From Mesodorylaimus sp. YZB2_4 (taxonomy: Eukaryota; Nematoda; Enoplea; Dorylaimida; Dorylaimidae), in contig JASANH010001213.1 of the NCBI GenBank assembly GCA_030248295.1, positions 930,001-994,000 on the forward strand: a stretch of 64,000 nucleotides of DNA, given 5' to 3'. The translations under genes and the position numbers were made by a program. The notes under the pieces are model-generated. The model had not been told where the DNA came from, did not search any database, and worked only from the letters and a program-made list of their open reading frames with translations. This document shows positions 1 through 64,000 of this stretch, piece by piece (positions within the stretch are counted from its first letter, which is position 1; every line of letters begins with the position of its first letter).

Positions 1-274
1 CACTTTGCCTTGCACACGAACAGCTCAACTATTGGACCAGTCTGGATCGGCCTGAATGACACGAACCAGGACTTCCTTTGGCTCTGGCGAGATGGTTCTA
101 ATTACAACTGGACTTCGTGGACACCGTCAGTGGAACCGAGGAAGGGATCAGGAACAGATTGTGTTCAAGCCCGACCACTGGTTTCTAGCGCTGATCTGGG
201 GTCGTGGAGTGCAACTACGTGCGGCACGTCTAATGTAGTTCTGTGTCAGCAGCGATTCACACCACGTCGGAATC
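1..274 (+). CDS. Exon F0: second half of a CTLD (window-truncated)
   Basis: Frame 1 from base 1, ending at a GTAAGA donor at 275 in phase 1. It holds VWIGLNDT, the DGSNYNWTSW block and a closing CQQR, which match the F exons of the later units. By alignment with exon F1 only about the first four bases of the exon are cut off by the window. It shows that at least one more unit lies upstream. Confidence 0.85.
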
Positions 275-3200
275 GTAAGACCACATTATTGCACTTGGTT
301 TACTTGTCTGTAGGTGGACTCTGAACTTTTAGCTTGCAAACCTGGTTTTTCATATTTGGATCAATGTACTCGATGTTTCATCCCACTTACGAACTATACC
401 AAGTTACCTCGAGATATGGCTGACGCAGTTTGCGATGCCTTTGGCCTCTCGCTTCCTAGCTTTGACAGCCTAAATGGCTGGATTGCATTCGTTGATTGGG
501 TGTAAGTAGTGCATAGAAACAAGCCTGTTTCTGTGTTTAGTTTCTGACTGCTCCTTCTCAGGGTTAACATTAACACAGCAGCCCATTGGAGAGACAATGA
601 CATCACTTGGCCAATCACTAGCTTTTGGACTGGTCTCAAATACGACGATATTACTATGACATGGCAGAACGACGACGGGCTGACATCATATTCCCCTGGC
701 GTAATTTCAGTTCCAGCTACATCCACTGCAGCTGGTTGCATCGTCAGTGATAAGGCACTGGGTTTCAATTGGTCCACTGTCGACTGTATGAGTCTGAGTG
801 CCAAAAATCTAATTTGCCAAGATGTGTCGAAGAGAAAGGTGTGCCCAGGGTCATTTCGACAAGCTACGCAGACTGTGTGTTATCTGCAGACGACTGCACC
901 AGCGAACACATACGACCAGGCTCTAAGCCAGTGCCAGGCCATTGGTGGTACGCTCCCTAGCTTCCATAACGAATCTGAGTGGGCCGACTTCCTAAAACAA
1001 AGGGAAATTGTTGAAGGGGTACAAGGCTATGCTATTGGAGAATCTGGAATCTGGCTTGGGCTCAAAGACCGTGTGGGCGATGGCACATGGATTTGGGAAG
1101 ACGGGACTAACTTTGATTGGAATTACTGGACCGTGGGTGTGGAACCAATGGGCGGAAATCCATGTGTTATAGCTGATCTCATGCAGGCAGATCTGGCGTG
1201 GAAGACAGAAAGTTGCACGCCAAATGTAAATTATGCGATGATTTGCCAGATGAGGTTGGTTATGCCACCAAATGGTAAACAACCTTAGTTAAGGACAGGG
1301 TCGCTCAAGATGACTTAAACTGCGCTTTCAGCTTGTCCTGATGGTTGGGCACAAATCTATGGACGCTGCTACAAGTTACTCACTCATATCCCGTTTGCAG
1401 TCGACAGCTTCCAAGGCGCCCTCGATTGCAGCGGGGTCGGAGGCATTTTGCCAAGCTATGATTCCATAGAAAATTACGACAGTTTCTTGCTTTGGAAGTA
1501 ATCTCATGCTAATCCGGTTTTTGGACGTCTTTTTCTTATGGTTACATTTTTAGAAAGAACCTAGCCCGAGGAAAAGGCATGAACACCACTGATTTCTTCA
1601 CTGGACTTACACAAATCTCAGTGAGCCCTCACGTGTACACGTGGCCTAATCAAATCCTCATGGGATGGAGTCCTGGACCGTGGGCTGCTGGCCAACCTGG
1701 AGCCGAAGCACAAACCTGTGTTGTCGCCTCAGCCTCGAGCAATTATTCATGGAGTACAGTGCCATGTACTCAGACTGTACCATTCCTGTTCTGTGAACTG
1801 GGCCAGACAAGTAAGTGAGTTTGATCTTTGGTATAAGCCCAAACATTAAAAGATTAGGAATAGCCGCCTGGGCCAGGTTTCACCAAGTTACAAGCAAAAC
1901 AAGTCAAACTTCACACGTTACAAGCTCACAAGTTACGAGTCCACAAGCGACTTGCGTTTCACCAAAATAAGTAATCCATTGACAGCTCCTAGAGTTACAA
2001 GACTTGTTACGGGAGCACTGACACGACTACGAGCAGTTCGGTTTCATAAACTCACAAGCTCTCAGAAAAAGTGGGCGGAGACTCGTAACTTGTGTTGAAT
2101 TTTCTGCGAGTCAGAACGAGATTCGTAGGACTTGTAGCCTTGCTGGTTTTCATCTATTTCCCCTATGTTTTTGCCATGGATCCCTTTCCTTTCGTCATTT
2201 GGCAGATAAATGATTATGGCAGGAGACCAGAATTTGTCTGCTCTTCAAAAGGGGCCCAACTTATCGAAGCACCTTGCCCCCTCTCCTTCCGAAAAATCAA
2301 TGCGCTGCGGCCTTCTGAATTTGGGCTCGTTTACAAGTTCTGTCTCCATCTTTTACAGGTCGCTCTCTACAGGTCCCCTTCGTTACAAGGGCCGGAAAAG
2401 TCGTGGTGAAACGCTCGTTCGTTAGGCTTGTACCTTATTGCCCGTAGTTCTCTATACTTGCAATGTCTTTTTACTTTATGGCCCACAGGCTCCTTGAAAC
2501 CAGGCATTTCTCACGCTTGCACTTCTAACTTGTGAGTTTGTTTGTGGTCAAACGCGGATACTTGTAAAATAGACGCTTGTGGCGCTTGTAACACTAGGAA
2601 GTGCCTCGGTGAAACTGGGCCCAGGTCTTTCCATTTATGCGTTGTTGCGCCCTAGTCAACATTTTGGCATTCATTTAATTTTAGCTGACAACTGCACCGC
2701 GGGATGGAAGCAATTGGACGATGCTTGTTACAAGGTACCCAACTCGTCCGTGGTCACAGGTGTCACGATGGAAGAAGCCCAACAGCTCTGCCAGGCTGAA
2801 GGCGGAGACTTGCCGAGCTTCCACACCGAGAAAGAATGGACTGGGTTTAATATGATGAGGTCAGAATCATTTCGTGCTTTGTACTTTTCTTTCTCCTGGA
2901 GTGCACGTTGCTGCATTTTGTGATGTGACGAACACTTAGCTTACTTTTCACTGCAGGCGTTTCTACGCGGCATCAACTAATGGGTCGACTATTCAAGCAA
3001 TTTGGCTCGGCCTGAATGACACCTCCCAAGATCTAACGTGGTTGTGGAGAGATGGGTCGAATTACAACTGGACGAATTGGGCGCTGCAGCAGCCAGCTGC
3101 GGGTGCCGGAATGGACTGCGTCGCTTCGCCTCCCTTAATAGCTGAGACCGATGATGCCAGGTGGTTAACAGCGACTTGTAATGAACAGAATGCAGTGTTG

Positions 3201-6200
3201 TGCCAACAGCGAATGACCACCTTATCAAATCGTAAGTACGGGAAGTTTATAAGCCCTATGAACCCAGCATCGACCGACCCACCGACCCGACCCGCCGACC
3301 CACCGACCCACCCCCGGGTCGGCCGGGTCGGTTAAATTTTGAATTCCCGCCAAATACTAGCCGCCTACTGCAGTCGAGGCCTGTGCTACTAGAAAATAGA
3401 TACTACATTGTATTTTTTGCGATGCAATTTAAAGATTGTTGGTTTTGATACATTTCGTTTCTCAAAGAAATGCAATGCGATTTTCAGCATATTTCGATTG
3501 ATTATGGTAAAGGGTGAAGCGCCCAAATCCGGAACATCTATGGCCCAAGTCTTCTCAGTGTCTCAAAATTAGGAAGAGAGCGATGTATTTTGAATTTTGT
3601 TTGACTTTTCAGAATCATTTCAGAATTTCAGAAAAAAATGAGAATCACATAACCAGGACCAACCTTTCGTATATGGCCATCTTTTTTCCATAAACGCGTA
3701 TGCTCGCCTGATACGCCAGGCGAAAAGCCTCGTTAAAAATAGCAAGGTATCGGATCAGATGTGCAATCTAGGTGTTCTGGCTTAGGAACCGTTTCGGATT
3801 AGGTCACTTTACCCTATCATCGCCCATCTATGCGATAAGAAAAAATTTTTGTCGAAATCTGGCTTGATTGTACAGTCGAGTCCGCTTAGTATCACCAGCT
3901 CCGGACGGAAAGAAAATGTGACAATATCCGGACTGTGACTTAAACCGAAGTACACACTAAAATGGCAAAAACTTCACTTTTCTGAGTTTTATCACCCTTT
4001 TGTGACCATTTTCGTATATTCCCAACCTTATGAAAGACGCAACGCTTTTCAGACAGTTTCTGTAATCAAAGGAAGTTAAACTTATGAGGATCATCGAATG
4101 AAAGCTGAAGCATAAGGTTCCCCCCCCCCGCCCCTTAATATACGCGTTTTCTTGCTAAAAATCATAGTTTAGGACGATTTTGCACTTTTTCTAGACTGCC
4201 AAGACTATAAATGTGACTTTTTTAATACTTATTTCTCTTGGCCCCGAAATTTATGTGACAACGCGCGGAATGGGTCGAATTCAGTGTGATAATAAGCGAA
4301 CTCAAAATACATACAAAGTATAGGGCGAAATTTCGGGACTTTGAAAACCTGTGATAATAACCGAAGTGTGACATTATCTGGTGTGACTATAAGTGGACCC
4401 GACTGTATAGATTTTAAAAGGAGCAAAATCATGCACTTTGGGTCGGGTCGGGTCGAAAGTGTTAGGCCTGGGTCGGCCGATGCTGGCATGAAGCAACATC
4501 AAACAGAAAGCGAGCGGGGACAATGAAAAGCATGAACCCCGGGAATCGAACCTACACTGCTGAGGTAGTACGGTATGGTTAACATGCTGGCCAAAAATCC
4601 CAATCGTGCAGGTTCAATTCCCACTCGGTGCTTATTTTTGGGTGTCTTTCTGTTTCTCTAAAAGAAAGAGATCTAACAATAAAAAATTGGGTCAAGCAAA
4701 ATGCAGGCAATGTGCCATAGATGGAGTTAAAGCGGCTGACGATGAAAGTGCCCAGTAGCAGACTATAGAGATGTCCAGCAGTCCCCTAAACCAGAACGCG
4801 TAGGTGCAGATACTGTAAAGATACCCTCGGCTCTGCACACGCGTCCTACAGTAGTGAAACATGGTTTTGGTACATCGTTATTAGCCGCTCGTTTCACACC
4901 TTTCCAGCATGCAAACCTGGTTTCGCCTATCTGGAAGAATGCTCTCGCTGTTTTATTCCTCTGAGCAACTACACGAATCTCTCTTATGACATGGCTGATA
5001 CAATTTGCGATGCGTTTGGATTATCGTTACCAAGTTTTGATAGCAGCAGTGGCTGGACTGATTTTGTTGCCTGGATGTAAGTTAGGATGGGTTGTAGCCT
5101 ACTATTGACCGCTCTGTGTCATTTCGATTTAAGAAATAATACCAACAGTGCCATTCGCTGGTCTCCGGACGACATAGCCTGGCCGATCGGTGATTTTTGG
5201 ATAGGATTACGATACGACATTTTAATCGGCAGCTGGAAATTCAGTGATACAGCCACAGTTTATGCAGGAAACGTTGCCGCAATTCCTACCTTCTCAGGTG
5301 GAACCGCCTGTGTCATCAGCCAAGCATCATCTGGCCACAAATGGACCAACGTCGACTGCCTAGCCCAGAAGGCATCGAGTCTAGTTTGCCAAGATGTGCC
5401 GAAACAGAAAGTTTGCCCTGGCTCCTTCAGACAGGCTACAGAAACTGTGTGTTACCTTCAATCTGGCCAATCAGCAGCCACTTATGACCAGGCCCAGAGT
5501 CAATGTCAAGCAATCGGAGGAGCATTGCCCAGCTTCCACAACAAGTCTGAATGGAGTGATTTCCTGAAACAGAAGGCTGTTGTTGAGGCCATTCAAGGAT
5601 ATGCCATGAGGGAGCCAGGCCTATGGATTGGACTGAAGGACAATCAGGGTGATGGGACCTGGGTGTGGGAAGACGGGACCAACTTCGATTGGAACTACTG
5701 GGCCATTGGCGTTGAGCCGAACATTGGAAACCCTTGCGTTGTGGCTGATTTCACGCAGCCTGAGTTTGCATGGAAGTCAGAAACCTGCAGTCCGTCTGTT
5801 GGCTACGCAGTAATTTGCCAGCTGCGGTTGGTCAAGCCACCGAACAGTGAGTCTTTGTGAGTACAGTATATGTTGCTTAGATGAGAACATCGCTGCTTTA
5901 TTGTAGCATGTCCACCGGGCTGGGCGCAAATCAACGGCCATTGCTACAGGCTTTTGAACCAGATAAAGCACTTGGTCGATAGCCAGCAGGGCATTATGGA
6001 TTGCAGCGGTGTTGGCGGAGTGCTGCCGAGTTACGACTCCTTGGCGCACTATCAAAATTTCTTGCTTTGGAAGTAAGCTGACGATATATCATCGTCAAGA
6101 AATTGCATCTAGACGGTGGTTTTTCCTTTAGGACGAACTTAGCCCGTGGGAAGGACATGAACGCAACAGATTTCATCACTGGCATTGTGCAGGTGTCTGC

Positions 6201-9200
6201 TAGCCCTTTCGTTTACCAGTACCCGAACCAGACTTTGATGAACTGGTCGCCCATGCCTTGGGCAGCTGGCCAACCTGGTCCCAATTCTCAGACATGCGTT
6301 GTTGCTTTGTCGTCTAACAATTATTCATGGAGTGCAGTCCCGTGCAAACAGATGGTCGCATCGTTGTTTTGCGAATTAGGGACACCAGGTAAGATCAGTG
6401 CTGTATTGCGGGTGCCGTTGACCTAAATACAGTGCTCACGGTGTTTGCAGAAAACAACTGCACCACCGGCTGGAAGCAAATCGGAGACAGCTGCTACAAA
6501 TCTCCCAACGCCACTTTGGTTACAAGTGCGAACAACACTGTGAGTGCAAGCGAGGCGGAGGAGATGTGCCAAGCGGAAGGCGGAAGTCTGCCCAGTTTTC
6601 ATTCATTGCAAGAATGGATAGACTTCAACACCATCAGGTATGTGCCTAAGCTATGTAGTACAGTTCTATATCTCTAAATCCCTCTCATAGACGCTCCTAC
6701 GCCCTCGAAACGAACGGATCGAGCATCGGAACAGTCTGGATCGGTCTCCATGATTCCACCCGGAATTTGGTCTGGGAATGGGCTGACGGCTCGAACTACA
6801 ACTGGACATATTGGAAAGCCAATCAAGAGCCAACATTGGGACTTGGAATGGACTGCGTGGTGTCACAGCCATTGACTTCAGATCCTGATAGTGGACCATG
6901 GGCGAGAGCAACTTGCGATTCCAAAAATGGAGTGGTGTGCCAACAGAGGATGACTGGGCTAAGGAATCGTAAGTCGACTTGTGGTTTATCTTACTTTTGG
7001 CCTAACGAAAGCATAGCGATAGAAAAGAAAGAAGAGCTCGCATGAAGGATACGAAATAGATTTTCGACTTACTGTTAAGCAGTTACAGGTTACACTTGTT
7101 AGATTTGTCAAAACAGTCCCATGAGGTCGCCCAGGTATGGCCTAGTAAAAACCTTGCAGGTATTTCTTTGCTTCAGCGTGCAAGCCTGGATTTGCCTATT
7201 TGGAGAAATGCGGTCGCTGTTTTATTCCTTTGGCCAATTACACAAACTTGCCCCGTGATATGGCTCAGGCAGTTTGTGACTCTCTTGGATTAACGCTGCC
7301 AAGCTTCGACAGTGCAGCTGGATGGAGAGCATTTGTTGATTGGATGTAAGCGAACGCGTACGCTTCCTTAGCCACCCTAGGGCTCCTGAATCTCCTTTTG
7401 GGCAGGATTGCATTATCAGCAATTCTGGGCGGTCGGGAAATCCATATTTTTACTTAGTAGAGAGGCATCGGAGCGGTCGGTTTACTGTTTCAGCCGTCTT
7501 TCCACTTTGCCTTGAAGGTATTCTTGCTAGGAGTTTTTGTCCCACTATACACGTATACACTATGCACTATACACGTAACAGTCCCTCCTTATATTGTAGA
7601 ACCAACGCCAATACCGCTGCCCACTGGTCAAACGCCGACTTGGCGTGGCCAATTTCCAGTTTTTGGGTTGGTCTGAAATACTCTTCCTTTTCTGCCGCTT
7701 GGCAATACGACGACGACCAGACACGATACGACCCGACCTTGTTTTCCTTTTTATCGTCCATTGGAACCGATTGCATCCTAACCAGTGGTGCACCCGCTTT
7801 CAACTGGACCAGTGCAAACTGTCTGAAAACCACTGCTAAAAATCTAATTTGCCAGGACGTTCCTAAGGCGGACATGTGTCCGAACTCATTCCGACAAGCG
7901 TCCCCCAACATGTGCTACCTGCAGACGACCCCGTCTTCTTCCTCTTATGACCAAGCCCTTAGTCAATGCAGGAACATCGGGGGAACTTTGCCCAGTTTCC
8001 ACAATCTGTCTGAATGGAACGATTTCCTGAATCAGAAAGCTACCGTAGAAGCTATCCAAGGGTATCCCCTAGTTGAGAAAGGAATTTGGATCGGTCTGAA
8101 GGATAGCGTAGGTGATGGCACTTGGGTGTGGGAAGACGGATCCAACTTTCATTGGAATTACTGGACCGTGGGTATTGAACCGACCATCGGAAAAGCTTGC
8201 GTCATAGCTGACACGACGCAAGCTGATTTGGCTTGGAAGACAGAGAGCTGCACAGGGGCAGTCAGCTACGCTATGATTTGTCAGTTGAGGCTAGTTCCTC
8301 AGCGAAACAGTAAGTGCATGGTTTCTGACATTTTGTGAGTAGGTTTCCAAAACTTTGTTTCAGTTTGCCCTAACGGATGGGCGCAGATCAACAGCCGTTG
8401 CTACAAGTTACTGAACCAAGTGGCACTTCCTGTGGACAGTAATCGGGGCACGACTAATTGCAGTGCTGTCGGTGGAATATTGCCAACTTTTAGCTCATTG
8501 GAGAACTATCAAAATTTCTTGTTATGGAAGTAGGCAGAGTTTCATGGATTTTTCCAGAGGTAGTAAGCAAGCACCGATGCTTCAGGGAAAATCTCGCTCG
8601 TGGCAAGAACATGGTCACAACTGACTTCTTCACTGGTCTATCCCAAATCTCGGTCAGTCCACACATGTACGAGTGGTCTGATCAGACCATCTTGGATTGG
8701 ACTCCAGCGCCGTGGGCAGCTGGCCAGCCCGGACCTGATCCCAGAACGTGCATCGTAGCTTTCGCAGCGACAAATTACACGTGGAATACAGCGGCATGCA
8801 CGCAAACAGTGGGCTCCTTGTTTTGCGAGCTTGGAACAAAGAGTAAAAGAGGCGTGTATTTGTCGGGAAGCCTGCTGTATGCACTATTTGTTCCAGAGGA
8901 CAATTGCACGATGGGGTGGAAACAGATAAGCGACAGTTGCTATAAGGTGCCAGCTTCCGCTTTGGTTGGAAATAGCACGACATTGACTGGAGCTGAAGCG
9001 AGCGACCTGTGCCGAGAAGAAGGCGGAGACGTGCCAAGCTTCCACTCGATGAAGGAATGGGAGGACTTCAATATTATCAGGTAAGGATGCAGTTGTTCGA
9101 TCTCACGGGCAGCTACTGCTCTTGAGGCATTATCAAGCACTAGACTGATAATGAGTGTCGGCCATCAGCTCACGAGAGCACATTTATTGCTATTCAGGCG

Positions 9201-12200
9201 GTATTACTCACTTGATACCAATGGATCGACCACAAGGACAGTTTGGATTGGTTTGAATAACACATTGGAAGACGCGTTGTGGCAGTGGGCTGATGGATCC
9301 AACTACAATTGGACATATTGGAAGTCGAAACAGGAACCCACCATGGGAACACTGTTGCATTGTGCCACATCACAGGCGCTGGTTACAGAGGCTGATGATG
9401 GACCGTGGAGCACGAGCAACTGCGACACAAAGCATGCTGTTATATGCCAACAGCGGATGGGTTCACTGAGCAATCGTAAGTTAGCATAGACCGTATAGAA
9501 ACACTGATCGGAGCAATTCTAAGACCGTCGCTCGCTGACTGCAGGATAATTTACTGTACGCGCGGGGATATTATGGGTAATTTATAAAATCGCACGCCAG
9601 CATGGTGACCGCATTACGCGTGCAAGCAAGGCATCAATGCCAGCTGTCTGCAAATGTAGGGAGATCATGCCAAGTCATGGTTTGCTGTACACGCCACATC
9701 AGCAGATATGCATTCCAGAGGCTGGAACTGCTGGTCAGAAGAATGGTAGTTCTGTCCCATGTTGTGAGTGTACTCTATCTTTCTCTCTTGATTGGGCCTC
9801 GAGCTCTTGGCATGTCAACCAGTTGATGTTTTGGTCTCCGACTTCTTTGGAGTCTAAGGTTTTTGGTTTTCAGTTACAGTATTTTGTCGCTGTTTTGCCT
9901 AATCTGATTCGGGGAAACACCATCGTGGGATGATGGTGAAATGCTACATGAGCTGTAAGATGCTTGGGCTCTTGGTATCCTGAGCACAGCTGGATTTGTT
10001 GATGTCTCTCAAATCGAAGACTGCTGCTCTTAGTAATCAGGATCTTTTGAGGAAATGACGTTACAGTCCGCTCATAGTCAGTAGAGCCAATAAATCTACT
10101 ATTCATGCTGCAATCACCTTCAAGGAGCACATTTCCTTTTTTTCTTCAGCTTGCAAACCCGGCTTTGCGTATTTGGATGAGTGCTCAAGGTGTTTCACAC
10201 ATTTAACCAACTTCACATCACTTTCGCGCGACGTAGCCGACGCAGTTTGCGATACGTACGGGCTATCTCTTCCGAGCTTTGACAGCGCGAACGGTTGGAC
10301 TGCATTCAAGAACTGGGTGTAAGCTCATACTAGTCAAGTCAGATCAAGTCATTGGGCCTTAAATTTTTTTAACATGCAGGAACAACTCGAACGTTGCTGT
10401 CCACTGGAAACTGAATGATGCCGCATGGCCTGTCAGCGATTTCTGGATTGGGGTGAAACGCGACAGCAACCTGTTCTTACCTTGGACATATGACGATACC
10501 ATGACTGTGTTCGACTCCGTCACATTCCCCCTGTCCACCATTTCCACTGGTACCGACTGCGTGATCAGTAGGCAGTCTACTGTCTTCTCTTGGGAGGGCG
10601 AAGCGTGCCGATCGACGGCGAACAATCTGATCTGCCAAGATGTGCCAAAAGAGAAGACTTGTCCTGGATCCTACAGGCAAGCGGCTTTGACAACATGCTA
10701 CCTGCAAAGAGCTCCTTCCGGCTCATACGCTCAGGCCCTGAGCCAGTGCCACGCAGCCGGTGGAACTCTGCCCAGTTTTCACAACCAGTCGGAATGGAAC
10801 GACTTCTTAACTCAAAAAGAAATTGTGGAAGTACTGCAAGGCTATGCGCTCTCTGAACCTGGATTATGGATAGGGCTGAGGGATGGTATTGGAGACGGTA
10901 CTTGGATATGGGAAGACAGGACCAGTTTTATCTGGAGCCATTGGACATCGGGACAACCTATCATCGGGCACAGATGTGTTGTGGCAGATGTCACGCAACC
11001 TGATCTGGCTTGGAGAACTGAAGCATGCAATACGACAGTGAACTACAATGTGATTTGCCAACTGAGGTTGGCCACTCCTCCAACTGGTAAGGCATATCTT
11101 TCTGGGCAAACTCATGCAGTGCGCCCAAGACAGTAATGCTTTCAGTGAACAACTGCACGAGTGGCTGGGAGCAGGTTGGCGACAGCTGCTACAAAGTGCC
11201 AAATGCATCACTCAGCAAAAATGATACCTACACGATGGACGAAGCCAAGGCATTATGCAGAGCTGAGGGAGGGGATGTACCTAGCTTCCATTCCTTGAAA
11301 GAATGGATGGACTACAACATGATGAGGTAACTACTTGAAAAAACAGTGAGAATCACTTGATATGTGTCACTGGTTCAACCTGTGTGGAGTGGGAAAACAT
11401 GTCTGTATTCCAGCGAACTTTTTAAAATAAGACCGTTGGGGTATTTTTTCAAAGCTCGTCTATGAGGGGCCCAAAGCTTGGATAAGCAAGTATCTAGATA
11501 AATAGGGACCGTATCTGTTGAGAGATTAAAAACAGCTCGTCTGCCTTTTACCCCCATTGGAGTGCCCCGAGACCGGCTTGGGCGACTGCAAAAGTAGCTT
11601 TAGGTTTAGCGCATAATCGAGCATTGATGGTATGTGCAGTATACCCACTCTTTATGCCCATACCTTTGCTCAGTGATGCGTGGTCCAACACGAACATGCC
11701 TTTTCCAGGTGGTATTATGCCCTGGACACTAACGGATCTTCAACGAAAACTATTTGGATTGGCCTCAGTAATAACGACACCTCTGATAACATGCTGTGGC
11801 AATGGGCGGATGGTTCCAATTACAACTGGACCTATTGGAGACCCAGGCAGGAGCCTGCCGTTGGTGCCTGTGTGCAATCCGACCCCCTTGCACTAGAAAG
11901 CGACGATGGCAAATGGAGTGCGACAACATGCGAAACAAAGAACGCAGTTCTATGCCAACAAAGACTGACTGATATGGGAAACCGTAAGTTAGAATCCTTG
12001 ATTTGAGAATTTTGCAGTGACAAAAGCCTACTTTTCAGCATGCAAACCAGGTTTTGCCTTCTTGGAACAATGTGGCAGATGTTTTATTCCTTTCTCCAAT
12101 TACACTCTTCTCCCGCGCGACATAGCTGATGCAGTGTGTGACGCTCATGGGTTATCGCTGCCCAGTTTCGAGACTCAAAGTGGATGGAAAGCATTCGTCG

Positions 12201-15200
12201 GCTGGGTGTAAGCTGAATTTTCTGACTTACCACATCAAATACAAGAAAGGAATGTTTAGGAACAACACAAATATAGCGAAGCAATGGTCCTATAGCGACC
12301 AAGCTTGGCCAATAAAAAATTTCTGGATTGGGGTCAGAAGTGCAAGCAACACGACCAACGCCTGGAAATATGACGACAGTTTGACAATCTACGGATCGAC
12401 ATCATTTGCACTTCCATTGGCAGTCACTGGCGAAGACTGCGTGATCAGTGGAGAGCCAGTCAACTTTACGTGGGCCAGCATCGACTGCACTCAGAATGCT
12501 ACGAGCCTCATCTGCCAGGACGTGCCAAGGACAAAGACATGTCCTGGCTCCTTCCGTCAAGCCACCTCGACCACGTGTTATCTCCCTACAGCACCAGCAA
12601 GTTCCTACGCACAAGCTCTGAGTCAATGCCAGGCAGTCGGAGCAAGCCTGCCCAGCATTCACAACTCGTCTGAATGGGCTGACTTCCTGAAGCAAAAGCG
12701 AATCGAGGAAGTCCTTCAAGGGCATCCATTCACGGAACCAGGAATATGGCTCGGACTAAAAGATGGCGTTGGGGATGGAAGGTGGATGTGGGAGGACAGG
12801 AGCAGTTTCGACTGGAGTCATTGGAGCTCAGGAGAACCAACTATTGGCCTTACGTGTGTGGTGGCCGACTTAAGCACGTCTGATCTGACCTGGAGGACGG
12901 CGGACTGCAATACAACTGTTACCTATGCTGTGATTTGCCAGTTGAGATTGGTTCCACCGCCGAGTGGTAAGTGAGATTCATTGATTTCGAACTGCCCGTT
13001 GTTGATAACTGATTGCTTTCAGTGGACAACTGCACTGACGGATGGAAACAGATTGGCGACAGCTGCTACAAGGTGCCCAATGCCACTCTAGGCTCGAACG
13101 GCACCAACAGCACACTCACCAGGGAGGAAGCCGAAGAACAGTGCCAGGCCGAGGGTGGGCAACTTCCTAGTTTTCATTCTCTCAAAGAGTGGTCGGATTT
13201 TAATATGATGAGGTACAGTACGGATGACCACCAATTGGCGCCGTCTGTTCATACTTTTCTTACAGACGATTTTATACCCCTGACACCAGCGGCTCGTCCA
13301 CAAAGTCGGTTTGGATTGGTCTGAACGACACTTCGCACAGCCTGAATTGGCAATGGCAGGACGGCTCAAACTACAATTGGACCTATTGGAAACCCCAGCA
13401 GGAACCCGCGATAGGAATGGGCATGGACTGCGTAGTGTCCAAAGCCCTAGTGACGGACACTGACAGCGGACTATGGGCGACAACTGTGTGCCATGAGAAA
13501 CATGCAGTTTTGTGCCAACAGCGGATGAACAAGTTGTCGAATCGTGAGTTTGCCTTTTCCTTTTTCGGTTCTGATTAGCTTGCACCAAAAGCCTTTCGAC
13601 CTTAGCCTGCAAGCCTGAGTTTGCCTACTTGGAACAATGCAATCGATGTTTCATCATTTTATCTAACTATACCAACTTAACACGAGACGTGTCTGATGCA
13701 ATTTGCGATGCATTCGGCTTGTCATTGCCGAGTTTTAGCACGTCAGCCGGAAAGACGGCATTCCTGGACTGGGTGTAAGTTGGGTTTTCTATCTACCATA
13801 CAATTCTTTGCTCTTAAAATCAAATTACAGGAAAAATGCAAACACCGCAAAAGTGTGGTCGCCTAAGGATGCGGCCTGGCCCGTCCAAAACTTTTGGATC
13901 AGCTTGAAAAGTATCAATAACTCAACCACCAGCTGGGAATATGATGACAGTGCTACGATCTACGATGGCAGCATATTCCCTCTCCCACTTGCGGTGACTG
14001 GTTCGGACTGCGTGCTCAGTGATCTGGCTGGAATATGGCGAGCCAGTGACTGCCATCAAAGTGCTCCGAACCTGATCTGCCAGGATGTGCCAAGAATGAA
14101 ATCTTGTCCTGGTTCCTTCCGTCAGGCCACCCCGACCACATGTTACCTTCCGACCTTGACCCCAACCAGTTCTTATGATGATGCACTCAGTCAGTGTCAA
14201 AAAGCTGGTGGAACTTTGCCCAGCATGCATAACTCATCAGAATGGGCTGATTTCCTGAGACAAAAAGACATTGCGGAGGCGCTAGAAGGGCGTGCATTTA
14301 CAGAAGCGGGAATTTGGATCGGGCTGAAAGATCGTATCGGGGACGGAACATGGATCTGGGAAGATAGAACCAACTTTGACTGGAGCAAATGGTCCCCTGG
14401 TGAACCAACAATTGGAGACAAGTGCGTTGTGTCAGATCTGAGGAAAACGGATTTTGGATGGCGAACTGAAAGGTGTAATGCGACAGTCAGTTATCGAGTC
14501 ATTTGCCAGTTGAGATTGGTCACACCACCCAATGGTATGGATTCATTTTACAGATCCCTTATCTGTTCATGGAACTACCTTGGCATTCTTTTTAGTGGAC
14601 AACTGCACGGCTGGGTGGAAGCAGATTGGTCAAGACTGTTACAAAGTTCCGAATGCAATGCTGACAAATGGCACAAATCGAACAGTTGGAATGGACCAGG
14701 CTGCAGAATTATGCCAAGCCGAAGGCGGTCAAGTTCCCAGTTTTCATTCTTTGAAAGAATGGATGGATTTCAATTTGATGAGGTACATTCTAGTCCTGAT
14801 CTAATTGTAAGCCAATTGCAAAAGGCTGCTTTCCGAATCGGAGAGCTACATAGGATGTCTTTTAGTGCGCACTACTCGTATATGTAGTTGCCAAAATCTC
14901 AAGACGAGGCATACAGTATAGAACTTATTTTGTACTCGTAGTACCTCCATAGAAGGCGGATTTTGCAAAATATAGGCACTATATTATCTCACCTCATACA
15001 TCAGCAGGCACGGTAGTGCCGGCTTGGACCAGCCAACCAGGCGCCTAATGCTACAGGACGATTTTCGCCGGCTTAATGCGAGAACGGTTAGATGGAAATT
15101 TTTGATTTTTTGCACACATGGCAGAATCGGCCGAATCTACAATCGTGCCAATTTTTATCAAAATCCATCCGGCCGTTGTCGAGTTCCAGAATACGCGATT

Positions 15201-15733
15201 TCTTGTTTAGGGGGGAGAAGACGAGGAGGAGGAGGATAAAGATCAACCTAGAGCAACAACCGGACATCGTGCAGCAGTGAAACTAAGTTTTTCTAAAAGC
15301 TTAAACTTTTAGAATCTGCCTTTTCACACAGATTTTTCAAAAGCATTCATTTCTAAAAAGTTACAGAATTCCTAAAAAAGGCCTAGTGTTTTTTGGCCTT
15401 TTTAAACCGTCACTCGTCAGATACCGGACGAATTTCGATAATAATTGACATGATTGCAGATCTGACCTATCTTGCAAAGCTTGCGAAAAATCAACTTTTT
15501 TGGTTCAATCGTTCTTGAGTTATCGACTATCGAAAGTAGTGAGCTCTGGTGTTTCTGTTCTTATATTTTTGGCGCGATGTTTAGAAACATCAACTGAACG
15601 GGTTGAGGCGCAGCGCCATTGATTGGCTAGGCTCAGCGGGCTCCAACCAAGATGTTCATGTTCATGTTCATGTTTTACCACATCACCAAACGCTTATGCG
15701 CACCGGGGGGAAGGACACTCCACCCCCCCCCCG

Positions 15734-15768
<35 letters not shown>

Positions 15769-16122
15769 GGGGGGGGGGGGGGGGGGGGGTGGGGGATGGG
15801 TTTGGTGCACAGCAATAAATTTGCCGGTAATAAATTGAGAATATGTGAACGAATATAAATATGTGAAAAGAGTTTCCGTGGGCAGCACATATTTTATTTG
15901 ATGCGGAGGTAATAGTATTGGGAAAAATTCGAGCTAATAGTAACTTGAAAAACGTTGCGGATCCTGAATTTCTGATTCTGAGGGAACAGAAGTTCAGATC
16001 ACCCCGAGCATGACCCAGTTCTTTTTAGGCTGGCTTCAGTCTTGGATAGGTTGTCCCTTTTTACATAGTTTATTTAGTTTGTTTAGAGCATATGTCAGGC
16101 GCGCATCCAGCGGGGGGGCGCA

Positions 16123-16181
<59 letters not shown>

Positions 16182-19100
16182 AAAAAAAAAAAACACAAAA
16201 CAAAACAAAAAAAACCAACACAACACCAACCACACCACCCCCGCCCCCCCCCCCCCCCCCCCCCCCAAAAAAACTATGTAATTTAATGCAGAGAGTGGCT
16301 TTTCAACAGCACTTTTGTTTTCCGACCACGAGGCTCTCAGTTCGACTCCTTCACGGTTTAGAATTTTTGGTTTTTGTTTCTCTTCTTTCCACGAGACAGA
16401 CGAACGTTATTGCGAACAAGGAATATAAGGGTGGTCCTTGACTATTTTGCCCAGTCAGAGATAAGGTTTCAGGAGTGACAGATGCATAAAAGAAGTACTT
16501 AATTTGTTGTTTTTCCTGCCGCCTGTACATCTTGGTACATATTCGAAAAATCTGTGCATTTCATCGGTAAGAGTTTCTGACTAGTATGAAATGATCGATC
16601 GGTGAGGTGTTTTGGGCCAAACCAGTTTGTAGCAAAAAAACGAAAAACGGGCTCATTATTTCCAAAAAAGTCTGTTATGACAGATTCGAAACTTTTAGAC
16701 CAGCCAATGCACACAGTGGAACCAGGGCTTAGAATGGCTGGTCTACTCGGCCACTGCTAAGCCCAACCACGGTCTAGGAAAAAGTCTGAGCAGAAGCTGC
16801 TTTATCGGCATGAATATCAACAGGACGACTGATCCTGGCAACGAGCAGAGGATCCTGTAATCCTGTGCTTGTGGTCTACATAGTAGGCTAGGAGTGTCGA
16901 ACTCTCAGGCTATGCGCGCACATGCTCATAGCGGGTAATGTTCAAGCCGCGGCTAGGTAAATCATTTTGTGTTATGTATCCCTTTATCCTCAAGCGGTTC
17001 AGTACTGATATGATAAACCATGAGCCTGAACATAAAGTTGGAAGGAGGGGGGAAAGATTGCTGAGAGTGTCTCTCGAGGTTTAGGCATTTAAGGATAAGC
17101 CATATCACTTTACTCGCAGCGCTACAGCTTTAGCCTAGTCAGGTTGCTCGTATGAAACAGCAAAGCTGACTTTGGAGAGCCTGTCTGAACATCAGCAGTA
17201 CACAGAATACAGGCTTTGTGGCTTTGATGCTGACCTCTAAATGCATGCATACAGTATATGTGCGAGTGATTCTACGTACACTGTGTGCAGTGCGCAGCAT
17301 GTCGGGCCACCTCTCCTTTTTCTTGTGGCCGAGTAGACCAGCCATTCTAAGCCCTGGTTCCACTGAGTGCATTGGCTGGTCTAAACGTTCCGAATCTGTC
17401 ATAACAGTTTTTTTTGGAAATAATTGTCACTTGCCCTAAACATCCTGCTTTCTTCTTGCACACCCGTATTTGACAGCATTTAGAAGATGTCGTACTGCAG
17501 CATCTGAACGTACTGTATCCGTATTTGACAGCTGTTTCTGCTCGCTGCAAGGATCCAGGCTAGCCCTGAGAAAAATCGATCCATCCGCCAATCTGTCGCA
17601 GATTGCATCCACTTATTGTGAAGTTGCATGTTATGGAATTGTCGAGATTTTAACAAATACAGACTATGTTTCATTATCTTACGAAGACTCTAATTCTATG
17701 GGTGGCTGATGTTCTTTTAGGCGTTTCTTTGCCCCCGACACAAACGGTACATCGACCAAAACTATTTGGATTGGCATGAACGACACGTCACAGAATTTTG
17801 TGTGGCAATGGATGGATGAGTCGAACTACAATTGGACCTTTTGGAAAGCCCTGGAACAGCCTGCGACGGGGCCTGGATTGGACTGCGTTGCATCGCAGCC
17901 ATTGATTTCAGACAGCGATAAGGGACCATGGATAACGGAGAGATGCAATTCGAAACATGCTGTCCTCTGCCAACAACGGCTCACAGATTTAAGAAATCGT
18001 AATCGTTTTTATTGCTTTGTTAGGTGACCTGAGAGCATTTCTCGGAGCCCTTGACCCTGATGGCCAGAGTGAATGAGACTCCCGCCGAGGCCTCGGACGA
18101 CGACTCTGTCACCTGGTGCATATGGCCGCGTGATGTCATTGGCAAACATGCTCCTCCCCTTACCCTGATAAGGTGACTGACTTCTTTCAGCCTGCAAACC
18201 CGGTTTCGTCTACTTGGAACAATGCGATCGCTGTTTTCTCCCTCTTACAACCTACACTCAAGTATCCCGGGACACGGCTGATGCAATTTGCGACTCTCTC
18301 AGTCTATCTCTACCAAGTTTTGCTTCCAAGAGCGCATGGACAGCTTTTTCAGGCTGGGTGTAAGCTTCTCTTGAGAACTCAATGGATAGTCCTTCCTACT
18401 TCCTTTTTAGGAATAACTCCAACTTGGCTGTTCGTTGGTCGAAGAACGACTCGGCGTGGCCGATCATGGATTTCTGGATTGGAGTGAGAAGCGTCAGCAA
18501 CAAATCCAACAGTTGGCAGTACGACGATAGCCTCACAATATTTGACCCGACTGCCTTCCCCCTCCAGCCTGGCTCATCTGGTGCTGGGTGTGCCATCAGT
18601 CGTTTCTCAGCTGACCCTACCTGGATTAATGCGGACTGTGGACAAAACGCGACCAATCTGATCTGTCAGGATGTGCCTAGGACTAAATCGTGCCCAGGCT
18701 CATTCCGACAAGCGGCATCGACTGTTTGCTACCTTCCTACATCCCCGTCTTCGAATTCGTACGAGCGGGCCCTTGCCCAATGCCAATCCAGTGGAGGCAC
18801 TCTGCCTAGTTTCCACAACCAATCGGAATGGAACGATTTCGTCAAACAGAAGGAAATAGTAGAGATTCTGCAAGGATCGATCCTCAGTCAGCCGGGTGTT
18901 TGGATCGGGTTGAAAGATTTGGGCGGAGATGGCAGCTGGTTCTGGGAAGACAAGACTGTTTTCGATTGGACTCACTGGTCTTCAGGTCAGCCAGTCATTG
19001 GACAAAGCTGCGTTGTGGCTGATTTGGGCCAGTCGACTTTGACCTGGAAAACTGTGGATTGCAACTCGACTGTTACATATCGAGCAATTTGTCAGCTGCG

Positions 19101-22100
19101 GCTGGTGCCGCCTCCTAAATGTAAGTATACATCTGGTTCTGGTGGGTGGGCTTTTACGCATTTACGCATGGCTTGGCACACAAATTAAAGCGAGCACAGT
19201 CGGGAGTGATTGCAAGCGTTATACAGTATGCGGTTCCTTTTTTCTAGCTGACAATTGCACTGATGAATGGAAGCAAATCGGAGACAGCTGTTTCAAGATT
19301 CCAAATACATCCCTGATTAGCAATGGTAGTGCAATAAACGGTACCCTGGCGATGGACGATGCTGAAGAGTTGTGCAAAATGGAAGGCGGAGACATTCCTA
19401 GTTTCCACTCGCTAAAAGAATGGAATGAGTTCAATTGGATGAGGTAAAATGCGAGTAATTGAGGCTTAAAATGCCGTGACACAAGATATAAACCCTCCTT
19501 CCAGACGTTTTTATGCCTCTGAAACCAATGGCTCGTCGATAAAATCAGTCTGGATCGGTCTCAGAGACAATGCACAAACGTGGCAATGGCAAGATGGCTC
19601 AAACTACAACTGGACCTATTGGAAAACCCCGCAACCGGTCGCGGGCGCTGGGTTAAGCTGTGCCGTCTCGCAAGCCTTGCCCTCAACTCATGACGACGGC
19701 TCTTGGGTCAGCGCCATGTGTGATTCCAAAAGCGCAGTGATGTGCCAGCAGCGCTTGACACCGTTGCGAAATCGTATGTTTTTTGTGCTTTCTTCTGGAA
19801 GAGGACTCTTCTTGATTTGGTCCTCCTGACTGTCTTACTGCCGCAGTAGCTCAATTGTCTAATCCAACCTTGCTATCTCTTACTTGTTGCATTTCAGCTT
19901 GCAAGCCCGGCTTTGTCTTCTTGGATGCATGCTCACGTTGCTTCATACCCATGACCAACTATGCTGCCCTATCTCGAGATATTGCCGATGCCATCTGTGA
20001 CAGCCACGGACTGTCATTGCCCAGCTTTTCTAGTGCTGATGCCTGGGCAGCATTCATCGGTTGGATGTACGTTGAACAGTTCTCCTGAAGGAAATGGGTC
20101 TCAGAAATTTTGTTTTCAGAAATAACGTGAACACTGGTGTTCGTTGGGGCCACGATGATGTCGACTGGCCAATACAAGGATTCTGGATTGGAGTCAAAAG
20201 CATCAGTGACGTCTCCAGTAATTGGCAATATGACGATGACGTGACAAGCTTCGATTCCACGGCCTTTCCTCTGCCTATTGGCATCACAGGCTCTGACTGT
20301 CTTATGGGCAAGATGGCCCCCATGTTCAATTGGACAATGGTCAGCTGTCTGAAAAATACCACTAGCCTGATATGCCAAGACATACCCAAACAGAAAACCT
20401 GCCCTGGATCATATCGCCAAGCCACCTCGACCGTTTGCTATCTGGACGCACTTTCCGCAACCAGCTCTTATGAAGATGCTCTGGATAAGTGTCGAGAGAC
20501 TGGTGGAACTTTGCCTAGTGTCCATAATTCGTCGGAATGGAGTGACTTCATGAAACAAAAGGACATAGTTGAGGTTTTTCAACGAGGTGCCTTGGTCGAG
20601 CCAGGAGTATGGATTGGACTGAAAAACGAGGGTGAAGGATCGTGGGGCTGGGCAGATAAGACTAATTTCGACTGGGCTCATTGGACGGCGGGTGGCGAGC
20701 CTGCACCTGGGCGTAAGTGTGTGGTGGGCGATGTGGCCAAGGCGGATCTGACGTGGAAAGCGGTGGATTGCAGTGGGGCTGTAAAGTACCGTGTTATCTG
20801 CCAACTTAGGTTGGCGATGCCGCCCAACGGTAAGTGAGACCATATGCTACTTGGTGTACCTTTACTTAATTACCGTAGCTTCCTGGTGGCTCCAGTCATT
20901 CAACTCACATTTGGGTCGGCCTCTGACTGGAATGTGTTGGAAATTTCTCGTTGAATAAGCTTAATGGACTACAGAACAGCCTAAATGCTAGCTGGTCATC
21001 TTCATTTTAGACACCAACGACAACTGCACCGAGGGCTGGAAACAAGTCGGTAGCAACTGCTATAAGCAGCCCGGTGCACCATTAGATACCCCCTCCAATA
21101 AGACGTTCAACTTGACCGAGGCTGAAACTGCGTGCCAAGAAGAAGGGGGCGACTTGCCCAGCTTCCACTCATTAGAAGAATGGCTGGACTTTGTCAAAAT
21201 GAGGTAAGCTTCGGCATCGCTTACAGGATTAGCTTGCACTGCTGCTTTTAACTATTCAGGAACATTATCGCCTCCAAAGAAGGCGCATCAAAAGCCATTT
21301 GGCTCGGACTGGCAGACAAAAATCAAAACCTAATGTGGGAATGGCGAGATGGTTCCAATTACAACTGGACCTACTGGAATCCTGGATTGGAATCTCGCGT
21401 CGGTGCGGGATTGGATTGCGTCGTGTCGCCCTCTTTGGACAAGACTCCGGACGGAGCCTGGATCAGTAGCTCGTGTATGGATCAGTATGGTGTTGTGTGC
21501 CAGCAAAGGCTGACACCACTTGGCAATCGTAAGTGCACCCTTCCGCAAACACTGTAGCACCTCTTTTTAATGCCCCGTTTCAGCATGCCCACAGGGATGG
21601 TCATCGATTGGCAGACGATGCTACCAGATTTTACCCCAGCACACAAAGGTATCGTTCGAGGATGCAACGGACGCGTGTCTCGCAGTCAATGGAACCCTGC
21701 CATCGTACGAGACGCAGCACCAGTGGCTTCTATTTATGGCCTGGAAAGCCAATTTCGCTCGTGCGGCCTGGCTGAATACAACCAGTTTCTGGATCAACGC
21801 TCTTTTCAATGCCACTGGTAACTCATCCGCCTGGCAGTGGGGTGATTACGTGACAGCATGGAAATGGACCAACTGGCTCACCCTGCCTCCAACTGACCAT
21901 TGCATACTTGCTGATTCGAATAACGGCTACCATTGGAATCACGCTGACTGCGCGAATTCCACTGTGGCCAACGTGATTTGCCAATACATCGATTACCCAA
22001 CGGGAGTCAAGCTGAGCAAGTGGTCAGCCTGGGGACCGTGCTCGGCCACTTGCGATTCCGCCCGTCAAAGAAGAAATAGGAACGCAAGTATTGACACGTT

Positions 22101-25092
22101 ATCGACAGACGATTCTACCACTGGCCAAGAATTAGATGAAGTTCGGGTTTGTCTGACCGATTACTGCTGTAAGTTTGGAGCTCCTGCCCTTGATCAAGCT
22201 AGTAAGACTTGTTTTTTAGTGTACTACTGGCCGGGCGTGGGTCTTCAGTTTAGGGTAAGATTGTGTGCACTTGGTTGTGTGATCGCCGCCATGCCTTTGC
22301 CTCATTTAGAGCAGCGCAGTCGATCGACTAGCCCTGGACGCCTTGACGAATGCTGTGATGGAATACCTGATTGTGCAAGTCAACGAATCGGAAAGATATC
22401 GAGCCGGTGTGCACTGGAGCAGTATCATATTTGACTGCTATTACAATCAGAAGCATTGCGATATACCCGAGTAAGCTGCCGCAGTCGTTTTTTTTGCAAT
22501 CTCTAATCGACTTTCCTAATTAGCGATTTCAACATGACTCTTAATACGAAACTGGGCAATTGTTATACCTTCAATTTTGATAGTGTCACACCAAAATACA
22601 GGGTGGATCGAACAGGCAGAATTGCTGGTAATCTCGTCAAAGATATCCCATTTTGTCAACTATTAACAGTTTCCGTTTTCAGGCTTGGCTATATGGCTGG
22701 AAAGTGTGAGCGATGATAGCCTTTGTCACACTGAAGCGTTTGGTTTCAAGATTCTGATTCATCCTCAAAGTGAATTTCCATTCCCAGATTCCTTGGGATT
22801 CAACCTGGATACGGTTTCCGTCTTGGATGTGATGCTCTTGCAGGTGAGGCATCTATGCAGCAGCTTTTGTCAGTGTGGTTCTGACATCTGACTAGCAGAC
22901 AGTAGAGTCAGATGCTCGAATATCTTCTTTAGGCAGGTAAAATGCTCGCTGTGCTTTTTATGTCCTGATTACTTGCAGTCCGAATGTCTGTTGTCCTACT
23001 GTATGGCCTTCAAATGTCGGTGTCCAAAAGTCGGGTCACCTCCGTTCATACAGTACTTGCTGGGTGAGCACTGTGGTAAAAATGCACAGGCTTGTGAATT
23101 AGGATGTGTATTCAAACGAGCAGGGGCCTGCGAGGTGTGGGACATATATACATTGAAAACGGACATAAAAATCGACATATAAATTCTTATTTCTGATTCT
23201 TGATTTGAAACCGAAGCCATTGCTTCAAATTTTGCATACCTACTGATTCATACTTAGGAATCAGGAATTAAATATTTCTGCTGTACATAACAATGGCGAC
23301 CTTTCACTTGTCATAAGGTCATTCTCAAACATAATCCTCAATCTGACTTAATCTTGCGTGACATAATCGGCATGTTTTCTGCTGCAGGAGCAATATAACA
23401 GGCTCTCCAGCCCGTACGGTGACTGTGTCAGTGATAAGACAAAATCTTATCTGTATCCAGGAGACTACTCAATCGAGGTGAGTCAGAAACATGGTGCATA
23501 TACTGGGAAAATAAGGTTATCTACGATCAGGCCTGCATGAGGACCTGCTATCAAGAAACCATTGTGGCATTCTGTGGATGCGGTGATCCAAATTATCCAC
23601 TTCCGCCAGGGGCCAAGTATTGTCTTATCGATTACAGTAAGTACTGCAGAAGCACATGGTGAGGACTATTGCCACCCTCGGGGTTTCTGCGAGGCGCCAC
23701 TTCAACAATGTAGCCGGGCTTCAAATGCTCGCTTTCTTCACCTCGACCGAACAGCAGACAGCATTTATAGCTGCGTCTATTTTCTTAACGAAAACTGATA
23801 ATGTCTTGTTTCAGAGCCTTGTGTCGACCTTGTGTATGATTGTTTGAGCAGTGAAATAGAGGAATCATGCAACTGTCCGATGCCGTGCCAGTAAGAACAA
23901 GCTTTTTGCTGTCAGAAAAGACGTATCACTTCTGACTTTCCTTTTAGCCAAACTCTCTATTACCAAGTTCAAACAAAGTCAAAGATGCGACGGATTGATT
24001 GGGAAACGGTAAAAATAAAAAATGCTTAGTGTTCTCTTTTTTACAACAGTTAAGCCGCACTGATTTCAGGATTGCTATTTCCGAAACGTGACCAATGTGA
24101 CATCGTGTTTGGATGAATTTGATGAAAGAAAGTTTGCAGTTATGAAAATATATTATGGAAACAAACGGCAAACAGTTTATGAAGAAGTGCCTGAGATAAG
24201 CGTAAGCAAGATTTGGAAGGGTTGTAGCCGGGGTTCTGGGACAGACTCCTTTGCTTGGGGCCACTTTCACGTGTTGGATATTGTAAGACCTTACGATCAG
24301 TCTCCCAACAAATAGATATACTGTAGGATGCAGTTGCTTACTCGACCGCACCGTACAAGGCATAAGAAGGAGACTGACTAGCATACCAACAGAAGGTTAT
24401 TAGTGCAACTCATGGAAACAAAAGAAGACAAGGGAACCAGTCAGCATGACCTGTACCCGATGTTGACAGAGGCCTAACAGGGCAAAGGTAATAGGAACGC
24501 ATACGACATGATTATCATACTGTAGTGCTCGAACTAGATCTTATGTTTCCCCCTTAAGCTGAAAGTATAGTTCGATGCGATGCGTCAAATAAGCTTGCGA
24601 TGCGACGTTTTAGGCACCTTTTTCATTGTCAGTTGACCCAAAAGTGCCGCATCGCACGCTTATTTGACGCAGCGCATCGAACTATACTTTGGGCTTTACA
24701 GTGTGGCCTAAATTTTAGGATATCTGAACAGTAAAACCTAAATCATAGTGCTATGGCCGTCCTAAATTTGGGGCATGTCGTAGACGATTGTGAAAGTGGT
24801 CCGTGGGGCCATGGGGATTGTTCTCCTTGCATTAGTTATCGTTACTTTTTTTGTAAGGATAAAATAGAAAGAAGCTCTTGATTTTCTTGTTTAGCTTCTG
24901 GATCTGCTGAGCGACGTGACTGGCATGGCTCAGCTTCTGATCAATATCGATGGCATTGGTGTCATGGAAATCCTATTGTTAATGGTATTCGTAATTTTGG
25001 AACTGGCCAAAATTTCGATGTGCCCAAATTTGCCTGTACCCAGTGAGCCAGTGGAACCATCTCATCACTTGCGTGTTCCAGGCTCCCATTGA
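1..25092 (+). CDS. Giant multi-CTLD / thrombospondin repeat / DEG-ENaC channel-like protein (3' part, 5' end outside window)
   Basis: Fifty exons join into one open frame of 13,971 nt (about 4,656 aa) ending TGA at 25090-25092. The start lies upstream of the window. Order: half CTLD (1-274), eight tandem units of three or four CTLDs, a final CTLD plus TSP1 repeat (21584-22168), then the DEG/ENaC extracellular core and TM2 (22220-25092). By my count there are 28 complete CTLDs plus the half. CTLDs show the WIGL core, conserved Cys pairs and many N-x-S/T sites, so the array is very likely extracellular. DEG/ENaC proteins are trimeric Na+ channels with two membrane helices. TM1 is not in the window and would have to lie upstream. 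Every exon junction agrees in phase, which argues against chance joining of two genes. The exact CTLD ligands are unknown, because the classical EPN and WND calcium/sugar residues are mostly missing. A transcript is needed to exclude two adjacent genes with a shared reading frame. Confidence 0.85.
333..3231 (+). repeat. CTLD unit 1 (exons A-B-C-D-E-F, four CTLDs)
   Basis: Exons: A 333-501, B 562-1274, C 1332-1497, D 1554-1810, E 2685-2859, F 2957-3231. CTLD1 is A plus the first half of B. CTLD2 is the second half of B, with no intron. CTLD3 is C+D and CTLD4 is E+F. Introns inside a CTLD are phase 2 and introns between CTLDs are phase 1. Landmarks are CKPGF at the start of A, CPGSFRQA in B, CPDGWAQI in C, NLARGKGM in D, DNCTAGWKQL in E and DGSNYNWTNW in F. 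The D-E intron (1811-2684) holds an inverted-repeat element, described separately. Confidence 0.88.
1867..2626. mobile_element. Inverted-repeat (MITE-like) element in a CTLD intron
   Basis: The left end reads CCTGGGCCAGGTTTCACC. The right end reads, in reverse complement, GACCTGGGCCCAGTTTCACC. Next to both ends are short repeats of the CTTGTAAC/GTTACAAG type, in opposite orientation. The element is about 760 bp with no convincing transposase frame. It fills most of the D-E intron of unit 1. The transposon family is unknown. Confidence 0.6.
3268..4487. mobile_element. GACCC-repeat terminal-inverted-repeat element, copy 1 (F1-A2 intron)
   Basis: It begins CAGCATCGACCGACCC followed by GACCC-type repeats. 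It ends with GGGTCGGGTCGGGTC repeats and GGTCGGCCGATGCTG, the inverted match. Just inside the left end lies AATTCCCGCCAAATA, which occurs inverted in copy 2 near 34520. No coding frame is seen. A second element (3873-4405) is nested in it. The flanks share ATGAA, which would fit a decayed target-site duplication. Confidence 0.6.
3873..4405. mobile_element. TA-flanked Tc1/mariner-pogo-like MITE, copy 1 (nested)
   Basis: Left end CAGTCGAGTCCGCTTA, right end inverted (TAAGTGGACCCGACTG). Both ends are bordered by TA (3871-3872, 4406-4407), the usual target duplication of Tc1/mariner/pogo elements. It is 533 bp, non-coding and AT-rich. A truncated, oppositely oriented relative is at 31719. It inserted into the GACCC-repeat element, so it is the younger of the two. 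Confidence 0.65.
4537..4634 (+). other. tRNA-like sequence (possible SINE head)
   Basis: A B-box-like AGGTTCAATTCCC lies at about 4608-4620, with a weak A-box-like stretch about 40 bp upstream. The acceptor stem pairs only in part, so this is not a working tRNA. A tRNA-derived SINE head or tRNA pseudogene fits best. It lies in the F1-A2 intron. Confidence 0.3.
4908..6968 (+). repeat. CTLD unit 2 (exons A-F, four CTLDs)
   Basis: Exons: A 4908-5076, B 5134-5846, C 5907-6072, D 6132-6388, E 6451-6637, F 6691-6968. A, C and D are exactly as long as in unit 1 (169, 166, 257 nt), and B is also 713 nt. It has the same six-exon order and phases as unit 1. Unlike unit 1, all introns inside it are short (about 50-65 bp), so it is probably the cleanest example of the full unit. 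Confidence 0.88.
7177..9475 (+). repeat. CTLD unit 3 (exons A-F, four CTLDs)
   Basis: Exons: A 7177-7345, B 7600-8309, C 8364-8529, D 8586-8842, E 8897-9080, F 9198-9475. It is the last unit that carries the C+D domain. The A-B intron is longer (254 bp) and B is one codon shorter than in units 1 and 2. The phases are unchanged. Confidence 0.88.
9476..10149 (+). other. Intron F3-A4 of the giant gene
   Basis: 674 bp between exon F of unit 3 and exon A of unit 4. Short chance frames are present. I see no domain, inverted ends or copy elsewhere in the window. Confidence 0.5.
10150..11983 (+). repeat. CTLD unit 4 (exons A-B-E-F, three CTLDs)
   Basis: Exons: A 10150-10318, B 10380-11086, E 11146-11326, F 11709-11983. 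Exon B is followed within 60 bp by an E-type exon (VNNCTSGWEQVG), so the C+D CTLD is absent. Both the B/C and D/E junctions are phase 1, so losing C+D keeps the frame. The E-F intron is 382 bp and I see no gene or clear repeat in it. Confidence 0.87.
12039..13543 (+). repeat. CTLD unit 5 (exons A-B-E-F)
   Basis: Exons: A 12039-12207, B 12260-12966, E 13023-13212, F 13266-13543. It is very compact, with introns of 52-56 bp. It has the same three-CTLD layout as unit 4. B reads FWIGVR and WKYDD in the first CTLD and IWLGLKD in the second. The close similarity to unit 4 suggests recent tandem copying of the three-CTLD form. Confidence 0.87.
15722..15789. repeat. Poly-C tract followed directly by poly-G tract
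   Basis: About 45 C (one G interruption) at 15722-15766, then 23 G at 15767-15789. The two halves can pair into a hairpin. Such tracts are common sequencing or assembly trouble spots, so the length may be wrong. It lies in an intron. Confidence 0.9.
15815..17435. mobile_element. hAT-associated repeat, fragmented copy in intron E6-F6
   Basis: 15815-16030 and 16530-16755 match, as reverse complement, the stretches 49830-49950 and 49480-49820. 17190-17430 matches 49350-49590 in direct orientation. The shared core TGGCCGAGTAGACCAGCC thus occurs inverted at both ends of the stretch 16.5-17.4 kb. At 49-51 kb the same sequence leads into a hAT-like transposase relic, so these are probably non-coding parts of that element. 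Confidence 0.6.
16124..16266. repeat. Poly-A, A-rich and poly-C tract
   Basis: A run of about 57 A from 16124 to 16180, an A/C-rich stretch to about 16238, then a C run to 16266. The A run could be a retroposon tail or polymerase slippage. No coding sequence is involved. Confidence 0.85.
18191..19773 (+). repeat. CTLD unit 7 (exons A-B-E-F)
   Basis: Exons: A 18191-18359, B 18411-19120, E 19248-19443, F 19505-19773. Exon F is 269 nt, three codons shorter than in units 2, 3, 5 and 6. It shares this length with unit 8, which suggests these two units are sisters. Confidence 0.86.
19898..21528 (+). repeat. CTLD unit 8 (exons A-B-E-F, last unit)
   Basis: Exons: A 19898-20066 (donor GTACGT), B 20120-20829, E 21011-21203, F 21260-21528. 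The B-E intron is 181 bp. It is the last full unit before the terminal CTLD-TSP1 exon. Exon A is 169 nt, as in all other units. Confidence 0.86.
21584..22168 (+). CDS. Terminal CTLD plus thrombospondin type-1 repeat exon
   Basis: One 585-nt exon, phase 1 on both sides. The first about 135 residues form a CTLD that starts CPQGWSSIGRRCY and so resembles the C+D type, but the internal phase-2 intron is absent. This CTLD keeps WNHADC near its end. The last about 55 residues are a TSP1 repeat: WSAWGPCSATC followed by Arg-rich RQRRNR and a closing VCLTDYCC. TSP1 repeats are extracellular adhesion modules. It links the lectin-domain array to the channel core that follows, and the donor GTAAGT is at 22169. 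Confidence 0.85.
22220..25092 (+). CDS. DEG/ENaC channel core and TM2 (C-terminal module of the giant gene)
   Basis: Ten exons: 22220-22254, 22310-22470, 22524-22627, 22683-22843, 23388-23477, 23531-23636, 23815-23890, 23948-24008, 24070-24201, 24895-25092. Family landmarks in order: IIFDCYYNQKHC (finger), KLGNCYTFNF, GFKILIH, PYGDCVSD, ACMRTCYQ with CGCGDP (nematode-degenerin-like), a Cys-rich thumb (ESCNCPMPC), YEEVPEIS, and TM2 starting LLSDVTGMAQ. The C-terminal tail after TM2 is about 27 residues. The pre-finger segment that normally follows TM1 (FPAVTICN-like) is not seen. The pore triplet that is usually G/S-x-S reads N-I-D. The intron 24202-24894 contains two repeats described separately. 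Nine of the ten exons are strongly supported; the first (35 nt) rests on phase alone. Confidence 0.87.
24338..24555. repeat. Dispersed ~220-bp repeat, copy 1
   Basis: It matches 59539-59755 in the same orientation over its whole length. Shared stretches include GGAGACTGACTA-like, AAACAAAAGAAGACAAGGGA, GTACCCGAT and ATGATTATCAT. It lies in the last intron of the channel module. No coding frame or clear inverted ends are seen. Confidence 0.65.
24562..24690. repeat. Foldback (hairpin) element in the last intron
   Basis: The left arm starts AAAGTATAGTTCGATGCG and continues through TCAAATAAGC. The right arm ends CGCATCGAACTATACTTT and contains GCTTATTTGACGC. The arms are about 45-50 bp and pair nearly perfectly across a loop of about 35 bp. 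It looks like a small MITE immediately next to repeat copy 1. Confidence 0.7.
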
Positions 25093-26156
25093 TGCGAGTT
25101 GCTGTGCCTGTGTTCTGTAGTGTTCATGAACCTAGTTTGATGTGACTGTTGGTATTGGTTTCTTGACGATGATTGATGTGAATTCATAAATTGTCACTGC
25201 GATTCACTTGAATCCAAAGACATGCTGTGCAAGGATGGTCAGTCGGATGTATTCTCAAACAATCAGATGGGGATCAAGGAGCATACCGCTGCGGATTTTT
25301 AGAAAATGCATGTAGAACCCAATCTCTTGATTCCCCTGTCTATCTACTGCTCCTCCGAATCATTCACCGCCACGGTCACTAGAATCGAGGATTTGCTGCC
25401 TACCTATTAGGCAAACACCAGCTTCGTTCAAATAGGTCCGGGGTATCTATTAGCTAGCGCCAGTAGTCCAGAGCAACATGTCGCGTGTTGGGTTTTGGTG
25501 GTCGGATTGACTGCTGGGCTAGCGTGGTTGACGCCCATCGCGTAGACCCGAGAGGGAGATGGAAAATGACTTCCCAACCGCATCAGGAGAAACATCACCT
25601 GGCTGTGTGACGCTGGAGATCCGCCCTCAAGAGATAAAAAACGGATCTGACCGTTAAAACTGGCAAAACGCAAATCTGGAAACTTTCCATAATGATTTTT
25701 ACAGTGGCAGAAGCCCCCAAAAAGCGCTTACGGTATGAACATTGATTCTGAAAAACAGAAATAAAAAAAATCAGTTTGCGCCAACGCCACGTATCAAAGT
25801 GCAGTACATCATGTCAAACTGACTCCCCAGCACGCAACTCAAAGTAAGCAGCACTAAAACCTTTTATCCCTGCTCACCAAGAATATACACCAAGAATATC
25901 GTCAGGCTGTGGAAGTTTTCAGTACAGAGCACGCGACTCGACACTCGACTGGTCTTCTGATTATCTGATTTCAATAATGCAATAAGCGTATGTTATTTCT
26001 TTGCGTTGTCTGCTAGCGAGCGGTGATGACTTTACATTGCGCGTAATGCGTATAAGGCTGTGAATGTTATTGTTTGAAATCACTGTTGGGTTCAGTTTGA
26101 ACGTGTTGCCGATACCTTGGGCTTACACTACGTTGGGTGCCTACAAGATCATTGCG
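25093..26156. other. Spacer between the channel gene and FBXO7
   Basis: No gene is seen. A 26-bp sequence containing GTCAGGCTGTGGAAGTTTTC (25901-25920) recurs at 26396-26415 inside the first FBXO7 intron. An AATAAA at about 25760 is rather distant to serve the channel gene. Confidence 0.5.
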
Positions 26157-28551
26157 ATGAAGCTACGAGTGAAATTCGCCGGGCGTGTGTTTCCGATCGA
26201 TCACATCGACGAATCGATATCGGTTGGCGACTTTAGGGCCATCATCAGTTCTATGTTGAACGTGTAAGTAAAGCTTATTATACTTATATGTACAGTAATA
26301 CATTACAAGTATATAACCACGTAGTACATAGCATGTGCTTACATACTTTGTGGTTACAGTATTACCGGCTGCGTTGTTGCTAACCAAATGTGATCGTCAG
26401 GCTGTGGAAGTTTTCAGTTTCCTAAATTCATACCTAAGTCATTTTAGAAATTTATAAGGCGCACGGCTTGACTGATTTGCTGTTCTGTAGATACGTTCCT
26501 ATAGAGCAGCATTGATTACATATATCAAGGTTCTTTGCTTGTTTCAGCGAGCACTTCTCTCTGAGCTTGAATGAACGCGATTTCTTCGATGATGCGGACA
26601 AATTGTCAAGTACGCTCAAAGAACAAGGCGTGGTGAATGGGGACACGGTGTACGTCGTGTCGCGCCAAGGAAATTCGAATGCGGTGACTCAAAATTTGTC
26701 TGCGAAACACGCCAGCCCAGTTCCGATGTCAACAAGCACGAAACCGAAGCCCGCCGCGACCGGTGTAGAACCAGTTGCGTCGGCCCGAAATGCGGGAATT
26801 GGAGAACTCGGTCGAGGGAATGACTCGAATCGATCTGGTCAGCAAAACGGAAGTTACAAAATGATAGTTGACGAAGTACAACCCCGCTCGGCAGTGGAAG
26901 CCGTTGTCGTGTGCATCCATTCGCTTTTGGTCGACGAAGGATTCCAGGCGGTGAGTGACATTGCTGTGGCTGGTTTGGGCACTTTGACATTAGTTGATAC
27001 GTCTTGTGTTTTGCAGACCAGCGCCCCAGATACCAATATAAAAGGGCTTCCATCGAATTGGCGCCAGGGTCTGCAGTTTAATATTGTTCAACTCGAGTAT
27101 CGTCACCCAAATTCTTTGGTCCCTCTTCAAATTTCGCTTTTGGTGCAAGAACAAGGCGCTCGGACATTTACAGCCATCACGGCCAGTTGTGTCATTGGGG
27201 ACAGTTCGGAAATTCGCAAGTTTGATCTGCTGTTGAAAAATTATTTTCAAGAAACGACGAGTAAACCTCTTTTATATATGGCTTGACACGACAGGGTTTA
27301 TATACAAGGCTGGAAAACCTGGGAGGCGTGGGAAAATCCACGTCTCCCAGGTACCTAAAATTAGGAAAAACTGAGAAGTTGCATTTCGAGGTTCTAAATT
27401 TTGAATCCCCCCATGTACTTGTTGATTATGCTGGAGGTTAGTAAGTCAGTTAAGGTTGATTGAGTAGTCGTGAGACTGTGAAAATAAATTAGAGAAAATC
27501 ATTTTCCGCTCGTTGTATAAACCCTGCACGATTAATTTTCAAATCTTTTTTCAGGCGCCGAGTTTAAAAGTGCCGACGGACCGGCTCAATTATGCCAACA
27601 ATTGAAGAACGAACTGATCGAGCAGTTGAGGAATCTCGTTGTCGGATGTAAGTTTGGATTTTCCTCTTTCTCAGCTTTTAAATTTTAGTCAAGGATTCGC
27701 CATTACTGAATCTACCCTTTTCGACCCTAGCTTTTAAATTTTAGTCAAGGATTCGCCATTACTGAATCTACCCTTTTCGACCCTAGCTTTTGAATTTTAG
27801 TCAAGGATTCGCCATTACTGAATCTACCATACGACATGAAAACAAGACTTATTCTTCGCTTACCCATCGTCGCTTTCCGCAAGTTGTCCGAAACGTGCAA
27901 GGAAATGAAGAAGCTGTGGGACGATGAAGCCGTATGGAAAAAATTGTTGTTGCGAGATTTTGGCGGTAAGTGAATTTTCGTTGCAGCTTTTTAGCGCGGT
28001 TTTTTGTTGTTGATTGCGGTTTTAGATGAGGCCGTATCGGCAGCTGAGCGGGCTTCTACGAAATACAAGGACGCGTATCAAACGCGATTTCTGCAGAGGA
28101 AAGAGATTCGTCAAAATCGTATTCGACCAAATATTTGGCCAAATCCGAATCCTCCACCCGGAGTCACCAACCCGTACTCTGATTACTACCCAGCCCCGCC
28201 TCGCGGGCCTGTGCCTGGTATGGTAGGAGGCGGATATGACGTCAATCCGTTAGGCGGGCTTCCTCTAAGTAGGCAGTTTTATGTAGCTGTGTTGCTTTTG
28301 CAGTAATAGGTCACGTTTTAGCTCGTCCGTCCGGTCCTTGGTATCCTGGATCAGATCCAGGATATAATCCGTATTCTCCTGGTGCTCCGAGGCAACCGTT
28401 CGGGCCTTCGATTCGACCTGTGTTGCCCTACGATCCGGACGCTGGCTTGTATGGACCGAGGCCGCCTGGACGTCAGCCGGATCCTCGCAATCGATTTCCT
28501 GGCAACCCGTTCGGTGGTGGCCCGTCGTTTCCTGGTGGAGGATTTCTGTAA
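26157..28551 (+). CDS. FBXO7: F-box only protein 7 (Ubl - FP - F-box - Pro-rich)
   Basis: Exons: 26157-26263, 26548-26950, 27017-27260, 27555-27647, 27801-27965, 28026-28268, 28322-28551. They give 494 aa, close to the about 520 aa of vertebrate FBXO7. Domain order: ubiquitin-like N-terminus (MKLRVKFAGR to DTVYVV, residues 1 to about 80), a Ser/Thr-rich linker, the FP domain shared with proteasome inhibitor PI31 (about 125-255), the F-box (LPYDMKTRLILRLPIVAF, about 295-345) and a Gly/Pro/Arg-rich tail. FBXO7 is the substrate adaptor of an SCF ubiquitin ligase, and its FP domain binds PI31. The start at 26157 matches the MRLRVR-type start of the family. An in-frame ATG at 26070 or earlier is less likely. 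Oddities are a triplicated splice acceptor before the F-box exon and a 66-nt intron that is itself in frame. Confidence 0.88.
27673..27840 (+). repeat. 56-bp tandem repeat (three copies) spanning a splice acceptor of FBXO7
   Basis: Starts at 27673, 27729 and 27785, period 56 bp; the third copy is incomplete. Each copy holds the same TTTTAG acceptor and the first codons of the F-box exon. Only the third acceptor (exon start 27801) keeps the frame open. Using the first leads to a stop at the next TTTTAG. Confidence 0.9.
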
Positions 28552-29218
28552 AGTGCCAGTGATGTACGCATGATGAATGAGGAAGCAACGTCAGCTGGTG
28601 AGGGCAGGAGGGTATGCGGGCTGTATATATGTTTTTACGACCGACTGATTTTCGGTGACTAGTGATACGGGCGATTAGATTTCGTGCTTTGAAAATGTTC
28701 CGACGTGTTCTTTCGAAGAACACCAATACTGACGTAAATACACGAGTAAATTCTAAGCTTTTGTGTTTATTTTCAGTGAGAATTGAGGTTTTTTCGACTC
28801 AAGCTTGGACATACAGTAACTTTTGACCTGGGTTAGTTGGAAATGTTTAAAGGAATCTCCTTCCCCAGGCAATACTGCCTGGTGCACAAGAGCTGCAAAT
28901 AACAAAAAATACTTGGATTTTATCGACGCAGGATTACTGGAGAGGGAAAACTGATGGGCAAATCCGCACAAAATTGTTTGACAGTTTGGCATGACCCTGT
29001 ATTCGATGGAGCACAATAGCATGGACAAACAGGCAGCAGTTGAATTTGCCGCATTTTTGCGTACGAGCTAATGTAACCTTGCAGTCGTCCGTACGACATT
29101 ACTACATTGTCTGCTAGTAGCGGCAAATTGAGCACCGCACATTTTTGATTGAGTTGTGAAAGAATCATTTTTCTTCTTAGCAGTATGTACTGTAGAAAGC
29201 CCTAAAACTATTTGAAAA
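28552..29218. other. Spacer between FBXO7 and TSR2
   Basis: 667 bp. It holds the FBXO7 3' UTR and the TSR2 promoter by position. No clear TATA box, poly(A) signal or repeat stands out. Confidence 0.4.
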
Positions 29219-29812
29219 ATGAAAATACCGGCTCAATTTGAACAAGCTGTTTCCAAGTTATTCGCGCATTGGGACGTGCTCGATCACGCAGTTTCGTCCC
29301 ATTTTGGCGGTGTTCACAGCAAAGAGAAAGCGGAATGGATTCCAACAGCAGTAGTAGATTTTTTCGCTCGAAACGCCGATTTGGAACCTTTCGAAGTGGA
29401 ATCGTTTGTAAGTGAAATTATGGATAACGAATTCGATCTATTAGTTGAAGATGATAGTTTAAAACGATTGGCGAAACAGTTATGTCGGTGTTTCGCATGG
29501 GCTCGTGACGATCGATGCCAAGAACTTAGCGATTTCTTAGCCTCTTTGAAACCTTTGCCTCCACGATCGACGAAAGCTGTTGAAAATGAGGACGAAAGCG
29601 AGAGCGAAGACGAAAGTGAAGATGACGATGACGGCGAGCAGGAGCAAAAAACGGAAGGAAAACCAAGACCCGCAAAATCGGAGACGTCGATGGATAACCA
29701 AGGCGCAACAGCGAAAGAAAAGGTGAAGACTCGGAACCCTTCGAAACCCGAAAATATTCCAGTAGTCGACGAGGATGGCTGGACATTAGTGGTCGGAAAA
29801 AAGAAACATTAG
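29219..29812 (+). CDS. TSR2: Pre-rRNA-processing protein TSR2 homolog
   Basis: A single-exon frame of 197 aa. The N-terminal half (about residues 1-105) is the conserved TSR2/WGG fold: FEQAVSKLFAHWDVLDHAV near the start, then WIPTAVVDFFARN and the Leu-rich LAKQLCRCFAW stretch. A very acidic middle (about 120-142, mostly Glu/Asp/Ser) follows, then a Lys-rich part, and the C-terminal hallmark DEDGWTLVVGKKK. TSR2 escorts ribosomal protein eS26 and is needed for 20S pre-rRNA processing in small-subunit assembly. The size fits the family (about 190-205 aa). A poly(A) signal AATAAA lies at about 29921, 110 bp downstream. Confidence 0.9.
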   Translation: MKIPAQFEQAVSKLFAHWDVLDHAVSSHFGGVHSKEKAEWIPTAVVDFFARNADLEPFEVESFVSEIMDNEFDLLVEDDSLKRLAKQLCRCFAWARDDRCQELSDFLASLKPLPPRSTKAVENEDESESEDESEDDDDGEQEQKTEGKPRPAKSETSMDNQGATAKEKVKTRNPSKPENIPVVDEDGWTLVVGKKKH

Positions 29813-29920
29813 ATGTTATCACGATATGAAATTGAGATTTGTTTCTTGTTAGTTTGATCGAGTGGCAACTAAAAACTCTTAGCATTTCACCTTTTATTCG
29901 TTTCTGGCTGTGAGTAAAAG

Positions 29921-29926
29921 AATAAA
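29921..29926 (+). terminator. Poly(A) signal for TSR2
   Basis: AATAAA 109 bp after the TSR2 stop codon, in an AT-rich 3' region. Confidence 0.5.
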
Positions 29927-30492
29927 GTGGATCATTTTGTTTGAGTACCATTTCTAAACATGGTTTTATACCACGCTTTTTCTTATTTTTTAATTTTCTT
30001 GGACTTCTTTTGTTTAGCATCGGTGAAAATTGGGGTCAGGTAATTTCAGATTTGTCGAGTGTATAGTTTCAGCCCGCGGCTTGCGATCCATTGATTCTCG
30101 ATGACCTTTGGGATGACCTTTCTTGCTTCCATTTTCATCTTTTCGGCAGCTCTTTTGGCCTCTGACGTGTTCAGGTGGTTTGCATGACTCATCGATCGAT
30201 ACTGCCTCTACTGTACAAGCCGTTTAGTCTCGAACATATGATTCGGGTTAAGTTTAAAGAATGTTCATATCTAATTTCCATAACTTAAACGGGCCGAACC
30301 GCGTGTCGCGTGAGCTGTTGTCGGTTTTTGTGGGTGTTTGGCCGAAATCGAAGGGTCCTAATCATCAATGCGCGTTAATCACAGTACGGCTCGTTTCCGT
30401 GGCCATATAAGCTTGTGGTGTGGAAGAGGGAGGTGACGTTGACTGCACTTCGTGTGGGCTCGTTCCCTTTCTCAACATTGCTTATACACACA
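29927..30492. other. Spacer upstream of STAT
   Basis: No gene is seen. A TATA-like CATATAAGC at about 30402-30410 lies roughly 85 bp before the STAT start. A second in-frame ATG at 30415 could extend the N-terminus by 26 residues. Confidence 0.4.
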
Positions 30493-33400
30493 ATGAACCA
30501 GACGAATTCTTCTGGGGCCGGTTTAAACTCATCGGATTCAAGGCGGAGGATGTGGGGTGAGTTGTTTCCAAGCAGCAGTCTCTCTTCGCATTCTCCTCAA
30601 ACCATCAGCTGCTGGCCTAGCGCCTCGCATGAAGACACGCCGTTTGTTCAAGGTTCCACGAGTTCAAAGGCTTCGTTGTCGGTTAGTTCGAAAGAGTGCG
30701 AACAAGTTTCGAGGAAGGCTAGTTTGGAGGATACACCGGCTTCATCCATTCCAGAACTTGGTCAACTTTCGATTAATGTTGGCGAAAATGTATTGCAACA
30801 TTTTCCAATCAATTCTGAAGTGAATTCTGCGACGAATCGTACTCAAACGACGATAATTCCTAAAGAATCAAAATCCAGACAGTTTTCGTTGTCTCTTACA
30901 TTATCAAAACCATTTAAAAAGTGGCATAGAAAAACGAAGTCCTGGAATGCATTTGTAGGACAATCTGTCAAGCCTGAACCATCGCCTTCATCGAATTTCT
31001 CATATACCGACGTTCCATTGCAAATATCGCATCAATCCGCATTTTATCCTGGTCATTTGAATAAACCCACTCGTCGGGGACAGTCATTGGCGTCGGACAG
31101 TCCACCTCCGTTACCACCAGCCAGGGACTTCAAGATGAGTCTGACCAGTCTGATTGGTTTGGTGGAGAAGGATTTGCAATTGCTGACTGCCAAGACAAAG
31201 GTATTTTGAAAGGATAGAGGTCGAATGTTAATTAAAATATATGGGGGTTTCAGGAATGCGATGGATTGTGGCAGCAATTAAAAGAAATGCAATCACATTT
31301 TGTAATAAAATTGACTGAAATCCAACAATTGAAAGGTGAGGTTTAAGGTTTGTAAATGAGCCAGGAAATTACATTTTGATTAGAAAGAGCTCCAATTTCC
31401 AATTAAAATGCATATCCGCGGATAATTGCAACCGCCACAAAAAGTTGCAATTATCCGATATTGGAGTTAGTCGAAGTTTAGATAAGTTTTTTTAAAAAGT
31501 TGCAATTACGCAGAGTTTCTATGCTTTGCGCACATAAGTCACTACCATTTTCTATTAATGCTTTCAAAAAAGTTTTTTATCGGAGAAACAACATTTTCTT
31601 AGTCACATAGTCATGACAAATCGATTACAGCCGAAATCTCTCCCTCGTCAATCTCTCAGCAAAAACAGCAGCAATTTTGCGTTGACGATGATGAATTACA
31701 AAGTATTTTTCAGCCGTACAGTCGAGTCCAGTTATTGTCACAGGTTTTCAAAATCCCAAATCTTTTCCCTATATGTACTTGGTATGTATTTTGAGCTCGC
31801 ATATTATCATGCTGAAGTTGGCCCGGTCCGCTTGCTGTCAAATAAATTTCTGTACCAAAAGGAATAAGGATCAGAAAAGTGTCACATTTACACCCTCAGC
31901 CACACTAAAAAAAAGCGCAAAATCGTCAAGAACCTGGGATTTTCACAATAAGACGCGCAAATTTTAGGGCACGGCACCTTGTGCTTTAGCTTTGATTTGA
32001 CTGACTCGCATAATTTACCTTCTTTAATTACAAAAACTGTTTGAAAAAGCATTGCGTTTTTCAAATGGTGGAACAAACGATATTGTCACATCTTCTTCCT
32101 ATAGATTCTAGGATTTTAAATATGCTCAAATTCCAGATTTCATTCTTTTTTATGCGCTCAAAGTTAAGAAAAAGTGTCTAAAAATGACGGGGTGTGATCG
32201 GGTAGGTGCGCTCACTTCCTTGTAATTCCTATGACAAAGTGCGCGAATTTTTAAAATTCAATTTGGGTGACGGGTCCGCGAAAATTGGCATAACTATATT
32301 TTGCGGTAGACAAAACACGCTATTTGCATGAAGTTTTCATCGAAAAGCAAAACAAGCGTAGTCACAGCTTGAAGTAGATGGACAGGATTACGCAAAACCA
32401 AAATTTAAACTCGCGCGCTTCGTTATAGGAATAATGGAAAAGGTTTAATACCTACTCACACCGCGCAATGTTTAGGCGATATTTTCTGAACATTGCGCGC
32501 ATGAAAAAGAGTGAAATTTGGAATTTGCGCAGATTCTAAGCAGAACATCCATTGGGGGGGGGGGGGGGGGGGGTAGGAGTATTACTATAAAAAGATCATA
32601 ATCTACGTGTTTCAGCTTTCCACAATCAACAGACGCAAGTGCACAATGGCCAAATGTCAAATCAACAAAAGCTTGAACAAATCAAATCGCTTCTGGAAAC
32701 ATCCAACCGCCATGCTGGCCAATTGTACCAGACTTTGGTGGACACGAGAAAAGTATGAACAGTTTTATTCTTTGGTTACTTGTACAGGAATAATAAGAAA
32801 AATGGCTGAAATATCAGATTATCGGGGTGTCAGCGAGGGAATTATACTTTAGGCAATCCTGGTAACATTGAATGACTGTGCCGACTTTGTCGGCCGTTTG
32901 CGAAACGAGCTTGTGAACAAGGTGCTTTTGGAATGGAAACGAGGTCAAAAATTGGCTCAAATCGGATTCCCGTTCGATCGCCAGGATGAATTATTGGATA
33001 AGATTGCCCATTTGTAAGTATCTCTTTTTCCGAGGCCTTTGCGCGCATCCGTTGGATGCCATTTTTGGAGTAAGGTCTCGATACCGAGAAGACACACTTA
33101 CAAATCTACTCAGATTTTCCAGCTTATTTCAAACTTGAATTTCTGGTTTCTTTTACAATAACGGCACCTGCTAGCAACTGTATCCTCGTTTTTTGGTGAA
33201 CCCATCGTCTCAGGCGAAAGGGTAAAAATGAGATGCCAAGGTGGGGATATATAACACGCACTGAGGGGCCTAACCCCTGTGCTCATCCCGCTGTATTATT
33301 TCACTGCCCAAGCGAAGTAGAACCCCAAGAGCCTGTATTTTGCCTTAGATTCGAGCAACTGGCAGAAGAGGCGTGGTCCCTTCGGACGTACGCAGTCTGG

Positions 33401-36400
33401 ATCAAGGACCTGTTGCAACAGGCGCCTAATCTGCCCGACAATAACGTACAGCAGTGCCTGACGGTCCTGCAGCCGATGGGGGCCACCATAACTCGAGAAT
33501 TGGAATCGTTGGTGCGAGAATCGTTCATCGTCTCTAAGCAGCCGAACGTGGTTTTGAAACAGCATAACAAGTTCACAGCCGAAACGCGTCTTCTGGTCGG
33601 CGATAAATTGGGATTCAAATTTTTGAATTTAAAAGTCGGTGTCAAATTGATCAGCGAAGAACACGCCAGGGCACTAAAAGATGGAAGTTTAGCGGTTCAG
33701 CAAGCGTAAGTGCAGGACGAGAGATGTCAGCAGCCAGGTCCTGCCCGGTATTCATATCCAGCGAATACCAGATTTGCTGGGCTGAGATGCAGGGATACAA
33801 CACGCTCTCGTGAGACACAGGGGGTTGAATACGGCTGGGTGAGGGTACATTTTTCCAGCATCGACCGACCCGGGTGTGAGGTCACCAAACCGACCCGACC
33901 CGATTCAGGGTCTTAATCGGCCCGACCCGATCCAGAACCGACCCGATACGACCGACCCGACCCAAACCGACCCGATCCACCCGACCCAACTTGAGGACAG
34001 CTTCTCATATGTTTTTGGGGTGGACCCCTACCTACCTCAAATTCCTATGGTTTTGCCAATTGTCAGCCAGCAGTCATATTGACGAGCAGCCATTGTGAGG
34101 CGACTAACTCTAATGGAAGGTTCCCTCTGACAGCTCCACTAAGGGCTGCTCCCCGGATGGTAGAGGGCAAGAACGGAGGGCCCCGACTGGCAATTGCACC
34201 AGTTTTCTCAATCTAGGGCACCACTTCCACCTCCAATTGAATTCCTGCTGGGTCGCCCAGGGCCAGTTCCCTCTCTGAGAACGCGTTTCCTAAACTGACG
34301 TCTTCAGCCAGAATAGAACTGACGCGTTACAGTCAGGGTTGCCCCAATCAACCTCTTACAAGCCGAATGAGTTCCTGCGCTCCTATGTGCACAGAAGGTA
34401 GGTGGGGTCGAAAATTCAAAAATAGCGTCGATGTCATGCATGGGCGGCCAGTCCAGTAAGTTAAACTGTCGATCGTAGCTGCCTGCATGAAGACATGACT
34501 GGACGCCAGAGAAGATATTTTGGCGGGAATTCAAAATTCCGATCCGGCCGACCCACAGCTTGGGTCGGTTCCCCCAAACCGATCCGGCCCGGATCGGCGG
34601 GTCGGTTCAGCCGGGTCGGTGGTTCGGTCGATGCTGGACAATTTTCAGCAATCAGCTGACCCCCTATTGACACTTAAACGCTTTGGGTACTTGCTTGGGT
34701 CCTTTTTACTGTAGGAAGGGACCGATGGACTTCTTGCACCCCACCGAAAACCCAAGGCAGCCAGCCGAGTCTTCCAGCCTAGTCCATGGCTGAAACATCC
34801 CCCATTGGCTGGCTCTGTCAGAGACCTATCTCCGAACGAATCTCGACAAGGGACTTCTGGTAAAGAAGGTGACCTTCATAAAGCCGAGAAAGCCTAGAGG
34901 GCCCCTAACCCTACCCTATGCCCATACATTTGACTTAAAGTTTTTGTGCGTTTGACGCATGTGTGTAGGTTTTCTTCAGTCTCAGTCGAGCTTCTGGACA
35001 ATCCTTTAAACCAGATTTACCAAGTGTGGTCGCACTCTGATTAGCACAAACGGGGCTGATTCCTTGTTTCTTTTAGAGCCACTGTTGCAAAAATTGGTTT
35101 CGGTCCCATTTCAAACAGCAGTGGTGACTCGCAAGATGTCAACTTGGAAGTGGAACGGGAGAGTAAACGAGTCCGCGCGTGTTTCAAATCCGTAAGTTCT
35201 AATGATTTTGGACTTTGATGAATCCCACATTTGTGGCTTTTAGCGTCTTCTGAAAGTTGATCCACGCAAATCGGGTGGCAAGAATAATGATGATCAGCAG
35301 CAAGTGCTGGTGTGTGAACGGAATTACGCCCTGCTTTTCACATGCTCGCCTTTCCAACTGAGCGATATTGCCTTTCCATGCGTTTGGGTAAGAAAGAAGT
35401 TTTGCCTGTCTGCCCATCGACAATTTACTAGGTGCGTTTGGCCTGTGGCGAAGGTAGTGTATTTTCTTGCCTTAACCTTACATAAAGCGGCATGTGCTGG
35501 CCGCCGCAGACAGCGGATCCGTATCCTTCATTGGCAGATGCCCCTCCGGCGAGGCAGCATCCCGTCGGGATGATGTCTCGGGGTTCCACGACTAGGAGCC
35601 TGGAGTGGTTTGAGACTGACTGCTCCCCGCGGTATATGCTGTACAGCCTGTAAATGGAACTCACCTGTCAAGTCGATGTTTCACCAGTTTTTGGCTCCTA
35701 GTCAGAAACTATTGGTCTTATCATGAGTGCATGACCTCTTCTACACCTATCCTTTTGATTCGTCCCAGGGGTGTCGGGCGCCTAACGTTGGACTGATGAG
35801 GCGATTAACCGGTTGGACCTCTGAGATCTGACAGCGTTGTGCTTTTAGACGCTTTCGCTTCCAGTCAAACTGACTGTTCACGGTTCGCAAGAACGTTTAT
35901 CGCAAGCTATGATTCTGTGGGATCACGCTTTCGCACCACCGGACGCCCCATTCAATGTGCCCGAGGCGGTCGAATGGCATTTGTTGGCCGAAGCACTCAA
36001 AAGCAAATTTTTTGTTCAGACTGGAGCGACTCGAGGATTGAGTAAATCGGATTTAGATTATTTGGCGGAAAAATGCTTCGGGAATCCAGCCATCGTATCA
36101 TCGGCCAATTTATCAAAGCAGTTGGTCACTTTGCAAAGATTTTCCAAGGTAAGCTGCGAAAGGGTGGCCATGCTTCCCCTCCCCAGGGGCTACAGGTTCC
36201 GTTGTCTATTGATATTCTTGGAAAAGGGAAACCTGCACCAACAGGAGTCCAAGGGCGGGAAAATTTCAGATTAGAACTTGCCTACACTGCTCGGAGTAAC
36301 ATTAGGATGCAGCAAAAGGGAAACGTATTAAAAATAAGTTTTTTTAAGGATCCGATGCGCGAAAATGCGGAATTTTCATTTTGGCACTGGTATTTTGATA

Positions 36401-38364
36401 TAATGGCTTTGATAAAACAGAAACTACTTCGACTGTGGGACGATGGATTTGTGAAAGGATTCATTGGACGAGCAGCAGCCGAGGATTTGTTGTTGGCTCA
36501 GCAGCAGCCGTGCTTTCTGCTCAGGTTTAGCGACACGCAAGTGGGCGGATTATCGATTAGTTTTGCAGCCGTTGATGAAACTGGTAAGGGGCTCAGTGAA
36601 TTGGGCTTGTGGAGGCTGCAGAATATGATTTCTTTGCAGGAAAGAAGGAAATCTTTCCACTGGCTCCATTTACGGCGAAAGACCTGGATCATTTGTCCTT
36701 GGCTCAGCGTATCGCTACGTGTCCGCAATTGCAGCATGTTGAGAATGTGGTCGGTGCTGATGGAATGCTCTATGAGAAAAGTGCTATTTTTCGAAAGGAG
36801 GCGGAGATGAATTTAAGACAAAGACCTACTGCGACGGATAAAGATGGCCATCCGTATATTTTGAGCGATTTGGTGATGATAGCTCGCATAAACAAGTGAG
36901 TGAGGAGGGGGAACTGGGGAGTACTTGTAATTGCACCCGCCCCTTTTTATTGTTCTTCTGCTTCTCAACCTTTGAAAAATTTCGTCATAAAACTAATAAG
37001 TGGGAAAACGTTTTCACTTGGGTTTTGGGTTGAGATCAGCTTCCGAAACCTGTCCCTCGACCACGGAGATGTTTTTGGCTGCTAGATTTCCCTTTTTAGT
37101 CGAAATGGAACCGAGTCGAGTCCCCTGTCGCCTCTTCCGCAGGGCAGTTGCTGGTCGCCGAATGGAGAAAGTAATCAAGGTGTACTCGATGGAGTCGATG
37201 CGTAAGTGTTGGTGAGAGGTGGGGGTCAATGCTAAGCTGAGCGTTATACTTGGCGATAGTGGCAAACTATTCAAGTATGGGCAAGGAGATCAGATCAGAT
37301 CAGATCTCCTAAGCCTGATCTGATAGCGTGTGAGACAGGTCAGGTCAGGTTTGGGTCGAGTCGAGTGAGTGAGTTGTATGACTGTTCACATACAGTACTG
37401 CAGGCTGGCTAGACAATTGGCCTGTGCTTGGAGGCCTGGTCTTGGTCAGTCAGGTCAGGTCTTGGTCCAGTTGATTGAGTGGATACAATTGATCGCTTTT
37501 GCTTCCTTCCTTTTCTTTCTTCCTGCTGGACCTGAGGTGGGGGAGGGGGTATGAGAGGAAGGGTTCAGTGTCCTGGCTGGCTTATCATGGGGTTCACCCC
37601 TTGCCCATATTTGAAACTATCTAGGAAAAGTTATGGTCAGAAAGGGGTCATTATTATGCCTCAAAAAGAAGCCTCGCTCTCTCAAAAAAGCTGCTGGCAC
37701 AATGCCTTCGGCGCCTCTATGCTGTTGCCGCCATCCAAAAAATTGTAGAAATGAAAGAAGAAGCAGCTTAAGGGGCGATTTCAGCCAAAATGGATGTTTG
37801 GATGTAGAGCTGGGAGTGAAGTTGCGAGCCTGAATTATGTAGACATCGGACATGTTTAAGAGCAAGTCGAACCAGCAATTGTGTTGATTTCGAAGTGCTC
37901 CATATTGCATATTGCATTGAATACTGACTGGTGTGACTTTTGTTTGTAGATCATCGGAAGGATGGGACGGCACGCCGTTGGATATAAACAGTATCGATTG
38001 GCGTAGCATGGGCATTATGACTTGCGCTGTTCAGCCACCAATCGTCGTCTCGAACGTGGACACTGGGGAAGGTACTAGTACCATAAGTTTCAAGCAGTCG
38101 CCACCAACGAGTAGTTGCGCTGGCGGGTCGGATCAGACTGTATTGGGAGCCGCGGAAGCAATGCAAGATTTATTGAATTTTATCAATGGCGATGGCCCTC
38201 AGGATCCTCATTTTCGGCGACAAATAGTGGGCGAGCAGCGTCGACAAATGATGATGGCTGCTACTGGTGCGGATACGTCTGCTGACAGAATGGACGAGGA
38301 GGATTTGACACCAGCGGAACATAATGGTGTCAATTTCGGATGGGCGCCAGCCAGTCATCATTAA
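30493..38364 (+). CDS. STAT: STAT transcription factor
   Basis: Twelve exons: 30493-31200, 31254-31335, 32616-32752, 32853-33013, 33349-33705, 35077-35191, 35244-35387, 35849-36148, 36349-36583, 36640-36895, 37100-37201, 37950-38364. They give about 1,003 aa, longer than the usual 750-850. Residues 1 to about 236 are Ser-rich and disordered, in place of the normal N-terminal domain. Then come the coiled coil (WKRGQKLAQIG), the DNA-binding domain (FTAETRLLVGDKLGFKF, YALLFTC), the linker (VHGSQERLSQAMILWDHAF), and the SH2 domain (FVKGFIGR, PCFLLRFSDTQVGGLSISF). A tyrosine in GHPYILSDL (codon 36855-36857) sits where STATs are phosphorylated. STATs move to the nucleus after receptor-kinase signalling and bind DNA as dimers. 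All junction phases agree. The first exon is the least certain part. Confidence 0.88.
31719..32110. mobile_element. Tc1/pogo-like MITE, copy 2 (truncated, in STAT intron 2)
   Basis: It starts with CAGTCGAGTCCAGTTATTGT next to TA and matches the reverse complement of 3873-4405. Matches include AGGTTTTCAAA, ATGTATTTTGAG and GCAAAATCGTC. The second terminal repeat is not seen, so the copy is cut short near 32110. Confidence 0.6.
32552..32573. repeat. Poly-G tract in STAT intron 2
   Basis: About 22 consecutive G about 45 bp upstream of the acceptor for the exon at 32616. It may be a slippage-prone spot and its length is uncertain. Confidence 0.85.
33857..34635. mobile_element. GACCC-repeat terminal-inverted-repeat element, copy 2 (STAT intron 5)
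   Basis: Left end CAGCATCGACCGACCC followed by many GACCC/GATCC-type repeats. Right end GGTCGGTGGTTCGGTCGATGCTG is the inverted match. Flanks are ACATTTTTC on the left and ACAATTTTC on the right, a near-perfect 9-bp target duplication. It is 0.78 kb with no transposase. It is related to the element at 3268-4487. Confidence 0.68.
35430..35660. repeat. ~220-bp dispersed repeat family, copy 1 (STAT intron 7)
   Basis: It shares an ordered set of blocks with 40848-41030 and 62621-62840: GTGCGTTTGGCC, GGCGAGGCAG, CCCGTCGGG-ATGATGTCTC, ACGACTAGG and CTCCCCGCGGTA. It is non-coding. No clear Pol III boxes or inverted ends are seen, so the class is unknown. Confidence 0.55.
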
Positions 38365-38775
38365 AACTGTTTGACTACCGATTTTAGCAGATTGAGGCCT
38401 TGCTTTATGGAAATTCGAGTGTTTAGTCCAAGTAGAAATGTCGTTTTTGTGAAATCCTACCGCAATAATATTAATTTTTTGCACAGTTTTATCTTATTTG
38501 CTGTTACTTTTTCTTTGCTTACAATTATAATCTTTGATCCCTTTTCTTGACAGTCTTTGTACTTCTGCAGCGTTTTGAATTTACCACCTCAAAATCTCAG
38601 CATACCTGCAACCGTGGCCGTATGGAGAACGCAGTGTCAACACAGGAGGCCAGCCCGATAAGGAATATTTGTCGGGTGCATAGAGGACAGAGATAAGGTG
38701 TTGCTGTGGGTCTGTTCGGTGTGTAGACGCACAGATCAACTGTCCTCTCCCGTCTTTTCATCCAAGTCAAGGATA
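38365..38775. other. Spacer between STAT and the ABCG gene
   Basis: 411 bp. It must contain the STAT 3' UTR and the ABCG 5' region. Nothing else is recognisable. Confidence 0.4.
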
Positions 38776-41700
38776 ATGGAACGCGGTCAAAAGCGGAAGG
38801 ACATGGACTTGGAAAAACTAAATCGAGCATATTCTGGCGATGAGTAAGATAAATGATGAAAAAAACCTGTTTTAAGTAAGCAAAAATTTTTAGGACAATG
38901 GATACTGAAAATGAGACTGAGAATAATGAAACGACACCTTTGGTTTTGGAGAAACGTCCGAAATACACGACAGCAGTCAGTCACTCACAACATCGAATCA
39001 GACTGACTTGGGAAAATATAAATGTATCGGCGCCCGTAAAAAAATCGATATTTAGAAAGAAGCAAGATGGACCTAAAAAAGTGCAGGTTCTCCGAAATGG
39101 TGAGTGCATGCATCATTTATTCATACCTACAGTATTTTACAGTTACTTGCCAATACGTGCACTAATAGGCATGAGTTATCGTATAGAGATGGGCGCGCGA
39201 TGGCAAGCGCCTTATTCGAGTGCAATCAAATTTTGAAATTGAGACTTGCTCCTATGCTCTCAATCTTTTATTAGTAAAGCTTTTGATACATCTAATAAAT
39301 GAGATAAAAAGACAAGTGAATACCTACTAACAGGGTATGCTAAGGAGTAAGTCAATACGTGTCGAAATATCGTTTGAGTCCACGGCTTGACACAAAAGCA
39401 GTGTCCTCATCGCTGCAGTTTCCCGGCCACTGCCACACAGTTATGGCGACCTTTTGCCACAAAGAATTTCTTGACTTTTTGATTAAGATTGATTTTACCT
39501 TATTTGCCTGCAGGATTCCAGTCTCTTTGCCTGTAGCTGGCCAGCAGTCGTGGCAGGAGCATCTCCGTCAAGGGTCTCCTGTGCGAGCATTGGGACCTGG
39601 GATGATAGCGGGCAAGGGGGGCGTATTTCGCATCTGTAACCTGCTAGGCAGACACGCGTCACAGGCGGCGGCGGCGACTGTTTGCGACCCCAACGAAATT
39701 GCGCGGTCGCTTGGCATGTCGCTCAGGTATGTATGCTTGTGTGTACGCGAGTACTTGACTCTAACCTTGGCTATCTGAAAGCCCCAAAGTTGATATAATT
39801 TTGACTATATCAGGCCGACTCCTAAGCCTAGGAGTACATTTGGTTGGAGAAAGTAGAAATGCTTCGTTCGTCAGTTGCGCACATACTTATACTTATATAC
39901 TATATTTAGAGGTTTCTTTAGAGGTTTATTTATTATACTTATAGAGGTTTCTTGGATTCCAAAAAAATGACTTGTAAGCCTTGCATACTAGCCTAGTTAT
40001 ACGGAAATCTTTTCCTGGGGTGCGTCGAGCCTTGGTTTGTACTGATGCTACCTAACATTTACATACGTGTACCGGATACGGTAAGTACAGTTAGTGAAAA
40101 TGGTCATGTCGGAGTGGATATCAGGTTCTTTCTTTCTCATCCTCGGCTTACTGTATTAGCCTGGTATTTCCTTGGTTGCACATCTCGAACAAAAAATTTG
40201 TTCTTGCCAGGCGTGTTTTCTGAGCGTGCGACGCGAGCTTCCACGCACGGCTAGTGCTCTGCGTCCGCGAACATGATTTCGTTGCGGTCGCAAACAGTCG
40301 CTGCCGCCGCCTTTGACGCGTGTCTGCCTAGCAGGGTACGGAAGCGAAATATGCGCAAGGCAAAGTCCTTCGTAGAAAATGTTTTAACATCAGCTTCCAA
40401 CGCTGTCGAGCAACCACGGCAACGAGATGAATAAAACGTCGTCCCAGACTCACTCCACCCTTAGAGCGCGTACTGCTGCTGCTGACCTCAGCCTTGCAAT
40501 GAAGGTTACTGGGCCAGACGACGCTTTGAGACAAGTTAGCCTGCGCAGCTAGTTTTTTGCAACTGAACCTTGGGCTTTAGCAACTTTGTCTGACCGCAGC
40601 AAATCAGTTTTGGTCGTCCTTTTGTTTCGCTTTGACAGTTCCTCCATCTTGAATAATTTTTTATTCAGGCTCTTTGATTCTTCGACTAGGCTTACTATCA
40701 CAGTTTTTAAAAATGTTTTTAGCCAGCCCACAGGTTGCGTGCAGCAGAACCTTACAGCCGTTGCATAGACTAGTGCACCATGAAAGTCCCTTGTATGTAT
40801 GACGCCTGGACTAGAGCACCCTGGACTAGCTGGTGGCTCATGTAGTAGGTGTGTTTGGCCCGCGGAGAAGGTACAGTATGCGGTTGCCTTGACTGGCCGC
40901 CACATACAGCGTATCAGTTGTCTTCGTTAGTCACTCGATACGCTCCTCCAGGCGAGACTGAAACCCGTCAGGTTGATGTCTCAGGCACCTACGACTAGGT
41001 GACCTGCCCCGCGAGGCGCTGACATCTGTTAAAACCTTGGCCAGATTCAACCCCTATGAGAATTGGGCTGATCCTACTGATACTGAGTGATCAGTGATTC
41101 ACCGTGTGCCATCGAGGTTAAGAGACTGATCGTGGGTGGAGAGACAAAAGCCAGACAGACAGTCTTCGGCTCTCGAAACGTCTGGGCTCACAGCCCATCC
41201 GCCATCCTCAAAGATGTCAGTATGATGCTCTCGCGGGGAGTGCGCTATTTGGAGACACCTAGAGGAAGCTGCTGTGCGTGCTGTATTGCACATTCTTGCT
41301 AACAAGGCTTGACTGCTGGCCAGCTGAAGACAAAAACGGACTGAGCCCAAAACTTGCGGAAAAAAATTGACAAACTTACAAAAGTTTATTAATCAATTTT
41401 TATTGCAAACAATATTACAATTCAGCGAAAAATGTGGCGCATAATTTTTATGGGGTATATATTGATTTAATAATCAGAGAGGCAACACAGTGCAAAAACA
41501 TTTTTACTGCGTTGAACCCGTCATTTCAAACTTTATTCAGTATCAGAGATTTGAGTTTATGCAAAAAGTAATATACGACTGGATCCGTATCAATGTGCTG
41601 AAGGGAGGACTGATGAAGTCCTCCGGCCTAGTACATGGCTGAAACATCACCCTGACGGGCGACGCTCCCAGCTGCCGGCTCCGTGCAGAGTATCGATTGC

Positions 41701-44700
41701 CAGTCGAGCCTCTACGAAAGTACAAGTTTCACACGGCAGTTTTCCATTTTAGTAAATGGGGCTGTTGAATCGGGTCAGTTATTGGCGGTGATGGGGGCAA
41801 GGTAAGATCATATGCAAGCTTATTTACTGATGATTGTAATCGGCGTGAATATTGGCACTGGTCAGGGAGCTAGTCTGTCTTCTACGTAAGTTGAGTCGAA
41901 ATCAAGGCTGGTGGCTGGTCTCGGCTGAGTGCACGCATAGGCTGAGGACGTCTAGAGGTCCTGGTCTGCATTTGGCTTTGTGCCTCAGCAATCTCAGCAG
42001 AAGCTCACTTACTGCCAACTCGAGTGGCTGCGCTCTGTTCAGAAAGCACGCGGTCCTTGAGGCGTGGGCAATAAACTTGACACGAGGTATCATAGACTGT
42101 GTGGGACTGATCGTGAGCCTGCGGCTTGAACCTTTCAATGGCGAGTCCTAGATAGCCAAGCATTTCACGACGCATACCCAAGAAATGGCAGTGTTTTAGT
42201 GGAGCTGGTAAAACTACTTTGTTCAACGTGCTACAAGACAGAAATGTGAAAGGCTTGGACGTGGAAGGTCGAGTTTGCGTGAATGGAAAGGAGATCGGAC
42301 GCAAAATCACTTCAATATCCGCCTATGTGCAACAGGACGACTTATTTTTGAGTACATTGACAGTCAGAGAGCATCTGGTGTTCCAGGTACATTTTTTAAA
42401 TACGGTTGTCAAGGTCTTCGTTTTCAAAAGATGACTCGTAGAATAGAGGAGTTTGAATAAATTTCAGTTTGTCACAAGACAAACGCCGCACTGAATTTTT
42501 AGGCTCTTCTCAGATTGCCGAAGCGAATGACCAGGGCTCAAAAGATACAAAGAGTCGATGAAGTCATTTTTGAGGTACGAGTAACACGTAATAAAGTTTG
42601 CACATTTTCATATTTATGCCTTCACAGCTTGGACTAAAGAAATGCTCAAAAACCAGGATAGGCAGTCCAGGAATGCTGAAAGGGATTTCTGGCGGTGAGG
42701 CGAAACGATTGGCATTCGCTTCGGAGGTGAGCTTTTTCTACATGCCTTCTGCAGCAATTCTCTGCCTTTGATGGTAAGTCTGTGAGGACACACAGTGATT
42801 ACTCACGAAGCTGTCAGCGAACCAAGCTTCTCCGACTGATGTGTGACAAAAAACATTATCCTGTCGGCTGATTAGTACTTTCCGGGTCACAGGGCCAAGA
42901 ATATGGTATTCATATTTTAGATTTTACGAAATCCACCCATTTTGTTTTGCGACGAGCCAACAACTGGTCTCGATTCGTACATGGCTCAAAACATAGTCAC
43001 AGTCTTACAAAACCTGGCGGCAGGTGGACGAGCCATTTTGTGCACCATCCATCAACCGACCTCAGACGTGTACAAAATGTTCGACAGGTCAGAGTCACGC
43101 AAACCCACATCTACTGTATAAAATACAGTGCTCACACCCGCTCCTGCAAATGACCAATTCTGAACCATATCAACTTTTCAGGGTCATGTTCATGGCAGAA
43201 GGTCGAGTGGCCTATGCAGGCTCGGCGGCTGATGCACTACAATTTTTTGCGGAACAGGGTTATCGGTGCCCTGATGATTACAATCCTGCCGATTTCCTCA
43301 TCCACACACTGGCCATAGCGCCTGGACAAGAAGTCGAATGTCGGGAAAGGATTGAGGTAAGGGTTGGCTGGTTCATCAGTTAATGAATATACGGCTGCTT
43401 TTTTAGAAAATTTGCGATGAATACAAAGAGTCCGAATACTCAAACTCGTTGGAAAATCGAAGCGCCAGTGGCGACGAGGAGGACAGCTCGTTAATGCAGG
43501 CAAGGATTTTCACCGTGGACTTGAGTATTGAGGGTTCGATTATCGCTTAAGTAGCACGGTCTCTTATGTTTTGTTGAAAGTCTGAAAGTCTTTTTTCTTA
43601 TTTTGAAATCTGCACAAAACAAGCTTTCTTATCCGGGTATATTCTCTTACAATTAAAATGTATTGCATCTAATGCCCGCCAGACACTTTTTCGTTTGCTT
43701 TTCAGGCTGATGACATCGCAAAAAAATCACCGTAAGTATTTGATCCTGATCTCAAATAGTCTATTTTTCGACCTTGTACAGTACAAACCAGACATTTTTC
43801 AGCTACAACGCTAGCTGGCCAGTTCAATTTTCGCTTCTTCTATGGCGTTCTTTGCTGTTCAGTTTTCGCAATCGTAACTTCCTCACAGCAAAATTGCTTC
43901 AGAAGACGGTAGATTTTTTTAAAGCTAAATTATTCAAGGTTTTGAAGACCCGCCTTTTGTTTTCAGATTCTTGGTCTGTTTTTGGGACTGCTCTATCTTG
44001 ACAATACTCTTACCCAAAATACCATCATGAACTACAATGGAGCTTTGTTCTTCGTTCTAAGCGAGATGACATTTCCAGCTGTCTTTGGTTTGCTGACGGT
44101 AAAGATGGCTCTTAAATTAAATTAGAAAGGCCTTAGACGTGTCTCTTATTGCAATTGTCAGGTTTTACCCAGCGAATTCCCTTTACTGGTTCGAGAATAT
44201 CACAATGGGATGTACAAAGTCAGCAGCTATTACTTGGCGAAAGTGGTGTCCTTTGTAAGTTTCTTCAAGTCACGAATCCTAGATCCTGTCAATTTGATTC
44301 TCAAAAACCAACGAAAGTAGATAAAATGTCAAGTCTGATATTCCAAGGTCGCATTGAGGTATATCTTTATCTGCCATTTTATCTACAAAGGATAGATAAA
44401 ATGGCAGAGCCTTAAAAGTTTTAGATGTTATGGGCGTCAAAATATGATATGTTGAAGTGTGATCAGCGCTTAAAAGGCTTCCTAAGCTAGAAAAATCTTC
44501 AACTTTGTGATGCAATAGTCTTGAAAAAGTTCTGACCACCCCCTGTACGAGCCATAATTTACTGAGTCCCTAAGGAAGCCACAAAATGCTGGCTTCTGGC
44601 CTGACTGCTAATAATCATAAACCTTGTCAAACTACGAGTAAGCCACGCTTCGTACTTGAGCCTTTCTTACAGTTAGTTTGACGTACCTCTTCCTCATCAT

Positions 44701-46561
44701 CAATTTCAAACAGAATTTCCCATTGAATGACTGGTCTACACTAAGCCAGAAATACAGTCCTCTGCATAAAACAAGGAATCATGCCCCATTAGGGCATCAT
44801 ATTTCAAGTACTGATTGGGATTGCAATCTTTGTGTGTAGTCAATTTTCAGGTTAATCAGTAAAAACTTTCCTTACGTCGGATTTCGTGGTCGCCAGAATC
44901 ACTGCCGCAGGATCGTCGTGTAGTTTTTGGGGAATTCATTTATTAGTTCATTGTTTACTAAATGGTTTTGAATTGTGCAGGCATAGCACTGGTGTAAAAG
45001 GGCTCCCTCAGCATTGTTTTTAAGCCCTTCGACTTTGACTTTTGACATAGTGTATCTGATTAGGAACCTTTTTACTTCTGACTGGAAGAGGTACAATATT
45101 TTGATATGACGCCTAATACTGGCACAGAAACGCAAATGGGCTTATCGTAACTTTTTTATATGACTTTGAAAAACAAAATGCTTTACTATATTTTCACGTA
45201 TTTGTATAAAAAAGGGACAACTGTGTGCACTTTTCGCTTACAGATTCCAATGTTTTCCATCGATGGAATTATTCTTGTGAGCATCTCCTACTTCATGATT
45301 GGTAAGACTTTTTGAAATAATCGTCTCACACTCACAAAAAAGAATTCAGCTTGGGCTTACGGATCCATCTTCTTTTCACTCGAGGGTGTGCACTCATCGT
45401 CAGAGGTTTCGACTCGAAACCTAGATTATACATGTACCATACATCCTGCATTAGGCTAGGATTCTATAATTCTCGAAGAGTGGAAATGCATCTATGATAT
45501 TCGTCACTTCAGGCTTCAGACCTGCTGCGGACGGATTTTTCATCACGATGGGTCTAAGTCTGCTGATTGCCCAGTGCTCATGTGCCTTCGGTAAGCCTCT
45601 CCATTGTGTTCGTTCGCACAGCTCTGTCAATCAACCAAGCTTCTGGCATCTGTAGCTTTGTTACTTTCGGCCGTTTCGCCCTCGTTGCCCGTGGCCCTAG
45701 CTATCGCAGGCCCAGTAACAACGCTGATCCAGTTGACCGCTGGTCTATATGCAAATTTAGCGTAAGTGTGTTTTTCTATACTTCTACCATCGCTTGCTGC
45801 TTGGCAGAGCGTGATTGCGCCGATTCTTGAGTTGTAGAGAGTGCGCGAACTTTTGTCCTGACACTGGTTCTGGCACCTTAGGGGCACTGATAAGTGCCAT
45901 CATGCCATTTTCAACGCCGGTAGCAGTCATGCTAATGACTCCTATCGAGACATTGTTGTTCATGGTGGCTGGATTTTATGCCAATGCTGGGTAAAACTTG
46001 CAATTCTTCTGTTCTTTGATCGCTTCGCTTGGCATCATGCGTTGCACATGTTCAGTATGCATTGTAATTGGACACTTTTTGATTTTAGGACCATCCCTGT
46101 CTATATCAGCTGGGTCCAATATTTGTCCTGGTTCCGGTATGGCTATGAATCATATGCAATCAACCAGTGGCATCCTATAAAGAATATCAGTAAGCTGACT
46201 TGCCCTTCCCATTCATCATCTCAAACACTTCAAAGTGCACTCGAGGACTGACAAAAAATTTACACGTTACGAATGGAACAGTTTTTCAAAAACACATATC
46301 AGTTATGACTTCTCAAATACAACTGCAGCATTTTCAGCATGCGAGACTGTCGGGACGGCTTGTTTGAAGGACGGAGACGAAGTACTCGAACAGCTTAGCT
46401 TCGACCCTGTAAATTTTTTTGTTTTTAGTTCAGGTTACTTTTTAAATTTAATTTTTTAGAATAACCTTGATTACAATGTTTTGCTCATATTTGCACTGAT
46501 TATCGGTTTCCACATAGTTGGATATTTGGCGCTTTGGCGGAGACTGCACAAAGCACGATAA
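38776..46561 (+). CDS. ABCG (White)-family half-transporter
   Basis: Nineteen exons: 38776-38843, 38894-39099, 41753-41801, 42200-42386, 42503-42574, 42628-42726, 42921-43087, 43182-43356, 43407-43499, 43706-43731, 43782-43908, 43967-44098, 44162-44254, 45244-45301, 45513-45590, 45882-45990 (or 45656-45761), 46089-46189, 46338-46408, 46460-46561. They give about 670 aa, normal for ABCG. The ATP-binding domain comes first: Walker A GASGAGKTT (split by an intron), Q-loop YVQQDD, signature ISGGEAKRL, Walker [15 protein letters not shown]-loop TIHQP. The membrane domain follows ([33 protein letters not shown] near the end). ABCG half-transporters dimerise in membranes and export lipids, pigment precursors or xenobiotics. 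The substrate cannot be told from sequence. Oddities are a duplicated membrane exon and a GC-AG intron after 43499. Confidence 0.88.
39625..40354. mobile_element. Inverted-repeat element in ABCG intron 2
   Basis: About 88-bp arms, 39625-39712 and 40264-40354, are inverted copies. Shared cores are CTGCTAGGCAGACACGCGTC and GACTGTTTGCGACC. The 550-bp interior is non-coding. It could be a non-autonomous DNA transposon, but the outer limits are uncertain. Confidence 0.55.
40848..41030. repeat. ~220-bp dispersed repeat family, copy 2
   Basis: It matches copies at 35430-35660 and 62621-62840. It is closest to the last one, with GGTTGCCTTGACTG and AAACCCGTCAGGTTGATGTC in common. Confidence 0.6.
45656..45761 (+). 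CDS. Alternative exon 16a of the ABCG gene
   Basis: It has a TCTGTAG acceptor and a GTAAGT donor and is 106 nt, phase 1 in and phase 2 out, the same as exon 16b (45882-45990, 109 nt). It encodes about 35 residues ending AGLYANL, aligned to 16b, which ends AGFYANA. About 17 positions are identical. Using both exons together would shift the frame, so they must be mutually exclusive if both are functional. Confidence 0.75.
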
Positions 46562-47279
46562 GATTTTTCAAGGAAATTTGCTGAAGCTGAAGGTTTCGAC
46601 TAGTAGATTATTTGTTGTTTCTAAATGTATTTTTAAGGGTCCGTGCAGCCAACTTTTCTGCAGATGTCATGAAACTGTTTCAAAAGACAACAACTGGTTT
46701 ATGCAACAAATTTCGCCAGGTCCTCTTTAAAATTAAAAACGCTTGAAAGAATCGAAAATTTGAATTCTCGCGAATTTCACATAGCTCAGGAGAATTCAAG
46801 CTTCTTATCACAAGAAACTAGTTTTGTGGCTGCAGTGGCTCTTCGATATTACTTGATTTTAAGTCATAGAATATTCATGAAAAAATAGTATTTACTTGCG
46901 CTTTAGAAATCAGCGAAATTATAAATATTTAATTTTGTCTTTTTTGTAGTGTCCCCCGCCTTACGAGTGCAGAAATTTGCTTGGGCACTTACTAAGTATG
47001 ATCTGTTGACGATGCACAGTTTTCCATTAGATCGCCTCCTGTCGAAGAGCCTAAAGACGAAATGCACTGCATGAGCTATGCTATGCTATTAATTCCAATG
47101 CCAAGCAATCAAAAGCGCACTAGACGGCATGGCGCACAGGGAAACACATAATGAGCATGTTAGCTCAAACTATGAGACAAAAAAACAGGCTTAAGCGCTA
47201 AGAAGATACTCTAACTTTGAAAACATGGTTCCTGAAGTTATCTAATGGTCGCCAAGCAATATCGTCCAAGAAATTATTC
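46562..47279. other. Spacer downstream of the ABCG gene
   Basis: 718 bp, AT-rich. I see no gene, repeat copy or clear poly(A) signal. Confidence 0.4.
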
Positions 47280-48460
47280 CACATGGAAATAACTGAATAC
47301 AAAATGCATCGTCTGTAGGCCTCTGCGCACTGCTGGCAAAATCAGCTGATGCGGTTTTGTGCGCCTGGCACTTGATCTGACATGACGTAAACGACGGGTC
47401 GGAAAGTAAGAATGCCCATGATAGTACTTGTAGAATTGCAGGAGTCGAAGACCATCACGCCGCTTATGAAGACTTCGTAGTGCAACTTTTTGAAGATGCA
47501 AATCATAGCTTGACATCCAGTCATTGAGAATAGATCGTGGTGCAAACTTCTGGCAGCGTTCCAGGTCATCCCTCAGATTTTTATGAACAGGACTCCAAGC
47601 TGCTCAATTTGGGCATTACACATTAAAAGTAGACAGTTCTCAAAACACAAGAACAAATTTTACAAATTGACGGCGGAAGGCTCCAATCAGAAGAAACCTG
47701 ATGACAATGCTCGGAAAAATACAGATTCGACGATAAAGTAATTCCAAGGTATTTAACTAGCGGCAAAAATTTTAGTTGGTGGCCTGACAAATTTATTTCA
47801 GGCAAGCTTACAGAATGCCTAAGATGAAGAAGAACAGCCTGAATTTCGCAACATTGAATGTCGAACCAAGATCTCGAATAAAGTCTGAAACAAAATCAAT
47901 TGCTGGTTGAAAAGAATTTCCAATCCTATTGAATTTTTAGCAGGGACTAAAAGTGCTAGTCATCGGCATACGCTTGAAGTAGAAAATCTGGGAAAGCTTT
48001 TTTAAAGCTGGCTAGCAATGGATCGATGAAGCCAATGAATAATAATTGGCCCAGGACACTGCCTTGTGGGACGCCGCTGCTGACCCTGACAGTCGAAGAA
48101 GCAGTTCTGTCGAATGACGTAAACTGAGCTCGGCGCCAAATAAGACTGAACCCAGCAAACTTCTGTGACTTAGAGCAGAGTACATGGTGTAATTCTAAGA
48201 TTTCGATCAATTTATGGTACAATACTTGATCAAAGACCTTTTTTAAGTCAAAGAAAACCCCACCAGCAACTCGAAATAGTTTGCCATTGGGCCAATCATG
48301 AGCGGTCTGTGTTAAGTTAATCAATGCTGAAGTCGTCGAAAAACCTGGCCGAAAACTGGCGGTCAGTTAATAAGAAACGTGGGCGCAAAAGCTTCTGCAC
48401 ATGAGATTCCAATACTTTGTACATAATCGGCAAGAGCGAAATAAGTCGATAGTTCAAAAC
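47280..48460 (-). pseudogene. Non-LTR retrotransposon reverse transcriptase relic
   Basis: On the minus strand the order is correct for a Jockey/CR1-type reverse transcriptase: YRLISLLPIMYKVLE (about 48450), FDLKKVFDQV (about 48240), SGVPQGSVLGQLLF (about 48070), the catalytic AYADD (about 47960) and VKYLGITLSSNL (about 47750). A frameshift at about 48355 and several stops after YADD break the frame. No endonuclease domain is seen upstream, so the copy is 5'-truncated, as is common for these elements. Confidence 0.85.
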
Positions 48461-48539
48461 ACTGTTCCGATCACCAGTGTAACCCGCACCTCTCCGTGCG
48501 AGTGGTTCCTTCCCCCTCATCCGCACGGCTCGAGTGTTT

Positions 48540-49340
48540 CCAGCACGTGAATTACTTCCACGTGATCAGCCCTCTCTGGCACTGGATCAGGTCTAGCCAA
48601 AGTGGTTGTCTCCATACCAGCTCTAGGTATGCCCGCCTGCCCCTACTGGTTCTGCTAGTCGTAAGTCCTGTCAGACCGTCGGTGAACATCGACTAGGGCG
48701 GCCGTATCGGCTCCTAAGATCCTCAGCGACCTTTCCTGTTAGTATGTGTGTAGCTCGTGTATCCTTCCTTGTACGACCGATCCGTCGTGGAGGTGTCCGC
48801 TAGTCGGCCTAGTAAACCTCTGTACGTCGCTATTGTCCAGCTATTGGGACCGCGCAGTGAGTGATTCAAACTTGCAGATACCCGTGTAGGCTTTCCTGTC
48901 CGTGCAGGCAGAGGACAGATCACATTGGCGTCACGAACACACTGCGTCCAGGTGCTCATCCGACTCCACGATTCTTCTGGTACGACTTGAGTAACGAGCC
49001 TTTCTGCTCATTTCACCGATTTTTCAACTATTTTCTTCATATTGCCTCTTCATCGATGTTACTAGGTTCACGTGTTCCGCCTCCTCCTGATCTCGGTCAC
49101 CCGCCGTTTCGTTCATCTGGCTGTCGGTGCGATCTTCCATGGTACGGCTGATCACCTCCCGGTCGATTCCGAAGCAGAAGGGCCGTATCCACAATGGTCC
49201 CTTTCCAACGAAGAGGCCCTTTAGTCGTCTGTAGGTGGTATCCGCAACGCTCTTGCTCTGCTGGCCCCGGCGGTCGGCCGAAACTACAGTAGATCCGTGG
49301 ATTTTTCTGCGAGGCAAAAATTTTCTAGCCAACTGCGCAC
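48540..49340. other. Unassigned stretch between two transposon relics
   Basis: GC-richer than its surroundings, with only short chance frames on both strands. I see no recognised domain, terminal repeat or second copy. Confidence 0.4.
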
Positions 49341-49349
49341 AATACTGTA

Positions 49350-51510
49350 CTCGGGCAGTTTTGGACAGAATACAGGCTTTGTGGCTTTGATGCTGACATC
49401 TGAATGCAATTCATACAGGATACGTGCGAGTGATTCTACACTGTGTGCAGTGCGCAGCACGTTGAGCCACCTCACCTTTTTCTTGTGGCCGAGTAGACTT
49501 AGCCCTGGTTGCACTGTGTGCATTGGCTGGTCTAAAAGTTTCGAGTCTGTCATAACAGACTTTTTGGGAAATAAGAAGACCGTTTTTCGTTTTTTGCTAC
49601 AAACTAGTTTGGCCCAAAAGACTTGTTCTTACAACTGAGAGAATTGAGTGACTACCATACACCTTCTTCCAAACCTCTTAAAAAGAGAAACATAAACCCG
49701 CGCCCATGAAATAACTCGTATAGACCGCGCACAGATCGACCATTTCAGAGTCAGAAACTCACCCGCACTATCCTGCCTGCTCATGAAATGCGCAGATTTT
49801 TCGAATATGTACTCAGATATATAACCTGTAATTCGTAAGGAGAACTAGCTCATGCTCGGGGTGGTCTTAACTTCTATATATCCTCACTCTTTCCTTATCA
49901 TTTATATTTGTTCACACATTCTCAATCTATTATCGGAAAATTTATTGTTGTCTTCAGATTTGGTTGATGTGTTTAAAGATTTTGCGACGAAAGATTTAGG
50001 GGTGAAGAAGCTTTTGGTAAGTCAAGATATTCCGTGCTAATTAAACTGATCCTTGTGCTTGCTTTACCTATTGTGGTCAGATAATTTACAGTCTGCACTT
50101 ATCGTTTTAGCTTGGTCGTGCCAAATGCACAAAATTGATCAGAAAAGTGATTGGGCCAGGATTTCGGAAATTGCTGCTGGAAGATCTTGGAAGTCGAAAG
50201 TTCTCCTTACTTATCGACGAATCGACTGATATTGGAACACTGCCTTTGCTGTGTATGGTTATTTGATATTTTTCGCTGAAACAAAAAAGCTAGTGACTAC
50301 GTCGCATCGGTAAGTACTGGATTTGTTTGACATCTTTTTTGTTTTTCTTGTATCACGCGCAGTGACAAACTTTTTAGTGACAAACTTTTCAGTGACAAAC
50401 TTTTTAGTGACAAACATCTTAGTGGCAAATATGCTGATTCGATTTCTACTTTCGTTTTGGATACTTTGAATCAGGACGGGTTAGATATCAGCAACTTAGT
50501 TGGTCTTGGAACAGACGGCGCTACTATCTTCACTGGGCACGTGTCCGGTGTCATTCGACGTCTGCAAGAACACAATGAAGAAATAGTGCTGGTCAAATGT
50601 ATTTGTCATTCGATGGCGAAGGCTGCTGAATACGCCGTCAATAAATTGCCTAGCAATCTTGAGACTTTGATCAGAAGTATTTACACTTATTCTGCAAAAG
50701 CAGCTGTCGTCAAGATCGCTTCCGTCAAGTGAACCATTATTTCACTCATATCTTGCCCGTTTTGTAACTAAGCGTTCAATTTTTACCTCTTTGCTCAAAT
50801 CAAAGGGTGTTGATCCCCATAAATTTTTGAAGCTTCACAACGTCCGATGGTTATCATTGTATCAATGCGTTGTATTTTATTTTTGAAATACCTTTTTTCT
50901 TGGATGAAATAAGCCCAAGCACATGGTTCTAAGCCTACATGGCCTGCAGCCAGAATATGTAGCGTGCGAGCCAGTGATTCATCACATATAGTATGGCCAT
51001 GGGGGAGGGGGCGGCCGAAAATTGGGCTCAAGATCAGACCACGGGAACATAGGAGCCCAATTTTATTACTAAAAAGAAATTATCAAATTTTACTAAAATT
51101 TAATTTTTATTCCTTGATTTCGGCTTTCTTGCTGCATTCATAGTACAGGAGTTCTGTTTCTGCGGGATCTTGTACGAATTTCGATTATGGGAAGGAATTT
51201 TTCGAATATTATATAACTTATCTACAACGATTATCAATGTGTATGTTGCAGTCGATACCGGCAAAATTTTGCTGGTCTTAAAAGATAGCAAAATGGCTCG
51301 GTTCAGTGTCATCGGATGCAAGGTAAATAGTCTAATATCGATAAAATTGGCTTTTCTCTGTTTCCCATGAAGGCCGGACATCGGCCAACAAAACAATCAG
51401 TCAAGAATTCTTACTTTCTTTGTTCAAAAATTTGGATGTATTTCACGATGATTCGGCATCGTTGGCTCGGATCAAACAGAATGTCTGGAACAACAGACAA
51501 GAGCTATAGC
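49350..51510 (+). pseudogene. hAT-like transposase relic with its 5' non-coding part
   Basis: 49350-49950 is repeated in pieces at 15.8-17.4 kb. From 49958 follow degraded exons: VFKDFATKDLGVKKLL with a donor at 50017, FSLLIDESTDIG (about 50220), then a stop at about 50260. Next come GLGTDGATIFTGHVSGVIRR and KCICHSMAKAAEYA (50457-50732), and VRWLSLYQCV (about 50860). IDESTD, GTDGA, C-H and RWLS in this order are typical of hAT-superfamily (ZBED/SCAND3-like) transposases. Stops and shifts make it non-functional. Confidence 0.7.
50361..50432 (+). repeat. 17-bp tandem repeat inside the hAT relic
   Basis: Four to five copies of an AGTGACAAACTTTTTAG-like unit. It sits between two conserved transposase blocks and so must have arisen after the gene decayed. 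Confidence 0.85.
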
Positions 51511-51553
51511 GGCGCAAATATATATTTATTATCCACTTAAAAGAGGGGTTGTA

Positions 51554-53544
51554 GGTCATTTCGTCCCCGCCATTTCGTCCCCGCCTTTTCGTCCCTGCCG
51601 TTTCGTCCCTGGCCATTTCGTCCCCGGCCTTTTACGTCCCTGACCCATTTCGTCCCCAGTTGTCTAATCGACTCACTGTTTCCTCACTGTACTGTGTACT
51701 CATATGTACTTGTCACAGAAAAAAGTGATGTCAACCAAGAATGCATTAACGATAAAGCGCGACCCAAAACGCCAACCAAACCTAAGCCAACTCATAGTTA
51801 TATGCAATACCACTTAAATAAGGAATAAGATCACGATTTTGAAAATCTTCAACGATGGTCTTGATACGGGCAGAGATGGCCGCGTATTTCTTGCTTTTTC
51901 TCGAGTTGGCGGGGTTTCCAGCCACTAGCTGAGCGACCTCGTACTGGTGCATTCCTTGTTGCTTTTTCAAATTATCGATAAAGCGAAAAACATGAGGGAA
52001 CGAAGAACCACAGATCTCTTGAAAGCCTCGATGCCAGCCTTCAACGTCGTTGTTGGTGCGATGTTGATCGTCCAAAGTACGCTGGTACATGTTCCAAAGC
52101 TGAATCGGGAACAGCGGTGCTTGCCGACGTCGACGTTGTCTTCGGCCAATATATGTATCCTCGAAGTAGTTGGCAACTGGCAGCGCCTCAGCAGGGAAAT
52201 TTTCGTTTTCCACCAACTCTTCAAAGGCGTCGATCACTGAAGGTGGAGGCACAAACGCGATGGCTAGAATCATTCGAATCCAACGAGCGAAGTCGATGTC
52301 ATTTTCATACCGAGCTTTGAGTCCTTCAGCTTGAACTTTGCGCCATACTGACTGAGCCAAATGAAAGAAGCACCCACTGTGAGTGATGCCTGGAAATGCC
52401 TCTTGAAACGCACCGATCGCGGCTTGCTCGAAATCCGTCATGATATGGGTTGGTTGAAGGCCAGGTTGGAGCCGTTTCAGCTCTTGGAGCAATCTTACGT
52501 ACGTGTCCGTCGTCTTGTCAGGAAGAAGAGCGTAAACGACAGGGAGGACGGCATCGTATTTGGCAATGTGGATCGTGTACATTTGACTGAAAAGAGCTGG
52601 GGCCGTGCTGAACGTTCCGTCACCGAACCATTGCCGACTTTGAGCAAAAAGCTGTAGGTTGCCTCGTGTTGAAAAAATTAAAATTCTTTCAGGGAGAAGC
52701 TGATTCTCGGAGTCATACATTAAAAATGGTTCTACGACTCCGTCCACTTGAATTTCCTTGTAGCGCTGTAAAAAAATTACTTTCAGTGTCCTAACTCATG
52801 TAACTCAAAGTATCACATCGGCGTACCTGAGGAATAACCAGGTCTTCTGGCGTTCGAGGCAGAGCGGGGTGATCTGCGTCATCGTTCCGGGCGCGACGTA
52901 TCGTTTTCTTGAGCGCAGGCTTTTTCGGTATCAAGACAGCAACGTCCGCAGGAAGTTCGGCGACGATATTTGCCAGTATTTGCTGCGGCTGTTCGTAAGT
53001 CGAAGTCGCACGCTCTTTGATTTCTTGGACTGCTTTCAGAGCTGCTGGTTTCGCAGCTTGTGCGGCGTGATTGTGAGGATTCACGACCTTGATGACTTCA
53101 CCCTCGTATCCAGCGGTCCATACTCGTCCTTTACACTTCGCTTGATGCATGTGCTCTTGATCTTTCTTTCGTTTGTTGGTATCGCAAACCCAAATTGCAT
53201 TCTCCCCATTCGCTGTCATCTTCGAAAAGAGATACACGTGGTTTTCATGGATCAGTTTCCGTTTGTTACGAACTGAAACGACACTGTCCGCCATTTTCGT
53301 GACGACTGAGAGAGGCCAACGCACAAATATTAGAAGAAATTTTATGAGAAAACACCCACCGTAAAACTGACAATGAGTTCGAAACAATAACAAAGTCATT
53401 GCAGCAGAGCACTGAGGTTATTTATACTCGTATGTTGGCCGGGGACGAAGTGGGTCAGGGGCGAAAAAGGCCGGGGACGAAATGGCCAGGGACGAAACGG
53501 CAGGGACGAAAAGGCGGGGACGAAATGGCGGGGACGAAGTGTCC
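51554..53544 (-). mobile_element. Mutator-like (MULE) DNA transposon, apparently complete
   Basis: About 2 kb. Terminal inverted repeats of about 103 bp (51556-51658 and 53439-53541) are themselves built from six tandem CATTTCGTCCCC-type units. Inside, on the minus strand, is an uninterrupted two-exon transposase. I find no clear 9-bp target duplication at the borders (left GGGGTTGTA, right GAACAGTTC). The high similarity of the ends and the intact gene suggest a recent insertion. Confidence 0.88.
51782..53294 (-). CDS. MULE transposase with FLYWCH zinc finger
   Basis: Exon 1 is 53294-52827 and exon 2 is 52765-51782, with a 61-bp GT-AG intron. Together they encode 483 aa. The start MADSVVSVRNKRK leads into a FLYWCH-type zinc finger (about residues 15-75: YLFSK, WVCD, CKGRV, NPHNH), which binds DNA ends. 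The MULE domain follows: WFGDGTFSTAP, IMTDFEQAAIGAFQ, GCFFHLAQ and RTNNDVEGWH, giving the D-D-E catalytic set with its C2H motif. No stop or frameshift is present. The enzyme would cut and join the 103-bp inverted repeats that flank it. Confidence 0.88.
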
Positions 53545-54439
53545 GAACAGTTCAGGTGAAATTGATGTTCCAATCGAGTGTGTGATGGTTGTCGACTAGG
53601 TGATAAACTATTGCAACTATATCTTTGATTATTCTGTGTATGCAGGTTTTGTGATACTGTAATGTACGTGCTTATCAGCAGATTCATACTGTAACGAACC
53701 TGCTTATCAACAAAATCCAATCGTAATGCACTTGCTTTAAACAATGTCCTACTGTATTGAACCTGCGAATCAACAAACCATCCATACACAGGACTGATTT
53801 GCACTCAGCTAGGCAACTCTCTGGGACACAAAATAACTCATAGTAACTCATAGTCAGCCTTTCACCCACCCTCTTATACTCACTTTAAACTTCACACTCT
53901 GATGGACCCACTGCCTGCAGCAGTCAAAAGACACCCATAGTCTCTTTACACTCAATCAAGCGGTCTACTGCAAACAGCAAATTACACCGCCTTCAACACT
54001 GCGCACTGCGTACGCGCTTTTTTACTTTACACTGCCTATGTTTAACCATTGGCACCCTAAAAGTGACTTATGATCAGGGGTACGCTTTTACTGCTGTCCA
54101 GTATGCTTTCCGCACTGACGTTGTCCATGAAAAACGTTGTCGTGGTGGCCAAAAAAGCTACTGTGATTGTTGGTCTTACGTGAATTTCGCCAATTTTTGG
54201 AGTAGGCACTCAAATCGCAAGCACGCAGTTTGCTGTTGAGCCTGAGGCCAGCTGTAGATTTGTTAACAGCGTGTGATCGATCATATCTTATGATTAGTAA
54301 TAAGAGCCTTAGGAGGCCATAAAATTTTCGTAAAAGAGCAACAACTTCACTTCAATTGAAAACCCCAGAAGTCAGCAGCAAAATATGAGGTTATCGACAT
54401 GTAATGCATCATATGTCAAATCTGATCAGTAGCGATTTG
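53545..54439. other. Spacer between the MULE and the GPCR gene
   Basis: At 53650-53775 a loose repeat of the type AACCTGCTTATCAACAAA / ACTGTA occurs three to four times. Otherwise nothing is recognised. Confidence 0.4.
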
Positions 54440-55472
54440 TCACATGATCCACTGATGCAGTATAGCTGATGGACCAAGCGATTGTAACTGATTCTGGGGA
54501 GCTTGACTTACTTGCACCTCTCGACAAAACATCTTTTTCGCATTTTGCCTCGCCTCTTGCCAGAAAACGAATATTGTGATCGGGGTTACAAAAAAGCGAA
54601 GAAGAACCGTAGCACTGGTCACGAGGGCTGCTATGAACCCCGCCAGAAGCATGGGGATGATTGCAAAAGCTAAAAAGGCGTGACTAAAGCAAAGCAAAAT
54701 TATGACTTCCATCCCTAGCCTACTTACCAACTGGATTAATAGCCGTGCCCAGCCAAATGCAAAACGCCTGATAAGCTAATCTTTTCTGATATAAATTTAT
54801 TTTGCGCTGCGCTTCAGTTGTGTGAATGATCTTTCTCCGACTCCAGATAACATAGACGCACCAAGCGTACGCAATCGCCATCCCATAGATGATCACGTTA
54901 TTGATTACAGAGGCTGGCGTTTGTTGCGGCGCTTGACCACGGTACGCACATTCAGCTCGGAAAATGAACGCCTGATCATCAAACGTGGCCCAACAGAACC
55001 ACTGCACGTTGACGGCGATGAAAGCTATGGATATCAACCAAGTGAAGACGACAATCATGAACCAGATAATTCGTACTTTCAGTTTAGCCTCAATAACGTG
55101 CCGCAATCCAAGAGCGATAGCTCTGTTGATAGCGATCAGAAGTGTAGTGTATGTGCTGACCATGTAGGCGCACTGTTGGAGCAAACCAATAAAGAAATTG
55201 AACCCATCTCCAAGAAATTTGCGGCCCGTGAAGGAGCACGGAGCTGCGTAAAGTAGGTATGTCAGAAAAAGGGTGGTTTCTGCTGCTGATTGATTGACCA
55301 ATAAAATATGAAATGTGGATTTAGATGATTTCTTTATGCGACAGGCAGCCATTATGCCGATGATTTGTAAAAAGACACCAGTCAGCGAAATGATCGAATA
55401 TAGCGCTCCAATAGACACTCGTTCAGTCAAGCCCAAGGGGGAAGAGATTGTAGTATTATTGGCTACTTCCAT
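54440..55472 (-). CDS. Seven-transmembrane receptor (serpentine GPCR, Srx/rhodopsin-like)
   Basis: Exon 1 is 55472-54728 and exon 2 is 54669-54440, phase 1; 324 aa. The N-terminus MEVANNTTIS carries a glycosylation site. Seven hydrophobic helices can be counted. Helix 3 ends INRAIALG in place of the classical DRY. Helix 4 contains WFMIVVFTWLISIAF. Helix 7 contains FFVTPITIFVF, where NPxxY would be. Cys residues in the second outer loop and before helix 3 fit the usual disulfide. The family resembles nematode-type chemoreceptor GPCRs, and the ligand is unknown. A GTAAGT at 54509 after REVQ could be a donor for a further exon, so the last 22 residues are uncertain. Confidence 0.75.
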
Positions 55473-57292
55473 ATTCCCAGAGGGGCGCTCAACTAAAACA
55501 TAAGCTTGCCTTAGAGCTTCGTAAGCTTAGGCTAGTGCGGGTTTAAACCCCAGAAAATCAAGAGAATTTGCATATTGTCCTCATGGTCAACATTGTTTGC
55601 ATATCAAGTACGCGGATGTTTTTCATCATCAATTAGGCGTGGTCAACAAATTAGGTGAGGTCCTTTACGGTCATGAGAAACAAGATATATACTCTCAATT
55701 GCACGAATAACACAAGGGGGGGGCAGAGATTCAGATGAGAACACGTCGGCTTCTCATGTCTTATGTTTTACTTGGTCGCGTCTGTAGTCATTACGAGCCA
55801 ATAAATGTGGAAATAGGACGTGTTTCATGTCATCTATGCCCCGAGAGCTCGCACGATTTCAAAGGGATAAGACACAGGAAATAGAGTAAGGGCAATACAA
55901 TTTCATTGACATTCGACGTGCATCAGGGAATCAAAACTACCATTTAAATTTAAACACTTAAGTGTTCACCCTATCAAAGACAATTATCTGTTCAGAATAA
56001 AAAGGACAAGCCATCCGCCTGTCTCAAGCTTGTTTTGACTGGCGGGAGTCATTATGAAAACTGTTGCGGCACATGAGTGTCTGATTTTTAAATGTGGGCG
56101 AATTTAACAGGGGAGGCCAGCAAGTGCATGAATACGATCCAAGGAAGGAAATACGATCGCTTGCTATTATCTGGCTAAAGATCATATCATCGCAAAAAAA
56201 TAAAATAACAGTGCTTTATCCTGTTGCTTTATTAGGAGTTCCTGCTTTGAGTGTTTCTCGTAAAATGATGCCACTATCCAAAGAGTGGCATTTTAAATGG
56301 ATGACAGACAATGCGGTGGAGGGCCTAACAGTTGTTATTAAGAGCACATCAACAATGTTTGACGCAAATGGCCAACTTATATGACGCTCGTTGGTGAATA
56401 GATGTGAAATTTATGTTCATGATCAATAATTGAGTTTGATACAGGGACACCCTTATTGGGTTACGAAAACTGGAGACTCAGGTCTTTCGTCCAGTAAATG
56501 ACGGAGCTCTGCAATGCACCCAGTTTCTAAAAATATCCTTCGCTTGCTTGCATGAATTATGACACGGGTACGTCACATATCCTTTATCGCAAAAGTAATA
56601 CTTGAAACTGCAATCTTTGTGCTAGGTCAAATTGTAAATTGACAGCAAAAACGCAAAAAGTTTTAGAAACCGTAAAACGTAGCACAAGTTAAGTTTCCCG
56701 CCAATCTTAATTTTTGCAGGAATTGAAATTTTTGTTCAAGGGGGATTAAAGAGCAGCCCCTAAAGAGTGCGAGATTGCAGAGGTCTTAAGACATTCAGAT
56801 AGCAAAAAATGAATGACGTTTCTTGAATGTCCTGACAGAACCTTTCGTCTATTAGACCTGTTGGAAGTTGCATCGACAAAGGCGATCAAGCGATCGAAAC
56901 TGCGGCATGTCTCGTCTTCAGACATCAAAGCCTGGCTCACTGGAGTTTTTAAGAAACTCTCTTTCTCTTCAGCAGGTATTTCGGCCAGCTCCCACAGCCT
57001 GTAAAGTAAGTATTCTCTGCTCTCTCAGATGTGCAAATTCGTCTGACAAAGTTTTGCATAACACCCACAATTTTTTTACCTGTGTGGCCATAGCGGTGAG
57101 GTAGGGATTCTTCAGTTTTGTTTACTCAGGTACCCCTACGTATGTTTCTCCAGTACCTACAGACCAGGCAAAGGTTTAGAAAAATGGCTGAGATGATCTC
57201 GTCCTAAGCCCAACGCATGTCATATCATACTTTATCCATAGCCAAGCACCATACAGCGCACTCGAGAGCCAAGGAACACATATTTGACAATC

Positions 57293-57362
57293 ATTTTTTC
57301 ACCCAGGCCGTCGAACCCTCTCCCAGCGTGGGAGGCAGACGCCTTCACCGCTAGGCCAGTGA
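57293..57362 (-). other. tRNA-derived SINE-like sequence
   Basis: On the minus strand, TGGCCTAGCGGTGAAGG fits an A box and GGGTTCGACGGC fits a B box at normal spacing. The anticodon stem has a mismatch and the T stem does not pair, so it is a tRNA relic or SINE head and not a gene for a working tRNA. Confidence 0.45.
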
Positions 57363-58078
57363 CCCAATCCGCAGACTGAAGCATCAAAAATTCATGCCGG
57401 CCCGCCTAGTATCTTGTCCGCATCTATTTGGGAGAACCGTCCCAAGCCTGCCTGTCGATCGCATCCGGAACTTTGAATCCCCGCTGAAATATCATTTTCC
57501 CTCAAACGTGGTATCGAAGTTTCTCTTCATACAGGTAGCTAGAATTCACAGTTTAATCCAACAGAAGGGCCATCCATAACTGACGTTCGTACTAGGCATT
57601 TGTGGATTTCCCTACCTTCTCTCCTTAACCATCCCACCCCTTCACTCAACGAAATAATGTCTACAAGCGAAGAGCCAAAAAAGCAACGATATCACGAGTA
57701 AAGCTCCCTGTTCAGTTAAAACAGCAACAGCAAAGGGCAAAATATTAGAGACGATCACTTCGCTTATTCCTGCGCGGCTATTTCGGAAACTGACAGCAGT
57801 TGCATGCAGACAGAAGCGCAAAAGCGGACGCCCATTCTTCGCCAACCCCACCCCTCCCCTGTTCGCCTTTGTCCGAACTATTCCATCTCCACTCCTGCCT
57901 GCTCATGTCCTTTATCAATGGCCCCTAATCAATGAAAGAGACCATATCATGGCAGAAAATAGGTGGGTAGACGCAGGTTCGATGCTGGCTGGGTGAGTCG
58001 GATCGGGTGGGGGCTGAACTGAACCTTGAGTTGGGTAAGGTCGGTTCAGTGGCCACACCCAGGTCTGTTTGTCTGTAT

Positions 58079-58600
58079 ATTTATTCGGTATTATGGGTGG
58101 TGCGTAATGAATGCACCCCGGATTCTGGGTGGTGCGTAATGAATGCTCCTGTTTCTCCTATATTACATGTGTGCAAAAGCATATGCCAGTGCTGCCTACT
58201 TTAAGGCGTTTTCTTTGGGTTTGTGCACAGCCGTTTGGTGCAATGGCTCTGACAGCCGCGCACATTTTGATCGGCTGTCCAAATTGATACTCAGATCCAA
58301 ACATCCTATGACTACAGTAGGACTTTAAAAGAAATCCAATGGACGAAATGACGAAAAGGAGGTTTTTTGAAAAAAACAGCTTCGGCTGCTATGCATCTCG
58401 TAAAAAGCACCCAGCTGTAAACATAAGACATGAGAACGAGTGTGTAAAAAGCGAATTCAGAATATTTTTCTATGAAAACGCCTGATGAGCTGCCTAATGG
58501 GATTCCGTGCGGTGCGTAATTAATGCTCCTGTTTCTCCTATACAGTATAACATATGTGTGCAAAAGCATATGCCAGTGCTGCCTGCTTTAAGGCCTTCAT
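58079..58600. repeat. Direct repeat pair of about 100 bp
   Basis: 58105-58210 and 58505-58600 share GTGCGTAATTAATGCTCCTG and AAAGCATATGCCAGTGCTGC in the same order. A shorter third start (GGTGCGTAATGAATGC) lies at about 58098. They may be long-terminal-repeat-like or a local duplication, and the 300 bp between them is non-coding. Confidence 0.65.
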
Positions 58601-59538
58601 TACCTGCAGCCATGTTGCTCTAGGTGAAATCAGTAAACAGCGAACAGTTTCATGGAAATATTCAGGGGCCCTCTGTAGGCATGCAAATAAAAAAAAATTA
58701 GTTACAGGGCAAAGACTTTGAAATACTTTGTAGAAGATGCTGGCGAATACTGTAAATCACTTTAATGTCGCGGTTTTCGCGGATGGCCTGGACCGCGAAA
58801 AATTCCTTCCGCGAAATTTTTATGTAGGAAACCTGGATTTTCAGATAGAGCAAAGGTTCACTTTTTCTTTGTTTTTAACCACCTGCTCATAATATCAAGT
58901 TGAACTTCAACCCAGATCAGTTTCCATAAACGCTTAAAACCACCTTATCAAAGAATGTGGACGTGAGTCACATCATCAATACAGTGATGCACTGACGAGC
59001 ATCTTGAACAGTACTACTGACAACAGTCTGTCTCAACCACCTGACCAGGAGCCATCCAACTGGATTGGAACGGATCCACGTGGATTCTGGTGGATCCACG
59101 ATGGATTCTGATGGATTGGAAAGTCTTTGACACCTTCAGAACCCATTGAGCATGCAATGGTTTGATCCCTGCCAACCTGAGATCCACTTTTGACAGTTGC
59201 TTACGGGTTCTTTTCTTCGGATTTTCTTCCAAGTACCAGTGAGTAAAATCATTTTTGAATGCTTCGGCGCATCCGTTCACAGCTCCTTCCACATCAAATT
59301 TTTTCGACCCATCCTGGCCTTGCAGAGAGATTCAATCTTTGTTCCTTTTCCCGCGGGCTGGGGGCTTCTTAGCTGACCTCATCTTGCCATCAACTAGGGT
59401 CCATCCGGGATGGCAAGAGCGCGTGTTGATCTCTACTCCGCGATGTCAGTGGCTACCCCATGCGGGTAACTACCCAGCCAGTGCCCCATGAGGGGTCTTG
59501 TAAGACCTCGTCTCACAAGTCGATACGTTGATGTTCTT

Positions 59539-59755
59539 TACTCGATCGCACCGCACAGGAGAAGGCATGGAGGTGAGACTGACTAAGATACCAACATCAG
59601 GTTAACAGTGCAATTCACAAAACAAAAGAAGACAAGGGACACAGTCAGCATGACTTGTACCCGATATTGACATAGGCCTAGCAGGGCAAAGGTAGCATAA
59701 CGCACGCGACATGATTATCATGGCACACACAAACTAGATCTTATATAACCCCTTA
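59539..59755. repeat. Dispersed ~220-bp repeat, copy 2
   Basis: It matches 24338-24555 along its whole length in direct orientation. Confidence 0.65.
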
Positions 59756-60439
59756 CAGTCTGGGTTCGAGAGTCCCTCGCCACATAAGACCTCTCCTCGT
59801 TCATGGACACCGAATGGATAAAGAGAGAGTCACCCACCAACGTCAACCTCTCAGATTGTTTCAGCCGCAGGTATTTAATTCTCATGCCGTTATTGTTTCT
59901 CGAGTCCGTATAAGCTTTTGGCGATGCGGTAAAATTGGAAGAGGAACAGAACCCCATCCAGTTCTGCATGGCTCCTTGCAGGTACTAATATTTTAACGAT
60001 GCCTCAATTCCAAATGAAATTGCCTGGACTAACCATGTATCAAGTTTTAAGACAAACGTTTTAAATTACATTCCTTGACTCCACTATGATTTGTTTTTGT
60101 TCGACAAAAGTTGTTCGTTTTCTGTTTTTGTGTCCTCCTGCTTCATCAGTGCACGATTTGTGCTATGCAGTCGAAGTCATACAATACAATGCAATGCCAG
60201 CCAGTTTAACATAAAGTGACTTTACGCTACCTTCAGCAGAAAAGCCAAATTAGCAAGCTCCACCCAATCAAAGACGAATAGTATGCGACAGATCATGACT
60301 GCTTGTACATTTCAAACTTTGCTGCCTTACATATAAAAAAGGTAGGTATCCTTCTTGTTTCCATTTAAGCATAACTTATGTACGTCGCTACGTGAAAGCG
60401 TAAGTTGCAATAAGTAACAATAGCAGAAGCCTTGTCATT

Positions 60440-61711
60440 TTATGATGCCCTAGGGAACCAGGCGCACTCTGCGTACAGCGATGCGTAATCCTTCAATCCG
60501 CATTTGCTCTCAATAACTTCTTTCCATCGTTTGTCGATCGAACGCCGTACTGATTCGTCCAGCATCGCTCTGCCCTGGCCCACTCGACCACCATCAGAGC
60601 GGACAATGCTACTCAGAACAGGACGGTTCTCGACGTTAGCTAGCTCCGCCCAATATCGCATCATATTATCTCCATTGAACATGTGCTTATTCTTAGACAT
60701 GTACTCGAAAGAGCTGTAGTACATGACTTTTGAAAAGACAGAATCTTCTAAAGGTTTGCCCAAAACAAAAGCAGCAGTTTTCTGAACACATGCGGCCAAA
60801 TCTTGTTTCAGGTCTTCGTAGGTGATGAAGAGAATGTTGGGGTCGTGGCGATGGGGGTACCAACTGGCGATGAAGGAAGCGAAGTTTGGAAATTTCTAAA
60901 ATATTGGGAGGAAAAGTTTCATTATAAGTCCTAAGGCTTAAGTGAAATATACCAAAGGTTGCTTCTTGAGTTGGTCGAAACATGAGTACCCAAGGTCAAA
61001 AATTGAGTGGGACATAACCAGAACTATAGTATGAGTACGGCAAGCTATGACAACTTTGATGTGAAAGAGGATCATCCTTTCCCATCAGGTCATCTCTTCA
61101 ATGTCAACACATTGCACTGCCACCGGCCAAAATTTGACTCATGATGAGACGTTTTACCCAAGTTGACATGCTCGGCAGCCCTGTTCGTTACGACAGGCAG
61201 AAAATTCTTTACTCAATGCTATCGTCATGCAAACAGCCTTGTGAGCATAACCGCTTACCAAAGCACTGACGACTTCTTCGTACTCCTCAGCTGTCATGTC
61301 TCGATCGAATCCCAGAAGTCTCCACTTAAACTTAATCAACGAGAATTCGGAATCGTAGGGATCGCGGACCATGACGATTATCCGCGTTTGTCCTTGCACA
61401 ATGGGGATTGCATCGTAGAGCAGATGCGTCTTGTACAATCGCGGCGAAGCAACTTGATCCGCATTCGGATCAATATGTATGGTTCGGGCACGTGGCAGCA
61501 CAGGCTCTACATCGTAGATATCTTCGAAACTCTCGTCGCCGCCAGTACGAATCTGATGCACGATCTGCTGCATCCACGTAGTGCCACTTTTCATATGTCC
61601 AGCGATGATAACATCATCCGGACGGAGGTTTAACACTGAGTGAACAGTCTGCGAGAAATCGATGCTGTCTTTTAAAGAAAACAATTTACGAAATCTATCC
61701 ATTGGCTCCAT
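60440..61711 (-). CDS. Cytosolic-type sulfotransferase (SULT family)
   Basis: Exon 1 is 61711-61259 and exon 2 is 60895-60440, phase 0; 302 aa, the usual SULT size (about 290-300). The 5'-phosphosulfate loop is KSGTTW (residues about 43-48). The catalytic-His region reads YKTHLLYD. The 3'-phosphate site is MVRDPYDSEFSLIKFKW (Arg and Ser conserved). The C-terminal loop, usually RKGxxGDW, is GRVGQGRAML. The YEDLKQDL block at about residue 180 is present. These enzymes transfer sulfate from PAPS to hydroxyl or amine groups of small molecules such as hormones, amines or xenobiotics. The substrate is not predictable. The 363-bp intron has clean GTAAGC and TTTTAG sites. Confidence 0.88.
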
Positions 61712-63486
61712 CTGACAAAAGTTGAAGCCTCAGCGTCTTGACACCCTGAAATAAAGAGTTGTACGATGATGGTGCTAGTGAACGTGCAGCCTATGCTTAG
61801 CTACAGTAAGTCTGATGGAGCCAAATGGTTCTCAGCGTAACAACAGGTCTGTGACAGGCACCTGCCGATCGGGATGCCGGACGGAATGAGGTACTTTTGA
61901 AGAGTAGACTCTTGCCATATAAGACGCATTGGCTGTACACAACTTTCTTGATTTTTTGCTTGCATTATCTCTTATAGCGAAAGACCATTTCTTATCATGT
62001 CGTTAAATAATTATGGTAAATTCCAAATACTGGTCGCTCCTCCAAACAGAACAGGTTTCGGCAAAGCAAACAGGAAAACCCAAACGCAGGGTGGATAAAA
62101 GGAATTAGGCTTATTGTAGCTACAGTAGCAGAAAATGTGGACACTCGTACATGGATGTGGAACTGCTCAAGATAGCTGGATCTGTGCTGATTGGCTGGCT
62201 GGATGTTTTATGCTCGCGGAAACTGCATATGGTGGGTATATATGTACCTAAAGTACACAAAAACTGAGACTGAACGAATAGGAGAACTTCAAATACTGAA
62301 AAAGACGCAACCTTTTATGAGCAATAATGTAGATAGTCAACAATGCTTTGTTATGGCGCATAAAATGTGCTAGTCATAATGCTTAATGGCACTAGCAATC
62401 AAAAATAACTTTTTTGCCTTCGAAAGTGCATGTACTCGTGGGGCACGTTTCCCAGCCTCCAATGGCTTTAAGATGAACAAGACAAAGAAAAAGAGCTGCG
62501 TTATGCAAAATGTGGCACTTATGCGCAACGACCCATTTTAGCTTTAATATCCCAGACAAAAAATATGCAGGCTCGTTGGTCGGGCTCTTTTCGCCGCTTA
62601 TGTGAGAAGCTACCTTGAATAGGCGTGTTTGGGGGAGGTTGTGTATGGTTGCCTTGACTGTTGCCTAGACGGAGCAGTGTATTGGCTTGCCTTCGTCGGC
62701 CCGTCGATAACTCCTGCAGGGGAGGCAGAAACCCGTCAGGTTGATGTCTCTCGCTCCTATGACTAGGCCAGCCTGGTGTGTTTTCGAGACCACCCGCTCC
62801 CCGCGGTACCTACTCCCATGTACGGTTGTTCCGCCTGTTGCAATAGGTTCTCCCAGCAATTTAAGCCGTTTACAATCAAATTGTGTGTGGCTCCAACATG
62901 AACAAGTTGTCTTGTGTCACATGTGGCTGCTGTACAGAATATGCGAGGTCAAACTTGTATTTGAGCCAAGTTTCGAGATGGGAATGGAAGAATAAGAATG
63001 AATCAATCATAAGCAGACAACTTGTGGCCTACTCATACTGTCAGCTCAATGAACTGAAAAGAGAACAAACCGAAGGTCGTGGGGCCCAACATCCAGCACA
63101 ATAGGAAACCAAGACCATTATTCTAGCCGCCGGGAAGGCAGCTAGGTTGCCGAGCAGGATTTCATGCTTAGAATTTGGTCGCGAGTGGATACCAGCAACA
63201 AAGGCATCGATTGCTTACTGGTCTCCTTGCCTACCAATTACACAGCTCATACAAGATTGCCAATTGGAAATGATAAGGCGTGAACGAATCGATAAGGCCT
63301 GCTTTTTCGTTCGCATTCACAGCTACCTTCTTTTTGTCCCTCGGTCTCGCACGGTTCAACCCGCATTGAGTGCTGAGGGACAAGAAAGGACAGTTTTGTT
63401 AACGACCTCGAGGAGTCAGGCTACTTAGAAAACGAACCTAGGGAAGCAATAAAGGCAATCACTTTTATCACTCATCTCGATTCGCC
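61712..63486. other. Spacer between the sulfotransferase and the last open frame
   Basis: Contains copy 3 of the three-copy repeat (62621-62840). I see no gene otherwise. Confidence 0.4.
62621..62840. repeat. ~220-bp dispersed repeat family, copy 3
   Basis: It matches 40848-41030 and 35430-35660. The blocks GGTTGCCTTGACTG, AAACCCGTCAGGTTGATGTC, GACTAGG and CTCCCCGCGGTA are in the same order. Confidence 0.6.
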
Positions 63487-64000
63487 ATGGGATGCACACC
63501 GAGCAAGACTGCCAGGCCGGGCAGTGCCAGATCATGGATGGCCTCCGAAGGATGGATTATTACCGAACAAGCTAAACAGGCTGTGGCAACTCTGGCACGC
63601 ACCGGAAGTGGAAGGATTGTTGTAAGCGACAGTAGCAAGGAGAGGAACCCGACTGGCGAAGAAAGCCCGTTCGAAGCACCAGTAACCAGAGATTCGGTCG
63701 GAGTGCTGCCATCGGTCGGACTGACGGTAAGTGACTGTCATCTCATCGTTAGACCACAAAAATCCGGTATCAGGTACCACTTGGTAAGACAGGCCGCCAA
63801 CCAAATAACGAGGTCAGGCGTAGCCTTACAATTTGCCAAGAGGTATGGTCTGCATAACGGTGGGGCATGGGACCTACTTTCATCTGGCAGGTCCAAACTC
63901 GCGTTCAGGGGGGCGTCTAGTGGATTCGACAACAATCTTGATGTTGTGCTGTCCATCCTATTCCATAACTTCCACAATTCACACCTCAAAGTTTTTATTA
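63487..64000 (+). CDS. Open frame starting MGCTPSK, cut by the window end (unknown function)
   Basis: An ATG at 63487 opens 171 codons without a stop to the last base. I do not recognise the family. The start MGCTPSK fits an N-myristoylation signal (Gly2, Ser6) with Cys3 for palmitoylation, so membrane anchoring is possible. The next about 75 residues are polar and Ser/Arg-rich with no predicted membrane helix. A strong donor-like GTAAGT occurs at 63726 after VGLT, so the first exon may end there and the rest may be intron that happens to be open. The downstream exons are outside the window. Confidence 0.45.
   Translation, partial: MGCTPSKTARPGSARSWMASEGWIITEQAKQAVATLARTGSGRIVVSDSSKERNPTGEESPFEAPVTRDSVGVLPSVGLTVSDCHLIVRPQKSGIRYHLVRQAANQITRSGVALQFAKRYGLHNGGAWDLLSSGRSKLAFRGASSGFDNNLDVVLSILFHNFHNSHLKVFI

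Follow-up and report, generated by a model that had tools for sequence, protein, structure and literature searches.

Results

The window analysed here is a stretch of 64,000 nucleotides (C21:930001-994000, + strand), and one large gene occupies its positions 1-25092. The curated splice model of this part has 49 exons, which keep a single frame of 4,646 amino acids with one terminal stop. The domain order is a half C-type lectin-like domain (CTLD), 28 CTLDs, one TSP1 repeat and a DEG/ENaC part ending in TM2 (Table 1). A sequence-only reading of the same DNA had counted 50 exons in one frame. The single frame held and the count did not. Its series of modules, a half CTLD and 28 more CTLDs with a TSP1 repeat leading into DEG/ENaC blocks, was recovered with identical counts and is matched by Pfam TSP_1, Lectin_C and ASC. 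Exon family, phase and splice site guided the curation, which replaced a first automatic splice model that missed several DEG exons and contained false ones.

Table 1. Features of the window, numbered from its first base
Feature	Position	Strand	Support or remark
Second half of D-type CTLD	1-274	+	Exon start at window -3 in longer model
CTLD array (exons 2-39 of the part in the window) with 27 complete CTLDs, which fall into four recurring types; intron phases 1/2	333-21528	+	Pfam Lectin_C 2.2e-12 on one module
Exon with last CTLD and TSP1 repeat (TSP1 at 22012-22167); alternative end 22168	21584-22254	+	Pfam TSP_1, Lectin_C; TSP1_spondin profile scores under the Pfam cut-off on the TSP1 repeat
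Phase-0 junction intron of 55 nt from lectin/TSP1 to DEG; 22169-22319 is an in-frame alternative in phase 1	22255-22309	+	
DEG/ENaC ectodomain from finger on, 8 exons; GNCYTFN, PYGDC, CGCGDP and CNCPMPC blocks	22310-24201	+	ASC profile 137-453; ENaC/ASIC matches
Last exon, coding for N-I-D at the filter columns (24943-24951), TM2 with its hydrophobic core (24952-25008) and a short C-tail up to the stop	24895-25092	+	
Next gene downstream	26516-27283	+	PI31_Prot_N domain (3.3e-6)
TSR2-like (WGG)	29216-29809		
STAT DNA-binding piece	33200-33706		
SH2 piece	36046-36807		
ABC transporter piece	42156-42431		
Reverse transcriptase fragment	47959-48366	-	
MULE transposase beside FLYWCH finger	51785-53417	-	
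Srx-type serpentine receptor	54723-55526	-	PF10328, 1.6e-17
Sulfotransferase	61157-61729	-	

The rest of the window carries other genes and pieces of genes. The next gene downstream is presumably FBXO7-like. The Srx family, one member of which lies on the minus strand, is best known from nematodes.

The splice models demand an open frame and GT-AG introns, and the lack of stops and the GT-AG borders are thus partly built in. Therefore, neither is taken as independent evidence. Two regularities are not built into the models. The phases of all CTLD introns of the window (39 of 39) alternate 1,2,1,2, and module exons of the same type are constant in length (e.g. 169, 707-713, 257 and 278 nt). The Pfam profile Lectin_C matched sampled modules at 2.2e-12 and 1.6e-17, and TSP_1 matched the gene with E-values of 2.7e-5, 1.3e-4 and 9.9e-5 (22.5-24.7 bits against a cut-off of 21.6). 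The ASC profile (PF00858) was matched with an E-value of 5.5e-44 over positions 137-453 of 455, which means that the N-terminal third of the channel domain is missing. The best relatives in a PDB sequence search were an ENaC alpha chain (5e-23, matched from its position 277 on), ASIC1 (1.3e-20) and ENaC gamma. A hydrophobic segment (KD 2.41) is aligned to the TM2 columns, and the exon boundaries of the DEG part are common to ordinary DEG genes of the same genome. The fusion of lectin array, TSP1 repeat and DEG part in one gene is very probably real.

The window holds the 3' part of the gene, which spans about 898,775-955,092 of C21. In the 60 kb upstream that were examined (of a 145 Mb genome), CTLD exons extend for about 31 kb. 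The full model has 119 exons and encodes 11,347 amino acids; its 118 introns have a median of 59 nt and are all GT-AG, as the method demanded. It contains 73 CTLDs, counted at i-E <= 1e-5 with a profile trained on the window modules. The first ten introns are less regular in phase, and the alternation holds from the eleventh up to the last CTLD intron. In building the upstream model, five short extra exons were dropped, a sixth was merged into an extended first-module exon, the first exon was trimmed to its ATG, and all 18 predicted exons before window -31357 were dropped. The first exon lies near window -31225 and has a weak donor, AAG|GTATAT. The N terminus, MMHLEIMLLVWFSSFSNGQNQ, looks by eye like a signal peptide, with MMHLEIMLLVWFSSFSNGQ as the signal-like stretch. 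A further hydrophobic stretch, VTVKIVFMVIEFQVIIVEV, is found in the first module at residues 69-87 (window about -30970, KD 2.09) and is absent from the homologues on contig C441.

The full model carries 232 N-glycosylation sequons and 481 cysteines. EPN or QPD together with WND are the calcium and sugar motifs of CTLDs. As string counts, regardless of position, EPN, QPD and WND occur in 2, 6 and 13 of the 73 modules. Because these strings are found in so few modules, classical calcium-dependent sugar binding may be lacking in many of the CTLDs. At the DNA level, parts of the array are 94-98% identical, so assembly effects could bear on the exact number of CTLDs. Between window -15954 and -3819, segments of 1.0-1.1 kb are repeated at 88-95% identity, and a 191-base segment recurs at 98% identity (window -13930 and -5538). 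Recent duplication, conversion or partial mis-assembly would account for the near-identical segments. The dN/dS values were 0.19 and 0.34 for two pairs of repeated array exons, and dN was about 0.3 in two compared pairs.

DEG/ENaC channels carry an FPAVTxC strand motif, and both TM1 and this strand were searched for. A regular expression for FPAVTIC-like motifs found nothing on either strand of 124 kb, made up of 60 kb upstream and the window. A profile from TM1 to FPAVTICN, built from 11 sequences (eight database matches and three genes of the same genome), gave only noise over the same 60 kb and the window, with at most 10.8 bits. No TM1/FPAVTxC exon turned up in the 28.6 kb upstream of where the model begins, and the TM1 profile had no match at E < 1 on the + strand of C441:2001-42000. 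As a positive control, the profile located the TM1/FPAVTxC exons in all five ordinary genes with enough upstream sequence, none of which was used in building it (C7a, C7b and C290b and, over distances of about 9 and 10.5 kb, C114 and C79). The remaining ordinary genes stood outside the control, having too little upstream sequence or starting within a giant exon. TM1 is probably truly absent from the window gene. The sequence-only reading had offered two histories, one with lectin modules inserted between TM1 and the finger and the other with a lectin-array gene that captured the distal half of a channel, and had suggested looking for TM1 upstream. That search yielded no TM1 above noise in 60 kb by regular expression or profile. 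Since no TM1/FPAVTxC exon was found and a signal-peptide-like exon comes first, the gene is better explained as a lectin gene joined to the distal half of a channel than as an array within a complete channel. The capture also gains from the same breakpoint at three loci, where the ASC match starts at profile position 137 (window gene), 139 (C305) and 138 (C441 g3).

The splice between TSP1 and DEG has two in-frame choices, 22254|22310 with the 55-nt intron in phase 0, and 22168|22320 in phase 1. The latter was preferred until the homologous intron proved to be compatible with phase 0, and it is still in frame. A phase-0 acceptor precedes the finger exon in all ten ordinary paralogues examined, some of which allow other phases too, and is also present in C305, C441 g1 and C441 g3. 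As the phase-0 acceptor exists in the paralogues and 22254|22310 matches its phase, the CTLD/TSP1 exons appear to have been swapped in at this intron, replacing the 5' exons of a DEG gene.

As read from their DNA, CTLD-led DEG genes form a family in this genome; C305 and C441 g3 break at the same place, and C206 looks alike. C305 (minus strand) is a short gene with a signal-peptide-like start, a CTLD-like module, 167 amino acids devoid of a Pfam match, a TSP1 repeat and an ASC match (profile 139-454, E 5.8e-38). Its Met and signal-peptide-like stretch, by eye clearer than that of the window gene, lie in the same exon as its CTLD. This CTLD was recognised by an in-house profile only (20.7 bits) and has no Pfam match. 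Only 264 bases of contig precede the start of C305, and an upstream TM1 exon could lie beyond the contig end at this locus. On C441, g2 and g3 show CTLD and DEG exons, and g1 shows the DEG core only, in the DNA examined. In g3, about eight CTLDs are present; the exon with the final CTLD half also encodes a Ser/Thr-rich stretch (~1,300 aa), and DEG exons follow with an ASC match from profile position 138 (3.1e-35). Further N-terminal modules lie at 44 kb of C441. In g2 (about 14-20 kb), reverse-transcriptase-like sequence was seen by eye between the CTLD and DEG exons, and this gene may be disrupted.

The N-terminal modules of the window gene are collinear with those of g2 and g3, and a genome search with them gave ten matches, on C441 (8), C206 (1) and C21 (1). 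C206, read in the stretches outside 15-58.5 kb, has CTLD exons at 11-15 kb and, at 62-68 kb, a weak CTLD (13.6 bits) that is followed directly by a mucin-like exon and then by DEG exons; no TM1 match was obtained on the DEG strand in the 7.4 kb before these DEG exons. When 22 DEG cores were placed on a tree, one change, with support of 79/82, sufficed for the five marked as CTLD-led (the window gene, C305 and C441 g1-g3); g1 is so marked by resemblance only, the window gene and C305 have long branches and four rows shorter than 120 aa were dropped. For g1 and g3, dN/dS was 0.21 when pooled over five DEG exon pieces with TM2 (single pieces 0.04-0.50). One CTLD pair of C441 with five changes gave 1.04.

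The selectivity filter of DEG/ENaC channels is of the G-x-S type. The filter columns of the window gene read N-I-D, not G-x-S. In ordinary genes they are G-M-S (C290), G-F-S (C7b), G-A-S (C14, C30), S-L-S (C11), G-x-C (C387, C114, C79) or S-x-C (C233), and G-M-D in C7a, in a piece running over an exon end. The other fusion loci have G-F-C (C305) and S-I-C or S-I-S (C441). The filter position thus varies widely, ordinary paralogues included, and in the genes compared the first place is taken by G or S in all but the window gene. The conservation of TM2 relative to the ectodomain did not separate fusion genes from ordinary genes. The difference in identity (TM2 minus ectodomain) was -0.18, -0.35 and -0.41 for three C441 pairs, +0.02, -0.07 and -0.11 for three other fusion pairs, and -0.24 to +0.13 for 15 ordinary pairs. 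Because TM1 was not found and the filter columns depart from G-x-S, the window gene is not to be classed as a DEG/ENaC channel. Its product is unlikely to conduct ions alone. The missing TM1 and the N-I-D columns also weaken the earlier suggestion of a mechanical tether built into a channel.

A different layout was found at C114 (270001-288000) and C79 (365001-383000). Both have TM1 and FPxVSACN exons, followed by about 9 and 10.5 kb of other ectodomain and by the finger core. The TM1 part of C114 reaches 19.8 bits with ASC, below the cut-off. Its ectodomain contains an IgGFc_binding domain (4.7e-18; this domain was tested in C114 only). Weak MopE-like motifs or repeats and long mucin-like stretches are present besides in C114 and C79, and no CTLD was found in either. 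At C11:1117001-1127000, an open stretch (3-4988) of 1,662 aa of repeats with the signature 'DPPDGxDNDCDG..DDDGDGLxDEDL' lies directly before a DEG core. A genome-wide ASC search, in which 93 of 1085 candidates were scored, gave at least 114 pieces, many of them clustered on C17, C290, C233 and C64. The DEG/ENaC complement of the genome would therefore be very large. No piece on C21 was among the matches listed; a protein query does find the window exons. The two DEG genes of C7 group with nematode DEG proteins on the tree (98/96).

Discussion

The window gene holds lectin, TSP1 and DEG/ENaC modules in one frame and in this order, the N-terminal third of the channel domain is missing, and the arrangement recurs at other loci. 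In the explanation proposed here, CTLD/TSP1 exons would have taken the place of the 5' exons of a DEG/ENaC gene (those for TM1, the FPAVTxC strand and the first finger part), probably at the phase-0 intron, and the lectin array would then have grown by tandem duplication. The predicted product starts with a signal peptide and about 73 CTLDs, and one TSP1 repeat leads into a cysteine-rich DEG/ENaC stalk from the finger onward. TM2 would be the sole membrane anchor, with a tail of about 30 residues and a presumed type I topology after signal cleavage. The main work of such a protein is most likely binding or adhesion by its very long string of modules. The DEG part would serve as a folded membrane-proximal stalk, to which full DEG subunits might perhaps dock, and the protein may assist genuine DEG subunits as an auxiliary partner. 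We prefer, with a probability of about 0.6, to read the product as a lectin-like surface protein of type I on a DEG-derived stalk, rather than as a channel by itself.

The gene could instead encode a complete DEG/ENaC subunit, whose TM1 exon is either too diverged to be recognised or placed over 28 kb upstream of the first CTLD exon, and whose lectin array is a giant insertion at the GRIP site. Such a layout, with other modules, is present in the paralogues C114 and C79, and the breakpoint is near the finger helices that flank GRIP in ENaC, according to the available part of the source (PMC6197857). The hydrophobic stretch at model residues 69-87 and the end of the C305 contig 264 bases before the start of that gene are also in its favour. 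Against it stand the lack of a match above noise in 60 kb upstream and on the + strand of C441:2001-42000, the shared exon of Met, signal-peptide-like stretch and CTLD in C305, and N-I-D at the filter. A complete subunit is therefore unlikely.

It is improbable that the gene is decaying or an assembly artefact, with a DEG end that is a relic or an array length that is partly mis-assembled. The filter motif is lost, array segments of 94-98% identity could be mis-joined, and C441 g2 has its reverse-transcriptase-like sequence (by eye) between CTLD and DEG exons. However, the module exons retain their length and phase, many units are strongly different (dN about 0.3 in the two compared pairs), and dN/dS is 0.19 and 0.34 for two array pairs and 0.21 for the DEG pieces of C441 g1/g3. 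It is very hard to credit that this DNA holds two genes, the first of them for lectin/TSP1 modules and stopping near 22200-22430, the second a DEG gene or fragment from near 22310 on: the TSP1 exon frame is open unspliced to 22431 and a truncated lectin product is possible, but the gap is just 55-151 nt with in-frame splice sites, order, strand and breakpoint are repeated in C305 and C441 g3, and the weak CTLD, mucin-like and DEG exons of C206 are consecutive.

Beyond the preferred reading of a lectin-like surface protein, a speculative and rather doubtful extension can be imagined. The CTLD-led chains that lack TM1 might be obligate partners of the TM1-bearing DEG subunits with giant ectodomains in a 'split', adhesion-gated channel, in which both would co-assemble via finger, thumb and TM2. 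Ligand binding, or a pull on the lectin string of 10,900 residues, would be passed to a shared ectodomain ring, and gating would be brought about by cell-surface or matrix sugars or proteins.

A family with no TM1 found, a seeming signal-peptide start and up to about 73 lectin modules suggests that the distal half of DEG/ENaC can evolve as a unit. It offers a natural test of the role of the TM1-side half in assembly, gating or conduction. The sister design, which keeps TM1 and has thousands of residues near the GRIP site, would be a natural experiment on how much insertion the gating domain tolerates.

No CTLD-DEG fusion was found in protein databases among chains of 2555-8130 residues (970 candidates) or 1045-3325 residues (5593 candidates), and for lengths of 451-1437 ASC was the sole Pfam domain in all 11 matches; these searches need shared exact 5-mers and would miss distant kin and chains above 8,130 aa. 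A literature search, which may miss in part the papers spelling DEG/ENaC with a slash, found no protein of this architecture. Within these limits, the statement of the sequence-only reading that it knew of no described protein so built stands.

The superfamily is described, in the available part of one source, as two-TM subunits in trimers (PMC9822975). With the DEG/ENaC subunits (ENaC, ASIC and degenerins; PF00858), the window gene has in common the ectodomain from the finger on, the cysteine-rich blocks and TM2; it differs by the TM1/FPAVTxC part, which was not found, by N-I-D at the filter columns and by the leading CTLDs and TSP1 repeat. In the part of PMC6197857 available, the GRIP domain of ENaC sits between finger helices 1 and 2, and the replacement in the window gene starts close to this site. 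GRIP, as described there, is a small beta-strand insertion in a complete subunit, whereas in the window gene everything N-terminal of the site is replaced. C114 and C79 resemble the window gene in that large extracellular stretches precede the finger exons at the same place, but they keep TM1 and the FPxV strand, with no CTLD found. Multi-CTLD receptors of the mannose-receptor type have a signal peptide, a string of about 8-10 CTLDs, one TM and a short tail. The predicted topology of the window gene product would be alike. It differs in having about 73 CTLDs instead of about 8-10, and a stalk and TM derived from DEG.
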